Shown here: piece after piece, positions 1 through 64,000 of the stretch
How the letters are laid out: each line of letters begins with the position of its first letter
Position numbering within the stretch: position 1 is the stretch's first letter
Notes under the pieces: model-generated
What the model was told of the DNA's origin: nothing
The model's input: the letters and a program-made list of their open reading frames with translations, nothing else
Databases searched by the model: none
Assembly: GCF_036669915.1 (NCBI RefSeq)
Contig: NC_089318.1
Coordinates: 12,922,071 to 12,986,070 of the forward strand
DNA: 64,000 bases
Reading direction: 5' to 3'
From: Pocillopora verrucosa
Taxonomy: Eukaryota; Cnidaria; Anthozoa; Scleractinia; Pocilloporidae
Translations under genes and position numbers: made by a program

Positions 1-3000
1 GCCGAATAAAAACCCATAGGATGAGAGAGTGCCCTCCGAATCACAAGGAAAAGCTAAACATTAGCCGACGCAGGGAATCTGAGTGATATGTTTGCTTTAC
101 AAATTCGACGCAAATAAAAAAAGCTGGAGAGGGGAAACGGAATTAAGGGAAGAAATTGCCCCATGTTAAGAGATAAACGATTCAAATTAAAGACGTTGCG
201 ATCACTCCAAGTGAAATCACAGATCAATTCCCTGGAAAATAAATATTTGTAGACATATCTTTTAAAAGTTTGGTAGGCAAGAAAAGCAATGATAAACAGC
301 TTAATGTAAAGAAACTAAAAGCAATTCGTCATCTCCAAATTTCTCGCCCATTTTCAGCCATTTTGAACACATTATTCTATACAGAATGTTTAATGTAACA
401 AATTATTAACGTTTTTAACCTAGAGAGGTCTAGATTCAACTCCAGTGACGTAACTGGAGTTCAGACCTGAAAATAAAAGGTCAAAAGCAAATTAATAAAC
501 AAATAAATCAAACAAAAGCAAAAATACTTGTATAGCGGACGTTCAGTTTCAATTCACCTGCTTAAGACAAGAGGCGTATCCAGACCATATGTATGAGTTA
601 AGGTCTCCTAACGGTATCAGTGATTTGTTTGTATCGATAAGTAATGCAAACGAAAGATGAGATAATGGCTTTTAAGGCTAAAGATGAAAATTTTAGCCAT
701 TTTAAGGCTAACGGTCAACTCTCTTCCTTGTGATTAGAAGAAGAACTTTTTCGTGTAACATTTTTTATGACTAACGCCTGGTTAAAATTGGATACTTTTG
801 AGTGATACTGTCCAGTTTGTTTGGAGGTCGGCGGTAACGTGGAGGTTGGTAATTAAGCAAAGCAAACTTCTTTAGTCTATTGCACGTTCGCGCGCGCTTC
901 AATAAAAAAAACTGTGAAAAATTTTGACATTTACAGAATTTGTATTCTCAAAGCTTTCCAGTTTATAGTTTAATCCGTGGTTTCTTCTAAGGTTGCGCGC
1001 GTAGGACGATTTTCTTGAAGGTACCCTAATTTGTTGACAGTAGCCTTGAGGTAGTGCCTCAGTTTTGCACTGTACATCTTGTACTACGCATGAAAATCAC
1101 GTTATCAAGGGAATGAGCGCGTGCTAGCATTTAAAGAACACGCTATTTTTTTTCAATCCATGAACCAGATAAAGAGGTAAGATGGTCCTAAGCTCTTGAG
1201 CGAGCACGGTGGCTGTATTCTGTTCGCTTTAGTTTGGTGTACAGTTCATCCACTTAAACTGGGCAAATTAAAAAAAAATTAATAAGTTATTCGAAGCGAA
1301 AAAAGATAAAGCTAAAAGCGTGTTTTTGAAAGGAACGACTCGAGAAAGGCTTTAAGTTTATGTCGTTTAAATTCGCGTGATTTTCTCACAAATTATACAT
1401 CGAATTGCTTCATACACTCGAGACTTTCTACCTATCAAGTTTTATTCAATGTTTACTTAAAAAATCCTTGCTTCCAGCGGCAGCAGAATGTACCGTGAGC
1501 CAATAAAATGACGCGCGTGATCATGATTAGTGCCAATACAGATGTTTTAAGTTTGGCCCATTATATCTCCTAAACAAGCTCGGTGACCTGTCTCTTTTAT
1601 TGTGTTTTTCGAAACAGAGATTGGTAGAGAGAATTTAAGGAAAGTCCAAAAAAATATTCGATAACTTTTGTCTCTGAGGAATCACCTTAAATCTTAGTGA
1701 TTCTAAAATTGATTAATTATTTTTTATCATTGCGTAAGTCTGTTCTCATCGCACCAGCATGTATTTGCGGGGTAGTAAAATTTCAAACACTTGGTCCTAT
1801 TCTCCGTAGCTTGAAAGAGATGTTTGTCTTATCAGTAAACAGATCAAACTACGAATTCCCACAAGTAAAACTGTTTGAAAACTTTTTATCACTCGTTATT
1901 TCCGACTCGTTGTAAAAATATCTCATTAAAGTAGTCAAAGGTTGAATGGTTGTCACTCGTGAATAATTGATAACATTACAAACAGAAAAAAAACTAGCTT
2001 TACATGAAAAGCGATAAAAATTTCTTTACTTTTTCGTAAAGAACCCCTATCTAAAAGATCGAAGGCAAATTTAAGGCCTAGTAGACTTAAAGTCCTTGTC
2101 ATTCGGTAGAAAAGTGACCATTGAGTGAGCGATAAAATACTAAAGAGCACAGTTAGTACGTTTTGAAAAAATTTAGCCTAGACATCGAGGATAATTTTTT
2201 AATCGGGTTTTCGTTTTTCATTTTTTTCACCAGTTAGCTGTTTGCCTATCTCGTCTAATACGAATACTTAAAAGGGGTTTACCACTTAGTATAAAATGTT
2301 CATTGAAAATACAATGAAAGGTTGTGTCTTTGAAAAGAAGAAAGAAAACAAGAATCAGAACAAGAAGGGAATTGAGAGAACATTTCACAGAGTTTAGAGA
2401 GTTGCTTTTGTTACCTACGCTGTGATCAAAACAGGTGCTGAATGGACGTCACGTTTTGTAAATGAAGCCTTTATCCTAATATTTGCACAACTGACTTCGT
2501 GTATCCTTCTAGTTGGATTGATTTGAGTCGCATGAACCCGTACAGTAGATTGCAGTTAAACCTCCTGTCAAATGTTTGCGCCACGCGTCTGTGCTTACTG
2601 TAAAAATAACAAAAATGATATGGGGATAAATTATTAAAAGTAGAACCTTCAAACGCTGAGGGTAACTTTCTTAAGATGCGCACACTGAACCATTTGTTAT
2701 GTCTGGTTCCTTTTTTTTTTTCACAATTGTTAACCAATTTTTAACCTCCCCCCCACCTCCTCCTGTTGTCTCATGCAGATTGACACAGGAGGTTAATTGT
2801 GCCATTCAATTGCAGAATTCCTTAGATAAATCGTATAATGAGGCAGTTCTTTGCTTGAAATAGTCAGCCATTGTTTCGTTATCGAACCCTAGCAAGATCA
2901 ACAATTTGTTTAAGAATATCACTTTGATGCCAATTGTTGAAGGCCAAACTACTTGCAAATAATCTTACACACTTTGAAAAGCTAAACTTCACTGGGCGCG

Positions 3001-3013
3001 TTAACGTTCCTTC
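1..3013. other. 5' flank of first matrix-protein-like gene, no coding seen
   Basis: I see no conserved coding exon in this stretch. Open frames are short and are not kept intact in the duplicated counterpart (12,737-15,836), which argues against coding function. A TATAAAA string near 2,290 is shared by both copies but lies about 720 bp before the start codon, so it would need a long leader or a 5' UTR intron to be the promoter. Confidence 0.5.
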
Positions 3014-6000
3014 ATGTATCCTGATTTCAAGCGCCACCTCATTTTGCTTTCCTTGTCATCGATCTTCAATGCAGCCCAATGTTCCTCGGGTGAGTATTTT
3101 CGTTATTTACTTCTGCTATTCAAGGTTTCTCCGTCTCGCTACTAAAAGATAACATACGTTGCAATCTAAATGGGCGTAACAACTGTTCAGGAAAAGCATT
3201 TATAATGACATTTTTTTTACGTTTGCAAATAATTCTTACTTTTCAACCCCATTATTCCGTTTAGTAGAAAGAAATTTGTATCGCCTACAATCGGTAGAAG
3301 TGTTGTTAAAGCTAATTAGATTTACCTTAAATACTCTAAGTTTAAACGAAAGCTTCATAAAAGGGTATGTTTGGAGGAGATTTGCCTCACTTCAAGCATT
3401 TACATCAGGCACCTGCTCGGAGAGTAACTGCTCCACTTAATTTTAATGTTTCTCATTCTCGTTCTCGTTTTAAGACCGACAGAGGTGAAATTACTGGGTT
3501 AGATTAATTTCGTATTACTTTTTTTCAAGGTTTAAGCGCGCGTAATAACAAACGAGGCACTTTCTGCACATACTCTTCACAAAAACCCCTTAAGACCGTT
3601 TACTTTGGACTAAATTTATTCAGAAATTTAGCCTTTGGCACCAGAATTATTCAGTTGAGCGACAGAGAGTAACATTCTAACTTGCAAAACGCAGGCGGGT
3701 ATATTTAAATTAAATCCATAAACACTGTAAAATATAAGCCAAATACATCATGAATCGAGTGAAATATCACTGTTGGCTCATAGCATCTGTTTCGTTATGA
3801 AATTTTATTATGGAGGTAGTTCACCTGGAGGCGATTTGTTTTTTCGTACCTGTGCTATGAGAGGATTAAAAAAAATGTAAAAATGATAGTAGGGAAAACG
3901 ACGTGAACTGGAAAATCAACATAACTGTCGGAGTTGTAGGACAATTCCAGACAAAAATCTGATACTTTCAAGAAGTATGAAAAACGTTTTTCAGTTCCGA
4001 AAGTCATTGATGTTGATCAAATTTCCAACCGAGGGGAATAAGTAAACCATAAGTAATAAATAAGAAACCATTTATGTACTGATGAGAGCAATCGAAGGAA
4101 TATTTCGGCTTTATAGTGGCTAATAAAATATAGCTTAACGAAATATTTGCTCTCTTCCAATTCGATCGTAAATAATCGCTTTTCGGATTCAAAACTAATT
4201 GAAGCCATCAGAATTCTCTCAGAATTAAACATACACAAAATGCTAACAATTATTTAATGCTCTGGCAGCTCATTGCAAGCAATTATTTCAGTGCATTGTT
4301 TTGTATTACCCGACCTAAGTTACTCTTAGCAAGTCAAGGGCCAAATTGCGAAATGTTTGATGATCGCGTGCTACTTATTGATAAAACAGTTTGTTGCTTT
4401 CAAAAATTATAATCTCTGTTTCTACCTTACATGCCTTCATATTGTTTTTGAAGCCTAAGCCACATATAATTGGCAACGTTGTGATGAATGTCGGACGCAT
4501 TTGGGTATTAAGTAACTCGTTGGAAAATATGACCTTCACCAGACTTCTCGTATTCTTCACCCTATCTTTTCATCGATGTTTGATGATTAAGGACTAACTT
4601 CTGAAACAGCATATGCCAAATGGTCACTTCAGAACAGAACAGAAAAATTTAGACTTCGGGCTTTATTAACATTTTTAATAGATACATACATCTGTAATCC
4701 GTTGGCATTTTTTCCATCTATTTTTTGTTTTTATTAGTTTTGTTTTTACTTCATCAAAGTATTAATTTTGCATCCTAATTAGAGATATTTCTACATCGAG
4801 TTTTCAAAAATTCTAGAAGTAGACAAATTCAAAAACTTTCATCGGGTTCATACACTCAATTTGTTTATGACAACTTTTCCTAGACCTAGAACTTAAATTC
4901 GTTTGAAGCAGGAACATCAATGTGTACTGGCTTATCGCTTAAGTTCTCTAAAATTGCCTTTTACGAGAACTTCCACACTGGATACGCAGGTGACACTATC
5001 CTGCACATACTTCAATAATTTTAAATTGCTACACCTTGCATACTGAGTATGAGGATCAACAATGTCCAAAGAGTCGTGTGGGTAAATAGAGACTGGCCAA
5101 GGAAAAAAAGTTCTATAACAACACGAAGCTTTACGTCATGCTGATTCTTGCAGTTTGCAGGATGCGCGTCTCAAATAAACGGTAGCTCGCTGATGGAGTT
5201 TAGTGCGGAATATCGAAAGGTTTGAAGTTCCATTCTAAATGAGAATTTAGAATGATTTCCTTTGCCCTACGCTGGTGCCTGGCATATATAAACAAGCGTT
5301 TAGTTAAACAGTTGTAAGGCCTAAAAACTTTCAGGGAATCCTGCTTATTGACGAACAAAGGCTTCAATTTGTAGCTTTTATGTTAAGGTACAATTTAAGC
5401 TAGATGTCATAGTTCAGCGAAATTGAACTAGCAAAGAGCTATTCATGATTAATGACTAAAAACGCATATCCTCACTGTTTTTACTTCAGACATAAACGCC
5501 TTGGAAGGAAATAACTTCCCTTCTGAAAAGACATTGAAACAGCGTCTGTTTTCAAAAGATGAGCTCCATCATCTGAACGTAACTCGAGTTGGAAAATTGA
5601 CTGTGTCCGACCTGTTAGATTGCACAGTTGAATGTTTAAAAAATGCTTTGTGTCTTTCAATAAACATGGCGGCCTTCAAAGGAGCGGAGGGGAAGCTTTG
5701 GTGTGAATTGCTGTCTTCTGATAAGTACAGAGACATGAAGAACTACAAAGAAAACATGAGTTCGCATCATTTCTCTATTCTGGTAATAACTTTTTCACAG
5801 TGTTCGAATTTGAACGTTAACAGTAGAGTGCGTTTTTGATTGAGTGTCGTTCTTTGCAGTGCTTTTCGGCTTCATTTATCAAACTTCTGTTCAAACATTC
5901 CCCGGTTTAAGATAACAACATGTTTCTTTTCTTATTTTAGTCTCCTTGTTCGTCCTGGCCGTGTCAAAAGGGAAGAATCTGCGTGCCAAATTACGAATAC

Positions 6001-8676
6001 AACTCTTACCAATGTCTCTGTGAACCAGGTTTTATGGGAGAATTTTGTGAGAAAGGTAATGTGCCATTATTCTTCGGCCTATTCATAATGATAACCTGCT
6101 GCTAAGACCTTGTTCTGGAAAAACTTTTCATTTTTTCATCATGTGGTTCTCCTATTTTTTTCATGTGCCCTGTGTCGAGACTGTATAAATGGATACCAGC
6201 ACTATGTAGTTATTTGTGTTTAAGTCGTACAGTACTTCTTTGAGTTCACCAAATGGTAAGAAATCAGCAAAAAATAAAGTAAGAATACTCGAATGAAAAA
6301 AGTGACTCTCCGTTAAAATCTTGGCCGAGCCGTCAATGCATGTCACAATTTCATCAAGGCGTAAAAAGCTGGTACATTTCCTACACAGAAATATGAACGC
6401 AACAAATACACAAAATGCATTCAACTACGAGGAAATTAGGCTTAAGATATCCTAAGTAAGGAAAATTGAAACATACATGAAATAAATATGTCATTTCTAT
6501 CTCTTAGCTATTACGTCTTGCAAGGCGCTCTATGACTTCAAAAGGTAAGTTATAGGCCATACTGAAAGAATTAGCAGCAAACACAGCGGTCAACCACTAC
6601 ACATGCAAGAGAGTTTGAAGATGCATGTTAACAGGAATTTCTGAACGCGTGTGGCGTATTGTGAGATATCCCAACTGTTTAAAGCGGACGCTTCGTTTCG
6701 GTGATAAAGGAAGATGATAGAACCTTCCCTCTACCCTTGCTGCACAGTCTGCTTTCCGCTTTAAACATAGACCAGTGATCGTCACAAATATTTTGTGTGG
6801 CTCTGGTTCTTCCTTTTTTCACATATTTTCCTCGGTGTTTACCGGCAACTCCACCATGAACACAACAGAGAATAAGTACAGCCAGCACGGCCAAGTTTAC
6901 GGAAGACTTCATCAACCCACCGTTCAAAGTGAAAAAAAAACCAAAAAAAAAAAAAGAAAAAAAGAAAAAAAAGCACGAGAGTGTAAACTAACACGTAGTG
7001 GGTTAAGTCCAGAACAACGATGTGTGTAGGTCTCGGCCCTAGAAACTTCGAACTTTCCTGTATTAAACTGCGAAAACTACGTCTTACTTTGATTCTCTTT
7101 GTTTACAATATCAAATTATCCTTCATAGTGCGCATGTGCAACATTTACGAAGGCACTTTCCGTCCCAGGTCCCTTCTGAAGGCGTTCTAGAGGGATAGAC
7201 AGAGCGTACAATAGGTCAGGATCCAGAGTATTGGGGCGAGAAGGAAAAAGGCTGATAATTTATCAACATCCAAAATATCTTTGCAGTAGTAAACAAACAA
7301 TCCCATTAACTTTTTTTTTCCTTTTCTAGACTGCATTAACTTAATACAATGTAAAGATTAAATCATTTGATGCGTCATTGTTAATGTCAATAGGTCTAAT
7401 GTCAGTCAGCTTGTCACCCTCCGTTTGGACTCCCAACCAGTCCCTGTTCTCTGTCACATGGGAGATTTTGGATGTGGAGATGGAGGATGGACGCCAATTA
7501 TGAAAATTGACGGCACAAAGGTGCAATTTGGTCACGTTTCAGTTTCTTTTGTGTATATAATAATTAGAGCCGATTTATAGTGCTGCCATAAATCTTAGAG
7601 TGTTATAAAAGTGTTAGCTTGATGGCGAGAATATTACCTTATAACTAACCGAGCGCAAGGGGCCTACGAAGGAATACTGGCGAGGTTAATAAGTAGTTTA
7701 TTACATGGCACTCGGTCAAACTTTTTTTATTTTGAATCTTCCGTCTTTTGCGAACAATCATATGGGGAACGTTATATGGCAAGACTACCTTGCCATAAAA
7801 TGATAATCAATAAAGACTGCAAAAAACCAACATATCTATCAAAGACAAAAAAACAGACTAACAGCTTCCATTTTTCCTATATTGTGATAAGTTTAAAAAA
7901 AATTATCGCAGACTTGAAGGTTGAGACAGGCTGGCTTTAAATGGTTTTATTTGCCTGGTCATAAATCCAACAATACCAGCATGATGATGGTTATGACGAT
8001 CATATGTATAACAATCGATAGGATTATTAGAGTAATTATTAGGATACATCAGATCTACAAGCTATAACTTTTCTTTGAGCGACAAATTACGTTAATTGAG
8101 TATTTTTGATCGAACGATTCTTAGGAGAGAAATGAAGGAATGATTAATTCTTTTTAGACAACCTTTCACTATAATGCGGGTTACTGGAGTAATTATGAAG
8201 AATACAACCTTCCCGGGGGAAAGACTGGATTTGATAAACAGGAAACAAAGCTGCCCACCTACTGGAACACGTCCTTCTCCAAGATCTGCCTCGGTATGAA
8301 AATCGAACAAAAGCTTCAGTTCATTGTCATCGACAAGCAGGCTCACTCTCTGTACTCACTGATCGCTGATGAGCATTACCGTTCCACCTCACTGGGTCGT
8401 GGCACATGGAAGAAGCTGATTGGTTCGCAGGCCTCTTTACAGCACAACTGCAACAGGGAAGGGTTCAATGTCTTTTTTGGTAAAGAGGAAAGTTCTAAAG
8501 CAAGAATTGGTATCGTTACCAACAACGAGAACGATTGTCACTCGTGTGACTCAAGGCTTGGATTTGGCACAGGAGGGGCGCAAGACAACTCTAACACGTG
8601 TGGTAACGAAGCCATGTACGCCACAGATAATGGAGATAAACATATTAAAGCCATGGGATACATCTTGGTACAATGA
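3014..8676 (+). CDS. Secreted PAN/Apple + EGF + fibrinogen-like protein (skeletal organic matrix protein 5-like), copy A
   Basis: Six exons: 3014-3089, 5490-5782, 5941-6055, 6508-6544, 7394-7520, 8158-8676. All introns are GT-AG and the phases (1,0,1,2,0) match, giving 388 residues. An in-frame TAA just upstream (3002-3004) fixes the start. Exon 1 encodes a signal peptide (residues 1 to about 23). Exon 2 (26-123) is PAN/Apple-like with four cysteines (LLDC, VEC, ALC, LWC). Exon 3 is a six-cysteine EGF module (124-161). Exons 4-6 form the fibrinogen-like region, recognised by [19 protein letters not shown] and a cysteine-rich end ([16 protein letters not shown]). From memory, this architecture matches coral proteins annotated as uncharacterized skeletal organic matrix protein 5-like. 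A secreted adhesive or matrix, or lectin-like, role is inference. Intron 1 is 2.4 kb; intron 4 holds an antisense peptide frame. Confidence 0.85.
6679..6912 (-). CDS. Antisense nested frame for a small basic secreted-looking peptide
   Basis: Inside intron 4 of the plus-strand gene, the minus strand has an ATG frame of 77 codons. Residues 1-24 look like a signal peptide: MKSS, then a hydrophobic core ([13 protein letters not shown]), then small residues ending in GVAG. The rest is strongly basic ([13 protein letters not shown]) with two cysteines (about 36 and 50). The same 234-bp stretch in copy B (19011-19244) has no indels but has a stop at codon 25. I do not recognise the family. Alternatives are chance, or only a signal-peptide exon ending at the GTAAAC after codon 23, with further exons elsewhere. 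No function is assigned. Confidence 0.35.
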   Translation of the reverse strand: MKSSVNLAVLAVLILCCVHGGVAGKHRGKYVKKGRTRATQNICDDHWSMFKAESRLCSKGRGKVLSSSFITETKRPL

Positions 8677-9640
8677 GGAAGAAATCTTTCATATAATACC
8701 AATAATCTTTTGGATCGACGAGATGAATATTTCTCGAATAATGAGGTTGCTCTCCTGGATTTGGACTTGTGTCAGTAAATAACAGTAGCTTTACCCTAAG
8801 TCAATCTTCACGGAGTAATTTCTGCCGATCTTTAGAAAATTTGGGATACAAAGATTCTTTTGTAGAACACAAAATCTTAATTGAAAGTTAAAATTCTGAT
8901 GATTTGTTGTCAACCACGGGTACGAGATGGTATCTGAATTCCTAATATCATTCAAAAATATAAAATGGCGCACATGTAACTTCGCTGGTAGAGATGGAGG
9001 AGTCACACATTAGCAGATAAATAGCTGTAGATGTAAGGTTAACTCATAAGCCCAGAATGAGACTGGGCTGGAAAATTACCTGATAATTTTCCCAGAAGCA
9101 CTGAAAAGACTTGCTGCTTGAATATAACACTTCTCCTCAATTTAAGACCCGGTGTGTCCTTTACTACATCACCTGTTTCCGTTGAACTTAGCGACGAGCT
9201 TATTTGACTCATGTTATACCAACCAGATGGAGACGGGAAATCGTTTGTGCCGTTATCTGGTTATTGGTGTTACTGGGAAACACAAAAATATATTCTCTGT
9301 TTAGTTAGATTTCCATATTCCAAAACAATTTTAAAAAACTTTTGTCTTTTAGTTGCAAGCAAAGATATTAAAACTAACTTTCAAGAGGAACCTTTAGACC
9401 ACATTATAGCCATGCATTCATCATTTGTACTTAATCTGTACGCGAAATGATTTCAGTGTCTCTTATTTCTTGCATGTTCAGTACATGAAAGGTAATAATT
9501 CCCTTATTGCCACAACGATATTTCAAGTTTTCTATGTTTAAGTTACCGTAAATAAAGTAAGCAAAAGACCTTTACTACGGAAATTTTATTCTGGCAAACA
9601 GGAGAGCTGTGATTGAGGTGAAATGATTTATATCCTTGCC
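8677..9640. other. 3' flank of first matrix-protein-like gene
   Basis: No further coding exon is visible. The stretch is AT-rich and is matched with indels in copy B (20,955-21,890). An AATAAA occurs near 9,550, but I cannot say whether it is the polyadenylation signal of the gene. Confidence 0.4.
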
Positions 9641-12600
9641 GTTACAAGTAAAACCAATGTGCAAGCTAAATTATCCTGATGTGATTACGAAGAGACCTAC
9701 TTGTGTAATGTGCTACAATTTCGATTTTGTTATGGTCTTATAATACAATTTAGTTACTTGATATGATAATTCCGTCAGACATAATAAACTTATCAAAAAT
9801 TTCGAGATATCAAACCAAAAACAGATAAATTGAGCTTCAAATGTTAATACCTTTTTTCCTGTGCCATTATATCTAGCAGTTCTTAGCCGAAAGCGGAGTG
9901 AATATTGTTGAATAATCCCCGTGACGAGGTTGAGGGGATTTTTCAACAGTATTCACAGAGCCTGAGGAATGTGACTGTCTTAATATAATTGTTCAGGTGC
10001 TTTCGAATTCTGCTGTAAATTCTTTAAATAAAGAAAGCATTGCGCATATTTTGTTCAAATTGCGGTGATTACTCGTGTAAAGATGTGCGAGAAGTTTTAA
10101 TTAGTAGGTTTATTTCATTCAATCAGCAACTGAAACTTGATATCTCTCCTCGGAAAAGTGTTCCATCAAACTCAGTAGTTGTTGCTCTTCGCAATTGAGT
10201 CTTCTTCCTAAGCGTTTATCACTTCCTCTGAAACATTAGAGTGATTTAGCAAGAGGACGGGAACGTCATTTCAGAACGGGAAAGCGCGCGGATAGTCTGG
10301 ACACGACTCTATTTCGTCTTCTGGTGTTAGCGTTGCCGTTCTCCCCAACAAGTTCAGGACGTCATTACGCTGGTTTTCCCGTCGCGATCAAAACGCCTGG
10401 GATTTGCGCTTATAAACGAGATAATGCTGTTTGGAATTATTTCAGAACTCATTTCCAGGATAACCTGGTCCCTTCCTTTGGTTTATTCGGTGTATTTTGG
10501 GAAAATTTACCGCTTCATTTATGCTAAATTTCCGAAAGGAAACATAATCGTTGGCAAACGCTGGATCCAAGTTTTTTAGGGCTCAGCACACTTGTTATTG
10601 AGCAAGGCTTAAAACAGCAAAAGGGCTGTTCTTTGATACATTTCTTTGATCCTGTATGAAAACTTTAAGAATGGGACGCTTTTAATTTTATCATGAATCT
10701 ATTCATCAATAAATTAAACTTGCTTCATGTTGAAGTTTATCAAAATGAAATATCACGACGCTTACCTACTGTATTATTCTATGTGATTTTTTGTTATTGT
10801 CGTTTTCACCGTGATTGAAAACTTTTCTGCGAATTGAAGTCAGATATGAAATAAAATTGAGAATAGCTCAGGTATGCACTTTTTTATGTTTGAAATTTTT
10901 GATCAGCGCCGATGAAATGACAATCAACTTGATTTCGGCACGGCTTTCTAAATCGATTAATTTGATTCAGTCTTGAACGACTTCATTCGTTAAAAAAAAT
11001 TAAAATAAACAAAAACGGAAGAAAAAAACAGGAACGAAGTCTTATTCCAAAGTCTAACCGTTTCTTTGGTGACTAGTTTGAGTTAATTTCATTCTTTCAC
11101 GGATAAATAGGAACTCATCGTAGACAACTACATGGTTGGGTCGCTTGGTTTCTACATGGTTTCGCCATAACTTCTGATAATTCTGTTCAAAATGCATTTC
11201 AACTCAAGGTGGTGCTCAAAAGAGATGTCCTGTCATAATTGAGAAGAATATTCAGTAAACAAGGGGAAAAACGACGACGATTTCCAAATTATCCTTTGAT
11301 GAAGAAAAACGAGTAGTGCTGAAATCTAGTAACACGAAAGGAATGACAGCGACACAAATCAAAGAAAAAACGATTTCGTGGGCTTCAAAATGTGATAGAT
11401 GAATCAGCAGACTCGAGACTAAACTGGAATGGAATAGTTTCAAAGTTTAATCGCCCATGTAGATTCATATTAACAACTTACTTGCTGTATCTATAACTAT
11501 CCTCTGTTTGCACTTGTTACATAACTCTCATAGAGGATAATTTCGTTGTCCTCAGAGTGGTCTATAAAACCGAAAATTCAAAGGTGATGGTGATCTTTAA
11601 AAAGCTGAGGTGAGGATTTTCGTTTCAACGACTGCTAAATCACTTTTCAACACAACGCGACGGCGTTCTCGACCCAGTTTCTTGTCGACATTTTTGCTGC
11701 GCGCGCCGTTCTGAAATGACGTTCCCGTCCTCTTGCTAAACCACTCTATTGACAAACACGAGGCGAGCAGTTTGAAATTAGCGCCCCTGCCCCTCGCGCG
11801 AGGCGATTCTTGCGAGATATGACGCAATCCTCTATCGGCTGCTCCCTGAGCAGCTCTTACGCTTCTCCGTGCTCTCCGGTTGAAAATAAAATAAATTTCT
11901 ATTCTGTTAATCTCATATTGGTCACTTATTACAAAAATGTAATAAGAAAAGCTTCAAGTCAGTACTTGTTGTGAAGAATATGTATCGGTCGCATTTTCAC
12001 GCACCTTCATGGAGCACCTGTTTCGAACCAAACTTTGTTTCGATAAAGTTTTGCATCGTGTGCTGAAATGTTTAATTTCATTTATTCCATTTATTTTTCT
12101 TTGAAGAAGCCACGCCGAATATTAGAATTCCTTGTTTATTGCTTAATACGTTGCTAAAACAGCCCTGTTGATAGAAACAAATTAGGTACTTCCTGCTAGG
12201 GAAGGGTTCCCTGTAAAAGTTCCCTCCTGAAGAGATAGGCCATGATTTCGAACTCAGTGTATACCACGGTACCTATCGGAGTAATAAATGGAGTTTCGAG
12301 CCGAGATAGCTAACATGAAATTAAGAGCGAGGGAAACTTCAGCTTTGTTGCGAGTGATTTGTTTAGCCGATCACACTTATTTCCTTCGGCCTTAAACCGA
12401 TTTCAACAAACAAATTCTACTTTCAACATGAGACATCCACTTTATGTTCGAAGAAAAGCTGCTCTTAAGCCTTGAGAGTATTTAAGTAAACGCTGGATTT
12501 TTGATGATCTTTAATATTCTATACGAAAGCTCTGGTACCAAGCGAAACTAGTATCCAGTCTCACTGGCGTACTATTTCAATAAGAGATAGTCCTCTGTCA

Positions 12601-12736
12601 GCATAGGTCTAATATCCGAAAGGTAGAAAAACAGGAAACGATGAGGACGACGCCAGAAGAAGAAGTTTTAGAAACGCATTTTCTGTTTGTCTTTTAATAC
12701 TTTCCTATATGTTTAAGTAAGAAAAGTTTCCAACTT
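9641..12736. other. Spacer between duplicated segments, absent after copy B
   Basis: About 3.1 kb separates the two segmental copies, and no equivalent follows copy B. Apart from the element with inverted repeats at 10,238-11,747, I see nothing gene-like. 11,752-12,736 holds only short unconserved frames. Confidence 0.5.
10238..11747. mobile_element. Non-autonomous DNA transposon-like element with 42-bp terminal inverted repeats
   Basis: The stretch 10,238-10,279 (starting AGAGTGATTTAGCAAGAGG) and 11,706-11,747 are inverted repeats with 41 of 42 positions identical. Both ends are flanked by ATT (10,235-10,237 and 11,748-11,750), consistent with a 3-bp target-site duplication. A GCGCGC run follows the inverted repeat inside each end. 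The 1.5-kb interior has no transposase-sized frame, so it looks like a non-autonomous copy. Superfamily is not assigned; a 3-bp duplication would suit Harbinger-like elements, although they usually prefer TWA. Confidence 0.7.
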
Positions 12737-15700
12737 GCCGAATAAAAACCCATAGGATGAGAGAGTGCCCTCCGAATCACAAGGAAAAGCTAAACATTAG
12801 CCGACGCCGGGAATCTGAGTGATGTGTTTGCTTTACTAACTCGAAGCAGAAAAAGAAAAAAGCTGGAGAGGCGAAGCAGAATTAACGGAAGAAATTGCCT
12901 CATGTTAAGAGACAAACGATTCAAATTGAAGACGTTGCGATCACTTTAAGTGAAATCACAGATCAATTCCCTGGAAAATAAATATTTGTAGACATATCCT
13001 TTAAAAGTTTGGTAGGTGGGAGAAGAAACAGCTTAATGTAAAGAAACTAAAAGCAATTCACTCCAAGTGAAATCACAGATCAATTCCCTGGAAAATAAAT
13101 ATTTGTAGACATATCTTTTAAAAGTTTGGTAGGCAAGAAAAGCAATGATAAACAGCTTAATGTAAAGAAACTAAAAGCAATTCGTCATCTCCAAATTTCT
13201 CGCCCATTTTCAGCCATTTTGAACACATTATTCTATACAGAATGTTTAATGAATCAAATTATTAACGTTTTCAACCTAGAGAGGTCTAGATTCCACTCCA
13301 GTGACATAACTGGAGTTCAGACCTGAAAATAAAAGGTCAAAAGCAAATTAATAAACCAATAAAACAAAAACAAAAATACTTGTATAACGGACGTTCAGTT
13401 ACAATACACCTGGTAAAGACAAGAGGCGTTGCATCCAGACCATATGTATGAGTTAAGGTCTACTAACGGTATCAGTGATTTGTTTGTATCGATAAGTAAT
13501 GCAAACGAAAGATGAGATAATGGCTTTTAAGGCTAAAGATTAAAATTTTAGGCATTTTACGGCTAACGGTCAACTCTCTTCCTTGTGATTAAAAGAAGAA
13601 CTTTTTTGTGTAACATTTTTTTATGACTAACGCCTGGTTAAAATCGGATACTTTTGAGTGATACTGTCCAGTTTGTTTGGAGGTCGGCAGTAACGTGGAG
13701 GTTGGTAATTAAGCAAAGCAAACGTCTTTAGTCTATTGCACGTTCGCGCGCGCTTCAATAAAAAAAAACTGTGAAAAATTTTGACATTTACAGAATTTTT
13801 ATTCTCAAAGCTTTCCAGTTTATAGTTTAATCCGTGATTTCTTCTAAAGTTGCGCGAGTAGGACGATTTTCCGGAAGGTACCCTAATTTGTTGACAGTAG
13901 CCTTGAGGTAGTGCCTCAGTTTTGCACTGTACATCTTGTACTACGCATGAAAATCACGTTATCAAGGGAATGAGCGCGTACTAGCATTTAGAGAACACGC
14001 TATTTTTTTCAATCCAAGAACCAGATCAAGAGGTAAGATGGTCCTAAGCTCTTGAGCGAGCACGGCGGCTGTATTCTGTTCGCTTTAGTTTGGTGTACAG
14101 CTCATCCGCTTAAACTGGGGAAATTAAAAAAAATAAGTTATCTGAAGCGAAAGAAGAAGGCTTTAAGTCTATGTCGTTTAAATTCGCGTGATTTTCTCAC
14201 AAATTATACATCTAATTGCTTTATACACTCGAGACTTTCAACCTATCAAGTTTTATTCAATGTTTACTTAAAAAATCCTTGCTTCCAGCGGCAGCAAAAT
14301 GTACCTTGAGCCAATAAAATGACGCGCGTAATCATGATCAGTGCCAATACAGACAGAAATGGGTTAAGTTTGGCCCATTATATCTCCAAAACAAGCTTGG
14401 TGACCTGTCTCTTTTATTGTGTTTTTCGAAACAGAGATTGGTAGAGAGAATTTAAGGAAAGTCCGTAAAATTTTTCGATAACTTTTGTCTCTGAGGAATC
14501 ACCTTAAATCTTAATGATTCTAAGATTGATTAATTATTTTTGATCATTGCATAAGTCTGTTCTTATCGCACCAACATGTATCCAATAGTTTTTTTTTAGA
14601 TTTATTTGCGGGGCAGTAAAATTTCAGACGCTTGGTCCTATTCTCCGTAGCTTGAAAGAGATGTTTGTCTTATCGGTAAACAGATCAAACTACGAATTCC
14701 CACAAGTGAAACTGTTTGAAAACTTTTTATCACTCGTTATTTGCGACTCGTTGTAAAAATATCTCATTAAAGTAGTCAAAGGTTGAATGGTTGTCACTCG
14801 TGAATAATTGATAACATTACAAACAGAAAACAAACTAGCTTTACATGAAAAGCGGTAAAAATTTCCTTAAGTTTTCATAAAGAACCCCTATCTAAAAGAT
14901 CGAAGACAAATTTAAGGTCTAGTAGACTTAAAGTCCTTGTCATTCGGTAGAAAATTAACGATTGAGTGAGCGGTAAATACCAAAGAGCACAGTTAGTACG
15001 TTTTGAAAAAATTTAGCCTAGACATCGAGGATAATTTTTTAATCGGGTTTTCGTTTCTTATTTTTTTCACCGGTTAGCTATTTTCCAACCTCGTCTAATA
15101 CGAATACTTAAAAGGGTTTACCACTTAGTATAAAATGTTTATTAAAAATACAATGAAAGGTTGTGTCTTTGAAAAGAAGAAAGAAAACAAGAATCGGAAC
15201 GAAAAGGTAATTGAGAATAACATTTCATAAAGTGAAGAAAGTTGTTTTTGTTACCTACGCTGTGATCAAAACAGGTGCTGAATGGACGTCACGTTTTATA
15301 AATGAAGCCTTTATCCTAATATTTGCACAAATGACTTCGTGTATCCTTCTAGTTGGATTTATTTGAGTCGCATGAACCCGTACAGTAGATTGCAGTTAAA
15401 CCTTCTGTCAACTATTTGCGCCATGCGTCTGTGCTTACTGTAAAATAACAAAAATGATATAGGGATAAATTATTAAAAGTAGAACCTTCAAACGCTAAGA
15501 GTAACTTTCTTAAGATGCGCACACTGAGCCATTTGTCACGTCTAGTTCTTTCTCTTTTTACACAATTGTTAACCTCACCCCGCCCCCGTTGTCCCAAGCA
15601 GATTGACACAGGAGGTTAATTGTGCCATTCAATTGCAGAATTCCTCAGATAAGTCGCATAATGAAGCAGTTCTTTGCTTGAAATAGTCAGCCATCGTTTC

Positions 15701-15836
15701 GTTATCGAACCCCAGCAAGATCAACGATTTGTTTAAGAATATCACTTTGATGCCAATTGTTGAAAACCAAACTACTTGCAAATAATCTTACACACTATGA
15801 AAAGCTAAACTTTACTGGGCGCGTTAACGTTCCGTC
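12737..15836. other. 5' flank of second matrix-protein-like gene
   Basis: Counterpart of 1-3,013. Apart from the small tandem duplication I see no exon or conserved frame. The TATAAAA string is again present (about 15,127). Confidence 0.5.
12942..13183. repeat. 117-bp local tandem duplication in copy B
   Basis: 12,942-13,058 and 13,059-13,183 are adjacent copies, each beginning near AAGTGAAATCACAGATC and ending at AAACTAAAAGCAATTC. Copy A has the sequence only once (about 207-329), so this arose after the segmental duplication. The first copy also has a short deletion after TTTGGTAGG. Confidence 0.85.
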
Positions 15837-18800
15837 ATGTATTCTGATTTCAAGCGCCATCTCATTTTGCTTTCCTTGTCATCGATCTTCACTGCAGCCC
15901 AATGTTCCTCAGGTAAGTATTTTCATTATTTACTTCTGCTATTCAAGGTTTCTCCGTCTTTCTACTAAAAGATAACATACGTTGCAATCTAAATGGGCGC
16001 AACAACTGTTCAGGAAAAACATTTAGAATGACATTTTTTTTACGTTTGCAAATAATTCTTATTTTTCAACCCTATTATTCCGTTTAGTAGAGAGAAATTT
16101 GTATCGCCTACAGTCGGTTGAAGTTTTGTTAAAGGTAAGATTTACCTTTAATACTCTAGGTTCAAATGAAAGCTTCATAAAAGGGTATGTTTGGAGGAGA
16201 GTTGCCTCAATCCAAGCATTTACATCGGCCACTACTTGGAAAATAAATGCTCTAGTAAATTTTAACGTGTCTCATTCTCGTTCTCGTTTTAAGACCGACA
16301 GAGGTGAAATTACCGGGTTTTTTTTTTCAAAAAAAGATTAATTTCGTATCACTTTTTTTCAAGATTTAAGCGCGCGTAATAACAAACGAGGCACTTTCTG
16401 AACATGCTCTTCACAATAACCCCTTAAGACCGTTTACTTTGGACTAAAATTTATTCAGAAATTTAGCCTTTGGCACTGGAACTATTCAGTTGAGCGACGG
16501 AGAGTAACATTCTAACTCGCAAAAAGCAGGCGGTTATATTTAAATTAAATCCATAAACACTGTAAAATATAAGCCAAATACATCATGAATCGAGTGAAAT
16601 ATCACTGTTGGCTTATAGCATCTGTTTCGTTATGGAAATTTATTGTGGAGGTAGTTCACCTGGAGGCGATTTGTTTTTTCGTACCTGTGCTATGAGAGGA
16701 TTAAAAAATGTAAAAATGATAGTCGGGAGAACGACGTGAACTGGAAAATCAACATAACTGTCGGAGTTGTAGGACAATTCCAGACAAAAATCTGATACTT
16801 TCAAGATATATGAAAAATCTTTGTTTCTACCTTACATGCCTTCATACTGTTTTTGAAGCCTAAGCCACATCTAACTAGCAACGTTGTGATGAATGTCAGA
16901 CGCGTTTGGGCCTTAAGTAACTCGTTGGAAAATATGACTATCACCAGACTTCTCGTGTTCTTAACCCTATCTTTTCATCTGTGTTTGATGATTGAGGACT
17001 AACTACTGAAACAGCATATGCCGAATGGTCACTTCAGAACAGCTTGAAAAATTAGACTTCGGGTTTTATTAAAATTTTTAACAGATACATTATTCCGTTG
17101 GCATTATTCCCGTCTATTCTTTGTTTTTATCAGTTTTGTTTTTACTTCATCAAAGTATTAATTTTGCATCCTAGTTAGAGATATTTCTACGTCGCGTTTT
17201 CAAAAATTCTAGAAGTAGACAAATTCAAAACATTTCATCGGATTCACGCACTCAATTTGTTTATGACAACTTTTCCTAGACCTAGAACTTTAAATTCGTT
17301 TGAAGCAGGAACATCAACGTGTACTGGCTTATCGCTTAAGTTCTCTAAAATTGCCTTCTAAGAGAACTTCCACTTGGATACACCGGTGACACTATCCTTC
17401 ACATACTTCAATAATCTTAAATTGCTTCACCTTGCATACTGAGCATGAGGATCAACAATGTCCAAAGAGTCGTGTGGGCAAATGAGACAGGCCAAGGAAA
17501 CTTCTTTCACCACTTCATTACAGTATTTAAAATTCATCATCTATCTTCAGTATTCTATTATAACATGAAGCTTTAGGTCATGCTGATTCTCGCAGTTTGC
17601 AGGATGCGTGCCTCAAATAAACGGTAGCTCATTGATGGAGTTCGGTGCGCAGTATCGAAAGGTTTGAAGTTCTATTCTAAATGAGGATTTAAGGGAATCC
17701 TGCTTATTGACGAACAAAGGCCTAGCTTTTATGTTAAGGTACAATTTAAGCAAGATGTCATAGTTCAGCGAAATTGAACTAGCAAAGAGCTATTCATGAT
17801 TAATCCTTACTTTTTTTACTTCAGACATAAACGCCTTGGAAGGAGATATTTTCCCTTCTGAAAAGACACTGAAACAGCGTCTCTTTTCAAAAGATGAGCT
17901 CCATCATCTGAACGTAACTCGAGTTGGAAAATTGACTGTGTCCGACCTGTTAGATTGCATAGTTGAATGTTTAAAAAATGCTTTGTGCCTCTCAATAAAC
18001 ATGGCGGCCTTCAAGGGAGCAGAGGGGAAGCTTTGGTGTGAATTGCTGTCTTCTGATAAGTACAGAGACATTAAGAACTACAAAGAAAACATGAGTTCGC
18101 ATCATTTCTCTATTCTGGTAAGAACTTTTTCACAGTGTTCGAATTTGAACGTTAACAGTAGAGCGCGTTTTTGATTGAGTGTCGTTCTTGCAGTGCTATT
18201 CGGCCTCATTTATCAAACTTCTGTTCAAACATTCCCCGGTTTAAGATAACAACATGTTTCTTTTCTTATTTTAGTCTCCTTGTTCGTCCTGGCCGTGTCA
18301 AAAGGGAAGAATCTGCGTGCCAAATTACGAATACAACTCTTACCAATGTCTCTGTGAACCAGGTTTTATAGGAGAATTTTGTGAGAAAGGTAATGTGTCA
18401 TTATTCTTCGGCCTATTCATAATAATAATCTGTTGCTAAGACTTTTTTCTGGAAAAACTTTTCATTTCTTCATCATGTGGTTCTCCTATTTTTCCTTGTG
18501 CCCTGTGTCGATACTGTATAAATGGATACCAGCACTATGTAGTTATTTGTATTTAAGTTGTACAGTACTTCTTTGAGTTCACCAAATGATGAGAAATCAG
18601 CAAAAAATAAAGTAAGAAGACTCGAATGAAAAAAGTGACTCTCCGTTAAAATCTTGGCCGAGCCGTCAATGCATGTCACAATTTTATTAAGGCTAAAAAA
18701 GCTGGTACATTTCCTACACAGAAATATGAACACAACAAATATACAAAACGCATTCAACTGCGAGGAAATTAGGCTTTAGATATTCTAAGTAAGGAAAATT

Positions 18801-20954
18801 GAAACATAGATAAAATAAATATTTCCTTTCTATCTCTTAGCTATTACGTCTTGCAAGGCGCTCTATGACTTCAAAAGGTAAGTTATAGGCCATACTGAAA
18901 GAATCAGAGCAGCAAACACAGCGGTCAACCATTGCGCATGCACGAGAGTTTGAAAATGTTAACAGGGATTTCCGAATGCGTGTGGCGTATTGTGAGATAT
19001 CCCAACTGTTTTAACTCGGACGCTTCGTTTCGGTGATAAAGGATGATGATAGAAGCTTTCTTCTACCCTTGCTGCACAGTCTGCTTTCTGCTTTAAACAT
19101 AGACCTGTGATCGTCACAAATATCTTGTGTGGCTCTGGTTCTTTCTTTTTCCACATATTTTCCTTGGTGTTAACCGGCAACTCCACCATGATCACAACAG
19201 AGAATAAGTACAGCCAGCACGGCCAAGTTTACGGAAGACTTCATCACTCCGCCGTGCAAAGTGCACAAGTGTGTAAACCAACACACAATAGGGTCCAGAA
19301 CAACAATGTGTACAAGTCTTAGCATTAGAAACTTCTAACTCTCCTTAGAAACTGCAAAAACTACGTCTTACTTTGATTCTCCTTGTTTACAATATCAAAT
19401 TATCTTTCATACTGCGCATGTGCAATCCTTTACGAAGTCACTTTCCGTCCCAGGTCCCTTCCGGAGGCGTTCTAGAGGGACAGACAATGCGCATAATAGG
19501 TCAGGATCCAGAGTATTGGGGCGAGAAGGAAAAAGGCTAACAATTTATTAAGACCCAAAATATCTTTGCAGTAGTAACAAAACAATCCCGTTAACTTTTT
19601 TATTTTTTGGATAGCATTAACTTAATATAATGTAAAGATTAAATCATTTGATGCGTCATTGTTAATGTCAATAGGTCTAATGTCAGTCAGCTTGTCACCC
19701 TCCGTTTGGACTCCCAACCAGTCCCCGTTCTCTGTCACATGGGAGATTTTGGATGTGGAGATGGAGGATGGACGCCAGTTATGAAGATTGACGGCACAAA
19801 GGTGCAATTTGGTCACGTTTCAGTCTCTTTTGTGTAATTAGAGCCGATTTATAGTGCTGCCATAAATCTTAGAGTGTTATAAAAGTGTTCAGCTTGATGG
19901 CGAGAATATTACCTTCTAACTAACCGAGCGCAAGGGTCCTACGAAGGAATACTGGCGAGGTTAATAAGTAGTTTGTTACATGGCAATCGGACAAACTTTT
20001 TTTCTTTCGAATCTTCCTTCTTTTGCGAACAATCATATGGGGAACGTTATATGGCGAGACCACCTTATCATAATTGATGATCATCAGTAAAGACTACAAA
20101 AAAACCAACATATCTATCAAAGACAAAAAAACAGACTAACAGCTTCCATTTTTCCTATATTATGATAAGTTTAAAAAGATTACCGCAGACTTGAAGATTA
20201 AAACGGGCTGGCTTTAAATGGTTTTATTTGCCTGACCATACATCTAAAAAATACCAGCATGATGATGGTTAAGAAGATCATATGTATAACAATCGATAGG
20301 ATTATTAGAGTAATTATTATGATACATCAGATTTACAAGCTATAACTTTTCTTTGAGCGAAAAATTACGTTAATTGAGTATTTTTGATCGAACGATTCTT
20401 AGGAGAGAAATGAAGGAATGATTAATTATTTTTAGACAACCTTTCACTATAATGCGAGTTACTGGAGTAATTATGAAGAATACAACCTTCCCGGGGGAAA
20501 GACTGGATTTGATAAAAAGGAAACAAAGCTGCCCACCTACTGGAACACGTCCTTCTCCAAGCTCTGTCTCGGTATGAAAATCGGACAACATATTCAGTTC
20601 ATTGTCATCAACAAGCAAGCTCACTCTCTGTACTCACTCATCGCTGATGAGCATTATCATTCCACCTCACTGGGTCGTGGCACGTGGAAGAAGCTGATTG
20701 GTTCGCAAGCCTCTTTACAGCGCAACTGCAACAGGGAAGGGTTCAATGTCTTTTTTGGTAAAGAGAAAAGTTCTAAAGCAAGAATTGGTATCGTTGCCAA
20801 CAACGAGAACGATTGTTACTCGTGTGACTCAAGGATTGGATTTGGCACAGGAGGGATGCACGACAACTCTAACACATGTGGTAACGAAGCCATGCACTAC
20901 ACAGATAATGGTCATAAACATATTAAAGCCATGGGATACATCTTGGTACAATGA
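15837..20954 (+). CDS. Secreted PAN/Apple + EGF + fibrinogen-like protein (skeletal organic matrix protein 5-like), copy B
   Basis: Paralogue of the gene at 3014-8676, with the same six exons and identical exon lengths: 15837-15912, 17825-18117, 18275-18389, 18841-18877, 19675-19801, 20436-20954. It also encodes 388 residues. Every donor, acceptor and phase is preserved, and I see no stop or frameshift, so it appears functional. The signal peptide, four-cysteine PAN region, six-cysteine EGF module and [13 protein letters not shown] motif are all kept. Substitutions are scattered, with several in the fibrinogen-like part (for example KIGQH for KIEQK, and TGGMHDNS for TGGAQDNS). This suggests purifying selection on structure and some surface divergence. 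Functional inference is as for copy A. Confidence 0.85.
19011..19244 (-). pseudogene. Broken counterpart of the antisense small-peptide frame
   Basis: Equivalent of the minus-strand frame at 6679-6912, of identical length (234 bp, no indels). The signal-peptide half is kept except V18 to D in its hydrophobic stretch. Codon 25 is TAA instead of AAA, after which the frame continues to the same terminal region. Either this copy is a pseudogene, or only the first part (ending at a GT after codon 23) is ever coding. Confidence 0.35.
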
Positions 20955-22921
20955 GAAAGAAATCTTTCATATAATACCAATAATCTTTTGGATCGACGAG
21001 ATGAACATTTCTCGAATAATGAGGTTGCTCTCCTGGATTTGTACTTGTGTCAGTATATAAAAGTAGTTTTACCCTGGATCAATCTTCACTGATAAATTTC
21101 TGCCGATCTTTAAAAATTTGAGATACAAAGATTCTTTTGTACCACCGACATCTTTCATTGTCACAGAAATCTCAATTGAAAGTTAAAATTATGATGATCT
21201 GTTGTCAACCACGGGTACGAGATGGTATCAGAATTTCTAATATCATTCAAAAATATAACTTGGCGGTAGAGATGGAGGAGTCATACATCAGCGGATAAAT
21301 AGCTTTAGATGTAAGGTTAACTCTTAAGCCCAGAGTGAGACTGGGCTGGAAAATTACCTGATAACTTTCCCATAGGCACTAAAAAGACTTGCGGCTTGAA
21401 TGTAACACCTCTCTTCGACTTTAGACCCGGCGTGTCTTTTCACTAAATCTCCCGTTTCCCTTGAACTTAGTGACGAGCTTAGTTGACTCACGTTATACCT
21501 ATTGGATGGAGACGGGGAATCAGTTGTGCCGTTATCTGGTTATTGGTCTTATTGGGCAACACAAAAATATATTCTTGTATTGTCAGATTTCCACATTCTG
21601 AAAATATTAGAAAAGCCCTTGTCTTTAGTTGCAAGCAAGATACTTTTAAGGGGAACCTTTAGACCACGCTATAGCTATGCATCCATTATTTGTACTTATT
21701 TTATACGGGAAATTATTTGCCTCTTATTTCTTGCATGTTCAGTACATGAAAGGTAATACATTTTATTATTGCCACAAAGTTATTTCACGTTCTCTATGTT
21801 TAGGTTACCGTAAATAAAGTATGCGGAAGACTTACTACGGAAATTTTATTCTGGCAGACAGGAAAGTTGTAATTGAGGTGAAATGATTTCTATCTTTGAA
21901 GATAGAAAGAAGTTTGAAACAAAACAAATCTGCTGAGATTTTCGTTAATCCTACTCTCGCTTTTATTTCTATTCCTTCGAGTCTACCTTCGTTTTTCAGC
22001 TGTTTTTAGCAGTTGACCGCAAAATGAGAACAAACGTTAGCTAAGCAGATCAGTGACTTGCCTCAGAGCGATTGAACGACGATCGAAATTCAAAGGCAAT
22101 GAAATTTGCATAGGATTATTAATTTACGCCTTCCTCATATCACTTGAAATTATGACAACGTCACCAGTCCCTCGCAAGTATAACACTTTGACGAAACATT
22201 CTTTCTCAATCGATCAGAATGCGTGTTTTATCAATATTCGTGGTATCGGTCTCCAAGAATGCTTTCGGTAAAAAAATTAATACCGCACTCTCTCATCTGT
22301 CCTAAAAAGACATTTCAATGAATTTCATTGTGTATCATCATTGTCACGCAAAACAAGGCCTAGGCATTTTGTTTCTTCTACTAATCAACCAATTTTGTTA
22401 TTTTTTGCAATCATTAGTAAGCTGCAAGGTTATGAGGAACCACCGTCGCCCACGTGATTATTTTTTCCAAAGGGAAACGGAAAGACGATTTTGGCTTCCT
22501 ATTCAGCCTTCTGTCATCATTGTGAGAAGAAAAAGAAAACGTCTCATTAACTCTGTTACAACTATTTGTTTTATCATGTAATTAAATGGCTCCAGGATTT
22601 TCTTGCCCCCTATCAATTTGTTAGAACTTGATAAGGAGCCAGCCATTATGGCCCAAATTCTTTCCGACGGAAGGAAACTGGGAGTCAACGGTAGCGCCCA
22701 TCTACACAAAGTTTTGCTGTCGAACGATAAAAGATTAAAAAATTCGTATGGAATCGGAAAAGAAGAAATAATAAGAAAAGATGAAAGAGGATAGGCATCA
22801 GAATTTAAGCAATCTAGGCTTAAATTCTAATGATGGTCAATTAATAATAATTGGTTTTTGTTATTCAATAAGTCTTATATACTCAAAAAAGAAAAAAAAG
22901 AAAAGAAACGTTATTTTTTTG
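20955..22921. other. Intergenic, 3' flank of copy B
   Basis: The first 0.9 kb matches the 3' flank of copy A; the rest is unique. Several short frames exist (around 22,053-22,800) but none has recognisable domains or a conserved counterpart. I see no gene. Confidence 0.4.
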
Positions 22922-23249
22922 CAGTTTGGCCTTGGAGCGAATTCTTGTCTTTTGATAAGGACGAAGACGGCGAGAATTACAACGAAAAAATGGGTTTTTA
23001 TCATTTTTCTTTTCAGGTAGGCACTTTTTCCGACGCAGGTGTTGTTGATAACTTTAAGAAGAGAAGAGCGTCATTCATCCCCGACGTACTGTTTAAGCAT
23101 TCACTGGTCTTGACGATAAATAATTTTTCTTTATTCCTTTATTGCAGTCTCCTTGTTCTTCTTCACCTTGTCAAAACGGAGGAACCTCCCTTCCGAACTA
23201 CGAGTACAACTCTTTCGACCGTGTCACTGAACAAGGCTTCGTAGTATGA
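22922..23249 (+). pseudogene. Relic of a third PAN/EGF matrix-protein-like gene
   Basis: Two remnants of the family lie in the right order, phase and orientation. 22,924-23,016 encodes 31 residues, of which the last 28 align without gaps to the end of the PAN exon (shared W.E.LS.DK, NY, E.M and HFS; about half identical). It is followed by a GT donor. The PAN cysteine is serine here. 23,148-23,249 begins after an AG acceptor with SPCSSSPCQNGGTSLPNYEY, matching the EGF exon, but loses the last four EGF cysteines and ends at TGA. The signal exon, the front of the PAN exon and the fibrinogen-like exons are not found. The 131-bp intron resembles the 158-bp equivalent in the intact genes. It is probably an older duplicate that decayed. 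Confidence 0.7.
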
Positions 23250-26113
23250 GATAAGACCATTTATTTAACGTCAAATACATAGGAGGTGGTCTCCCACTCT
23301 CCCAAGCCCGAGGCTCATGATATAAGTGTTTCACAAGCTAAGAAAATTAGGACTATAAGTGATAAAAGCGAATAAACCTCAGAATGGAGTAGAAATAACT
23401 TATAGAGATTACATACATTTGTATAAATAATTGGTAAAGTCTGAAGTCAGTTGTGATATAATGAGCAAGAGTGTGGTTTATATGAAAAAGTCTTCTCATT
23501 AAGTCCATGAAAAAAATGTAAATTGTCACAATTGAAAACATTTTTCTGCTTTTTAGAGGATTTTTTTATTTTCCTGTTTTTATCTCCCACTTTTCCTTAT
23601 TTTGTACCCTGTGTGTTTTTTATTTACCTCCCACCGCTATGTTGTCAAAAATGTTTACCTCCTACTGCTACCCGTCCGTGAATTATTATGAAGACCGAAC
23701 TATTCCCCGAAGTGGAGGTGAATAGAGGGTGAGAGTTACAGACATTAAGGTGAAAAACATTTCCTAGTATACGTATATATAATCTTTCAATACGGTAAAT
23801 CGTCGAACTCTATATAACCTTCTGCAATTAAAGAACGGAAGATGCGCATTTCATAATAACAATTAGCACCCTTGGTAATAAAAGCAACTGTCGCACTTTT
23901 TATGAAATATTTTGTCTATCTGTGACTGCACCACTAGCAAGAGCCCTTGTATTAGGATCTACAAGGTTCGATTTTCACTGTTTTGAACTGTTCCGTTCGA
24001 AGAATGTGCTATGACCCGCGAGAATATTTATGACTTGAGGTGGTTTTCTACTTTTCGTATTTTTGTTTTGTTTATCTTGTCTTAAAAAGATGGGTACAAA
24101 TTTCTTACATAAAAATATGCACAAAAATAAGTAAATTGTAACCTCGACGTGACTTCTCGAACTTTTTTCGTTTAACGAAAAAACAGTTCCCCTACACGTT
24201 TCCACAGTAAGGCGAGCCATCTAGATATTGTTAAGTTTTTTTCAGGCCACTCAATCTCAGTCATCAGGTGCACAAAAATACACAAAAATGATCGAAGAAT
24301 TCAGTGATTAACTGGTTGTGGATATTATAGTACGTATTATGAATTACTAAAATTAAAAGTGTTTGGGAACTACTAAAATTAGGAACTGTGTTCTGACTAA
24401 GTGTTTGGGAATTGTTTAGGCTTGTTAGATTATGCTGGAATCCTACTGCGAGTCTTGTGAGCCTTGCTTTATCAAGCGCTGCAAGACCTCACATTTATTT
24501 TTACCTTTGAGTTATGTGTCCTTGACCGTTGTAATAGGACTTAATTCTCCTGAAAAATCGTCATCGTTAGTATTGTTTGGGCTTGTCTTTGACCTTGCTT
24601 AGAATCCTCAACGACAAGTTTTGTTTAGGTTTTAATTCACGACGGTTGGTTGTTCTTCAAGTACTTTGTTGTTCATTTCGAATGTCCAGTGAAATTGTTT
24701 GGGTTAGGGTTCTAAAAATATGTGAGCTCTGCCAAGGTCAGTTGTCCTGTAAACCCAAACATGCCTACCGATTGGATTTTTAAGAGCATGTAAATAGGGC
24801 TGAATGAGACACAGAGACTCGGTTAATAATGTTTCACTTAAACTCTAAATGTGAACTTTGTACGTACATAAATTAATAATCAATTACGACTTTTTTCCTT
24901 TTTCTGTACGCCGTAACGGTCGTGTAAGGAACTTTATGACGTCCACAGCTGGGTTTCTTTCAAAGTATATTAATATCTCTTAACCCAACCCAAAAATTCT
25001 AATCAAGCAACACATTTGATGTTTTATTCACCTAAAGTATTTTGTCTCTACTTGCCAAATTCATGTTTCAGTTTCTCTTACGTATTAAAGCTTACTCACG
25101 GTACAATAGCCAAAAATCGCACAGTGTTACAACGAGCTTTATAGAGAAAATCTTAATCAATGAATATTGCTAAAAATATTCTTGAATAACTACTGGATCT
25201 ATCAAAGGCAAAGTAGAGACTAGCCGGTTATTTTTCTCTGTATATTTTGATTAATAGAAAAACTATTATTACTAACTTTGAATTAATCATTGCTGAGATT
25301 ATGGTTCTAAAACAGGAACAACATAGAACATGGCGTAGTTGAAACACTTCATTTAGGAATGTTTATCACTTAGAATCAATGAAGGGGCTATAATTCTTTG
25401 TGATTGAGTGTGGACTGATATGATTTGAGTCTTTTTAACGTTGACGAGATTGGCTTCAGTAGGATAAAAATTTTTTTCATAAGGTCTATTTGATTGGCTC
25501 GACAGGGCCTTACGGCTTTTTATCAAAGAGCCATGCAGGAGAAATTTTCTAGTTTTCTATTTTTTTATTTTATATTGTATTTTATTATCTATACTGGCTC
25601 CTTGTTGCGCAGTTATATGCTGCAATGGGAATTCTTGCTTCCTTAAAAATTTATCATTCCCCCTCCCTCTGTTTTCTTATAATGTCACAAAATGTGCGCT
25701 TTTCTTTTATCCAACCTGGCTGTGTTTTGGGCTGCTTTGACTCTACTAAAGAACCACCTTAAGCACCCCTCCACCCTCCAACTCTTTGAAAGAAAAACTG
25801 CTGCAGCAAAGCAAAGCAACCAAACAAACAAACAGACTCTAATAATTCAGTAAACAAAAGCATGAGCTAAATATTTCAGTCTTAATGCTGCAAGATACGA
25901 AACACAAGATTTCCACAATTTTATTGTGAAGAGATATTATGTGAATCAAAAAGGAACAGGAAGAGATGTATTCAGTGGTACTAAAGACGATCTACGTCGA
26001 AAACTGCTCTTTAAAAGAGGTACAGGGATGTTTCAAATGCTTTGAAGGCTTGTGCATTATTCACAAGGAACCCAAAAAGATGGCTTTTTACAAGCAAGTT
26101 AGTTACAAGGTCA
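23250..26113. other. Intergenic region with degraded repeats
   Basis: No gene is seen. Around 23,600-23,710 is a stretch with CTCCCACCG, GAATTATT and CCGAAGTGGAGGTGAATA, which resembles the CACTTCCGTGAATGATTGTTG repeat near 37,500 and is probably a degraded interspersed repeat. 24,330-24,420 has a short duplicated phrase (ACTACTAAAATTA, AAGTGTTTGGGAA). The last few hundred bases before 26,114 are likely 3' UTR of the minus-strand gene. Confidence 0.4.
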
Positions 26114-28066
26114 TCAACAGTTTTCTGTAGGAAGGGAATCTGTCGCAGAATTCTCATCTCTTTCAATTTTTGGTTCCTCTTCCTCGGCAATGTCTTTCGG
26201 TTCATCGGAAGAACCTTTAGTTCGCGAGAGCCAAGTATTAATTAACTGACGCATTCTGTCTGAACTCCGCATTTTCAATAGTGGTGGGCGTCTCCTAATC
26301 GATTCACCCTCCCCTTCGTAAACAGTTGATTCCTCAACAATATCTTCCATCATGCCTTGACGAGGATTTTTCCTCTCCGGTTTTGTTTCCGGAAGATTCG
26401 AGAAAACGTTAGTCCGCCGGCCTCTTCGAGGGAGAGGTTTTGGCTCCTCGTTAAGCTCCCCATCTGTTTCGAAAGACTCACATTTCATGGGTTCTTCGCT
26501 GGCTTCAGTTATTTGCTGAGCAAACGAGGAAATAGCGCTGTTTATGCTAGCTTCATGCATGGCAGAAAATAAACTCTGTCTTCGACCCCTCCTTGGTCTA
26601 GGAGCAACCGCTGGAGCCATCGCGTCGAGCTGCGCAATTTGATTTTCGACAGTTACCTCACGCATATGAGAAAACAAATCTTGCCTTCTCCCCCTGTCCC
26701 TCTCTTGAAATGCTTCGAAAACAGGGGGAAGGACATCATCTTCATCGTTGCCTTTACCAGCAGTTCTCTTTTTAAAACTACTTCTACTGACCACCACAAT
26801 TGTCTCTGAATCATCCTTAAAGACATCTGCGATATCAGAGATCGTTGCCCGTTTTCTACATCTGTCAAAAAACGATCGAACTTTTCGAAACGCGGAACAT
26901 CCGTCTATCGAATCAAACGTTTGTGACCGAGAATCAAACTCAGAAACTTCATCTGCAGCTTGCTTTACTCGTGATCTCTTGGCGCTAACCGTGAAAATCA
27001 AGACGCAGGTTATAACTTCCCCAGTGCGAAATAACGTTTGCAACGTCCACCAGTGCCAGGCGTCCACGAATTCAATGTCTGTATACACACCAAAAACACC
27101 CACTGCGGTGTAGATCATAACGCCGCAAATGAAAAAATTTGCCGCGGCAGAGGCGTAAATGAGAAATATATATACTTTATCTCCCTTTTCCTTGATCTGT
27201 TTATGACTGAAGAGTTGCTTGTCGAGTTTGTACGCGAGGTTTGCGTATCCGGCACCTAACGTAATCCCCCAAACGGAGAAGAATAACTGACAGAGTAAAA
27301 TCATGATTTTTGCTTCCATGTAAATAGAAACGATTGTGTCTGAAACGATAACGAGAACAAAATGGAATGCAATCACGATCGAAATTGTTTCGAGCCTCTG
27401 AAATCTTGGAGGCGCAATGGACACACGAGCGGTCTCTACCAGGGCCAAAATTATGAGGGAGTCAGAGGCGGTGAGACAAGGGCCGCCGATGGACCATAAC
27501 AGGCGCATTGTGAAAAGAGCCTTTATTAAGCTCCCTTGATGATACGGATCCAAAAACAGCACAAAGGCCCTGGTTGTACCAAACAGCAGAACCATACCGT
27601 TTAAACAAACACTAAGGTATTTTCCTCTTAAGCCGTCGTAAATGTTCAAGATGACGTAATAACCAGCATAAGATCCAATGGCGAGGAAAGCGATAGCGAA
27701 GAAATAGACATGAATGTACCAAGCTGCCCTCCATTTTTCAAAGGCCTCACTCCATCTTGGCCCTGGCTCCGGCCACGTCTCTGGTTCTACATATGGTTCG
27801 GATTCTCCTGCTTGTTCACTTATTGCAGTTGACTCGCCTTCTGCCCGCGCCTCTCCTTCAGTATGAGGCTTGGCCTGCGTAATCTCTGTTTCAGGACGAG
27901 GTTCGGTAGCGGGAAGGGTGTATGCCTTGTTGGTAGTTACTTCTGTTTGAAGTGAAGCTGAGGCTGAAACACTTGATCTCACAGGAGTTGGCGCTGCCCT
28001 TGCGGTAACTATCGAAGTGTCCACTGAAATTTGAAACAAAATACCATTTAAATCGGAGGACAACAT
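26114..28066 (-). CDS. Seven-pass membrane protein, PRRT3/PRRT4-like
   Basis: A 650-codon frame. Residues 1 to about 105 are Pro/Glu/Thr/Ser-rich, as in proline-rich transmembrane proteins. Hydrophobic segments lie at about 117-140, 151-171, 185-211, 227-249, 253-276, 298-325 and 340-361, with the family-like phrases WRAAWYIHVYF, LNGMVLLFGTTRAF and FLDPYHQG. Residues 362-650 form a charged cytoplasmic tail with three RGRRxx[LV]FS motifs (458-466, 493-501, 548-556). ATG at 28,066 gives the longest frame, but a good acceptor (TTTGTTTCAAATTTCAG) ends at 28,024. The real exon may therefore begin at 28,023, in phase 1, with a signal-peptide exon upstream that I could not find. Its function in vertebrates is poorly known, and none is assigned here. 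Confidence 0.75.
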   Translation of the reverse strand: MLSSDLNGILFQISVDTSIVTARAAPTPVRSSVSASASLQTEVTTNKAYTLPATEPRPETEITQAKPHTEGEARAEGESTAISEQAGESEPYVEPETWPEPGPRWSEAFEKWRAAWYIHVYFFAIAFLAIGSYAGYYVILNIYDGLRGKYLSVCLNGMVLLFGTTRAFVLFLDPYHQGSLIKALFTMRLLWSIGGPCLTASDSLIILALVETARVSIAPPRFQRLETISIVIAFHFVLVIVSDTIVSIYMEAKIMILLCQLFFSVWGITLGAGYANLAYKLDKQLFSHKQIKEKGDKVYIFLIYASAAANFFICGVMIYTAVGVFGVYTDIEFVDAWHWWTLQTLFRTGEVITCVLIFTVSAKRSRVKQAADEVSEFDSRSQTFDSIDGCSAFRKVRSFFDRCRKRATISDIADVFKDDSETIVVVSRSSFKKRTAGKGNDEDDVLPPVFEAFQERDRGRRQDLFSHMREVTVENQIAQLDAMAPAVAPRPRRGRRQSLFSAMHEASINSAISSFAQQITEASEEPMKCESFETDGELNEEPKPLPRRGRRTNVFSNLPETKPERKNPRQGMMEDIVEESTVYEGEGESIRRRPPLLKMRSSDRMRQLINTWLSRTKGSSDEPKDIAEEEEPKIERDENSATDSLPTENC

Positions 28067-31000
28067 TAAAAAAGGTGACAGTTTGCTGGGAAATGCGTAG
28101 CAGCTAAAGGGAAGAATTAACAGTTAGATCTTGTGAGCTACCCTCTACACGAATACTAATACATTGTAGTTATCTCCTTGATTCGGGCTAAGTTTCAACC
28201 GTACTGTCCACACCACCTGAACACCACCCTCATCAAAAACGGAGGTTTTCGAATCCACTAGGATAGTGATCATAACGATCCATGATGACGCATTTATCTA
28301 GCACAATCTCCACATAAATATTCTCCAATGCGCCTAACAACACCTTGCGATGGACTTTAGCCAAACTGAATTTAGTAGTTTACAATGGTTTTGAAAATAC
28401 ATTCTGCAGGTGCACCAAGGTTAATAATTTTCTGGAAATAAGGCCACATAACGAAAGTACGAACAGCCAAAACTGATTGCGTGGCTTTTTAAATGTCACC
28501 ATCTAAATCCGTATTTTTCGAAAAATTTGATAGGGGCCCATTAAAGTTACTTATGATAATAACCCTAATGTAGTTCATATCCAACATTCGCTTCTTGAAA
28601 ACATTTTATGTCTCTCTACCACATTCATATTTAAATATAACATTATTTACCGGCGAGGAGGTGATATTTTAATAGACACTGAGGTAAATATTGTTTTGGT
28701 ATACATCGGATAATTTCAATAGCTAGTGCACTAAACGAATTCTTAATTTCTGTCATTTTACTGATAGATGGTCGGAAATTAGACTGATGAATTTTTCCTC
28801 GAGCAATACTTATTTGTGCTCAACAGTCTCATTGTTTGAAAAGCTCTCGTTTCTCTTCGCTGCTGAAAGGTAAGACTTTTGAAGGTTTCTGTTGCTTCAT
28901 CAATTAGTGCAACTAATTTAACACATTTTAAGTTACGTCTCCCACTTCGATAGCGCTCTCCATCTGCTCTTTAACGATCTTTGTTTTTTTTTTACATCAA
29001 AATTTCTATGCTACGCAATCAAACCAAACTTTGCTGTCATTTTTGTATCTTTTGTGAGCTCTGTTAACGAACACATTTTCCGTCTAATACCCTATGAAAT
29101 ACAAGAGCCATTTTATACTTCTGTCTGTTCTCCGAGCTGAGTGGTACTTTGCTAATAATCTCCGAGCCAGCCAATCGGCGAACTCAGAAGAACTATTTAT
29201 ATACTGCTACACATTATGTATCCAAATAAGAAAAACATCTAAAGAATAAGCCGGTAAGTTTTTACGATCACTATTTCAATTAAATCGGACAAGCTCCCTG
29301 TTTTGGCCGCTTATTAACATCGAAAGGCATTAAAACATATTTACTCCCCCCAGGTCAAACAGATGAGAGCCACCGACGAAAAACAGTATGTAAATCGATA
29401 TACTTGACTCTTGGTGTCAAAGTGATGTCTCAAGATTAACTACTTTAACAAAAACCATGTAAAAGCAAGTGATAAATAATGCATGAAGATGCAACCGTCT
29501 CAACTTTTCATCGTTGCGGAGAGAATAATATTTTCTGTAACTGTAAATTTTAATGACATTTTACCTGATATTGTTGGTGTAACTGATACGACCGTCCTCT
29601 GCGTGAAAGCGGTTGTCCCGGAAGAAGAGGGCGGCTGTATTGCTAGGCAGTACACAACATTCAAACATCCATACCATACGGTTATAAAAACCTACGAGAA
29701 TAAAAATATTAGACCACGCAATTCGCAATTTAGTGTGACAGAACTGCATTTTAATAAACGTGGTTTTTTTTCAAGACTATTTTAAAAAAGTAAAATGCGA
29801 ATTGGGTTTAAGACTTGCAGGTGTTTAATAAATTAGATTTCGCGGATATTATTCCGAAGACATCATTTTGTTATTATTTTGTTACAAAAAATTCTCGACA
29901 TCTGCAGCGATATGGACAGCGATCCCGCAATTAGCAGTCTGTGGAACGTTTTGAATAATTAAAAATGCAATTTCGGGGAAAAAGAGCAGTGTTGAAAGAG
30001 ATGGTATTTGCTGTAGGCGAAGTTCTCCATTCAGATCTGAACTGAAATTGTTTGATAAAAGATACATCCCACAAAGGTTGTGAATCTTAAGGTTGTAATG
30101 AAATGATCGTAGAGGGAAGATAAGAGTGGTGTGAAATTGAAATTGCTGGTTAAGGAGGAAGCGCCTTAAATTTTTATGTGTATTCTTAATTTCATTGAAC
30201 AGGAAAGTGCTTTTTTTTTTATGACATTCAAACTTTTGTTTTCATTATCGCTTGGAAAATCGTCGTTACTTTTCAACGGAACAATTTTCCCCGACTACAA
30301 TTCGGCTGTGGTTTACGGGAATTCAGATTGCTGCTCTTGCCAAAAAAATTCTGCTATTCACATACACAGGTGAACATCGATTGGTAATATTGAAAACATG
30401 ACCGATAGTTTCTCCGCTTACCGAGTAAATCCAGATTTGCATTTCCTCCAACTAAAAGATCTTCAAGCCCCAGTAAGTGCTCCCTTTGATTGAGAAAAAC
30501 AAAGCAATATTATCAGCAAAATCTTATCCGACTGGTACGTTTTACGACGTCGCACTTTTTCATTCTCGCAGCATTTATTACATTGTGTTGCTTCGACAGT
30601 ATTTAAATTTTTTCGTCACTGTATGTTACGACTAGAAAAGCAGAACACTTCATCTTCTCTTTGTTTACAGGAAATAGACGTATGCCATATTTTCTTACTT
30701 CAACAATAGATAGCCTGCCGAGTAGAAAGAAAAATTACTCTTTGTAACGGAGCCCACTCGATGAAGGTATTTTTCTTTTCTAAGTTGAACACAGGATGAA
30801 TAGAACATAGGGCATTTTAGCGCCTTACATCTTTCAAAAAAGGAAAAAAATAAAGCAAACAACACCCTGACAGCTAGTCTACCGTGCAGCATTTTCGTTC
30901 CTAAAATCAGCTTACCCATAAAAAAAGAATCTTCTCATACTGGGTCTTTTTGCGGATTCCATCCTTCACAAAGTGGACCAAGCAAAATCTTGATCGAATG

Positions 31001-34000
31001 TATCATCATTCCAAAATTAAACCTAACAGCTCTTTTTTACCAGCTCGCCATTTTAAGGAAAACATTGTATAATCACTAAAACTGTCGAGAAAAGAACCTG
31101 GTAGTTAGGAACCAATCAGAAGAAAGTAAACACCTCCATTAACCTCGTTATCTGTGTTGATGATTTACCAGCCCAAAAATTATATAACACCATATCATGT
31201 GAGACAGCAAGCTACAGTGCTGCATAGAAAATTTTCGAAAGCGTCTTAAAAGGCGAAACAGAATGATCTATTAACGAGCCAAATTACATCTTTGTGTTGA
31301 AACATTCAAATCACTGAGTCCGCTTAAACGGAAAACAACCCCACAGCCATGAAAGATGAAAGACAGGTGGTCTGGACAGGCAAATAAACGGCTATAATTT
31401 AATATAAAAAGACAATTTGTTGGCACACAAGTGGCTGATGCATCACGGAGGCAAAAAATTGTCGTAGGTAGAGCCGAACACATTTTGAAGACTAAAAAAT
31501 TATTAAAAATTGTACGGTTTTTATAAACGAAATATCCTCTCAGGTCCCGAACCTTCCTTTTGCTGAATACTAGTGAAGTCAAATGAAGTTTAAACACGAG
31601 TTAAGTGGATTGCTCTGTCCCTATCTATCTCCACCTTACGGATAGCATTTCAATCAAGTGAAACTTTCTCTATCCTCCGACAATTTCCTGACATTTAGCC
31701 GGTTCTTAATTTCTACTCCTGGCTGTAGCGAGGTATTTACAGAGCATAGTTTCTTTCCCAGGAGTACACCATAGTTACCATGCCAGGGGCTCGTTCCTTG
31801 AAAGTCGCAGTTGACACCGGTTTAGATTCAGAAATGAGGCGTTGTGAGGATTACAGAAATATAATAACATGCAAGGTCTGGCCTTGACCGTTGGTCTCGG
31901 AAAACTAGGCCGCTACACTCCGTGGGATATAAAAGCACTGGTTCTGTGTCGGCCACGAGGCGGGAGCCCGAGGCTCACATTTTCCATCTTTATTATGTCC
32001 ATTACTTCTGGTTTAAAATCTGTTTTTTCCTCACGTCTTTAACGGTTGCTTCTTTTATCTCCCTCTAAACTTTTACGATAGTGAGTTCGTGCATATTAAA
32101 TCAATTTTTTTATTCCATTATGAATATACATATTTTTTTACCACGTTTAGACTGTGTATAATAAACTGCGATTGTAGATCATTTGTAAAGCAGTAAAGGA
32201 GAATATTTATGTTTGCAGTCATTGCCTTGCGCAGAAGTATATATTCTTTACGACTTCTATGTATTCATGGAATTTAAACTGAATTTACCGAACGATAAGA
32301 GACATCGTAAGGAAAGGAAAAGATTCTGGGAATGAGGTTGTCAAATTTGAATACGGACACCCCGATTCTTAAAAATGTTTTGTTATTTTGAACGTCCGCT
32401 GAATAGGAATTTGGGCCAAAATTTTCCAAGCAAGATGAGCACTAAATCAGAGATGAGTGGCATAAACATTTTTTGTCACATATAACATTAAAGAATAAAA
32501 TCATAAAAAATAAGAACTTTAGTGAAAGAAATTGCAAGAAATTATTGATGATTCAATGGTATTCGAAACTGCACCGCCCAGGTGCCGTGTAATTTTTCTC
32601 TGCGTTATGAATGAAAGGACAAGTTGTGTATCGTGAGCGAGCGCATTTGAAAGTTCCACGTTGGTCACTGGTTTGAAATGAACTTCTAACCAAAAAGTTG
32701 CTTATGTTTTTGTCACGTTTGAGTGAAATTAGTGCGTCTACCATTTATGCTACGAAACTATAAGTTTGGAATTCCGAGCCAATAAAATCACATGTGCATA
32801 TGTAGCCTCGCACGTAAATTGGGGTCGGCATTTCCTGAGCAAGATGAGCAGAAATAAAAAAAATTAACTGATATAGCATATAGCTTCAGAGGAAATCCAG
32901 GAATTTGAATAGTTACTAACATCACCCCCATAAAATATTCAGAACTGAAGACTGCTAGTGAGGAATTACAGTCACAAAACGAGCGTCAATTTGAGCATGA
33001 ATATCTGACATGATTTACCGGGAGACCGACGCATGCGCAGTACTCTACTGTATACACGCACGTCTTATATGTTTTTGTTGTTTTTTTTTTTCAACTTTAA
33101 TCAGTAAATCCATCGATTAAGGATTAAAAAATTGTCATGCCTTAGGTTTAAAACAGTCCCCTAAAATAACTTGAACAATTCCGCAAGCCTTGATCACGGT
33201 CAACGAAACGTTTTATCTTCAATTTCAGATCTGGGTAATTTATCAAAACGCGCTCGATACTGAGTCATATTTGGTTGAGAGGACCACCACAGAGTTTTTT
33301 TTTTATCCTCTCGGCTAAAAATATTCTGCCCTTAACAATTTTATACCTTGATATTGAGCCGTTAATTTAGGAAATCAATTTTGCTTTTCTTCGCCGCCTT
33401 GTTAAACATTGACTCAGCATCGACGTAATTAACAAAACAGAGCAATCTTACACGAAAAATATTAAGAAGAGACATTAGTTTTATATCCCACGGAGGATCA
33501 AGTGGAAAGCACGTTTGAGGAAGACTTGTTTCATAATCTTATCCAAACAAAACAGGTTTGCGTGCGCTATTTGGGTATTCCGGTTTAAACTTTGCATTTG
33601 CTGAAAGGATTCTCAAAGGAACAACAGATTAAAGCTTAGATGAAGCTTAATACAAAAACAGGGCCTGGGAGAAAACAAGTGCACATATCTTATATCTTCC
33701 ATTTCAAACTTAGCTAGTTTGTTTGTTTTGAAAGAAAATGTCTACTCTCCTTTCGTCACCCGAACTGCCAACTTTTTTCTTTTTAATGCGGCGCAATTTG
33801 ACTAACAAAACACCAACACATTTCAATTTTTCAAATTACATTAACTTTACTCTTCGTTTTGCGATAAGTTAGTTGATTAAAGATATACGAAATGAACTTT
33901 TTTCCACCAATTTTTGACAACGGTTTCTAGATAAATTTTCGTATAACCAGATTTACACACTGCTTTTTTTTTTTTTCTCGTCGAATGCGACAACGGACAA

Positions 34001-34177
34001 GACAAACATCGGTTTATAATAATTCGTGTTCGCTTACCATTCGTTGAAGAGCAGCTGAAGTCTATTTTTCGTCCCAAATTTGCACTGGTATCTTGCCCCA
34101 AACTAAGTCATTCGATCGTGGGTGATTCACAAAAGAGGCTGGATGTTTTGAAATTAAACTATTCACTGAGGAAATCG
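28067..34177. other. Long region without recognised genes
   Basis: AT-rich, with only short frames (the longest about 108 codons, 31,271-31,597 minus) lacking any domain I recognise. It may contain the missing first exon(s) and promoter of the PRRT-like gene. It holds a pair of 17-bp inverted repeats (31,918 and 33,479), listed separately. Confidence 0.4.
31918..33495. repeat. Perfect 17-bp inverted repeats 1.5 kb apart
   Basis: CTCCGTGGGATATAAAA at 31,918-31,934 recurs as its exact reverse complement at 33,479-33,495. The arrangement is that of terminal inverted repeats of a DNA transposon, but I see no target-site duplication and no transposase frame. It could also be two independent fragments of a dispersed repeat in opposite orientation. 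Confidence 0.45.
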
Positions 34178-34314
34178 ATGTTTTCACGGGATGCCGCGAA
34201 GAAACTCATTTCGATTGTACTTTACATCTCCGAGCCAGCTGCCCGTGCTGTCAGAGAATTAAAGAAAGGAGGACCAGAGACGCAAAGAGAGGAGATGTCG
34301 GTGTCTTTTGGTCA
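34178..34314 (+). CDS. Possible first coding exon of an unidentified gene
   Basis: From ATG at 34,178 a clean frame (MFSRDAAKKLISIVLYISE..., 45 codons plus 2 bases) runs into a perfect GTAAGT donor at 34,315. The composition (balanced, charged, Ala/Arg/Glu-rich, higher GC than its surroundings) looks coding. No downstream exon could be matched and I do not recognise the peptide. An upstream continuation of the same frame exists, but without an ATG. Confidence 0.25.
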
Positions 34315-37300
34315 GTAAGTTCCCATTTTTCTTCCTAATTGAATGCAAGAGACGCTTGAAATTCCCTAGGCGACCATGTCAACACTTATTATTCCCAACC
34401 CTGAATTGCGCTTGTTAATATTTTTAACATTTCACGGCCCACGGTCAATAATAATGCTTTTAAGTGTGTCATCTTTTCTGCCAATGATGAAGAACTAAGT
34501 CATGAATTTATTCGTTACGTTGACAAGCGACCGTTTACTCAATTGCGAACAAGCTGCCAGAAGGAAAGGCAATGAAAAATAAATGAATAAATAAAATAGA
34601 ACAATAAATAAATAAGTCTATATATAAATACGTAAATAGATAAGTAAATAAATAGATAAACAAGGCAGAGGATTGAGAAAGACCGCGCGTCTTTAAGAAA
34701 TGTTCGGTTTCCGATACAAATCCGCATTAAGATTTGCACAAAATTGTAATGCTAGTAAACTTGAACTGCTATTTTTTTTCAATTAATTAAAATTTTTCCA
34801 ATGTTTACTTTTCATTTTTGGTTATGTAAAGATTTCTCGCGTAATATCTGTAGAAAATAATATTTGATTCTTTGTGACTAATGAGTTTCTCACCCTAAAA
34901 CAAACTACCCATTAATTTAAAAATTTTTAACAAACCTGAATTAAGAATTGGCTTTGATGGAAATATCAGAAATATTAAAAGAGTGATGAATTCTTGTCAT
35001 GTTGAGAGGACAGTAAAAAAAAAAAAAAAAATTTTGATACGTTTGACATGCATCGTGACCCAAAGAACACTTCAAATTTGGAATTACAAGCTTCTTTAAA
35101 TTGAATGGCTGATATGAGCAATAAAGGCAATGTGCTTCTAGGATAACCATAATGTACCCCTATTTCATCTCTATCTATTTACTTTCTGTTAAATGTCCTA
35201 TTGTTTACCGAGCTCAACAGCGGATGTTATAATTTAGAAATGTCTATCACTTTTACTAACAAAAATGGCAAGTTTTGGCGACTCTAGAAAAGTGCGATTG
35301 ACTTTTACGCAGAGATTAAATGTCAAATATGTATTAATATGTTTTTTGCATCGTGAAACGAGAGCGTATGCCCTAATTTATCACTGGTATTGTTAAATTC
35401 AGAATCAAATTCGAAATAAGTTGTATAAACGAGTGAAATTGCGCGCCTACTCAAGCGACAGTAAATTATGCACATAATTCATTAGGCTCAAAACCAAGTT
35501 TATCCATTGATAATATTTTCGAGAGGTTTTATCTCAAGCTTCTTGAGTTAATTTTGGGGTAAACGTTTATCAATAAAATATAAACCTTCCACTGGACTGG
35601 CTGGCAAGGTACTATGTGTTTTTGTTCGCTTACAGTTTTGTGAAACACAGTAAACAAAAGGTCAAATCGCTGTCACTTTCCAGATCTGTACATGGGCACC
35701 GATCTTATTAGAGAAAAAAAAGAAAAAACAAATCATGCCCTAGCCGAGTATTTTGTTCAAAAGGAAACTACGGCAATGGTTTATTTGATAATTTCATCCT
35801 GATCACTATGCGTGTTTTGCCAAAAATGATTCGTAAATAAATCAATCTATTCTATGTAATGTATTTCGGTTTCGTCGCATCTTTCTAATGCATATTTAAA
35901 TAATATGCGACTAATACATCTATCTATCTAATTATAACAGGTACCTTATTTAGATGTCATTCAATTGTTCATTTTTTGTCTAAAGTAGAAAAACAAGTCT
36001 TTTTGATCAAAATTTCATCAATTATATAAGAGTTGGAGGAAAAATGCTATGACATCCACTGAGCTTTTACTCTGTTTTTCGTCTAATTTTCCAAATGCTT
36101 GCAATAGAAGATCTAGATTTAAACCGTCAAGTCTGAAGATTTACCAAAACATCTCACTTGTCAGCGTTGGTTCAATAGCGGGAAAAAAAGTAGAAATTTC
36201 TAGATTTTTTTTAAACCGAAATCGGTGAATGAAAATCCCTCCTTAATTTCTAAACTGAGGCGGGACCAATTTTCTCTTTGTTCACATGAACTATGCATTC
36301 ATTTTGCGATCGTACAATCAGTGAGTAGTAAGGTCTTCGGAAGCATAGCTTTTTCCCCTACCTTACTGCTTTTGTGTCTACCCCTTCCCCTCTCCCCCCC
36401 CCGTCCCACTACCAATACAATGTTGAGTTTTGTATATCTGTCTTTAAGGTGGCGGGGAAGGACGCTTTAAAATGGATGGGAACTCCAAAAAACAAAACAC
36501 CTCGTTGAGGAAAAATATTTTACTCAGCAACTCAATAAATAACTTTTGGGGCTATTTGCAGCTGCTAAGACTTTTAAACCCAGATTGCTGTCTTGCACGT
36601 CGTCTTGAAACATCCGCAACACAAACCGCAGAAATTAAGGCTCTAGACTGAAATTTAACACGAATTTTCACAGACAAGTTTCCATGGAAGTATATTTAAG
36701 TAGTGTGGCAACTTTTTTCTCAGTTGGCAACTCTCCTTGACCACTTTCATAAAAAATTGACAGACCAGTTTTCCGAAAGGAAATGATTTGGTTGACAAAT
36801 TTACTGAGAAAATGTCCGCAGAAATTCACTTATTTACCTCTAAAGTGCGCTTGCGACCTTTTTCCGAAAAGTAATTTAAAAAAGGTTAGAAATTTTCAAA
36901 AGAAAAACAAAGAGTGGTCGCCTCAAACACAAACCTGTCTCGCGGTTTTTATATCTAACCTACTAAAGTCACGTCAAACATTAGATTAGCCGCAGTTATT
37001 GTAGTTAGAACAAGTTTCTTAAAGTTTCATGGAATAAGCCGCAATGAAAACTTAAAACAACCTTCTAGTAGAAATGACATGAGTGCTTTCTTGCAGCGCA
37101 CTTAAAATTACTCGTAGAGCGTTAACGAAATACTCACTTCACGTACGTCCGTTTACGCTAGCCCCAAAGAAAAGTGCATTATTTTGAAATCAGTAAACGG
37201 TATGCTCTGTCTCATAGTTGCGCAAAATGGTCTATTTCATACTCGTATGAAGCCTTTTTAGTATACAACACGCAAGTAAATAGTGCTTTTCTCGCTCTCT

Positions 37301-37490
37301 GATTGGCCTCCTCCAAACTGTCAAAGAGACAAATTCGAGCGTCCCAAGTTTAATTTCTGAGCTTTTTTCGGTAAATTGACAGAAATAAGGTAATTTAGGG
37401 GCTCTTTCGGGGTTTATACTAAACCAAATATTTGCGTCGTTATCGGTAGGAGTGGGGATACTTTCTTAGCCTCGAAGCGGCGGAGTAAAT
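34315..37490. other. Intergenic, AT-rich
   Basis: No recognisable gene. It includes an (AAAT)n-like low-complexity tract at about 34,575-34,665, an A-tract near 35,015, and a C/T-rich patch near 36,385-36,405. Confidence 0.4.
34575..34665. repeat. AAAT-type low-complexity tract
   Basis: Imperfect tetranucleotide runs of AAAT/AAATAG/ATAAGT type across about 90 bp; a degenerate microsatellite. Confidence 0.7.
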
Positions 37491-38199
37491 ATCCACCTTT
37501 ATTCACCACCACTTCCGTGAATGATTGTTGAAAATCAAAATAAGGCATCGTTCATAACTTTTTATTAGCAAGTTAGTTTTACCCAATCCCCCCCTCCCCC
37601 CCCCAAAAAAAAAAAAAGAAAAAGAAATAAGAAAAGAGCGGAATCGAAATTCATATGAAAGAATGGAAGTTTGTCAAGCTAATTTGGTTCCAGGATGATA
37701 AAACAAAAGGGGACATTGCATCCTGCTACCCGGTGGGAAAGCACGAGTTATCGGGAGATAGCTAAATTTACCGCTAGGAACAAGGGGAGAGCGTTAAAGT
37801 AAACGTGATGTCCCCTTTTTTATTTGATGCGGAAAAAAAACTGACCAACACCTTAATCCACCTTTATTTACCATAACTTCCGTGAATGATTGTTGAATAT
37901 CAAAATAAGGCACCGTTCATAACTTTTCATTTGAAAGTTAGTTTTACCTAATCCCCCCCGAAAAAAAAATAAATAAAAAAGCGGAATCTTAATTCATATG
38001 AAAGGATGGAAGTTTGTCTAGCTAATTTGGTTCCAGGACGATAAAACAAAAGGGGACATTGCATCCTGATTACCCGGTGGGAAAACACGAGTTATCGGGA
38101 GATAGCTAAATTTACCGCTAGGAATAAGGGGAAAGTGTTAAAGTAAACGTGATTTCCCCTTTTTATTTGACGCGGAAAAAAAAACTGACCGACGCTTTA
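37491..38199. repeat. Tandem repeat of about 365 bp with internal hairpin
   Basis: 37,491-37,855 and 37,856-38,199 are adjacent copies, each starting ATCCACCTTTATT and ending CTGACC(A/G)AC(A/G)C(C/T)TTA. Within the first copy AAAAGGGGACAT (37,705-37,716) faces its exact reverse complement ATGTCCCCTTTT (37,808-37,819), so the 115-bp block between them can form a hairpin or is a small inverted-repeat element. The second copy keeps the left arm (38,048) and has one change in the right arm (38,152). The head of the unit resembles the degraded repeat near 23,690. Confidence 0.8.
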
Positions 38200-38384
38200 A
38201 TCACGGTACCTTGACAATAATTTCTGTGTGATAGATAACTGCAACTTAATTGCAAAACAATCCAGCAATCAATTAAGCAGACCAGAAATATATCGAAAGT
38301 TGTTGACATGGCGGATTTTTCAACTCACAAAGATACTTAAATCGCTCTCTAAAACACTTGTATTAATCTTAGAGATCTGAATAT

Positions 38385-38545
38385 GAAAAAAAAAACATGA
38401 TATTCTACAGGAGACAGATGTTCTTCGTCTTGTCACAAACGCGGAACGAGGAAAACATTCTGAGTACCCATGAGGAATCGAACGCCAGGCCTTCAAATTC
38501 GGCGCTACGATGCTCTCTCCCACAGCTTAGGAGAACTCTCTAATG
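38385..38545 (-). repeat. tRNA-derived SINE (family 1), reverse orientation, at the array's left boundary
   Basis: Read on the minus strand it has a tRNA-like head (GTGGGAGAGAGCATCG) and a clear B-box (GTTCGATTCC), followed by a body with ACTCAGAATGTTTTCC and GTGACAAGACGAAGAACATC. This matches the layout of the SINE found downstream of each WSB-like gene. The 9.1-kb array unit starts inside this element at 38,483, just after the B-box. Confidence 0.75.
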
Positions 38546-39690
38546 CACTAGGTAAGGCTTTTCTTAGTGCATATGTGTGAGTCGGTCCGTATCACGGTTT
38601 CGAGGGGGTAAATCGAAGAGGAAAGATTGCAAATTTTTAGATCGATAATGAAATAAAGGAAAACGTTTCTCGTCTTGCTGCGAGCATGGGACAAAGAAAA
38701 AAATACGTGTAAGAAACGTGCCGTCACGTCTCATGGATCATCTATTGCCGTTTCCCACAAGCAAAATCCAAATGATTAACTCTTGATGTCACTAAATAAA
38801 GAATTACCCGGACAAGATAAGCAAAACAAAGGTTTCAAAACATCTGTTGGTCTTCGTCGTAAAACAAATAATGTAAACATTTACCATTTAGCGAGGTGAG
38901 AGCACGCGCAAATGTCAAGAGAAATTAACGACCAAAACAATAGTATTTTATTTTTGTTCTAAATTAATTTGACCTGGAGCAGTTCGTGAGGCAGCATTTC
39001 GGATGACTCTAACTGTTGTGGAGTTCAGGGTAGCCTTTTTCTAATTCCGTTTGTTCAGTGGAACGTGCTCATCGAAAAATTTACGTTCGTAAACTTTTTT
39101 CCGCAATCGGTAATTAGTGGACCTCTCCGTAGGAAGTCAGTCGATTAATTTCCGCGTTAGACCTGTTTTTCTGTTATTGAACGGAGTCTTCTAAATAAGA
39201 AAAAAATCCAAAATCCGTCGATCTGGGATTTTTCTGCAAAGCAAAGCTTACAATTTCAAAATGCGAAAATTGACGAGAGGGAAATACGTTTTCTATTTTG
39301 ATGTAATTTGCGACAACGACCACGAAAATGCAGACATATTTTTTTTTCAACGAATGCAGATAATACAGATGCAATTACCTAACATCAGTTAAGATTTACA
39401 CAAACTTTCCAGTAAATCCTCGATGCTTTTGACTCCTTCTTTTGCGATGAAACTCTGAAAGTTACCCTGAAATGAAGGTATATCAACGAAACACTTCATA
39501 CTTACGAGTAGTGCTTGTTTATCTCGTATGACAGCCTTCATGATGAGTTACATGGCCTCAGGTTTAGTTTTCGCGTTAGTCAATGTATTCAGTTTGAAAG
39601 TTTATTTAAAGCTGCTGCCGCTGACACGACCAAATGCTTCCACAGACCTCCCCCGCAATCGTTAACATAAGAAAATTGTTAACCAGTTTC

Positions 39691-40070
39691 CTGGTTGGCT
39701 CAGATAGTAGAGCACCGGACCCACTGCCGTGCGGGAGGTCGAGTGTTTAAGCTCCAGACCAGAACAACATTGAGCGTCTTAGAATAGTTGAGGAGAATGT
39801 GCAAGCTATTGCTGTGACCTCTGCAAATGGTTAGACGTGCTGGTCTTCTCAGAAAAGGAAAATAAACCGTTGAGTTTGATTGTTGCTCTCGGTGTTGTAC
39901 TGTGGACTTGATTCCGAAATTGGGAACGTCTGCAAAAATGTCTTTCAAAATTGTAAACTGATCAATGCAGTCTGGCTAAAGTTTCCCGCAAAGTGTTGTA
40001 AAGTGTTATGAGCTAATGGATATGGCGCTATCGAAATCGTCAATTAATTATTATTGTCATCATCATTATA
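39691..40070 (+). repeat. tRNA-derived SINE (family 2), unit 1
   Basis: The head CTGGTTGGCTCAGATAGTAG fits a tRNA A-box, followed about 40 bp later by a diverged B-box (GAGTGTTTAAGCTCC). The body contains CTGCAAATGGTTAGACG and GGAAAATAAACCG, and the tail has ATGGCGCTATCGAAATCG followed by an ATT-rich end. From recall this is a common coral SINE layout. B-box decay means it is an old copy. Confidence 0.75.
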
Positions 40071-40729
40071 GTTCTGCCTGTCTAGATTCCTTTAAACCAA
40101 TCACCTTCGGGGAATTGTCATTCATAATCCCCAGTCAAATGAACTATGATGAAATCACACTTTTACCCTCCAATCTTTAGATATTCAAGGTATATTTTGA
40201 AAATTTTAAGGGCAGGCAGCATATGGTTAAGACAGGTATACCTATTTTTCGGAAGAGAGTTCGATGAAAAAATAATAAACAGATAAATAAATTAATCAAT
40301 GAACGAATAAATAGATAGATGAAAATAATTGAATACTCAAACAATTAATTTAAAAAGACAAAGAATTCAGTTCAAGGCTGCTTCAAAATTAATTCAATGT
40401 TTTGGATCATAGTGCTGTTTGTTTTTACTTCTCACGTATGGAAAAACATAAGCAACACGAAGGGAAACGGAAGCGAAACTTTTACTTATAGTTTATTGTC
40501 ATCAATTTTAATGAGCTCGTTTTCGTTCATCGTGATGTTTTCTTTTTCGTCAAACCATAATTTACCACGAACACGGCTTAATGTATTCTTATTTTTCTAA
40601 ATATAATTTTATCCTCAGCAGAAGTTCGCTTTTCTTTAGGAGTCTAGTTGTCACTATCAGCGATGGGCTCCCAGTATGAGCATCACAATCTAGGGAAAGG
40701 CGAAGGAAATCTCAGTTGCCCATAAACAA

Positions 40730-40756
40730 TGACGTCATGACGTTCTTTGACGTGGC
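40730..40756 (+). promoter_or_regulatory. CRE/ATF-type site cluster upstream of MINPP1-like gene, unit 1
   Basis: A full palindromic cAMP-response element, TGACGTCA (40,730-40,737), is followed directly by two more TGACGT half-sites (40,738 and 40,749). It lies about 140 bp before the phosphatase start codon and is kept in all three units. Binding by CREB/ATF-family factors is inferred from the motif only. Confidence 0.5.
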
Positions 40757-40876
40757 ATTTTGTGTAGCTCTATCGGCAAGCGTTACATTTCAGCTATGCA
40801 TCAATATCCCTTAACGTTGTTATGGTTTAACCATGCGTACTCGGCCGTGTAAACACAGCCACGAACGTCCCTCAAC

Positions 40877-42295
40877 ATGGCTTTGAAACTGGTTTTATTC
40901 TCTATTATTCAATTATTTTTCTTTCAGTATGCTGGAGGCTCGCAAACGTTTCGCCTTGGAACGAAAACAGCATACCACTTCAACAATTCTGCTTCCTCGA
41001 TAACACACCCCGACCGATGTGAACCTATTCATCTCAACATGGTGATACGCCACGGCTCTCGACTTCCAAGTGATGGCGATATGGAAGAAATTGATGCACT
41101 TTTAACCAAGCTGAACCAAATCTACACAAAAGATTCGCCATTCCGCTACCAAAATCTCACGTTACCATGGATCAAACCACCGCTGTGGAACGACGGTAAT
41201 CCAGGCGAGTTAACAGCCGTTGGTGAAATTGAACAATACAGTATCGCCAAAAGGTTTCGAGCCCGTTTTAACAGAGTCTTCGACAAGAAATACTGGAATA
41301 AATATTACAGTTTTGTGTCTTCAGATAAACCTCGTACGGCTCAAAGCGCCATGGCGTTTGCCCACGGATTATTTGAATCCCAAGGTCCTGTAAGCCCATC
41401 AAAATTTCAACCCGTTGCTGTCATGTTTTCTGGTCGTCAAAACCAGGATAAATTATTGTCTTCTTACAAAACATGTCCTCGGTACGAGATCGACGTTGAC
41501 GAGAATGGCCTTGATGAAGTGGAAAAGTTTTTGAAAGGGCCAGAAGCTAGGAGTGTAACAGAACGACTTGAAAAAAGACTCAAGATAACCGGAAAGATGT
41601 CACTGACGTTTGATCTTGTCGAGAAACTTTTCCGGTTGTGTGCGTTTGGAGTAATGAACCGTAACGACAGCAGCTGGTGTGATTTGTTGGAAGATAATGA
41701 TGTCAAAATAATGGAGTATCAGGGTGATCTGGAAGCGTATTACGAGCACTCATACGGAAACCAGCTAAATCTGAAGATGGAATGCACTCTGCTTTCTGAA
41801 ATCACGAAAAATTTGCGTGACTTCTCCGCAGGTCAAACCGATCTTCGGGGAGTATTTCGATTCACGTCATCAGGCACTTTAGTTGGGTTGTTGACAATTC
41901 TCGGACTTTTCAAAGATTCCATGCCTTTGCGGGCAGACAATTACCTCCAAATGAGAAAGCGACAATTCGTTTTGTCTAACATGGTTCCTATGTCGGGCAA
42001 TATCGCTGTGGTTTTATACGCGTGCAAATCCTCAGGAATGGCGGAAAAACGGGATCACAAAGTGCAGGTGTTGGTGAACGAGGAACCAGTAACTCTGCCA
42101 TGTTGTCATGGAAACGTAATATGTAGTCTTGACGAATTTTTGTCATGTTTTAAGGAGACTGTTGACAGCTGTGATTTGGAAGCCATGTGTTCTCTACCGT
42201 CAACTGATCAACCAAAGGCCATGGCTACTCTTCTTTATCCCCGGCAGATTCTATTATCATTTTTCCTTGTTTTTACTCTTTTTAGTAGATTCTAA
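40877..42295 (+). CDS. MINPP1-like: MINPP1-like histidine phosphatase with degenerate second motif, copy 1
   Basis: An intronless 472-residue protein of the histidine acid phosphatase family, closest in layout to multiple inositol polyphosphate phosphatase. It has a signal peptide (1 to about 21), the nucleophile motif RHGSRLP (58-64), SSDKPRTAQSA (148-158) in place of the family's SSSKxR stretch, and WCDLLEDND and EYQGDLEAYYEHSYG (280-294) as in MINPP proteins. Where MINPP has GHAET (acid/base His and Glu), this protein has TSSGT (330-334), so both residues are missing. A hydrophobic tail (458-469) after a small-residue stretch suggests a GPI anchor. ATG in AACATGG context. It converges with the WSB-like gene. 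Likely a secreted or surface pseudophosphatase, or an enzyme with altered chemistry (inference). Confidence 0.85.
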   Translation: MALKLVLFSIIQLFFFQYAGGSQTFRLGTKTAYHFNNSASSITHPDRCEPIHLNMVIRHGSRLPSDGDMEEIDALLTKLNQIYTKDSPFRYQNLTLPWIKPPLWNDGNPGELTAVGEIEQYSIAKRFRARFNRVFDKKYWNKYYSFVSSDKPRTAQSAMAFAHGLFESQGPVSPSKFQPVAVMFSGRQNQDKLLSSYKTCPRYEIDVDENGLDEVEKFLKGPEARSVTERLEKRLKITGKMSLTFDLVEKLFRLCAFGVMNRNDSSWCDLLEDNDVKIMEYQGDLEAYYEHSYGNQLNLKMECTLLSEITKNLRDFSAGQTDLRGVFRFTSSGTLVGLLTILGLFKDSMPLRADNYLQMRKRQFVLSNMVPMSGNIAVVLYACKSSGMAEKRDHKVQVLVNEEPVTLPCCHGNVICSLDEFLSCFKETVDSCDLEAMCSLPSTDQPKAMATLLYPRQILLSFFLVFTLFSRF

Positions 42296-43771
42296 CAGCC
42301 TCGTCTCCATTCTGCATACAGGGAGAACCATTATGTAAATAAATTATTTGCCAACTCAAAGATCTGCACCAGGCTGTAGCCTGTTTCAGGTACCTAGTCT
42401 GTGAAGAGCAAATTAGCTAACAGTTGCAGTCGTCAAGGCAAACACTTGCATTTGCTGTTTTACATGTGCGTGCTTATGGATCAAGAGCTTGGCACAGGCT
42501 ACCCAAGGAGTTGGGTAACTCTTTAGCTGATCTTGGCCCATGGCTATACTTAGGAAAGAGGACTGAGTTGTTTCTTTTTTGTTTTTTTCTTGTAGGTCTG
42601 TTTACGTTGACCACGACTCTTCTATTTTTCTTGTAGTTTTAGGACTACTTAGGAAACAACTGTCAACTATATGTGAAATTATAGATCCTCTTTTATTCTG
42701 CAAGATTTCCCTAATTCCATAACATTTAAGTGTGCCAGATCATCAACGAAAATTCATAATAAATATACCTTACTACCATTTGAAAAAAGGTTTACTTGAA
42801 AATCTGCATTCGAGGCCAGCAGTAATGCTGCATTGCCAGTTGTTGAGGCAAGGGGGGTGTGGGGGGGTGTGGTCTGGCAGTCTTGTCATAATTCTTTTTA
42901 TGATCTGCCACTGTCATTTTTTTCTAGATGAACTGACAATTCATGCAGTGGAGCTGTATAGCTACAAATCTTAAGTGCAAAGTAATAGCTCTGAGTAATG
43001 TTAAGAACATTTTTTATCTAACTCAGATACAATGAGGGATAAATTGACCTCATTCAAACTTATAAAATAAAATAATTTACAGCATTGATATCAAGAAATT
43101 ACATAGTTTTTTGGTGTTGGAACTAAATGGCTTGAAATTCCACGTGTTCCTATGTTTTGCCTGTTTTTGTTGCAAATCTACCACAACATTTCAAAAATTA
43201 TCAAACATCTGAAGAGAAACAAGACCTCAATTTGAGAAAAAACTCTTTACAGCTGAAAGAAGTTGCCAACGAACAGATTGGAATGTTGACTACATGGAAG
43301 ATTAGTCAAATTTGGTATTATATATTAGAAACATGCTAAATAGTTTTGAGACACTGGTGACAAATACCTAACGTTTTTAAGTTTCAATTTCATATTAGAC
43401 CTATTTTGGAAGATAACAATTAAACTGGTTCTAAATAGTGTGAGAGAGATGGTAAGTTTGAGCTCAGTAAAAAAATAGAGAAAGGTGTTTTTCATCTTGT
43501 GACAAGCGTAGGACAAAGAAAAAATTTTTGAGTCACCACAAGAACCGCAGGCCATGCTCCAATGCTCTACCACTGAGCCACAGAGACTCTATGATGAGTG
43601 AGTGACACCTATTACTAGGTACATATGACACATGTCCTGTGTACTGCTAGGATCAGCAATATCGATAGCATCATGTTTGTGAATAGAATAGGAAAGATGG
43701 TATGGGCCCCCTCACCATAGAGTCTTTGTGTCTTAGTGGTCTCTTTAATGGCTACAATTTGCTTCGGATCT
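42296..43771. other. Convergent intergenic region between phosphatase and WSB-like genes, unit 1
   Basis: It contains the shared 3' ends of the two convergent genes. An AATAAA at about 42,339 suits the phosphatase transcript. A G/T-rich tract (about 42,850-42,872) varies between units. A family-1 SINE lies near the WSB-like 3' end. Short frames here are not domain-bearing. Confidence 0.5.
43448..43594 (-). repeat. tRNA-derived SINE (family 1), unit 1
   Basis: On the minus strand it begins AGAGTCTCTGTGGCTCAGTG (A-box TGGCTCAGTGGTAG) and carries a diverged B-box (GCGGTTCTTGTGGTGAC). The body is TTTTTTCTTTGTCC, GTCACAAGATGAAAAACACC and ends AGCTCAAACTTACCATC. It is the same family as 38,385-38,545. 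About 125 bp away on the plus strand (43,711-43,740) is a second, truncated head (CCATAGAGTCTTTGTG), so the two form an inverted pair. Confidence 0.75.
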
Positions 43772-45115
43772 TCAAGAACATTCATTTACTCTTGTACTAG
43801 CAAGAGGTGAAAATAATAGATAAGCTTTTAAGTTTCTTGGTAAGGGCAGATGTGTCACTTGTGCTGGTGGAACCAACCCATTAATCACTAAACGACATAA
43901 ATGTTGCAGTTCAAATTTTAGAGGCAACTGCCAGATCCGAACTAAGCCATCACTCTGTCCAATGGCCAGTTCATTACAGCTCCTTGCAAAGGCAACAGAA
44001 CATACAATGGTTGTGCTTGACTCATTAGAAACAGAGTCTAGCCTGGCATCAGGTACATGTATTGAACTTATCTCATAAAGAGTCTGTAACAGTTCTGTTT
44101 CAGTTACAATAACTTTTCCTTGTGAAGTACCAAAGGCTAACAAGGCACCATCTGCACTGTATGAAAATGCTGTCAACTTAGTTGAACCTGTCACAATCTT
44201 TGTTTCTGTTACACATTTAGTGTTACCATCTTGAATATACCAGATCTGAAAAACACCATCCTCATAGCAGGCTGCAAGCTTTTGAAATGGAAAACAGGGA
44301 ACAAAAGAACAACTGCAAGCATTTCTTGCAACATCAGTCCTAATGGCAGACAGCAACTCTAAATTTTCACTTTTCAGAACATATAGCTGACTCAAGGAAC
44401 TGGAAAATGCAACAAGGGAGCTGTCTGGTGAAAAGACACAGCTGATCAAGTGACCGGAAAATCCTGGAAAAACAACTTCACAAATGACTCTCCCTGAACT
44501 TTTTAGCTTTTTCTTGGACTTCACCTGCCATAGCCAAATATCATTTGTTTCAGTACCTCTGTGAGATTCTAGCGTAACATTGCTCACTGTCACGGCTTTG
44601 CGGCCGTCCGGAGAAAACACGCAACATAAAGGTCTGGTCAGACGACTTCTATCGCGATATTCACCTTTATCACAGTAAATTATTAACGGTTTTAGAGTAC
44701 AATCGTCTGTGCGCTCAGCCAAAATAATTTGTGCGTGACCTGTGCCTAAAATAATCGACAAAATCTCCCCATTTGGCGAAAAATTGCAAACGGGAGGCGG
44801 TGAGCACGTGAACAGGCTGTTATCATGGGTTTCCTCGAGGCTATCGAGGTCCCAACATTGAACATATCCTGCTCGAAAATGTCTCAAATCATGGCCACCA
44901 AACGTTGTAAGTGACAGCAAACTTGTATCGTCGTTCGGAGAAAAGGCACAGGCTGTTACCTTCAATGGGTCTGAATGCTTTAGTTCCGTCAAGATGGTAA
45001 AGGGTGGAGGAATTGGTTCGCCTTTCAAATGAAATGACCGGTAAGTTGTCGTGCAAAGAGCCAGTTCTGTTCCGTGAATATCTGATTGGTTTGGTTTTGA
45101 TGAATCCAAACCCAT
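43772..45115 (-). CDS. WSB1-like: WD40-repeat protein with C-terminal SOCS box (WSB1/WSB2-like), copy 1
   Basis: An intronless 447-residue protein. About seven WD-type blades can be traced by their VxACAFSP-like openings (VTACAFSPNDD, VCNFSPNGE, CCVFSPDGRK, SCVFSPDSS, CSCSFVP, AFSYSADG, CSVAFARS) and closing VQCWD, IWLWQ, FQIWY and VRIWQ. Residues 403-435 form a SOCS box: LQHLCRLVI (elongin BC-box) and THLPLPRNLKAYL, as at the end of vertebrate WSB1/2. These proteins are substrate receptors of cullin-RING ubiquitin ligases; that role is inferred. An in-frame TAG upstream with no ATG between fixes the start at 45,115. It runs towards the phosphatase gene. Confidence 0.8.
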   Translation of the reverse strand: MGLDSSKPNQSDIHGTELALCTTTYRSFHLKGEPIPPPFTILTELKHSDPLKVTACAFSPNDDTSLLSLTTFGGHDLRHFRAGYVQCWDLDSLEETHDNSLFTCSPPPVCNFSPNGEILSIILGTGHAQIILAERTDDCTLKPLIIYCDKGEYRDRSRLTRPLCCVFSPDGRKAVTVSNVTLESHRGTETNDIWLWQVKSKKKLKSSGRVICEVVFPGFSGHLISCVFSPDSSLVAFSSSLSQLYVLKSENLELLSAIRTDVARNACSCSFVPCFPFQKLAACYEDGVFQIWYIQDGNTKCVTETKIVTGSTKLTAFSYSADGALLAFGTSQGKVIVTETELLQTLYEISSIHVPDARLDSVSNESSTTIVCSVAFARSCNELAIGQSDGLVRIWQLPLKFELQHLCRLVINGLVPPAQVTHLPLPRNLKAYLLFSPLASTRVNECS

Positions 45116-46857
45116 GCCTAAACTTATTCCTAAATCATACAGTTCGCCCTAAGCGACACTTTTCAGGTAAGAAGTTGAAGAACGGCATGAAGTGTTAAAT
45201 CTTCACGAGTTCACAAAGGCGTACATAGAGCGTTCTCCATCTTTGTTTGTATTTTGGTACCCAAGCCTCCCGCTTTTTGGGATGAGCGGTTGCAATGCCA
45301 TGCTATAGGCGATTCACCTTAGCGGTTCCCATGCGGGGAAACCCACGGTAACCCTGAAAATTGGCAAGGGAGATGACACACTGTAGGTTGATCTAGGATG
45401 AGCGGAAGATCTGAGTATCGGGGCAACAAATAACATAATAATATTAAGTAATTAGAAATTGTTATAAGACACCAATCCTATTAAAGAACAGCGAGTTTGC
45501 AGCATTGGAAAATGGCAAAAAATATATCGCTCGATTACAGTTAACGCAAATATAATTCAACTTTTGGGCAAAGTGTCTCCAAGCCCATGGCAAGAAGTTC
45601 CATTCTTCCCGTTTGCGTTAACGTCATTCTTAGCCTCTGATAATCCAACAGCCAAACAGTACCAGAGAAAAAAAGATTTATTGTAACATGTATACATGAT
45701 AATAGTTTTCGGTTCTCTACCTTTGGAGTTTACTAATATTTCTAATATTACACCATACTATCAACACACGCTGGCCTCTTCTCTAGTCTTTATCACACGG
45801 CCTAAAAAACACATGGTTCGTAATTAAACACGTATCTCGATTATGCAATAAATTCATTTGATTATCCAACCTTTGTGTTAAATACAATTCTTTACTGGCC
45901 GATTTCACAATATTCTTTTCAATTTTATACCTGCACTTCTATTAACCATCGATAACTTTTGTATAACTTGTCTTTTCTTAATTCAATCCAAATTTACAAT
46001 ATTAAGCGAGCAACAATGTCTTACTCTGGTAATCACTTCATTCTTCCTCTTAATTACTGTCCTCTTTACAAATAAATATTCCATGCATGGTCAGCTATCT
46101 TTGTTTTAGCCGTTTTAGCAGCATTATTACATACAAATTTCTTGAGCTTACAAGTTAAACTTAACACATTGTGTTGGCTTTGCTTTCTGACAAGAACGAA
46201 ATACAACATAGTATGAAAAAATAAATAAAATAGCATTGGTCATAAATCTTTGATGTCAGGCATTTTGATCAATTCTTACATCCCAGCGTTATTTATTACA
46301 ATAAATTATGCGTTTAAGTTCTGCATGAACTCAAAATGAACTCTATTTACATTTTTTTCGGTTTGTTCGCATGTGCCATGCCCGCGAAACCTCAATAACA
46401 CGCAAACTCTGAACGTGAAAACCAAACTTTCTTTTTTTCTACCGTAGACCTTTATTGTATAAACAAATGAAAAACAAGACCAAAAGGAATCGGAAAAAAG
46501 CAATATGAATCGATAACTACTGCAATACAGACACACGAGCTTAACGTTTTGAACTCTCAGAATATCAAACCTGCTCTTCTGGGTTGTCTGTAACATGCTT
46601 GGAAGAAGGATAAAGTGCAATTCGAATAATTTTTGTTGAGATGTGTAATGAGCATGTCGTTGAAGACGCAGTAAAGTAAAACTACATTTGAAGAAATTCA
46701 AGCGATTCGGCATATGTTACTACTCGTCTGCTCTCTTAACAAAGGCCCTCCAGAAATGCTCTGTAGACTATTCGATAAATACCGATACCAAAGTCAAAAC
46801 TCCTTCCCAAGTGTAACAAAGCCTACCACCTCTATCGATCACAACCCATTATTCTAA
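45116..46857. other. Region between WSB-like 5' end and orphan exon, unit 1
   Basis: It holds the WSB-like promoter side and what is probably the 3' UTR of the minus-strand orphan exon. Frames here (for example 46,306-46,713 minus) are low-complexity and lack domains. No other gene is seen. Confidence 0.5.
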
Positions 46858-47178
46858 TCAAAGGTAAGTATCAAGCCATTCTTTGGACCGCTTTACGTCA
46901 CAGGCGCTTGTGCTTGCCCCAAGAAAACGCTCTGCTCCCAAGGATCCTTGGGAAAGATCATCGACTGAGCACACACTACTAGTCTCCATATCTTTGACTG
47001 TCACGGATAAGTTTCGGAGATCTGGTGCCGAAGAACTTTTCGCAAGATCTCTTTGGCCCATGCTTTCCGCGTCGCTCAAGAAGGAGAGGTCGAGCAGTTC
47101 TCGGTCAATTTGAACTCTCAGAGCATGTAGAGAGGCGATATCGTCACGGCACTCCACAGAAATTACCTCATCACAGGG
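46858..47178 (-). CDS. Orphan 3'-terminal exon of an unidentified gene, unit 1
   Basis: After a strong acceptor on the minus strand (TTCTTTCCTCTTAG), the frame starts PCDEVISVECRDD and runs 106 codons to a stop at 46,858, without an ATG at its front. It is rich in Ser/Asp/Leu, with a possible helix (LHALRVQIDRELLDLSFL) and Ser-rich phrases (SSSAPDLRNLS, ETSSVCSVDDLS). A phase-compatible upstream exon may end at 47,449 before GTGAGA. The duplicated segment stops at 47,595, so the rest of the gene is not present beside this copy. It is probably a fragment; the family is not recognised. Confidence 0.5.
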   Translation of the reverse strand, partial: PCDEVISVECRDDIASLHALRVQIDRELLDLSFLSDAESMGQRDLAKSSSAPDLRNLSVTVKDMETSSVCSVDDLSQGSLGAERFLGASTSACDVKRSKEWLDTYL

Positions 47179-47595
47179 CTAAGAGGAAAGAATGAGATGA
47201 ATATTTAAGAAATGGTCAAATTTCAAGTGCAGGAGATGCATTCACAAAAAAGGCCATCGTATGGTGGCTTATGACGAATGTTAGTGTGTTTCTGGCGATT
47301 TTCGCCTAAAAGTAATCGTCCTATCTATTTAAAAAATAGATTCAATTTCACCGGACGTCTTTTCACTTTGAAGTGAAAGCTGCCGCTAAAATTTGGTAAG
47401 AACAAAAAAGCGGCACACGCGCCATGGGCAAGTCACTCAAGTTCTCACCACATTTTGGCGACACGTGTGATCCGTTATATGATGCATGATAAAGTAATTT
47501 GATTGGTTTTCGCATGACAGCGGAGCTATCAAGGTCCTGCCTTGTGTCATCCGTCTCACTCTTCCACTCCTTAACTGATTCCCGTTATCATTCCA

Positions 47596-47665
47596 CGCCA
47601 GGCCTTCAAATTCGGCGCTACGATGCTCTCTCCCACAGCTTAGGAGAACTCTCTGATGCACCAGG
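47596..47665 (-). repeat. Truncated SINE head at the unit 1/unit 2 junction
   Basis: Only the tRNA-like head of the family-1 SINE remains (GTGGGAGAGAGCATCG on the minus strand). Its B-box and body, intact beside unit 1, are replaced at this junction by the end of unit 1. It therefore marks the duplication breakpoint. Confidence 0.75.
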
Positions 47666-48802
47666 TAAGGCTTTTCTTAGTGCATATGTGTGAGTCGGTC
47701 CGTATCACGGTTTCGAGCGGGTAAATCGAAGAGGAAAGATTTCAAATTTTTAGATCGATAATGAAATAAAGGAAAACGTTCTCGTCTTGCTGCGAGCATG
47801 TGACAAAGAAAAAAATACGTGTAAGAAACGTGCCGTCACGTCTCATGGATCATCTATTGCCGTTTCCCACAAGCAAAATCCAAATGATTAACTCTTGATG
47901 TTACTAAATAAAGAATTACCCGGACAAGATAAGCAAAACAAAGGTTGCAAAACATCTGTTGGTCTTCGTCGTAAAACAAATAATGTAAACATTTGCCATT
48001 TAGCGAGGTGAGAGCACGCGAAAATGTCAAGAGAAATAAACGACCAAAACAATAGTATTTTATTTTTGTTCTAAATTAATTTGACCTGGAGCAGTTCGTG
48101 AGGCAGCATTTCGGATGACTCTAACTGTTGTGGAGTTCAGGGTAGCCTTTTTCTAATTCCGTTTGTTCAGTGGAACGTGCTCATCGAAAAATTTACGTTC
48201 GTAAACTTTTTTCCGCAATCGGTAATTAGTGGACCTCTCCGTAGGAAGTCAGTCGATTAATTTCCGCGTTAGATTGTTTTTCTGTTATTGAACGGAGTCT
48301 TCTAAATAAGAAAAAAATCCAAAATCCGTCGATCTGGGATTTTTCTGCAAAGCAAAGCTTACAATTTCAAAATGCGAAAATTGACGAAAGGGAAATACAT
48401 TTTTCTATTTTGATGTAATTTGCGACAACGACCACGAAAATGCAGACATATTTTTTTTTCAACGAATGCAGATAATACAGATGCAATTACCTAACATCAG
48501 TTAAGATTTACACAAACTTTCCAGTAAATCCTCGATCCTTTTGACTCCTTCTTTTGCGATGAAACTCTGAAAGTTACCCTGAAATGAAGGTATATCAACG
48601 AAACACTTCATACTTACGAGTATTGCTTGTTTATCTCGTATGACAGCCTTCATGATGAGTTACGTGGCCTCAGGTTTAGTTTTCGCGTTAGTCAATGTAT
48701 TCAGTTTGAAAGTTTACTTAAAGCTGCTGCCGCTGACACGACCAAATGCTTCCACAGACCTCCCCCGCAATCGTTAACATAAGAAAGTTGTTAACCAGTT
48801 TC

Positions 48803-49181
48803 CTGGTTGGCTCAGATAGTAGAGCACCGGACCCACTGCCGTGCGGGAGGTCGAGTGTTTAAGCTCCAGACCAGAACAAAATTGAGCGTCTTAGAATAGT
48901 TGAGGAGAATGTGCTAGCTATTGCTGTGACCTCTGCAAATGGTTAGACATGCTGGTCTTCTCAGAAAAGGAAAATAAACCGTTGAGTTTGATTGTTGCTC
49001 TCGGTGTTGTACTGTGGACTTGATTCCGAAATTGGGAACGTCTGCAAAAATGTCTTTCAAAATTGTAAACTGATCAATGCAGTCTGGCTAAAGTTCCCCG
49101 CAAAGTGTTGTAAAGTGTTATGAGCTAATGGATATGGCGCTATCGAAATCGTCAATTAATTATTATTGTCATCATCATTAT
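48803..49181 (+). repeat. tRNA-derived SINE (family 2), unit 2
   Basis: Near-identical copy of the element at 39,691-40,070, carried along by the duplication: same A-box head, decayed B-box and ATT-rich tail. Confidence 0.75.
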
Positions 49182-49878
49182 AGTTCTGCCTGTCTAGATT
49201 CCTTTAAACCAGTCACCTTCGGGGAATTGTCATTCATAATCCCCAGTCAAATGAACTATGATGAAATCACACTTTTACCCTCCAATCTTTAGATATTCTA
49301 GGTATATTTTGAAGATTTTAAGGGCAGGCAGCATATGGTTGGCCGAGTGACTGGGAAAAAAATGTTTCGTTTACTTAAGACAGGTATATCTATTTTTCGG
49401 AAGAGAGTTCCATGAAAAAATAATAAACAGATAAATAAATTAATCAATGAACGAATAAATAGATAGATGAAAATAATTGAATACTCAAACAATTTATTTA
49501 AAAAGACAAAGAATTCAGTTCAAGGCTGCTTCAAAATTAATACAATGTTTTGGATCATAGTGCTGTTTGTTTTTACTTCTCACGTATGGAAAAACATAAG
49601 CAAACACGAAGGGAAACGGAAGCGAAACTTTTACTTATAGTTTATTGTCATCAATTTTAATGAGCTCGTTTTCGTTCATCGTGATGTTTTCTTTTTCGTC
49701 AAACCATAATTTACCACGAACACGGCTTAATGTATTCTTATTTTTCTAAATATAATTTTATCCTCAGCAGAAGTTCGCTTTTCTTTAGGAGTCTAGTTGT
49801 CACTATCAGCGATGGGCTCCCAGTATGAGCATCACAATCTAGGGAAAGGCGAAGGAAATCTCAGTTGCCCATAAACAA

Positions 49879-49905
49879 TGACGTCATGACGTTCTTTGAC
49901 GTGAC
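49879..49905 (+). promoter_or_regulatory. CRE/ATF-type site cluster, unit 2
   Basis: TGACGTCA at 49,879-49,886 followed by two TGACGT half-sites, about 150 bp upstream of the second phosphatase start. Confidence 0.5.
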
Positions 49906-50033
49906 ATTTTTGCATTTTGTGTAGCTCTATCGGCAAGCGTTACATTTCAGCTATGCATCAATATCCCTTAACGTTGTTATGGTTTAACCATGCGTACTCG
50001 GCCGTGTAAACACAGCCACGAACGTCCCTCAAC

Positions 50034-51452
50034 ATGGCTTTGAAACTGGTTTTATTCTCTATTATTCAATTATTTTTCTTTCAGTATGCTGGAGGCTCGC
50101 AAACGTTTCGCCTTGGAACGAAAACAGCATACCACTTCAACAATTCTGCTTCCTCGATAACACACCCCGACCGATGTGAACCTATTCATCTCAACATGGT
50201 GATACGCCACGGCTCTCGACTTCCAAGTGATGGCGATATGGAAGAAATTGATGCACTTTTAACCAAGCTGAACCAAATCTACACAAAAGATTCGCCATTC
50301 CGCTACCAAAATCTCACGTTACCATGGATCAAACCACCGCTGTGGAACGACGGTAATCCAGGCGAGTTAACAGCCGTTGGTGAAATTGAACAATACAGTA
50401 TCGCCAAAAGGTTTCGAGCCCGTTTTAACAGAGTCTTCGACAAGAAATACTGGAATAAATATTACAGTTTTGTGTCTTCAGATAAACCTCGCACGACTCA
50501 AAGCGCCATGGCGTTTGCCCACGGATTATTTGAATCCCAAGGTCCTGTAAGCCCATCAAAATTTCAACCCGTTGCTGTCATGTTTTCTGGTCGTCAAAAC
50601 CAGGATAAATTATTGTCTTCTTACAAAACATGTCCTCGGTACGAGATCGACGTTGACGAGAATGGCCTTGATGAAGTGGAAAAGTTTTTGAAAGGGCCAG
50701 AAGCTAGGAGTGTAACAGAACGACTTGAAAAAAGACTCAAGATAACCGGAAAGATGTCACTGACGTTTGATCTTGTCGAGAAACTTTTCCGGTTGTGTGC
50801 GTTTGGAGTAATGAACCGTAACGACAGCAGCTGGTGTGATTTGTTGGAAGATAATGATGTCAAAATAATGGAGTATCAGGGTGATCTGGAAGCGTATTAC
50901 GAGCACTCATACGGAAACCAGCTAAATCTGAAGATGGAATGCACTCTGCTTTCTGAAATCACGAAAAATTTGCGTGACTTCTCCGCAGGTCAAACCGATC
51001 TTCGGGGAGTATTTCGATTCACGTCATCAGGCACTTTAGTTGGGTTGTTGACAATTCTCGGACTTTTCAAAGATTCCATGCCTTTGCGGGCAGACAATTA
51101 CCTCCAAATGAGAAAGCGACAATTCGTTTTGTCTAACATGGTTCCTATGTCGGGCAATGTCGCTGTGGTTTTATACGCGTGCAAATCCTCAGGAATGGCG
51201 GAAAAACGGGATCACAAAGTGCAGGTGTTGGTGAACGAGGAACCAGTAACTCTGCCATGTTGTCATGAAAACGTAATATGTAGTCTTGACGAATTTTTGT
51301 CATGTTTTAAGGAGACTGTTGACAGCTGTGATTTGGAAGCCATGTGTTCTCTACCGTCAACTGATCAACCAAAGGCCATGGCTACTTTACTTTATCCCCG
51401 GCAGATCCTATTATCATTTTTCCTTGTTTTTACTCTTTTTAGTAGATTCTAA
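50034..51452 (+). CDS. MINPP1-like: MINPP1-like histidine phosphatase with degenerate second motif, copy 2
   Basis: An intronless 472-residue copy, differing from copy 1 at three residues only: A155T, I376V and G412E. The signal peptide, RHGSRLP (58-64) and the hydrophobic C-terminus are unchanged. The TSSGT substitution for the MINPP acid/base motif (330-334) is also present, so loss of the motif predates the array's expansion. A155T lies in the stretch aligned with the family's second phosphate-contact region. The frame is fully open and looks expressed rather than decayed. Confidence 0.85.
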   Translation: MALKLVLFSIIQLFFFQYAGGSQTFRLGTKTAYHFNNSASSITHPDRCEPIHLNMVIRHGSRLPSDGDMEEIDALLTKLNQIYTKDSPFRYQNLTLPWIKPPLWNDGNPGELTAVGEIEQYSIAKRFRARFNRVFDKKYWNKYYSFVSSDKPRTTQSAMAFAHGLFESQGPVSPSKFQPVAVMFSGRQNQDKLLSSYKTCPRYEIDVDENGLDEVEKFLKGPEARSVTERLEKRLKITGKMSLTFDLVEKLFRLCAFGVMNRNDSSWCDLLEDNDVKIMEYQGDLEAYYEHSYGNQLNLKMECTLLSEITKNLRDFSAGQTDLRGVFRFTSSGTLVGLLTILGLFKDSMPLRADNYLQMRKRQFVLSNMVPMSGNVAVVLYACKSSGMAEKRDHKVQVLVNEEPVTLPCCHENVICSLDEFLSCFKETVDSCDLEAMCSLPSTDQPKAMATLLYPRQILLSFFLVFTLFSRF

Positions 51453-52947
51453 CAGCCTCGTCTCCATTCTGCATACAGGGAGAACCATTATGTAAATAAA
51501 TTATTTGCCAACTCAAAGATCTGCACCAGGCTGTAGCCTGTTTCAGGTACCTAGTCTGTGAAGAGCAAATTAGCTAGCAGTTGCAGTCGTCAAGGCAAAC
51601 ACTTGCATTTGCTGTTTTACATTTGCGTGCTTGTGGATCAAGAGCTTGGCACAGGCTACCCAAGGAGTTGGGTAACCCTTTAGCTAATCTTGGCCCATGG
51701 CCATACTTATGAAAGAGGACTGAGTTGTTTCTTTTATGTTTTTTTCTTGTAGGTATGTTTACGTTGACCACGACTCTTCTATTTTTCTTGTAGTTTTAGG
51801 ACTACTTAGGAAGCAACTGTCAACTATATGTGAAAAAGTATAGATCCTCTTTTATTCTGCAAGATTTCCCTAATTCCATAACATTTAAGTGTGCCAGATC
51901 ATCAACGAAAATTCATAATAAATATACCTTACTATCATTTGAAAAAATGTTTACTTGAAAATCTGCATTCAAGGCCAGCAGTAATGCTGCATTGCCAGTT
52001 GTTGAGGCAGGGCAAGGGGGGGGGGGGGGAGAGTGTGTGTGTGTGTGGTCTGGCAGTCTTGTCATAATTCTTTTTATGATCTGCCACTGTCATTTTTTTC
52101 TACATGAACTGACACTTCATGCAGTGGAGCTGTATAGCTACAAATCTTAAGTGCAAAGTAATAGCTCTGAGTAATGTTAAGAACATTTTTTATCTAACTC
52201 AGATACAATGAGGGATAAATTGACCTCATTCAAACTTATAAAATAAAATAATTTACAGCATTGATATCAAGAAATTACATAGTTTTTTGGTGTTGGAACT
52301 AAATGGCTTGAAATTCCACGTGTTCCTATGTTTTGCCTGTTTTTGTTGCAAATCTACCACAACATTTCAAAAATTATCAAACATCTGAAGAGAAACAAGA
52401 CCTCAATTTGAGAAAAAACTCTTTACAGCTGAAAGAAGTTGCCAACGAACAGATTGGAATGTTGACTACATGGAAGATTAGTCAAATTTGGTATTATATA
52501 TTAGAAACAAGCTAAATAGTTTTGAGACAATGGTGACAAATACCTAATGTTTTTAAGATTCAATTTCCTATTAGACCTATTTTGGAAGATAACAATTAAA
52601 CTGGTTCTAAATAGTATGAGAGAGATGGTAAGTTTGAGCTCAGTAAAAAAATAGAGGAAGATGTTTTTCATCTTGTGACAAGTGCAGGATAAAGAAAAAA
52701 TTTTTGAGTCACCACAAGAACCTCAGGCCATGCTCCAATGCTTTACCACTGAGCCACAGAGACTCTATGGTGAGTGAGCGACACCTATTATGAGGTACAT
52801 ATGACACACGTCCTGTGTACTGCTAGGATCAGCAATATCGATAGCATCATGTTTGTGAATAGAATAGGAAAGATGGTATGGGCCCCCTCACCATAGAGTC
52901 TCTGTGTCTTAGTGGTCTCTTTAATGGCTACAATTTGCTTCGGATCT
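51453..52947. other. Convergent intergenic region, unit 2
   Basis: Equivalent of 42,296-43,771. It differs by an expanded G-run plus GT microsatellite (52,015-52,045) and scattered substitutions. It contains the family-1 SINE at 52,624-52,770. Confidence 0.5.
52624..52770 (-). repeat. tRNA-derived SINE (family 1), unit 2
   Basis: Counterpart of 43,448-43,594 with a few substitutions, including one in the A-box region (TGGTAAAGCATT for TGGTAGAGCATT). Confidence 0.75.
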
Positions 52948-54321
52948 TCAAGAACATTCATTTACTCTTGTACTAGCAAGAGGTGAAAATAATAGATAAG
53001 CTTTTAAGTTTCTTGGTAAGGGCAGATGTGTCACTTGTGCTGGTGGAACCAACCCATTAATCACTAAACGACATAAATGTTGCAGTTCAAATTTTAGAGG
53101 CAACTGCCAGATCCGAACTAAGCCATCACTCTGTCCAATGGCCAGTTCATTACAGCTCCTTGCAAAGGCAACAGAACACACAATGGTTGTGCTTGACTCA
53201 TTAGAAACAGAGTCTAGCCTGGCATCAGGTACATGTATTGAACTTATCTCATAAAGAGTCTGTAACAGTTCTGTTTCAGTTACAATAACTTTTCCTTGTG
53301 AAGTACCAAAGGCTAATAAGGCACCATCTGCACTGTATGAAAATGCTGTCAACTTAGTTGAACCTGTCACAATCTTTGTTTCTGTTACACATTTAGTGTT
53401 AGCATCTTGAATATACCAGATCTGAAAAACACCATCCTCATAGCAGGCTGCAAGCTTTTGAAATGGAAAACAGGGAACAAAAGAACAACTGCAAGCATTT
53501 CTTGCAACATCAGTCCTAATGGCAGACAGCAACTCTAAATTTTCACTTTTCAGAACATATAGCTGACTCAAGGAACTGGAAAATGCAACAAGGGAGCTGT
53601 CTGGTGAAAAGACACAGCTGATCAAGTGACCGGAAAATCCTGGAAAAACAACTTCACAACTGACTCTCCATGAACTTTTTAGCTTTTTCTTGGACTTCAC
53701 TTGCCATAGGCAAATTTCATTTGTTTCAGTACCTCTGTGAGATTCTAGCGTAACATTGCTCACTGTCACGGCTTTGCGGCCGTCCGGAGAAAACACGCAA
53801 CATAAAGCTCTGGACAGAAGACTTCTATCGCCATATCCACCTGTATCACAGTCAATTGTGAACGGTTCTAGAGTACAATCGTCTGTGTGCTCAGCCAAAA
53901 TAATTTGTCCGTGACCTGTGTTTAAAATAAACGACAAAATCTCCCCATTTGGCGAAAAATTGCAAACGGGACGCGGTGAGTACGTGAACAGGCTGTTATC
54001 ATGGGTTTCCTCGAGGCTATCGAGGTCCCAACATTGAACAAATCCTGCTCGAAAATGTCTCAAATCAAGGCCAGCAAATGTTGTAAGTGACAGCAAACTT
54101 GTATCGTCGTTCGGAGAAAAGGCACAGGCTGTTACCTTCATCATTTGATCAGTTCCTAATGGGCCTGAATGCTTTAGTTCCTTCAAGACGGTAAAGGGTG
54201 GAGGAATTGGTTCGCCTTTCAAATGAAATGACCGGTAAGTTGTCGTGCAAAGAGCCAGTTGTGTTCCGTGAATATCTGATTGGTTTGGTTTTGATGAATC
54301 CAAACCCATGCCTAAACTCAT
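52948..54321 (-). CDS. WSB1-like: WD40-repeat protein with C-terminal SOCS box (WSB1/WSB2-like), copy 2, divergent N-half
   Basis: An intronless frame of 457 residues. An ATA-to-ATG change four codons upstream of the start used in copies 1 and 3 adds MSLG, and six extra residues (GTDQMM) follow KHSGPL. About 20 substitutions are crowded into roughly residues 40-240 (for example GLDLRHFRAGF, SFILNTGHGQ, DTGGYGDRSLL, SSWRVSCEV). The C-terminal half, including the SOCS box, is virtually identical to the other copies. The blades and BC-box remain intact, so it is probably functional with a diverged substrate-facing half (inference). The downstream ATG is still available. Confidence 0.8.
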   Translation of the reverse strand: MSLGMGLDSSKPNQSDIHGTQLALCTTTYRSFHLKGEPIPPPFTVLKELKHSGPLGTDQMMKVTACAFSPNDDTSLLSLTTFAGLDLRHFRAGFVQCWDLDSLEETHDNSLFTYSPRPVCNFSPNGEILSFILNTGHGQIILAEHTDDCTLEPFTIDCDTGGYGDRSLLSRALCCVFSPDGRKAVTVSNVTLESHRGTETNEICLWQVKSKKKLKSSWRVSCEVVFPGFSGHLISCVFSPDSSLVAFSSSLSQLYVLKSENLELLSAIRTDVARNACSCSFVPCFPFQKLAACYEDGVFQIWYIQDANTKCVTETKIVTGSTKLTAFSYSADGALLAFGTSQGKVIVTETELLQTLYEISSIHVPDARLDSVSNESSTTIVCSVAFARSCNELAIGQSDGLVRIWQLPLKFELQHLCRLVINGLVPPAQVTHLPLPRNLKAYLLFSPLASTRVNECS

Positions 54322-56046
54322 TCCTAAATCATACAGTTCGCCCTAAGCGACACTTTTCAGCTAAGAAGTTGAAGAACGGTATGAAGTGTTAAATCTTCAC
54401 GAGTTCACAAAGGCGTACATAGAGCGTTCTCCATCTTTGTTTGTATTTTGGTACCCAAGCCTCCCGCTTTTTGGGATGAGCGGTTGCAATGCCATGCCAT
54501 AGGCGATTCATCTTAGCGGTTCCCATGCGGGGAAACCCACGGTAACCCTGAAAATTGGCAAGGGAGATGACACACTGTAGGTTGATCTAGGATGAGGGGA
54601 AAATCTGAGTATCGGGGCAACAAATAACATAATAATATTAAGTAATTAGAAATTGTTACAAGACACCAATCCTGTTAAAGAACAGCGAGTTTGAAGCATT
54701 GGAAATTGGCAAAAAATATATCGCTCGATTACAGTTAACGCAAATATAATTCAACTTTTGGGCAAAGTGTCTCCAAGCCCATGGCAAGAAGTTCCATTCT
54801 TCCCGTTTGCGTTAACGTCATTCTTAGCCTCTGATAATCCAACAGCCAAACAGTACCAGAGAAAAAAAGGTTTATTGTAACATGTATACATGATAATAGT
54901 TTTCGGTTCTCTACCTTTGGAGTTTACTAATATTTCTAATATTACACCATACTATCAACACACGCTGGCCTCTTCTCTAGTCTTTATCACACGGCCTAAA
55001 AAACACATGGTTCGTAATTAAACACGTATCTCGATTATGCAATAAATTCATTTGATTATCCAACCTTTGTGTTAAATACAATTCTTTACTGGCCGATTTC
55101 ACAATATTCTTTTCAATTTTATACCTGCACTTCTATTAACCATCGATAACTTTTGTATAACTTGTCTTTTCTTAATTCAATCCAAATTTACAATATTAAG
55201 CGAGCAACAATGTCTTACTCTGGTAATCACTTCATTCTTCCTCTTAATTACTGTCCTCTTTACAAATAAATATTCCATGCATGGTCAGCTATCTTTGTTT
55301 TAGCCGTTTTAGCAGCATTATTACATACAAATTTCTTGAGCTTACAAGTTAAACTTAACACATTGTGTTGGCTTTGCTTTCTGACAAGAACGAAATACAA
55401 CATAGTATGAAAAAATAAATAAAATAACATTGGTCATAAATCTTTGATGTCAGGCATTTTGATCAATTCTTACATCCCAGCGTTATTTATTACAATAAAT
55501 TATGCGTTTAAGCATGAACTCAAAATGAACTCTATTTACATTTTTTTCGGTTTGTTCGCATGTGCCATGCCCGCGAAACCTCAATAACACGCAAACTCTG
55601 AACGTGAAAACCAAACTTTCTTTTTTTCTACCGTAGACCTTTATTGTATAAACAAATGAAAAACAAGACCAAAAGGAATCGGAAAAAAGCAATATGAATC
55701 GATAACTACTGCAATACAGACACACGAGCTTAACGTTTTGAACTCTCAGAATATCAAACCTGCTCTTCTGGGTTGTCTGTAACATGCTTGGAAGAAGGAT
55801 AAAGTGCAATTCGAATAATTTTTGTTGAGATGTGTAATGAGCATGTCGTTGAAGACGCAGTAAAGTAAAACTACATTTGAAGAAATTCAAGCGATTCGGC
55901 ATATGTTACTACTCGTCTGCTCTCTTAACAAAGGCCCTCCAGAAATGCTCTGTAGACTATTCGATAAATACCGATACCAAAGTCAAAACTCCTTCCCAAG
56001 TGTAACAAAGCCTACCACCTCTATCGATCACAACCCATTATTCTAA
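54322..56046. other. Region between WSB-like 5' end and orphan exon, unit 2
   Basis: Near-identical to 45,116-46,857; no additional gene is seen. Confidence 0.5.
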
Positions 56047-56367
56047 TCAAAGGTAAGTATCAAGCCATTCTTTGGACCGCTTTACGTCACAGGCGCTTGT
56101 GCTTGCCCCAAGAAAACGCTCTGCTCCCAAGGATCCTTGGGAAAGATCATCGACTGAGCACACACTACTAGTCTCCATATCTTTGACTGTCACGGATAAG
56201 TTTCGGAGATCTGGTGCCGAAGAACTTTTCGCAAGATCTCTTTGGCCCATGCTTTCCGCGTCGCTCAAGAAGGAGAGGTCGAGCAGTTCTCGGTCAATTT
56301 GAACTCTCAGAGCATGTAGAGAGGCGATATCGTCACGGCACTCCACAGAAATTACCTCATCACAGGG
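56047..56367 (-). CDS. Orphan 3'-terminal exon of an unidentified gene, unit 2
   Basis: Its coding sequence is identical to 46,858-47,178, with the same acceptor and stop. Here too the duplicated segment ends about 420 bp further on, at 56,784, and unit 3 follows, so the 5' exons of this gene are again absent. Its perfect preservation reflects how recent the array is and does not show selection. Confidence 0.5.
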   Translation of the reverse strand, partial: PCDEVISVECRDDIASLHALRVQIDRELLDLSFLSDAESMGQRDLAKSSSAPDLRNLSVTVKDMETSSVCSVDDLSQGSLGAERFLGASTSACDVKRSKEWLDTYL

Positions 56368-56784
56368 CTAAGAGGAAAGAATGAGATGAATATTTAAGAA
56401 ATGGTCAAATTTCAAGTGCAGGAGATGCATTCACAAAAAAGGCCATCGTATGGTGGCTTATGACGAATGTTAGTGTGTTTCTGGCGATTTTCGCCTAAAA
56501 GTAATCGTCCTATCTATTTAAAAAATAGATTCAATTTCACCGGACGTCTTTTCACTTTGAAGTGAAAGCTGCCGCTAAAATTTGGTAAGAACAAAAAAGC
56601 GGCACACGCGCCATGGGCAAGTCACTCAAGTTCTCACCACATTTTGGCGACACGTGTGATCCGTTATATGATGCATGATAAAGTAATTTGATTGGTTTTC
56701 GCATGACAGCGGAGCTATCAAGGTCCTGCCTTGTGTCATCCGTCTCACTCTTCCACTCCTTAACTGATTCCCGTTATCATTCCA

Positions 56785-56854
56785 CGCCAGGCCTTCAAAT
56801 TCGGCGCTACGATGCTCTCTCCCACAGCTTAGGAGAACTCTCTGATGCACCAGG
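56785..56854 (-). repeat. Truncated SINE head at the unit 2/unit 3 junction
   Basis: Same structure as 47,596-47,665: the SINE's tRNA-like head is kept, and its body is replaced by the end of the preceding unit. Confidence 0.75.
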
Positions 56855-57991
56855 TAAGGCTTTTCTTAGTGCATATGTGTGAGTCGGTCCGTATCACGGT
56901 TTCGAGCGGGTAAATCGAAGAGGAAAGATTTCAAATTTTTAGATCGATAATGAAATAAAGGAAAACGTTCTCGTCTTGCTGCGAGCATGTGACAAAGAAA
57001 AAAATACGTGTAAGAAACGTGCCGTCACGTCTCATGGATCATCTATTGCCGTTTCCCACAAGCAAAATCCAAATGATTAACTCTTGATGTTACTAAATAA
57101 AGAATTACCCGGACAAGATAAGCAAAACAAAGGTTGCAAAACATCTGTTGGTCTTCGTCGTAAAACAAATAATGTAAACATTTGCCATTTAGCGAGGTGA
57201 GAGCACGCGAAAATGTCAAGAGAAATAAACGACCAAAACAATAGTATTTTATTTTTGTTCTAAATTAATTTGACCTGGAGCAGTTCGTGAGGCAGCATTT
57301 CGGATGACTCTAACTGTTGTGGAGTTCAGGGTAGCCTTTTTCTAATTCCGTTTGTTCAGTGGAACGTGCTCATCGAAAAATTTACGTTCGTAAACTTTTT
57401 TCCGCAATCGGTAATTAGTGGACCTCTCCGTTGGAAGTCAGTCGATTAATTTCCGCGTTAGATTGTTTTTCTGTTATTGAACGGAGTCTTCTAAATAAGA
57501 AAAAAATCCAAAATCCGTCGATCTGGGATTTTTCTGCAAAACAAAGCTTACAATTTCAAAATGCGAAAATTGACGAAAGGGAAATACATTTTTCTATTTT
57601 GATGTAATTTGCGACAACGACCACGAAAATGCAGACATATTTTTTTTTCAACGAATGCAGATAATACAGATGCAATTACCTAACATCAGTTAAGATTTAC
57701 ACAAACTTTCCAGTAAATCCTCGATCCTTTTGACTCCTTCTTTTGCGATGAAACTCTGAAAGTTACCCTGAAATGAAGGTATATCAACGAAACACTTCAT
57801 ACTTACGAGTATTGCTTGTTTATCTCGTATGACAGCCTTCATGATGAGTTACGTGGCCTCAGGTTTAGTTTTCGCGTTAGTCAATGTATTCAGTTTGAAA
57901 GTTTACTTAAAGCTGCTGCCGCTGACACGACCAAATGCTTCCACAGACCTCCCCCGCAATCGTTAACATAAGAAAGTTGTTAACCAGTTTC

Positions 57992-58370
57992 CTGGTTGGC
58001 TCAGATAGTAGAGCACCGGACCCACTGCCGTGCGGGAGGTCGAGTGTTTAAGCTCCAGACCAGAACAAAATTGAGCGTCTTAGAATAGTTGAGGAGAATG
58101 TGCTAGCTATTGCTGTGACCTCTGCAAATGGTTAGACATGCTGGTCTTCTCAGAAAAGGAAAATAAACCGTTGAGTTTGATTGTTGCTCTCGGTGTTGTA
58201 CTGTGGACTTGATTCCGAAATTGGGAACGTCTGCAAAAATGTCTTTCAAAATTGTAAACTGATCAATGCAGTCTGGCTAAAGTTCCCCGCAAAGTGTTGT
58301 AAAGTGTTATGAGCTAATGGATATGGCGCTATCGAAATCGTCAATTAATTATTATTGTCATCATCATTAT
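57992..58370 (+). repeat. tRNA-derived SINE (family 2), unit 3
   Basis: Third copy of the element at 39,691-40,070, essentially identical to the unit 2 copy. Confidence 0.75.
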
Positions 58371-59065
58371 AGTTCTGCCTGTCTAGATTCCTTTAAACCA
58401 GTCACCTTCGGGGAATTGTCATTCATAATCCCCAGTCAAATGAACTATGATGAAATCACACTTTTACCCTCCAATCTTTAGATATTCTAGGTATATTTTG
58501 AAGATTTTAAGGGCAGGCAGCATATGGTTGGCCGAGTGACTGGGAAAAAAATGTTTCGTTTACTTAAGACAGGTATATCTATTTTTCGGAAGAGAGTTCC
58601 ATGAAAAAATAATAAACAGATAAATAAATTAATCAATGAACGAATAAATAGATAGATGAAAATAATTGAATACTCAAACAATTAATTTAAAAGACAAAGA
58701 ATTCAGTTCAAGGCTGCTTCAAAATTAATTCAATGTTTTGGATCATAGTGCTGTTTGTTTTTACTTCTCACGTATGGAAAAACATAAGCAACACGAAGGG
58801 AAACGGAAGCGAAACTTTTACTTATAGTTTATTGTCATCAATTTTAATGAGCTCGTTTTCGTTCATCGTGATGTTTTCTTTTTCGTCAAACCATAATTTA
58901 CCACGAACACGGCTTAATGTATTCTTATTTTTCTAAATATAATTTTATCCTCAGCAGAAGTTCGCTTTTCTTTAGGAGTCTAGTTGTCACTATCAGCGAT
59001 GGGCTCCCAGTATGAGCATCACAATCTAGGGAAAGGCGAAGGAAATCTCAGTTGCCCATAAACAA

Positions 59066-59092
59066 TGACGTCATGACGTTCTTTGACGTGAC
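59066..59092 (+). promoter_or_regulatory. CRE/ATF-type site cluster, unit 3
   Basis: TGACGTCA at 59,066-59,073 followed by two TGACGT half-sites, about 155 bp before the third phosphatase start. The sequence between this cluster and the start codon is altered in this unit (CCCCTAAACATGACG at about 59,152), which adds one more TGACG. Confidence 0.5.
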
Positions 59093-59226
59093 ATTTTTGC
59101 ATTTTGTGTAGCTCTATCGGCAAGCGTTACATTTCAGCTATGCATCAATATCCCCTAAACATGACGTTGTTATGGTTTAAGCATGCACACTCGGCCGTGT
59201 AAACACAGCCACGAACGTCCCTCAAC

Positions 59227-60645
59227 ATGGCTTTGAAACTGGTTTTATTCTCTATTATTCGATTGTTTTTCTTTCAGTATGCTGGAGGCTCGCAAACGTT
59301 TCGCCTTGGAACGAAAACAGCATACCACTTCAACAATTCTGCTTCCTCGATAACACACCCCGACCTATGTGAACCTATTCATCTCAACATGGTGATACGC
59401 CACGGCTCTCGACTTCCAAGTGATGGCGATATGGAAGAAATTGATGCACTTTTAACCAAGCTGAACCAAATCTACACAAAAGATTCGCCATTCCGCTACC
59501 AAAATCTCACGTTACCATGGATCAAACCACCGCTGTGGAACGACGGTAATCCAGGCGAATTAACAGCCGTTGGTGAAATTGAACAATACAGTATCGCCAA
59601 AAGGTTTCGAGCCCGTTTTAACAGAGTCTTCGACAAGAAATACTGGAATAAATATTACAGTTTTGTGTCTTCAGATAAACCTCGTACGGCTCAAAGCGCC
59701 ATGGCGTTTGCCCACGGATTATTTGAATCCCAAGGTCCTGTAAGCCCATCAAAATTTCAACCCGTTGCTGTCATGTTTTCTGGTCGTCAAAACCAGGATA
59801 AATTATTGTCTTCTTACAAAACATGTCCTCGGTACGAGATCGACGTTGACGAGAATGGCCTTGATGAAGTGGAAAAGTTTTTGAAAGGGCCAGAAGCTAG
59901 GAGTGTAATAGAACGACTTGAAAAAAGACTCAAGATAACCGGAAAGATGTCACTGACGTTTGATCTTGTCGAGAAACTTTTCCGGTTGTGTGCGTTTGGA
60001 GTAATGAACCGTAACGACAGCAGCTGGTGTGATTTGTTGGAAGATAATGATGTCAAAATAATGGAGTATCAGGGTGATCTGGAAGCGTATTACGAGCACT
60101 CATACGGAAACCAGCTAAATCTGAAGATGGAATGCACTCTGCTTTCTGAAATCACGAAAAATTTGCGTGACTTCTCCGCAGGTCAAACCGATCTTCGGGG
60201 AGTATTTCGATTCACGTCATCAGGCACTTTAGTTGGGTTGTTGACAATTCTCGGACTTTTCAAAGATTCCATGCCTTTGCGGGCAGACAATTACCTCCAA
60301 ATGAGAAAGCGGCAATTCGTTTTGTCTAACATGGTTCCCATGTCGGGCAATATCGCTGTGGTTTTATACGCGTGCAAATCCTCAGGAATGGCGGAAAAAC
60401 GGGATCACAAAGTGCAGGTGTTGGTGAACGAGGAACCAGTAACTCTGCCATGTTGTCATGGAAACGTAATATGTAGTCTTGACGAATTTTTGTCATGTTT
60501 TAAGGAGACTGTTGACAGCTGTGATTTGGAAGCCATGTGTTCTCTACCGTCAACTGATCAACCAAAGGCCATGGCTACTCTTCTTTATCCCCGGCAGATT
60601 CTATTATCATTTTTCCTTGTTTTTACTCTTTTTATTAGATTATAA
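59227..60645 (+). CDS. MINPP1-like: MINPP1-like histidine phosphatase with degenerate second motif, copy 3
   Basis: An intronless 472-residue copy differing from copy 1 by Q12R (signal peptide), R47L, T228I, S470I and F472L. RHGSRLP (58-64) and the TSSGT replacement of the MINPP acid/base motif (330-334) are the same as in copies 1 and 2. The hydrophobic tail still looks like a GPI signal. The promoter-proximal region differs from the other units, so expression could differ. Confidence 0.85.
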   Translation: MALKLVLFSIIRLFFFQYAGGSQTFRLGTKTAYHFNNSASSITHPDLCEPIHLNMVIRHGSRLPSDGDMEEIDALLTKLNQIYTKDSPFRYQNLTLPWIKPPLWNDGNPGELTAVGEIEQYSIAKRFRARFNRVFDKKYWNKYYSFVSSDKPRTAQSAMAFAHGLFESQGPVSPSKFQPVAVMFSGRQNQDKLLSSYKTCPRYEIDVDENGLDEVEKFLKGPEARSVIERLEKRLKITGKMSLTFDLVEKLFRLCAFGVMNRNDSSWCDLLEDNDVKIMEYQGDLEAYYEHSYGNQLNLKMECTLLSEITKNLRDFSAGQTDLRGVFRFTSSGTLVGLLTILGLFKDSMPLRADNYLQMRKRQFVLSNMVPMSGNIAVVLYACKSSGMAEKRDHKVQVLVNEEPVTLPCCHGNVICSLDEFLSCFKETVDSCDLEAMCSLPSTDQPKAMATLLYPRQILLSFFLVFTLFIRL

Positions 60646-62121
60646 CAGCCTTGTCTCCATTCTGCATACAGAGAGAACCAATATGTAAATAAACTATTTG
60701 CCAACCCAAAGATCTGCACCAGGCTGTAGCCTGTTTCAGGTACCTAGTCTGTGAAGAGCAAATTAGCTAACAGTTGCAGTCGTCAAGGCAAACACTTGCA
60801 TTTGCTGTTTTACATGTGCGTGCTTATGGATCAAGAGCTTGGCACAGGCTACCCAAGGAGTTGGGTAACTCTTTAGCTGATCTTGGCCCATGGCTATACT
60901 TAGGAAAGAGGACTGAGTTGTTTCTTTTTTGTTTTTTTCTTGTAGGTCTGTTTACGTTGACCACGACTCTTCTATTTTTCTTGTAGTTTTAGGACTACTT
61001 AGGAAACAACTGTCAACTATATGTGAAATTATAGATCCTCTTTTATTCTGCAAGATTTCCCTAATTCCATAACATTTAAGTGTGCCAGATCATCAACGAA
61101 AATTCATAATAAATATACCTTACTACCATTTGAAAAAAGGTTTACTTGAAAATCTGCATTCGAGGCCAGCAGTAATGCTGCATTGCCAGTTGTTGAGGCA
61201 AGGGGGGTGTGGGGGGGTGTGGTCTGGCAGTCTTGTCATAATTCTTTTTATGATCTGCCACTGTCATTTTTTTCTAGATGAACTGACAATTCATGCAGTG
61301 GAGCTGTATAGCTACAAATCTTAAGTGCAAAGTAATAGCTCTGAGTAATGTTAAGAACATTTTTTATCTAACTCAGATACAATGAGGGATAAATTGACCT
61401 CATTCAAACTTATAAAATAAAATAATTTACAGCATTGATATCAAGAAATTACATAGTTTTTTGGTGTTGGAACTAAATGGCTTGAAATTCCACGTGTTCC
61501 TATGTTTTGCCTGTTTTTGTTGCAAATCTACCACAACATTTCAAAAATTATCAAACATCTGAAGAGAAACAAGACCTCAATTTGAGAAAAAACTCTTTAC
61601 AGCTGAAAGAAGTTGCCAACGAACAGATTGGAATGTTGACTACATGGAAGATTAGTCAAATTTGGTATTATATATTAGAAACATGCTAAATAGTTTTGAG
61701 ACACTGGTGACAAATACCTAACGTTTTTAAGTTTCAATTTCATATTAGACCTATTTTGGAAGATAACAATTAAACTGGTTCTAAATAGTGTGAGAGAGAT
61801 GGTAAGTTTGAGCTCAGTAAAAAAATAGAGAAAGGTGTTTTTCATCTTGTGACAAGCGTAGGACAAAGAAAAAATTTTTGAGTCACCACAAGAACCGCAG
61901 GCCATGCTCCAATGCTCTACCACTGAGCCACAGAGACTCTATGATGAGTGAGTGACACCTATTACTAGGTACATATGACACATGTCCTGTGTACTGCTAG
62001 GATCAGCAATATCGATAGCATCATGTTTGTGAATAGAATAGGAAAGATGGTATGGGCCCCCTCACCATAGAGTCTCTGTGTCTTAGTGGTCTCTTTAATG
62101 GCTACAATTTGCTTCGGATCT
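60646..62121. other. Convergent intergenic region, unit 3
   Basis: Almost identical to unit 1 (42,296-43,771), including the G/T-rich tract, and unlike unit 2. It contains the family-1 SINE at 61,798-61,944. Confidence 0.5.
61798..61944 (-). repeat. tRNA-derived SINE (family 1), unit 3
   Basis: Counterpart of 43,448-43,594, with the same A-box and decayed B-box. The truncated inverted head on the other strand follows at about 62,061-62,090. Confidence 0.75.
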
Positions 62122-63465
62122 TCAAGAACATTCATTTACTCTTGTACTAGCAAGAGGTGAAAATAATAGATAAGCTTTTAAGTTTCTTGGTAAGGGCAGA
62201 TGTGTCACTTGTGCTGGTGGAACCAACCCATTAATCACTAAACGACATAAATGTTGCAGTTCAAATTTTAGAGGCAACTGCCAGATCCGAACTAAGCCAT
62301 CACTCTGTCCAATGGCCAGTTCATTACAGCTCCTTGCAAAGGCAACAGAACATACAATGGTTGTGCTTGACTCATTAGAAACAGAGTCTAGCCTGGCATT
62401 AGGTACATGTATTGAACTTATCTCATAAAGAGTCTGTAACAGTTCTGTTTCAGTTACAATAACTTTTCCTTGTGAAGTACCAAAGGCTAATAAGGCACCA
62501 TCTGCACTGTATGAAAATGCTGTCAACTTAGTTGAACCTGTCACAATCTTTGTTTCTGTTACACATTTAGTGTTAGCATCTTGAATATACCAGATCTGAA
62601 AAACACCATCCTCATAGCAGGCTGCAAGCTTTTGAAATGGAAAACAGGGAACAAAAGAACAACTGCAAGCATTTCTTGCAACATCAGTCCTAATGGCAGA
62701 CAGCAACTCTAAATTTTCACTTTTCAGAACATATAGCTGACTCAAGGAACTGGAAAATGCAACAAGGGAGCTGTCTGGTGAAAAGACACAGCTGATCAAG
62801 TGACCGGAAAATCCTGGAAAAACAACTTCACAAATGACTCTCCCTGAACTTTTTAGCTTTTTCTTGGACTTCACCTGCCATAGCCAAATATCATTTGTTT
62901 CAGTACCTCTGTGAGATTCTAGCGTAACATTGCTCACTGTCACGGCTTTGCGGCCGTCCGGAGAAAACACGCAACATAAAGGTCTGGTCAGACGACTTCT
63001 ATCGCGATATTCACCTTTATCACAGTAAATTATTAACGGTTTTAGAGTACAATCGTCTGTGCGCTCAGCCAAAATAATTTGTGCGTGACCTGTGCCTAAA
63101 ATAATCGACAAAATCTCCCCATTTGGCGAAAAATTGCAAACGGGAGGCGGTGAGCACGTGAACAGGCTGTTATCATGGGTTTCCTCGAGGCTATCGAGGT
63201 CCCAACATTGAACATATCCTGCTCGAAAATGTCTCAAATCATGGCCACCAAACGTTGTAAGTGACAGCAAACTTGTATCGTCGTTCGGAGAAAAGGCACA
63301 GGCTGTTACCTTCAATGGGTCTGAATGCTTTAGTTCCGTCAAGATGGTAAAGGGTGGAGGAATTGGTTCGCCTTTCAAATGAAATGACCGGTAAGTTGTC
63401 GTGCAAAGAGCCAGTTGTGTTCCGTGAATATCTGATTGGTTTGGTTTTGATGAATCCAAACCCAT
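62122..63465 (-). CDS. WSB1-like: WD40-repeat protein with C-terminal SOCS box (WSB1/WSB2-like), copy 3
   Basis: An intronless 447-residue copy nearly identical to copy 1. Differences seen are HGTQL for HGTEL and DANTK for DGNTK (both shared with copy 2), and VPNARL for VPDARL. The start matches copy 1 because ATA, not ATG, is present four codons upstream. WD blades and the SOCS box (403-435) are intact. Confidence 0.8.
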   Translation of the reverse strand: MGLDSSKPNQSDIHGTQLALCTTTYRSFHLKGEPIPPPFTILTELKHSDPLKVTACAFSPNDDTSLLSLTTFGGHDLRHFRAGYVQCWDLDSLEETHDNSLFTCSPPPVCNFSPNGEILSIILGTGHAQIILAERTDDCTLKPLIIYCDKGEYRDRSRLTRPLCCVFSPDGRKAVTVSNVTLESHRGTETNDIWLWQVKSKKKLKSSGRVICEVVFPGFSGHLISCVFSPDSSLVAFSSSLSQLYVLKSENLELLSAIRTDVARNACSCSFVPCFPFQKLAACYEDGVFQIWYIQDANTKCVTETKIVTGSTKLTAFSYSADGALLAFGTSQGKVIVTETELLQTLYEISSIHVPNARLDSVSNESSTTIVCSVAFARSCNELAIGQSDGLVRIWQLPLKFELQHLCRLVINGLVPPAQVTHLPLPRNLKAYLLFSPLASTRVNECS

Positions 63466-64000
63466 GCCTAAACTTATTCCTAAATCATACAGTTCGCCCT
63501 AAGCGACACTTTTCAGGTAAGAAGTTGAAGAACGGCATGAAGTGTTAAATCTTCACGAGTTCACAAAGGCGTACATAGAGCGTTCTCCATCTTTGTTTGT
63601 ATTTTGGTACCCAAGCCTCCCGCTTTTTGGGATGAGCGGTTGCAATGCCATGCTATAGGCGATTCACCTTAGCGGTTCCCATGCGGGGAAACCCACGGTA
63701 ACCCTGAAAATTGGCAAGGGAGATGACACACTGTAGGTTGATCTAGGATGAGGGGAAAATCTGAGTATCGGGGCAACAAATAACATAATAATATTAAGTA
63801 ATTAGAAATTGTTATAAGACACCGATCCTATTAAAGAACAGCGAGTTTGCAGCATTGGAAAATGGCAAAAAATATATCGCTCGATTACAGTTAACGCAAA
63901 TATAATTCAACTTTTGGGCAAAGTGTCTCCAAGCCCATGGCAAGAAGTTCCATTCTTCCCGTTTGCGTTAACGTCATTCTTAGCCTCTGATAATCCAACA
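63466..64000. other. WSB-like upstream region, unit 3, cut by window end
   Basis: Matches 45,116-45,650 and its unit 2 equivalent, with a mix of unit 1-type and unit 2-type variants; no gene is seen. Confidence 0.5.

Follow-up and report, generated by a model that had tools for sequence, protein, structure and literature searches.

MINPP-like proteins of a Pocillopora verrucosa tandem array keep the nucleophile motif but carry SSG in place of HAE

Results

The 64-kb stretch of DNA analyzed here (the window) contains three MINPP-like genes on the forward strand, at positions 40877 to 42295 (copy 1), 50034 to 51452 (copy 2), and 59227 to 60645 (copy 3). Each comprises one open frame of 472 amino acids, counted from the methionine and free of internal stops, as a sequence-only reading of the locus had described. 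That reading had also called the genes triplicated, which is borne out in the form of a single, very recent tandem array: units of ~9.1 to 9.2 kb start near 38482, 47595, and 56784 and run to position 64000, where unit 3 is cut by the window end. Unit 1 additionally holds a WD40 and SOCS-box open frame on the reverse strand (43772 to 45148), recognized in a Pfam scan of this unit 1 frame only, and open frames assigned by their likeness to it occur in the other units (52948 to 54342 and 62122 to 63498).

The array copies are 98.9 to 99.5% identical, with dS values of 0.010 to 0.023, and we rejected the notion that they represent three independent retentions. Because the array is recent and its copies are near-identical, their open frames are weak evidence of retention. 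Selection within the array is weakly indicated: dN/dS among the copies is about 0.35 to 0.37, the N/S test (9 N, 7 S) is not significant (p = 0.089), and variable sites number 16 of 1416 in the coding sequence versus 92 of 4373 elsewhere in the unit (p = 0.017). Unit 3 has a mosaic structure, its first 1.5 kb being 99.6 to 100% identical to unit 2, with 99.4 to 100% identity to unit 1 across the stretch matching 42430 to 45393. This pattern would fit a copy number (as opposed to a motif) that is partly an assembly effect, with haplotypes or repeats joined end to end, as would the contig stretch beside the array, which is partly N and leaves the array end out of view. However, gene conversion or unequal crossing-over also yields mosaics, and we consider an assembly effect improbable. 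The active-site finding described below is independent of copy number because the motif is the same in all three copies.

By sequence comparison, the window copies resemble MINPPs along their length and belong to histidine phosphatase branch 2. All three match Pfam His_Phos_2 (PF00328), with E values of 1.6e-46 to 3.3e-46 and scores of 158.8 to 159.8 bits against a curated cut-off of 23.6, and they contain both the RHGxR motif and the third arginine that mark the branch (RHGSR and R153). Alignment of the three copies alone to 18 bacterial MINPPs in hhalign gave a probability of 99.4 over 390 columns. Their closest solved structures, in phmmer and in a profile search, are MINPP entries, and a profile of copy 1 and two paralogues (see below) matches BtMINPP (4fdt) with an E value of 1.1e-20 across profile positions 31 to 391. 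Likeness along the length, RHGxR, and the third arginine are common to the window copies and to MINPP1 and other MINPPs, including BtMINPP (4fdt, 4fdu) and BlMINPP (structure entries 6rxd-6rxg), and we infer that the MINPP fold of the window protein is intact. The Pfam match and the MINPP alignments uphold the family identity proposed earlier. NCBIfam returned no match for three proteins searched, and scans of viral contigs yielded no relative, whether the query was the window protein or A1.

The nucleophile motif RHGSR is retained in every copy, at 41048 to 41062, 50205 to 50219, and 59398 to 59412 on the forward strand. A degenerate RHG-S/T-R pattern search returned these three matches (the mean over 100 shuffles being 0.19) and no further match elsewhere in the 64-kb window, in line with the earlier claim that the motif is kept in all copies. 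RHGSR itself is not unusual: it is present in 60 of 74 aligned rows, a tally in which one window copy represents all three. The codon of the third catalytic arginine (R153) lies at 41333 to 41335 on the forward strand of copy 1, as derived from the residue number. R58, H59, G60, R62, and R153 are invariant across 47 aligned rows, and of the 23 columns in which conservation reaches 93% or more across the other 44 rows, the window copy retains 17, among them Y33, R58, H59, G60, R62, G116, R153, S157, N375, and E402.

The HAE motif of MINPPs, or a histidine followed by an acid, is absent from all three copies, which instead carry SSG at forward-strand positions 41867 to 41875 (copy 1, placed by the phmmer and hhalign register), 51024 to 51032 (copy 2), and 60217 to 60225 (copy 3), the latter two located as the motif in the sequence. 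FRFTSSGT is found in 3/3 copies, and TSSGT is encoded by identical codons throughout (ACG TCA TCA GGC ACT), so that the replacement of the HAE region by FTSSGT had been described correctly. It had further been argued that the site is unambiguous; phmmer (copy 1 against BtMINPP chains) and hhalign concur in aligning SSG to HAE, free of gaps in the vicinity, and misalignment can be rejected since the separate alignments agree. Alignment to MINPP families, put forward earlier as a check, thus upholds the loss of the His-Glu pair in a gap-free register. In the window protein, His331 is replaced by serine, the acid at 333 by glycine, and the family proline after the motif also by glycine. Among the genes of this genome, the window copy alone breaks columns 331, 337, and 374, which in the other rows are His (44/44), Pro (42/44), and Ala (41/44). 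In summary of these alignments, the phosphate-binding core (nucleophile His59 and Arg58/62/153) is kept, and the motif histidine and acid are lost.

Across the 71 aligned bacterial MINPPs, the motif histidine is kept in all, and an acid occupies motif position 2 or 3 in 67; the share of HAE in this tally is inflated because the six patterns used in the scan included FAHAETVI. Of 98 relative-encoding stretches, 80 were taken, from which L018, L022, and L073 were omitted for want of a fitting open frame, and L032, L033, L034, L037, L055, and L061 were removed manually because their frames were wrong, fused, or incomplete. Among these omitted rows, RHGSR was present in L061, and L055 contained HAE but no RHGxR. 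Alignment A2 and the tree contain 42 of the 71 bacterial rows, less than 75% identical to one another, and the tree likewise includes a single window copy.

Outside the catalytic residues, the window copies fit the MINPP hinge motif GxLTx2G with GELTAVG, to which the two own-genome paralogues do not conform, and their PMSGN and LVNE are related but not identical to the MINPP motifs PMAAN and LYNE (motif definitions as given in PMC7762957 and PMC9432691).

These paralogues are two more MINPP-type genes, L001, which carries HSE, and L005, which carries HTG and has hence kept the histidine but lost the acid. L005 is 41 to 44% identical to the window copies and shares with them RHGSR, the missing acid, and a single open frame; unlike them, it keeps the motif histidine and the proline. 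Between the window gene and L005, 13 of 69 fourfold sites are identical at an amino-acid identity of 41.5%, and synonymous sites are saturated. Because ~41% of residues nevertheless agree, both lineages must have been constrained for long, and this divergence shows the gene to have been kept by selection in both since they split. The retention proposed earlier therefore stands, on the evidence of an acid-less paralogue and not of the array.

A different view would be that the gene is on its way out, with the acid lost by drift and a chance amplification together with the adjoining WD40/SOCS-box gene. The youth of the array, the presence of a second gene in its unit, and the dN/dS and nonsignificant N/S test given above are consistent with it. 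Against it, the deeply diverged L005 is also acid-less, synonymous sites between it and the window gene are saturated, the open frames span 480 and 528 codons, 10 of 12 cysteines are common to the window protein and both paralogues, and the phosphate-binding set is kept. We regard such decay as quite unlikely.

A tree calculated with the motif columns left out groups the window gene with L005 (support 97/85). The AU test did not reject either alternative, a pairing of L005 and L001 (p = 0.177) or of the window gene and L001 (p = 0.065), and the tree program warned of long branches meeting and of odd letter composition in all three own-genome rows; the clade is not secure. The tree nonetheless favors a single loss of the acid in the common ancestor of the window gene and L005, in which case the histidine would have been lost later, in the window lineage.

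Hydropathy indicates N- and C-terminal hydrophobic stretches in the window proteins, and the last 21 residues of copy 1 (42230 to 42292, forward strand) resemble a GPI signal by composition only; the tail has a 12-residue mean hydropathy of 2.8 in all three copies. This tail is absent from L005 and L001 by the same measure. The window copies end in LFSRF or LFIRL and lack the KDEL-like C-terminus described as a trait of eukaryotic MINPP1 (PMC12580751). L001 ends in the KDEL-like HGEL and is likely the working ER enzyme of this genome. The window protein, as judged from its termini, is probably secreted and possibly surface-tethered, with putative GPI anchoring and a putative receptor role.

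Discussion

We favor, with a probability of about one half, the reading that the window genes encode a secreted, probably surface-tethered MINPP-fold binder of inositol phosphates or another polyphosphate, with very slow or no turnover because the active-site histidine and general acid are gone. The ligand would be held through the kept RHGSR and third arginine, and its binding may be accompanied by slow or trapped phosphohistidine chemistry, by analogy to acid-less AppA and BlMINPP mutants. The GPI-like tail would tether the protein at the surface, as opposed to the putatively ER-retained HSE paralogue. The protein could serve as a sink, a sensor, or a partner of the active enzyme.

Compared with MINPPs, the window copies thus differ in SSG for HAE, glycine for the family proline, a hydrophobic C-terminus, and the lack of a KDEL-like end. 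The state of their active site resembles that of the engineered AppA-HAT and BlMINPP E401Q, in which nucleophile and arginines are likewise kept and the general acid is missing, although both retain the histidine that is serine here. AppA-HAT is reported to have a ~5-fold lower Km than AppA (32 versus 161 uM) and ~0.1% of its kcat (10.5 versus 10,209 per s; PMC9181005). For BlMINPP E401Q, a lack of activity and a phosphohistidine structure are reported (PMC7762957). STYX and MK-STYX are similar, known pseudophosphatases in that a phosphatase fold has its catalytic motif residues replaced, but they belong to the dual-specificity (tyrosine phosphatase) family.

Catalytic inactivity of the window proteins is likely from these substitutions. 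The earlier designation as a retained pseudophosphatase can be kept as to retention; complete catalytic death, however, does not follow, since acid-less AppA-HAT and Lys-bearing ScVip1 still turn over. The proteins could instead be enzymes of altered chemistry, whose substrates have good leaving groups, as inositol pyrophosphates and acyl or anhydride phosphates do, or which use water or a migrated residue as the acid. The kept nucleophile and arginine set and the residual turnover of AppA-HAT are compatible with this, as is the PPIP5K phosphatase domain of ScVip1, a branch 2 member that handles inositol phosphates without the canonical histidine (Lys990 occupies the site in ScVip1); a Glu-to-Ala mutant at the neighboring donor position is reported to be more active and to accept 1-InsP7 but not InsP6 (PMC11836120). 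Unlike the window copies, ScVip1 carries a GAF insertion, is active as an inositol pyrophosphatase, and keeps its glutamate at the neighboring position. The window copies have lost histidine and acid together with a conserved proline, and the inactivity described for BlMINPP E401Q also weighs against turnover. A secreted protein would moreover be an odd place for the turnover of inositol pyrophosphates, which are intracellular messengers. On balance, altered chemistry appears a possible but lesser explanation.

In the binder reading that we prefer, a wider and rather tentative picture is that of an old animal lineage of secreted MINPP-fold proteins that gave up the acid and then, in one branch, the histidine, and that would serve outside the cell as receptors or sinks for inositol phosphates, perhaps through a long-lived phosphohistidine. 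In mammalian cells, the metabolism of InsP6 and InsP5 is attributed to MINPP1 (PMC10296752). Among the open-license titles and abstract beginnings in the matches listed, we found no report of a MINPP pseudoenzyme, which does not prove absence; Mipp is absent from a survey of Drosophila enzymes, and the "minpp" of a coral-larva paper is a program option there. If maintained alongside a canonical lineage, acid-less MINPPs would constitute a natural test of extracellular binding without turnover and a natural counterpart of the acid-less phytase mutants. Among the genes found in this genome, acid-less forms stand to the HSE gene as four to one.

Three MINPP-like genes with an altered second catalytic motif

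The window carries three open frames of 472 codons each on the forward strand (copy 1, 40877-42295; copy 2, 50034-51452; copy 3, 59227-60645), all of which match the Pfam family His_Phos_2, with E values of 1.6e-46 to 3.3e-46. Among solved structures, copy 1 best matches entries titled multiple inositol polyphosphate phosphatase (MINPP), including 4fdt and 4fdu, and such entries, 4fdt/4fdu among them, again head the solved structures retrieved with a profile of copy 1 and two paralogues from the same genome; 4FDU is described as the Bacteroides enzyme (BtMINPP; PMC9181005). RHGSRLP and FRFTSSGT are both present in the copies, and the SSG of the latter falls opposite HAE, in a gap-free vicinity, in a phmmer alignment of copy 1 with BtMINPP, in an hhalign comparison of the three copies alone with 18 bacterial MINPPs, and in an hhalign comparison with the two paralogues added. 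The TSSGT codons (ACG TCA TCA GGC ACT) are identical in all three copies. The agreement of these alignments, with no gap nearby, bears out the sequence-only reading in its observation that the nucleophile motif is kept and the HAE site replaced; its interpretation, a retained pseudophosphatase that is perhaps an inositol-phosphate binder or surface receptor, holds in part, now on a better footing.

By their defining sequence features, the window genes are members of histidine phosphatase branch 2. The predicted proteins have a MINPP body and show neither HAE nor a KDEL-like end, and are accordingly "MINPP-like" rather than MINPP enzymes. Their N-terminal stretch is hydrophobic, as in both paralogues, and 10 of their 12 cysteines are common to both; they carry three glycosylation sequons. 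The C-terminal end is hydrophobic in the window copies alone (12-residue mean hydropathy 2.8, versus 0.53 and 0.48 in paralogues L005 and L001). The proteins may plausibly be secreted and held by a lipid anchor.

Relatives in the same genome

The 353-Mb genome gave at least 13 matches by family search and at least 6 by protein search, lower bounds for a search that works exon by exon. Besides the window copies, these include two further MINPP-type genes with one open frame apiece. L001 (contig 7) has RHGTRYP, HSE and a C-terminal HGEL, which fits the KDEL-like ends described for eukaryotic MINPP1s (PMC12580751). L005 (contig 8) has RHGSRYP and HTG, retaining the His and lacking the acid. Of the five MINPP-type genes detected in this genome, four have no acid there. 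His-Asp is kept in a branch 2 gene on contig 9 (GHDS) and in a contig 1 gene (SVHDT); the second motif was not found in two PPIP5K-like matches on contig 1 or in a contig 12 match. Two exon sets (RHGDRTPKQKMKM; loci L096 and L097), which we take to be PPIP5K-like, lie about 23 kb apart on one contig and are perhaps a duplicated PPIP5K. At another locus (L099, approximately 3100-4900), a 93-base-spaced repeat with a recurring peptide in its translated frames adjoins an acid-phosphatase-like exon.

Comparison with bacterial MINPPs and proposed mode of action

A segment of BtMINPP, used to scan the genomes of bacteria and archaea, gave 98 loci. Of these, 80 were retained and 71 aligned, together with both paralogues and a single window copy. 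The motif His is present in 71/71 bacterial sequences, and an acid occupies triplet position 2 or 3 in 67. The triplet is HAE in 57, a share inflated by scan patterns that favour HAE; HES and HAQ occur four times each, and HDV, HET, HDT, HDG, HDS and HDD once each. The four HAQ sequences (L064, L066, L074 and L087), all gammaproteobacterial, form a single tree branch (84/87). They are similar to BlMINPP E401Q, an inactive mutant, and may represent a second, bacterial acid-less lineage.

In a 47-row alignment (three window copies, two paralogues, 42 bacterial sequences), 23 columns are conserved at 93% or more among the 44 rows other than the window copies. The window gene retains 17, including the phosphate-binding set Arg58, His59, Arg62 and Arg153, and breaks six, three of which (47, 82 and 377) deviate in at least one of the paralogues as well. 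The remaining three are broken, among own-genome genes, by the window gene alone: S331 (His in 44/44 other rows), G337 (Pro in 42/44) and G374 (Ala in 41/44). Because L005 and L001 break 7/26 and 10/27 columns by the same measure, the motif His never among them, the window gene is, on this comparison, no generally decayed member; its distinctive part lies at or near the second catalytic motif.

In branch 2 enzymes, according to PMC7762957, phosphate is attacked by His, and the acid is required for release of product and phosphate; the same source describes BlMINPP E401Q as inactive and its phosphohistidine form as crystallised. AppA-HAT, a phytase variant with the acid removed, is reported with a Km of 32 versus 161 uM and a kcat of 10.5 versus 10,209 per s (PMC9181005). 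Because these two variants behave in this way, we expect by analogy that the window proteins would bind inositol phosphates, with slow turnover or arrest at the phosphoenzyme. The main rival is that they would be changed enzymes acting on better leaving groups, for which yeast Vip1 offers a precedent: as described in PMC11836120, Lys takes the place of its His, and changing Glu to Ala at the donor position yields a faster mutant that accepts 1-InsP7, not InsP6.

Probable order of losses and protein-level constraint

In a tree built without the motif columns, the three own-genome genes form one clade (100/100), within which the window gene groups with L005 (97/85). This grouping favours, not securely, loss of Glu before the window/L005 split and of His after it. 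By the approximately unbiased (AU) test, neither a pairing of L005 with L001 (p 0.177) nor one of the window gene with L001 (p 0.065) is rejected; the outgroup branch is long (2.55), and the tree program issued warnings about long branches and about the odd letter make-up of the three own-genome rows. Whatever the order, the window and L005 lineages were both long under protein-level constraint, some of which may predate the acid loss, since 41.5% residue identity persists between them over 451 codons, 4-fold sites agree at only 13 of 69 comparable positions (dS beyond estimation), and 470 positions would stay open under random codons with a probability of about 1.6e-10.

The tandem array

The three genes form a tandem array whose units start near 38482, 47595 and 56784. 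Over 1416 bases, copies 1 and 2 show 7 differences (dS 0.010, dN 0.0036), copies 1 and 3 show 9 (dS 0.013, dN 0.0045) and copies 2 and 3 show 16 (dS 0.023, dN 0.0082). Unit 3 combines stretches resembling unit 1 with others resembling unit 2, a mosaic to be expected from conversion, from unequal crossing-over or from assembly. The MINPP-like frames are poorer in variable sites (16/1416) than the other array columns (92/4373; p 0.017), which are gap-free, lie outside the WD40 frame and may include further genes. The array alone is weak evidence for selection, because the ratio of replacement to silent changes (9 to 7 when tallied per site, the pair of changes in Leu codon 452 entering once on each side) does not depart significantly from neutral expectation (p 0.089).

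Each unit also has a long open frame on the minus strand, at 43772-45148 (matching WD40 and SOCS-box families), 52948-54342 and 62122-63498; this WD40 plus SOCS-box gene and the MINPP-like gene are amplified together, and its first and third copies differ at 4/1377 bases. Adjoining the array are minus-strand open frames with EGF repeats (L095). No further array-unit match occurs past the window's end in the readable part of the contig, the stretch fetched there being partly N.

Other features of the window

A second, less alike tandem duplication (1-9638 and 12737-21898) consists of pieces 89-95% identical and approximately 12.3-12.9 kb apart. Its copies contain short open frames at 5456-5836 and 8158-8673, and at 17800-18171 and 20436-20951; the three scanned against Pfam (5456-5836, 8158-8673 and 20436-20951) gave no match. 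A 669-codon frame on the minus strand (26117-28123), whose sole Pfam match is far below cut-off, lies in the window's most GC-rich 2-kb stretch and has several apparent hydrophobic segments, as judged by eye.
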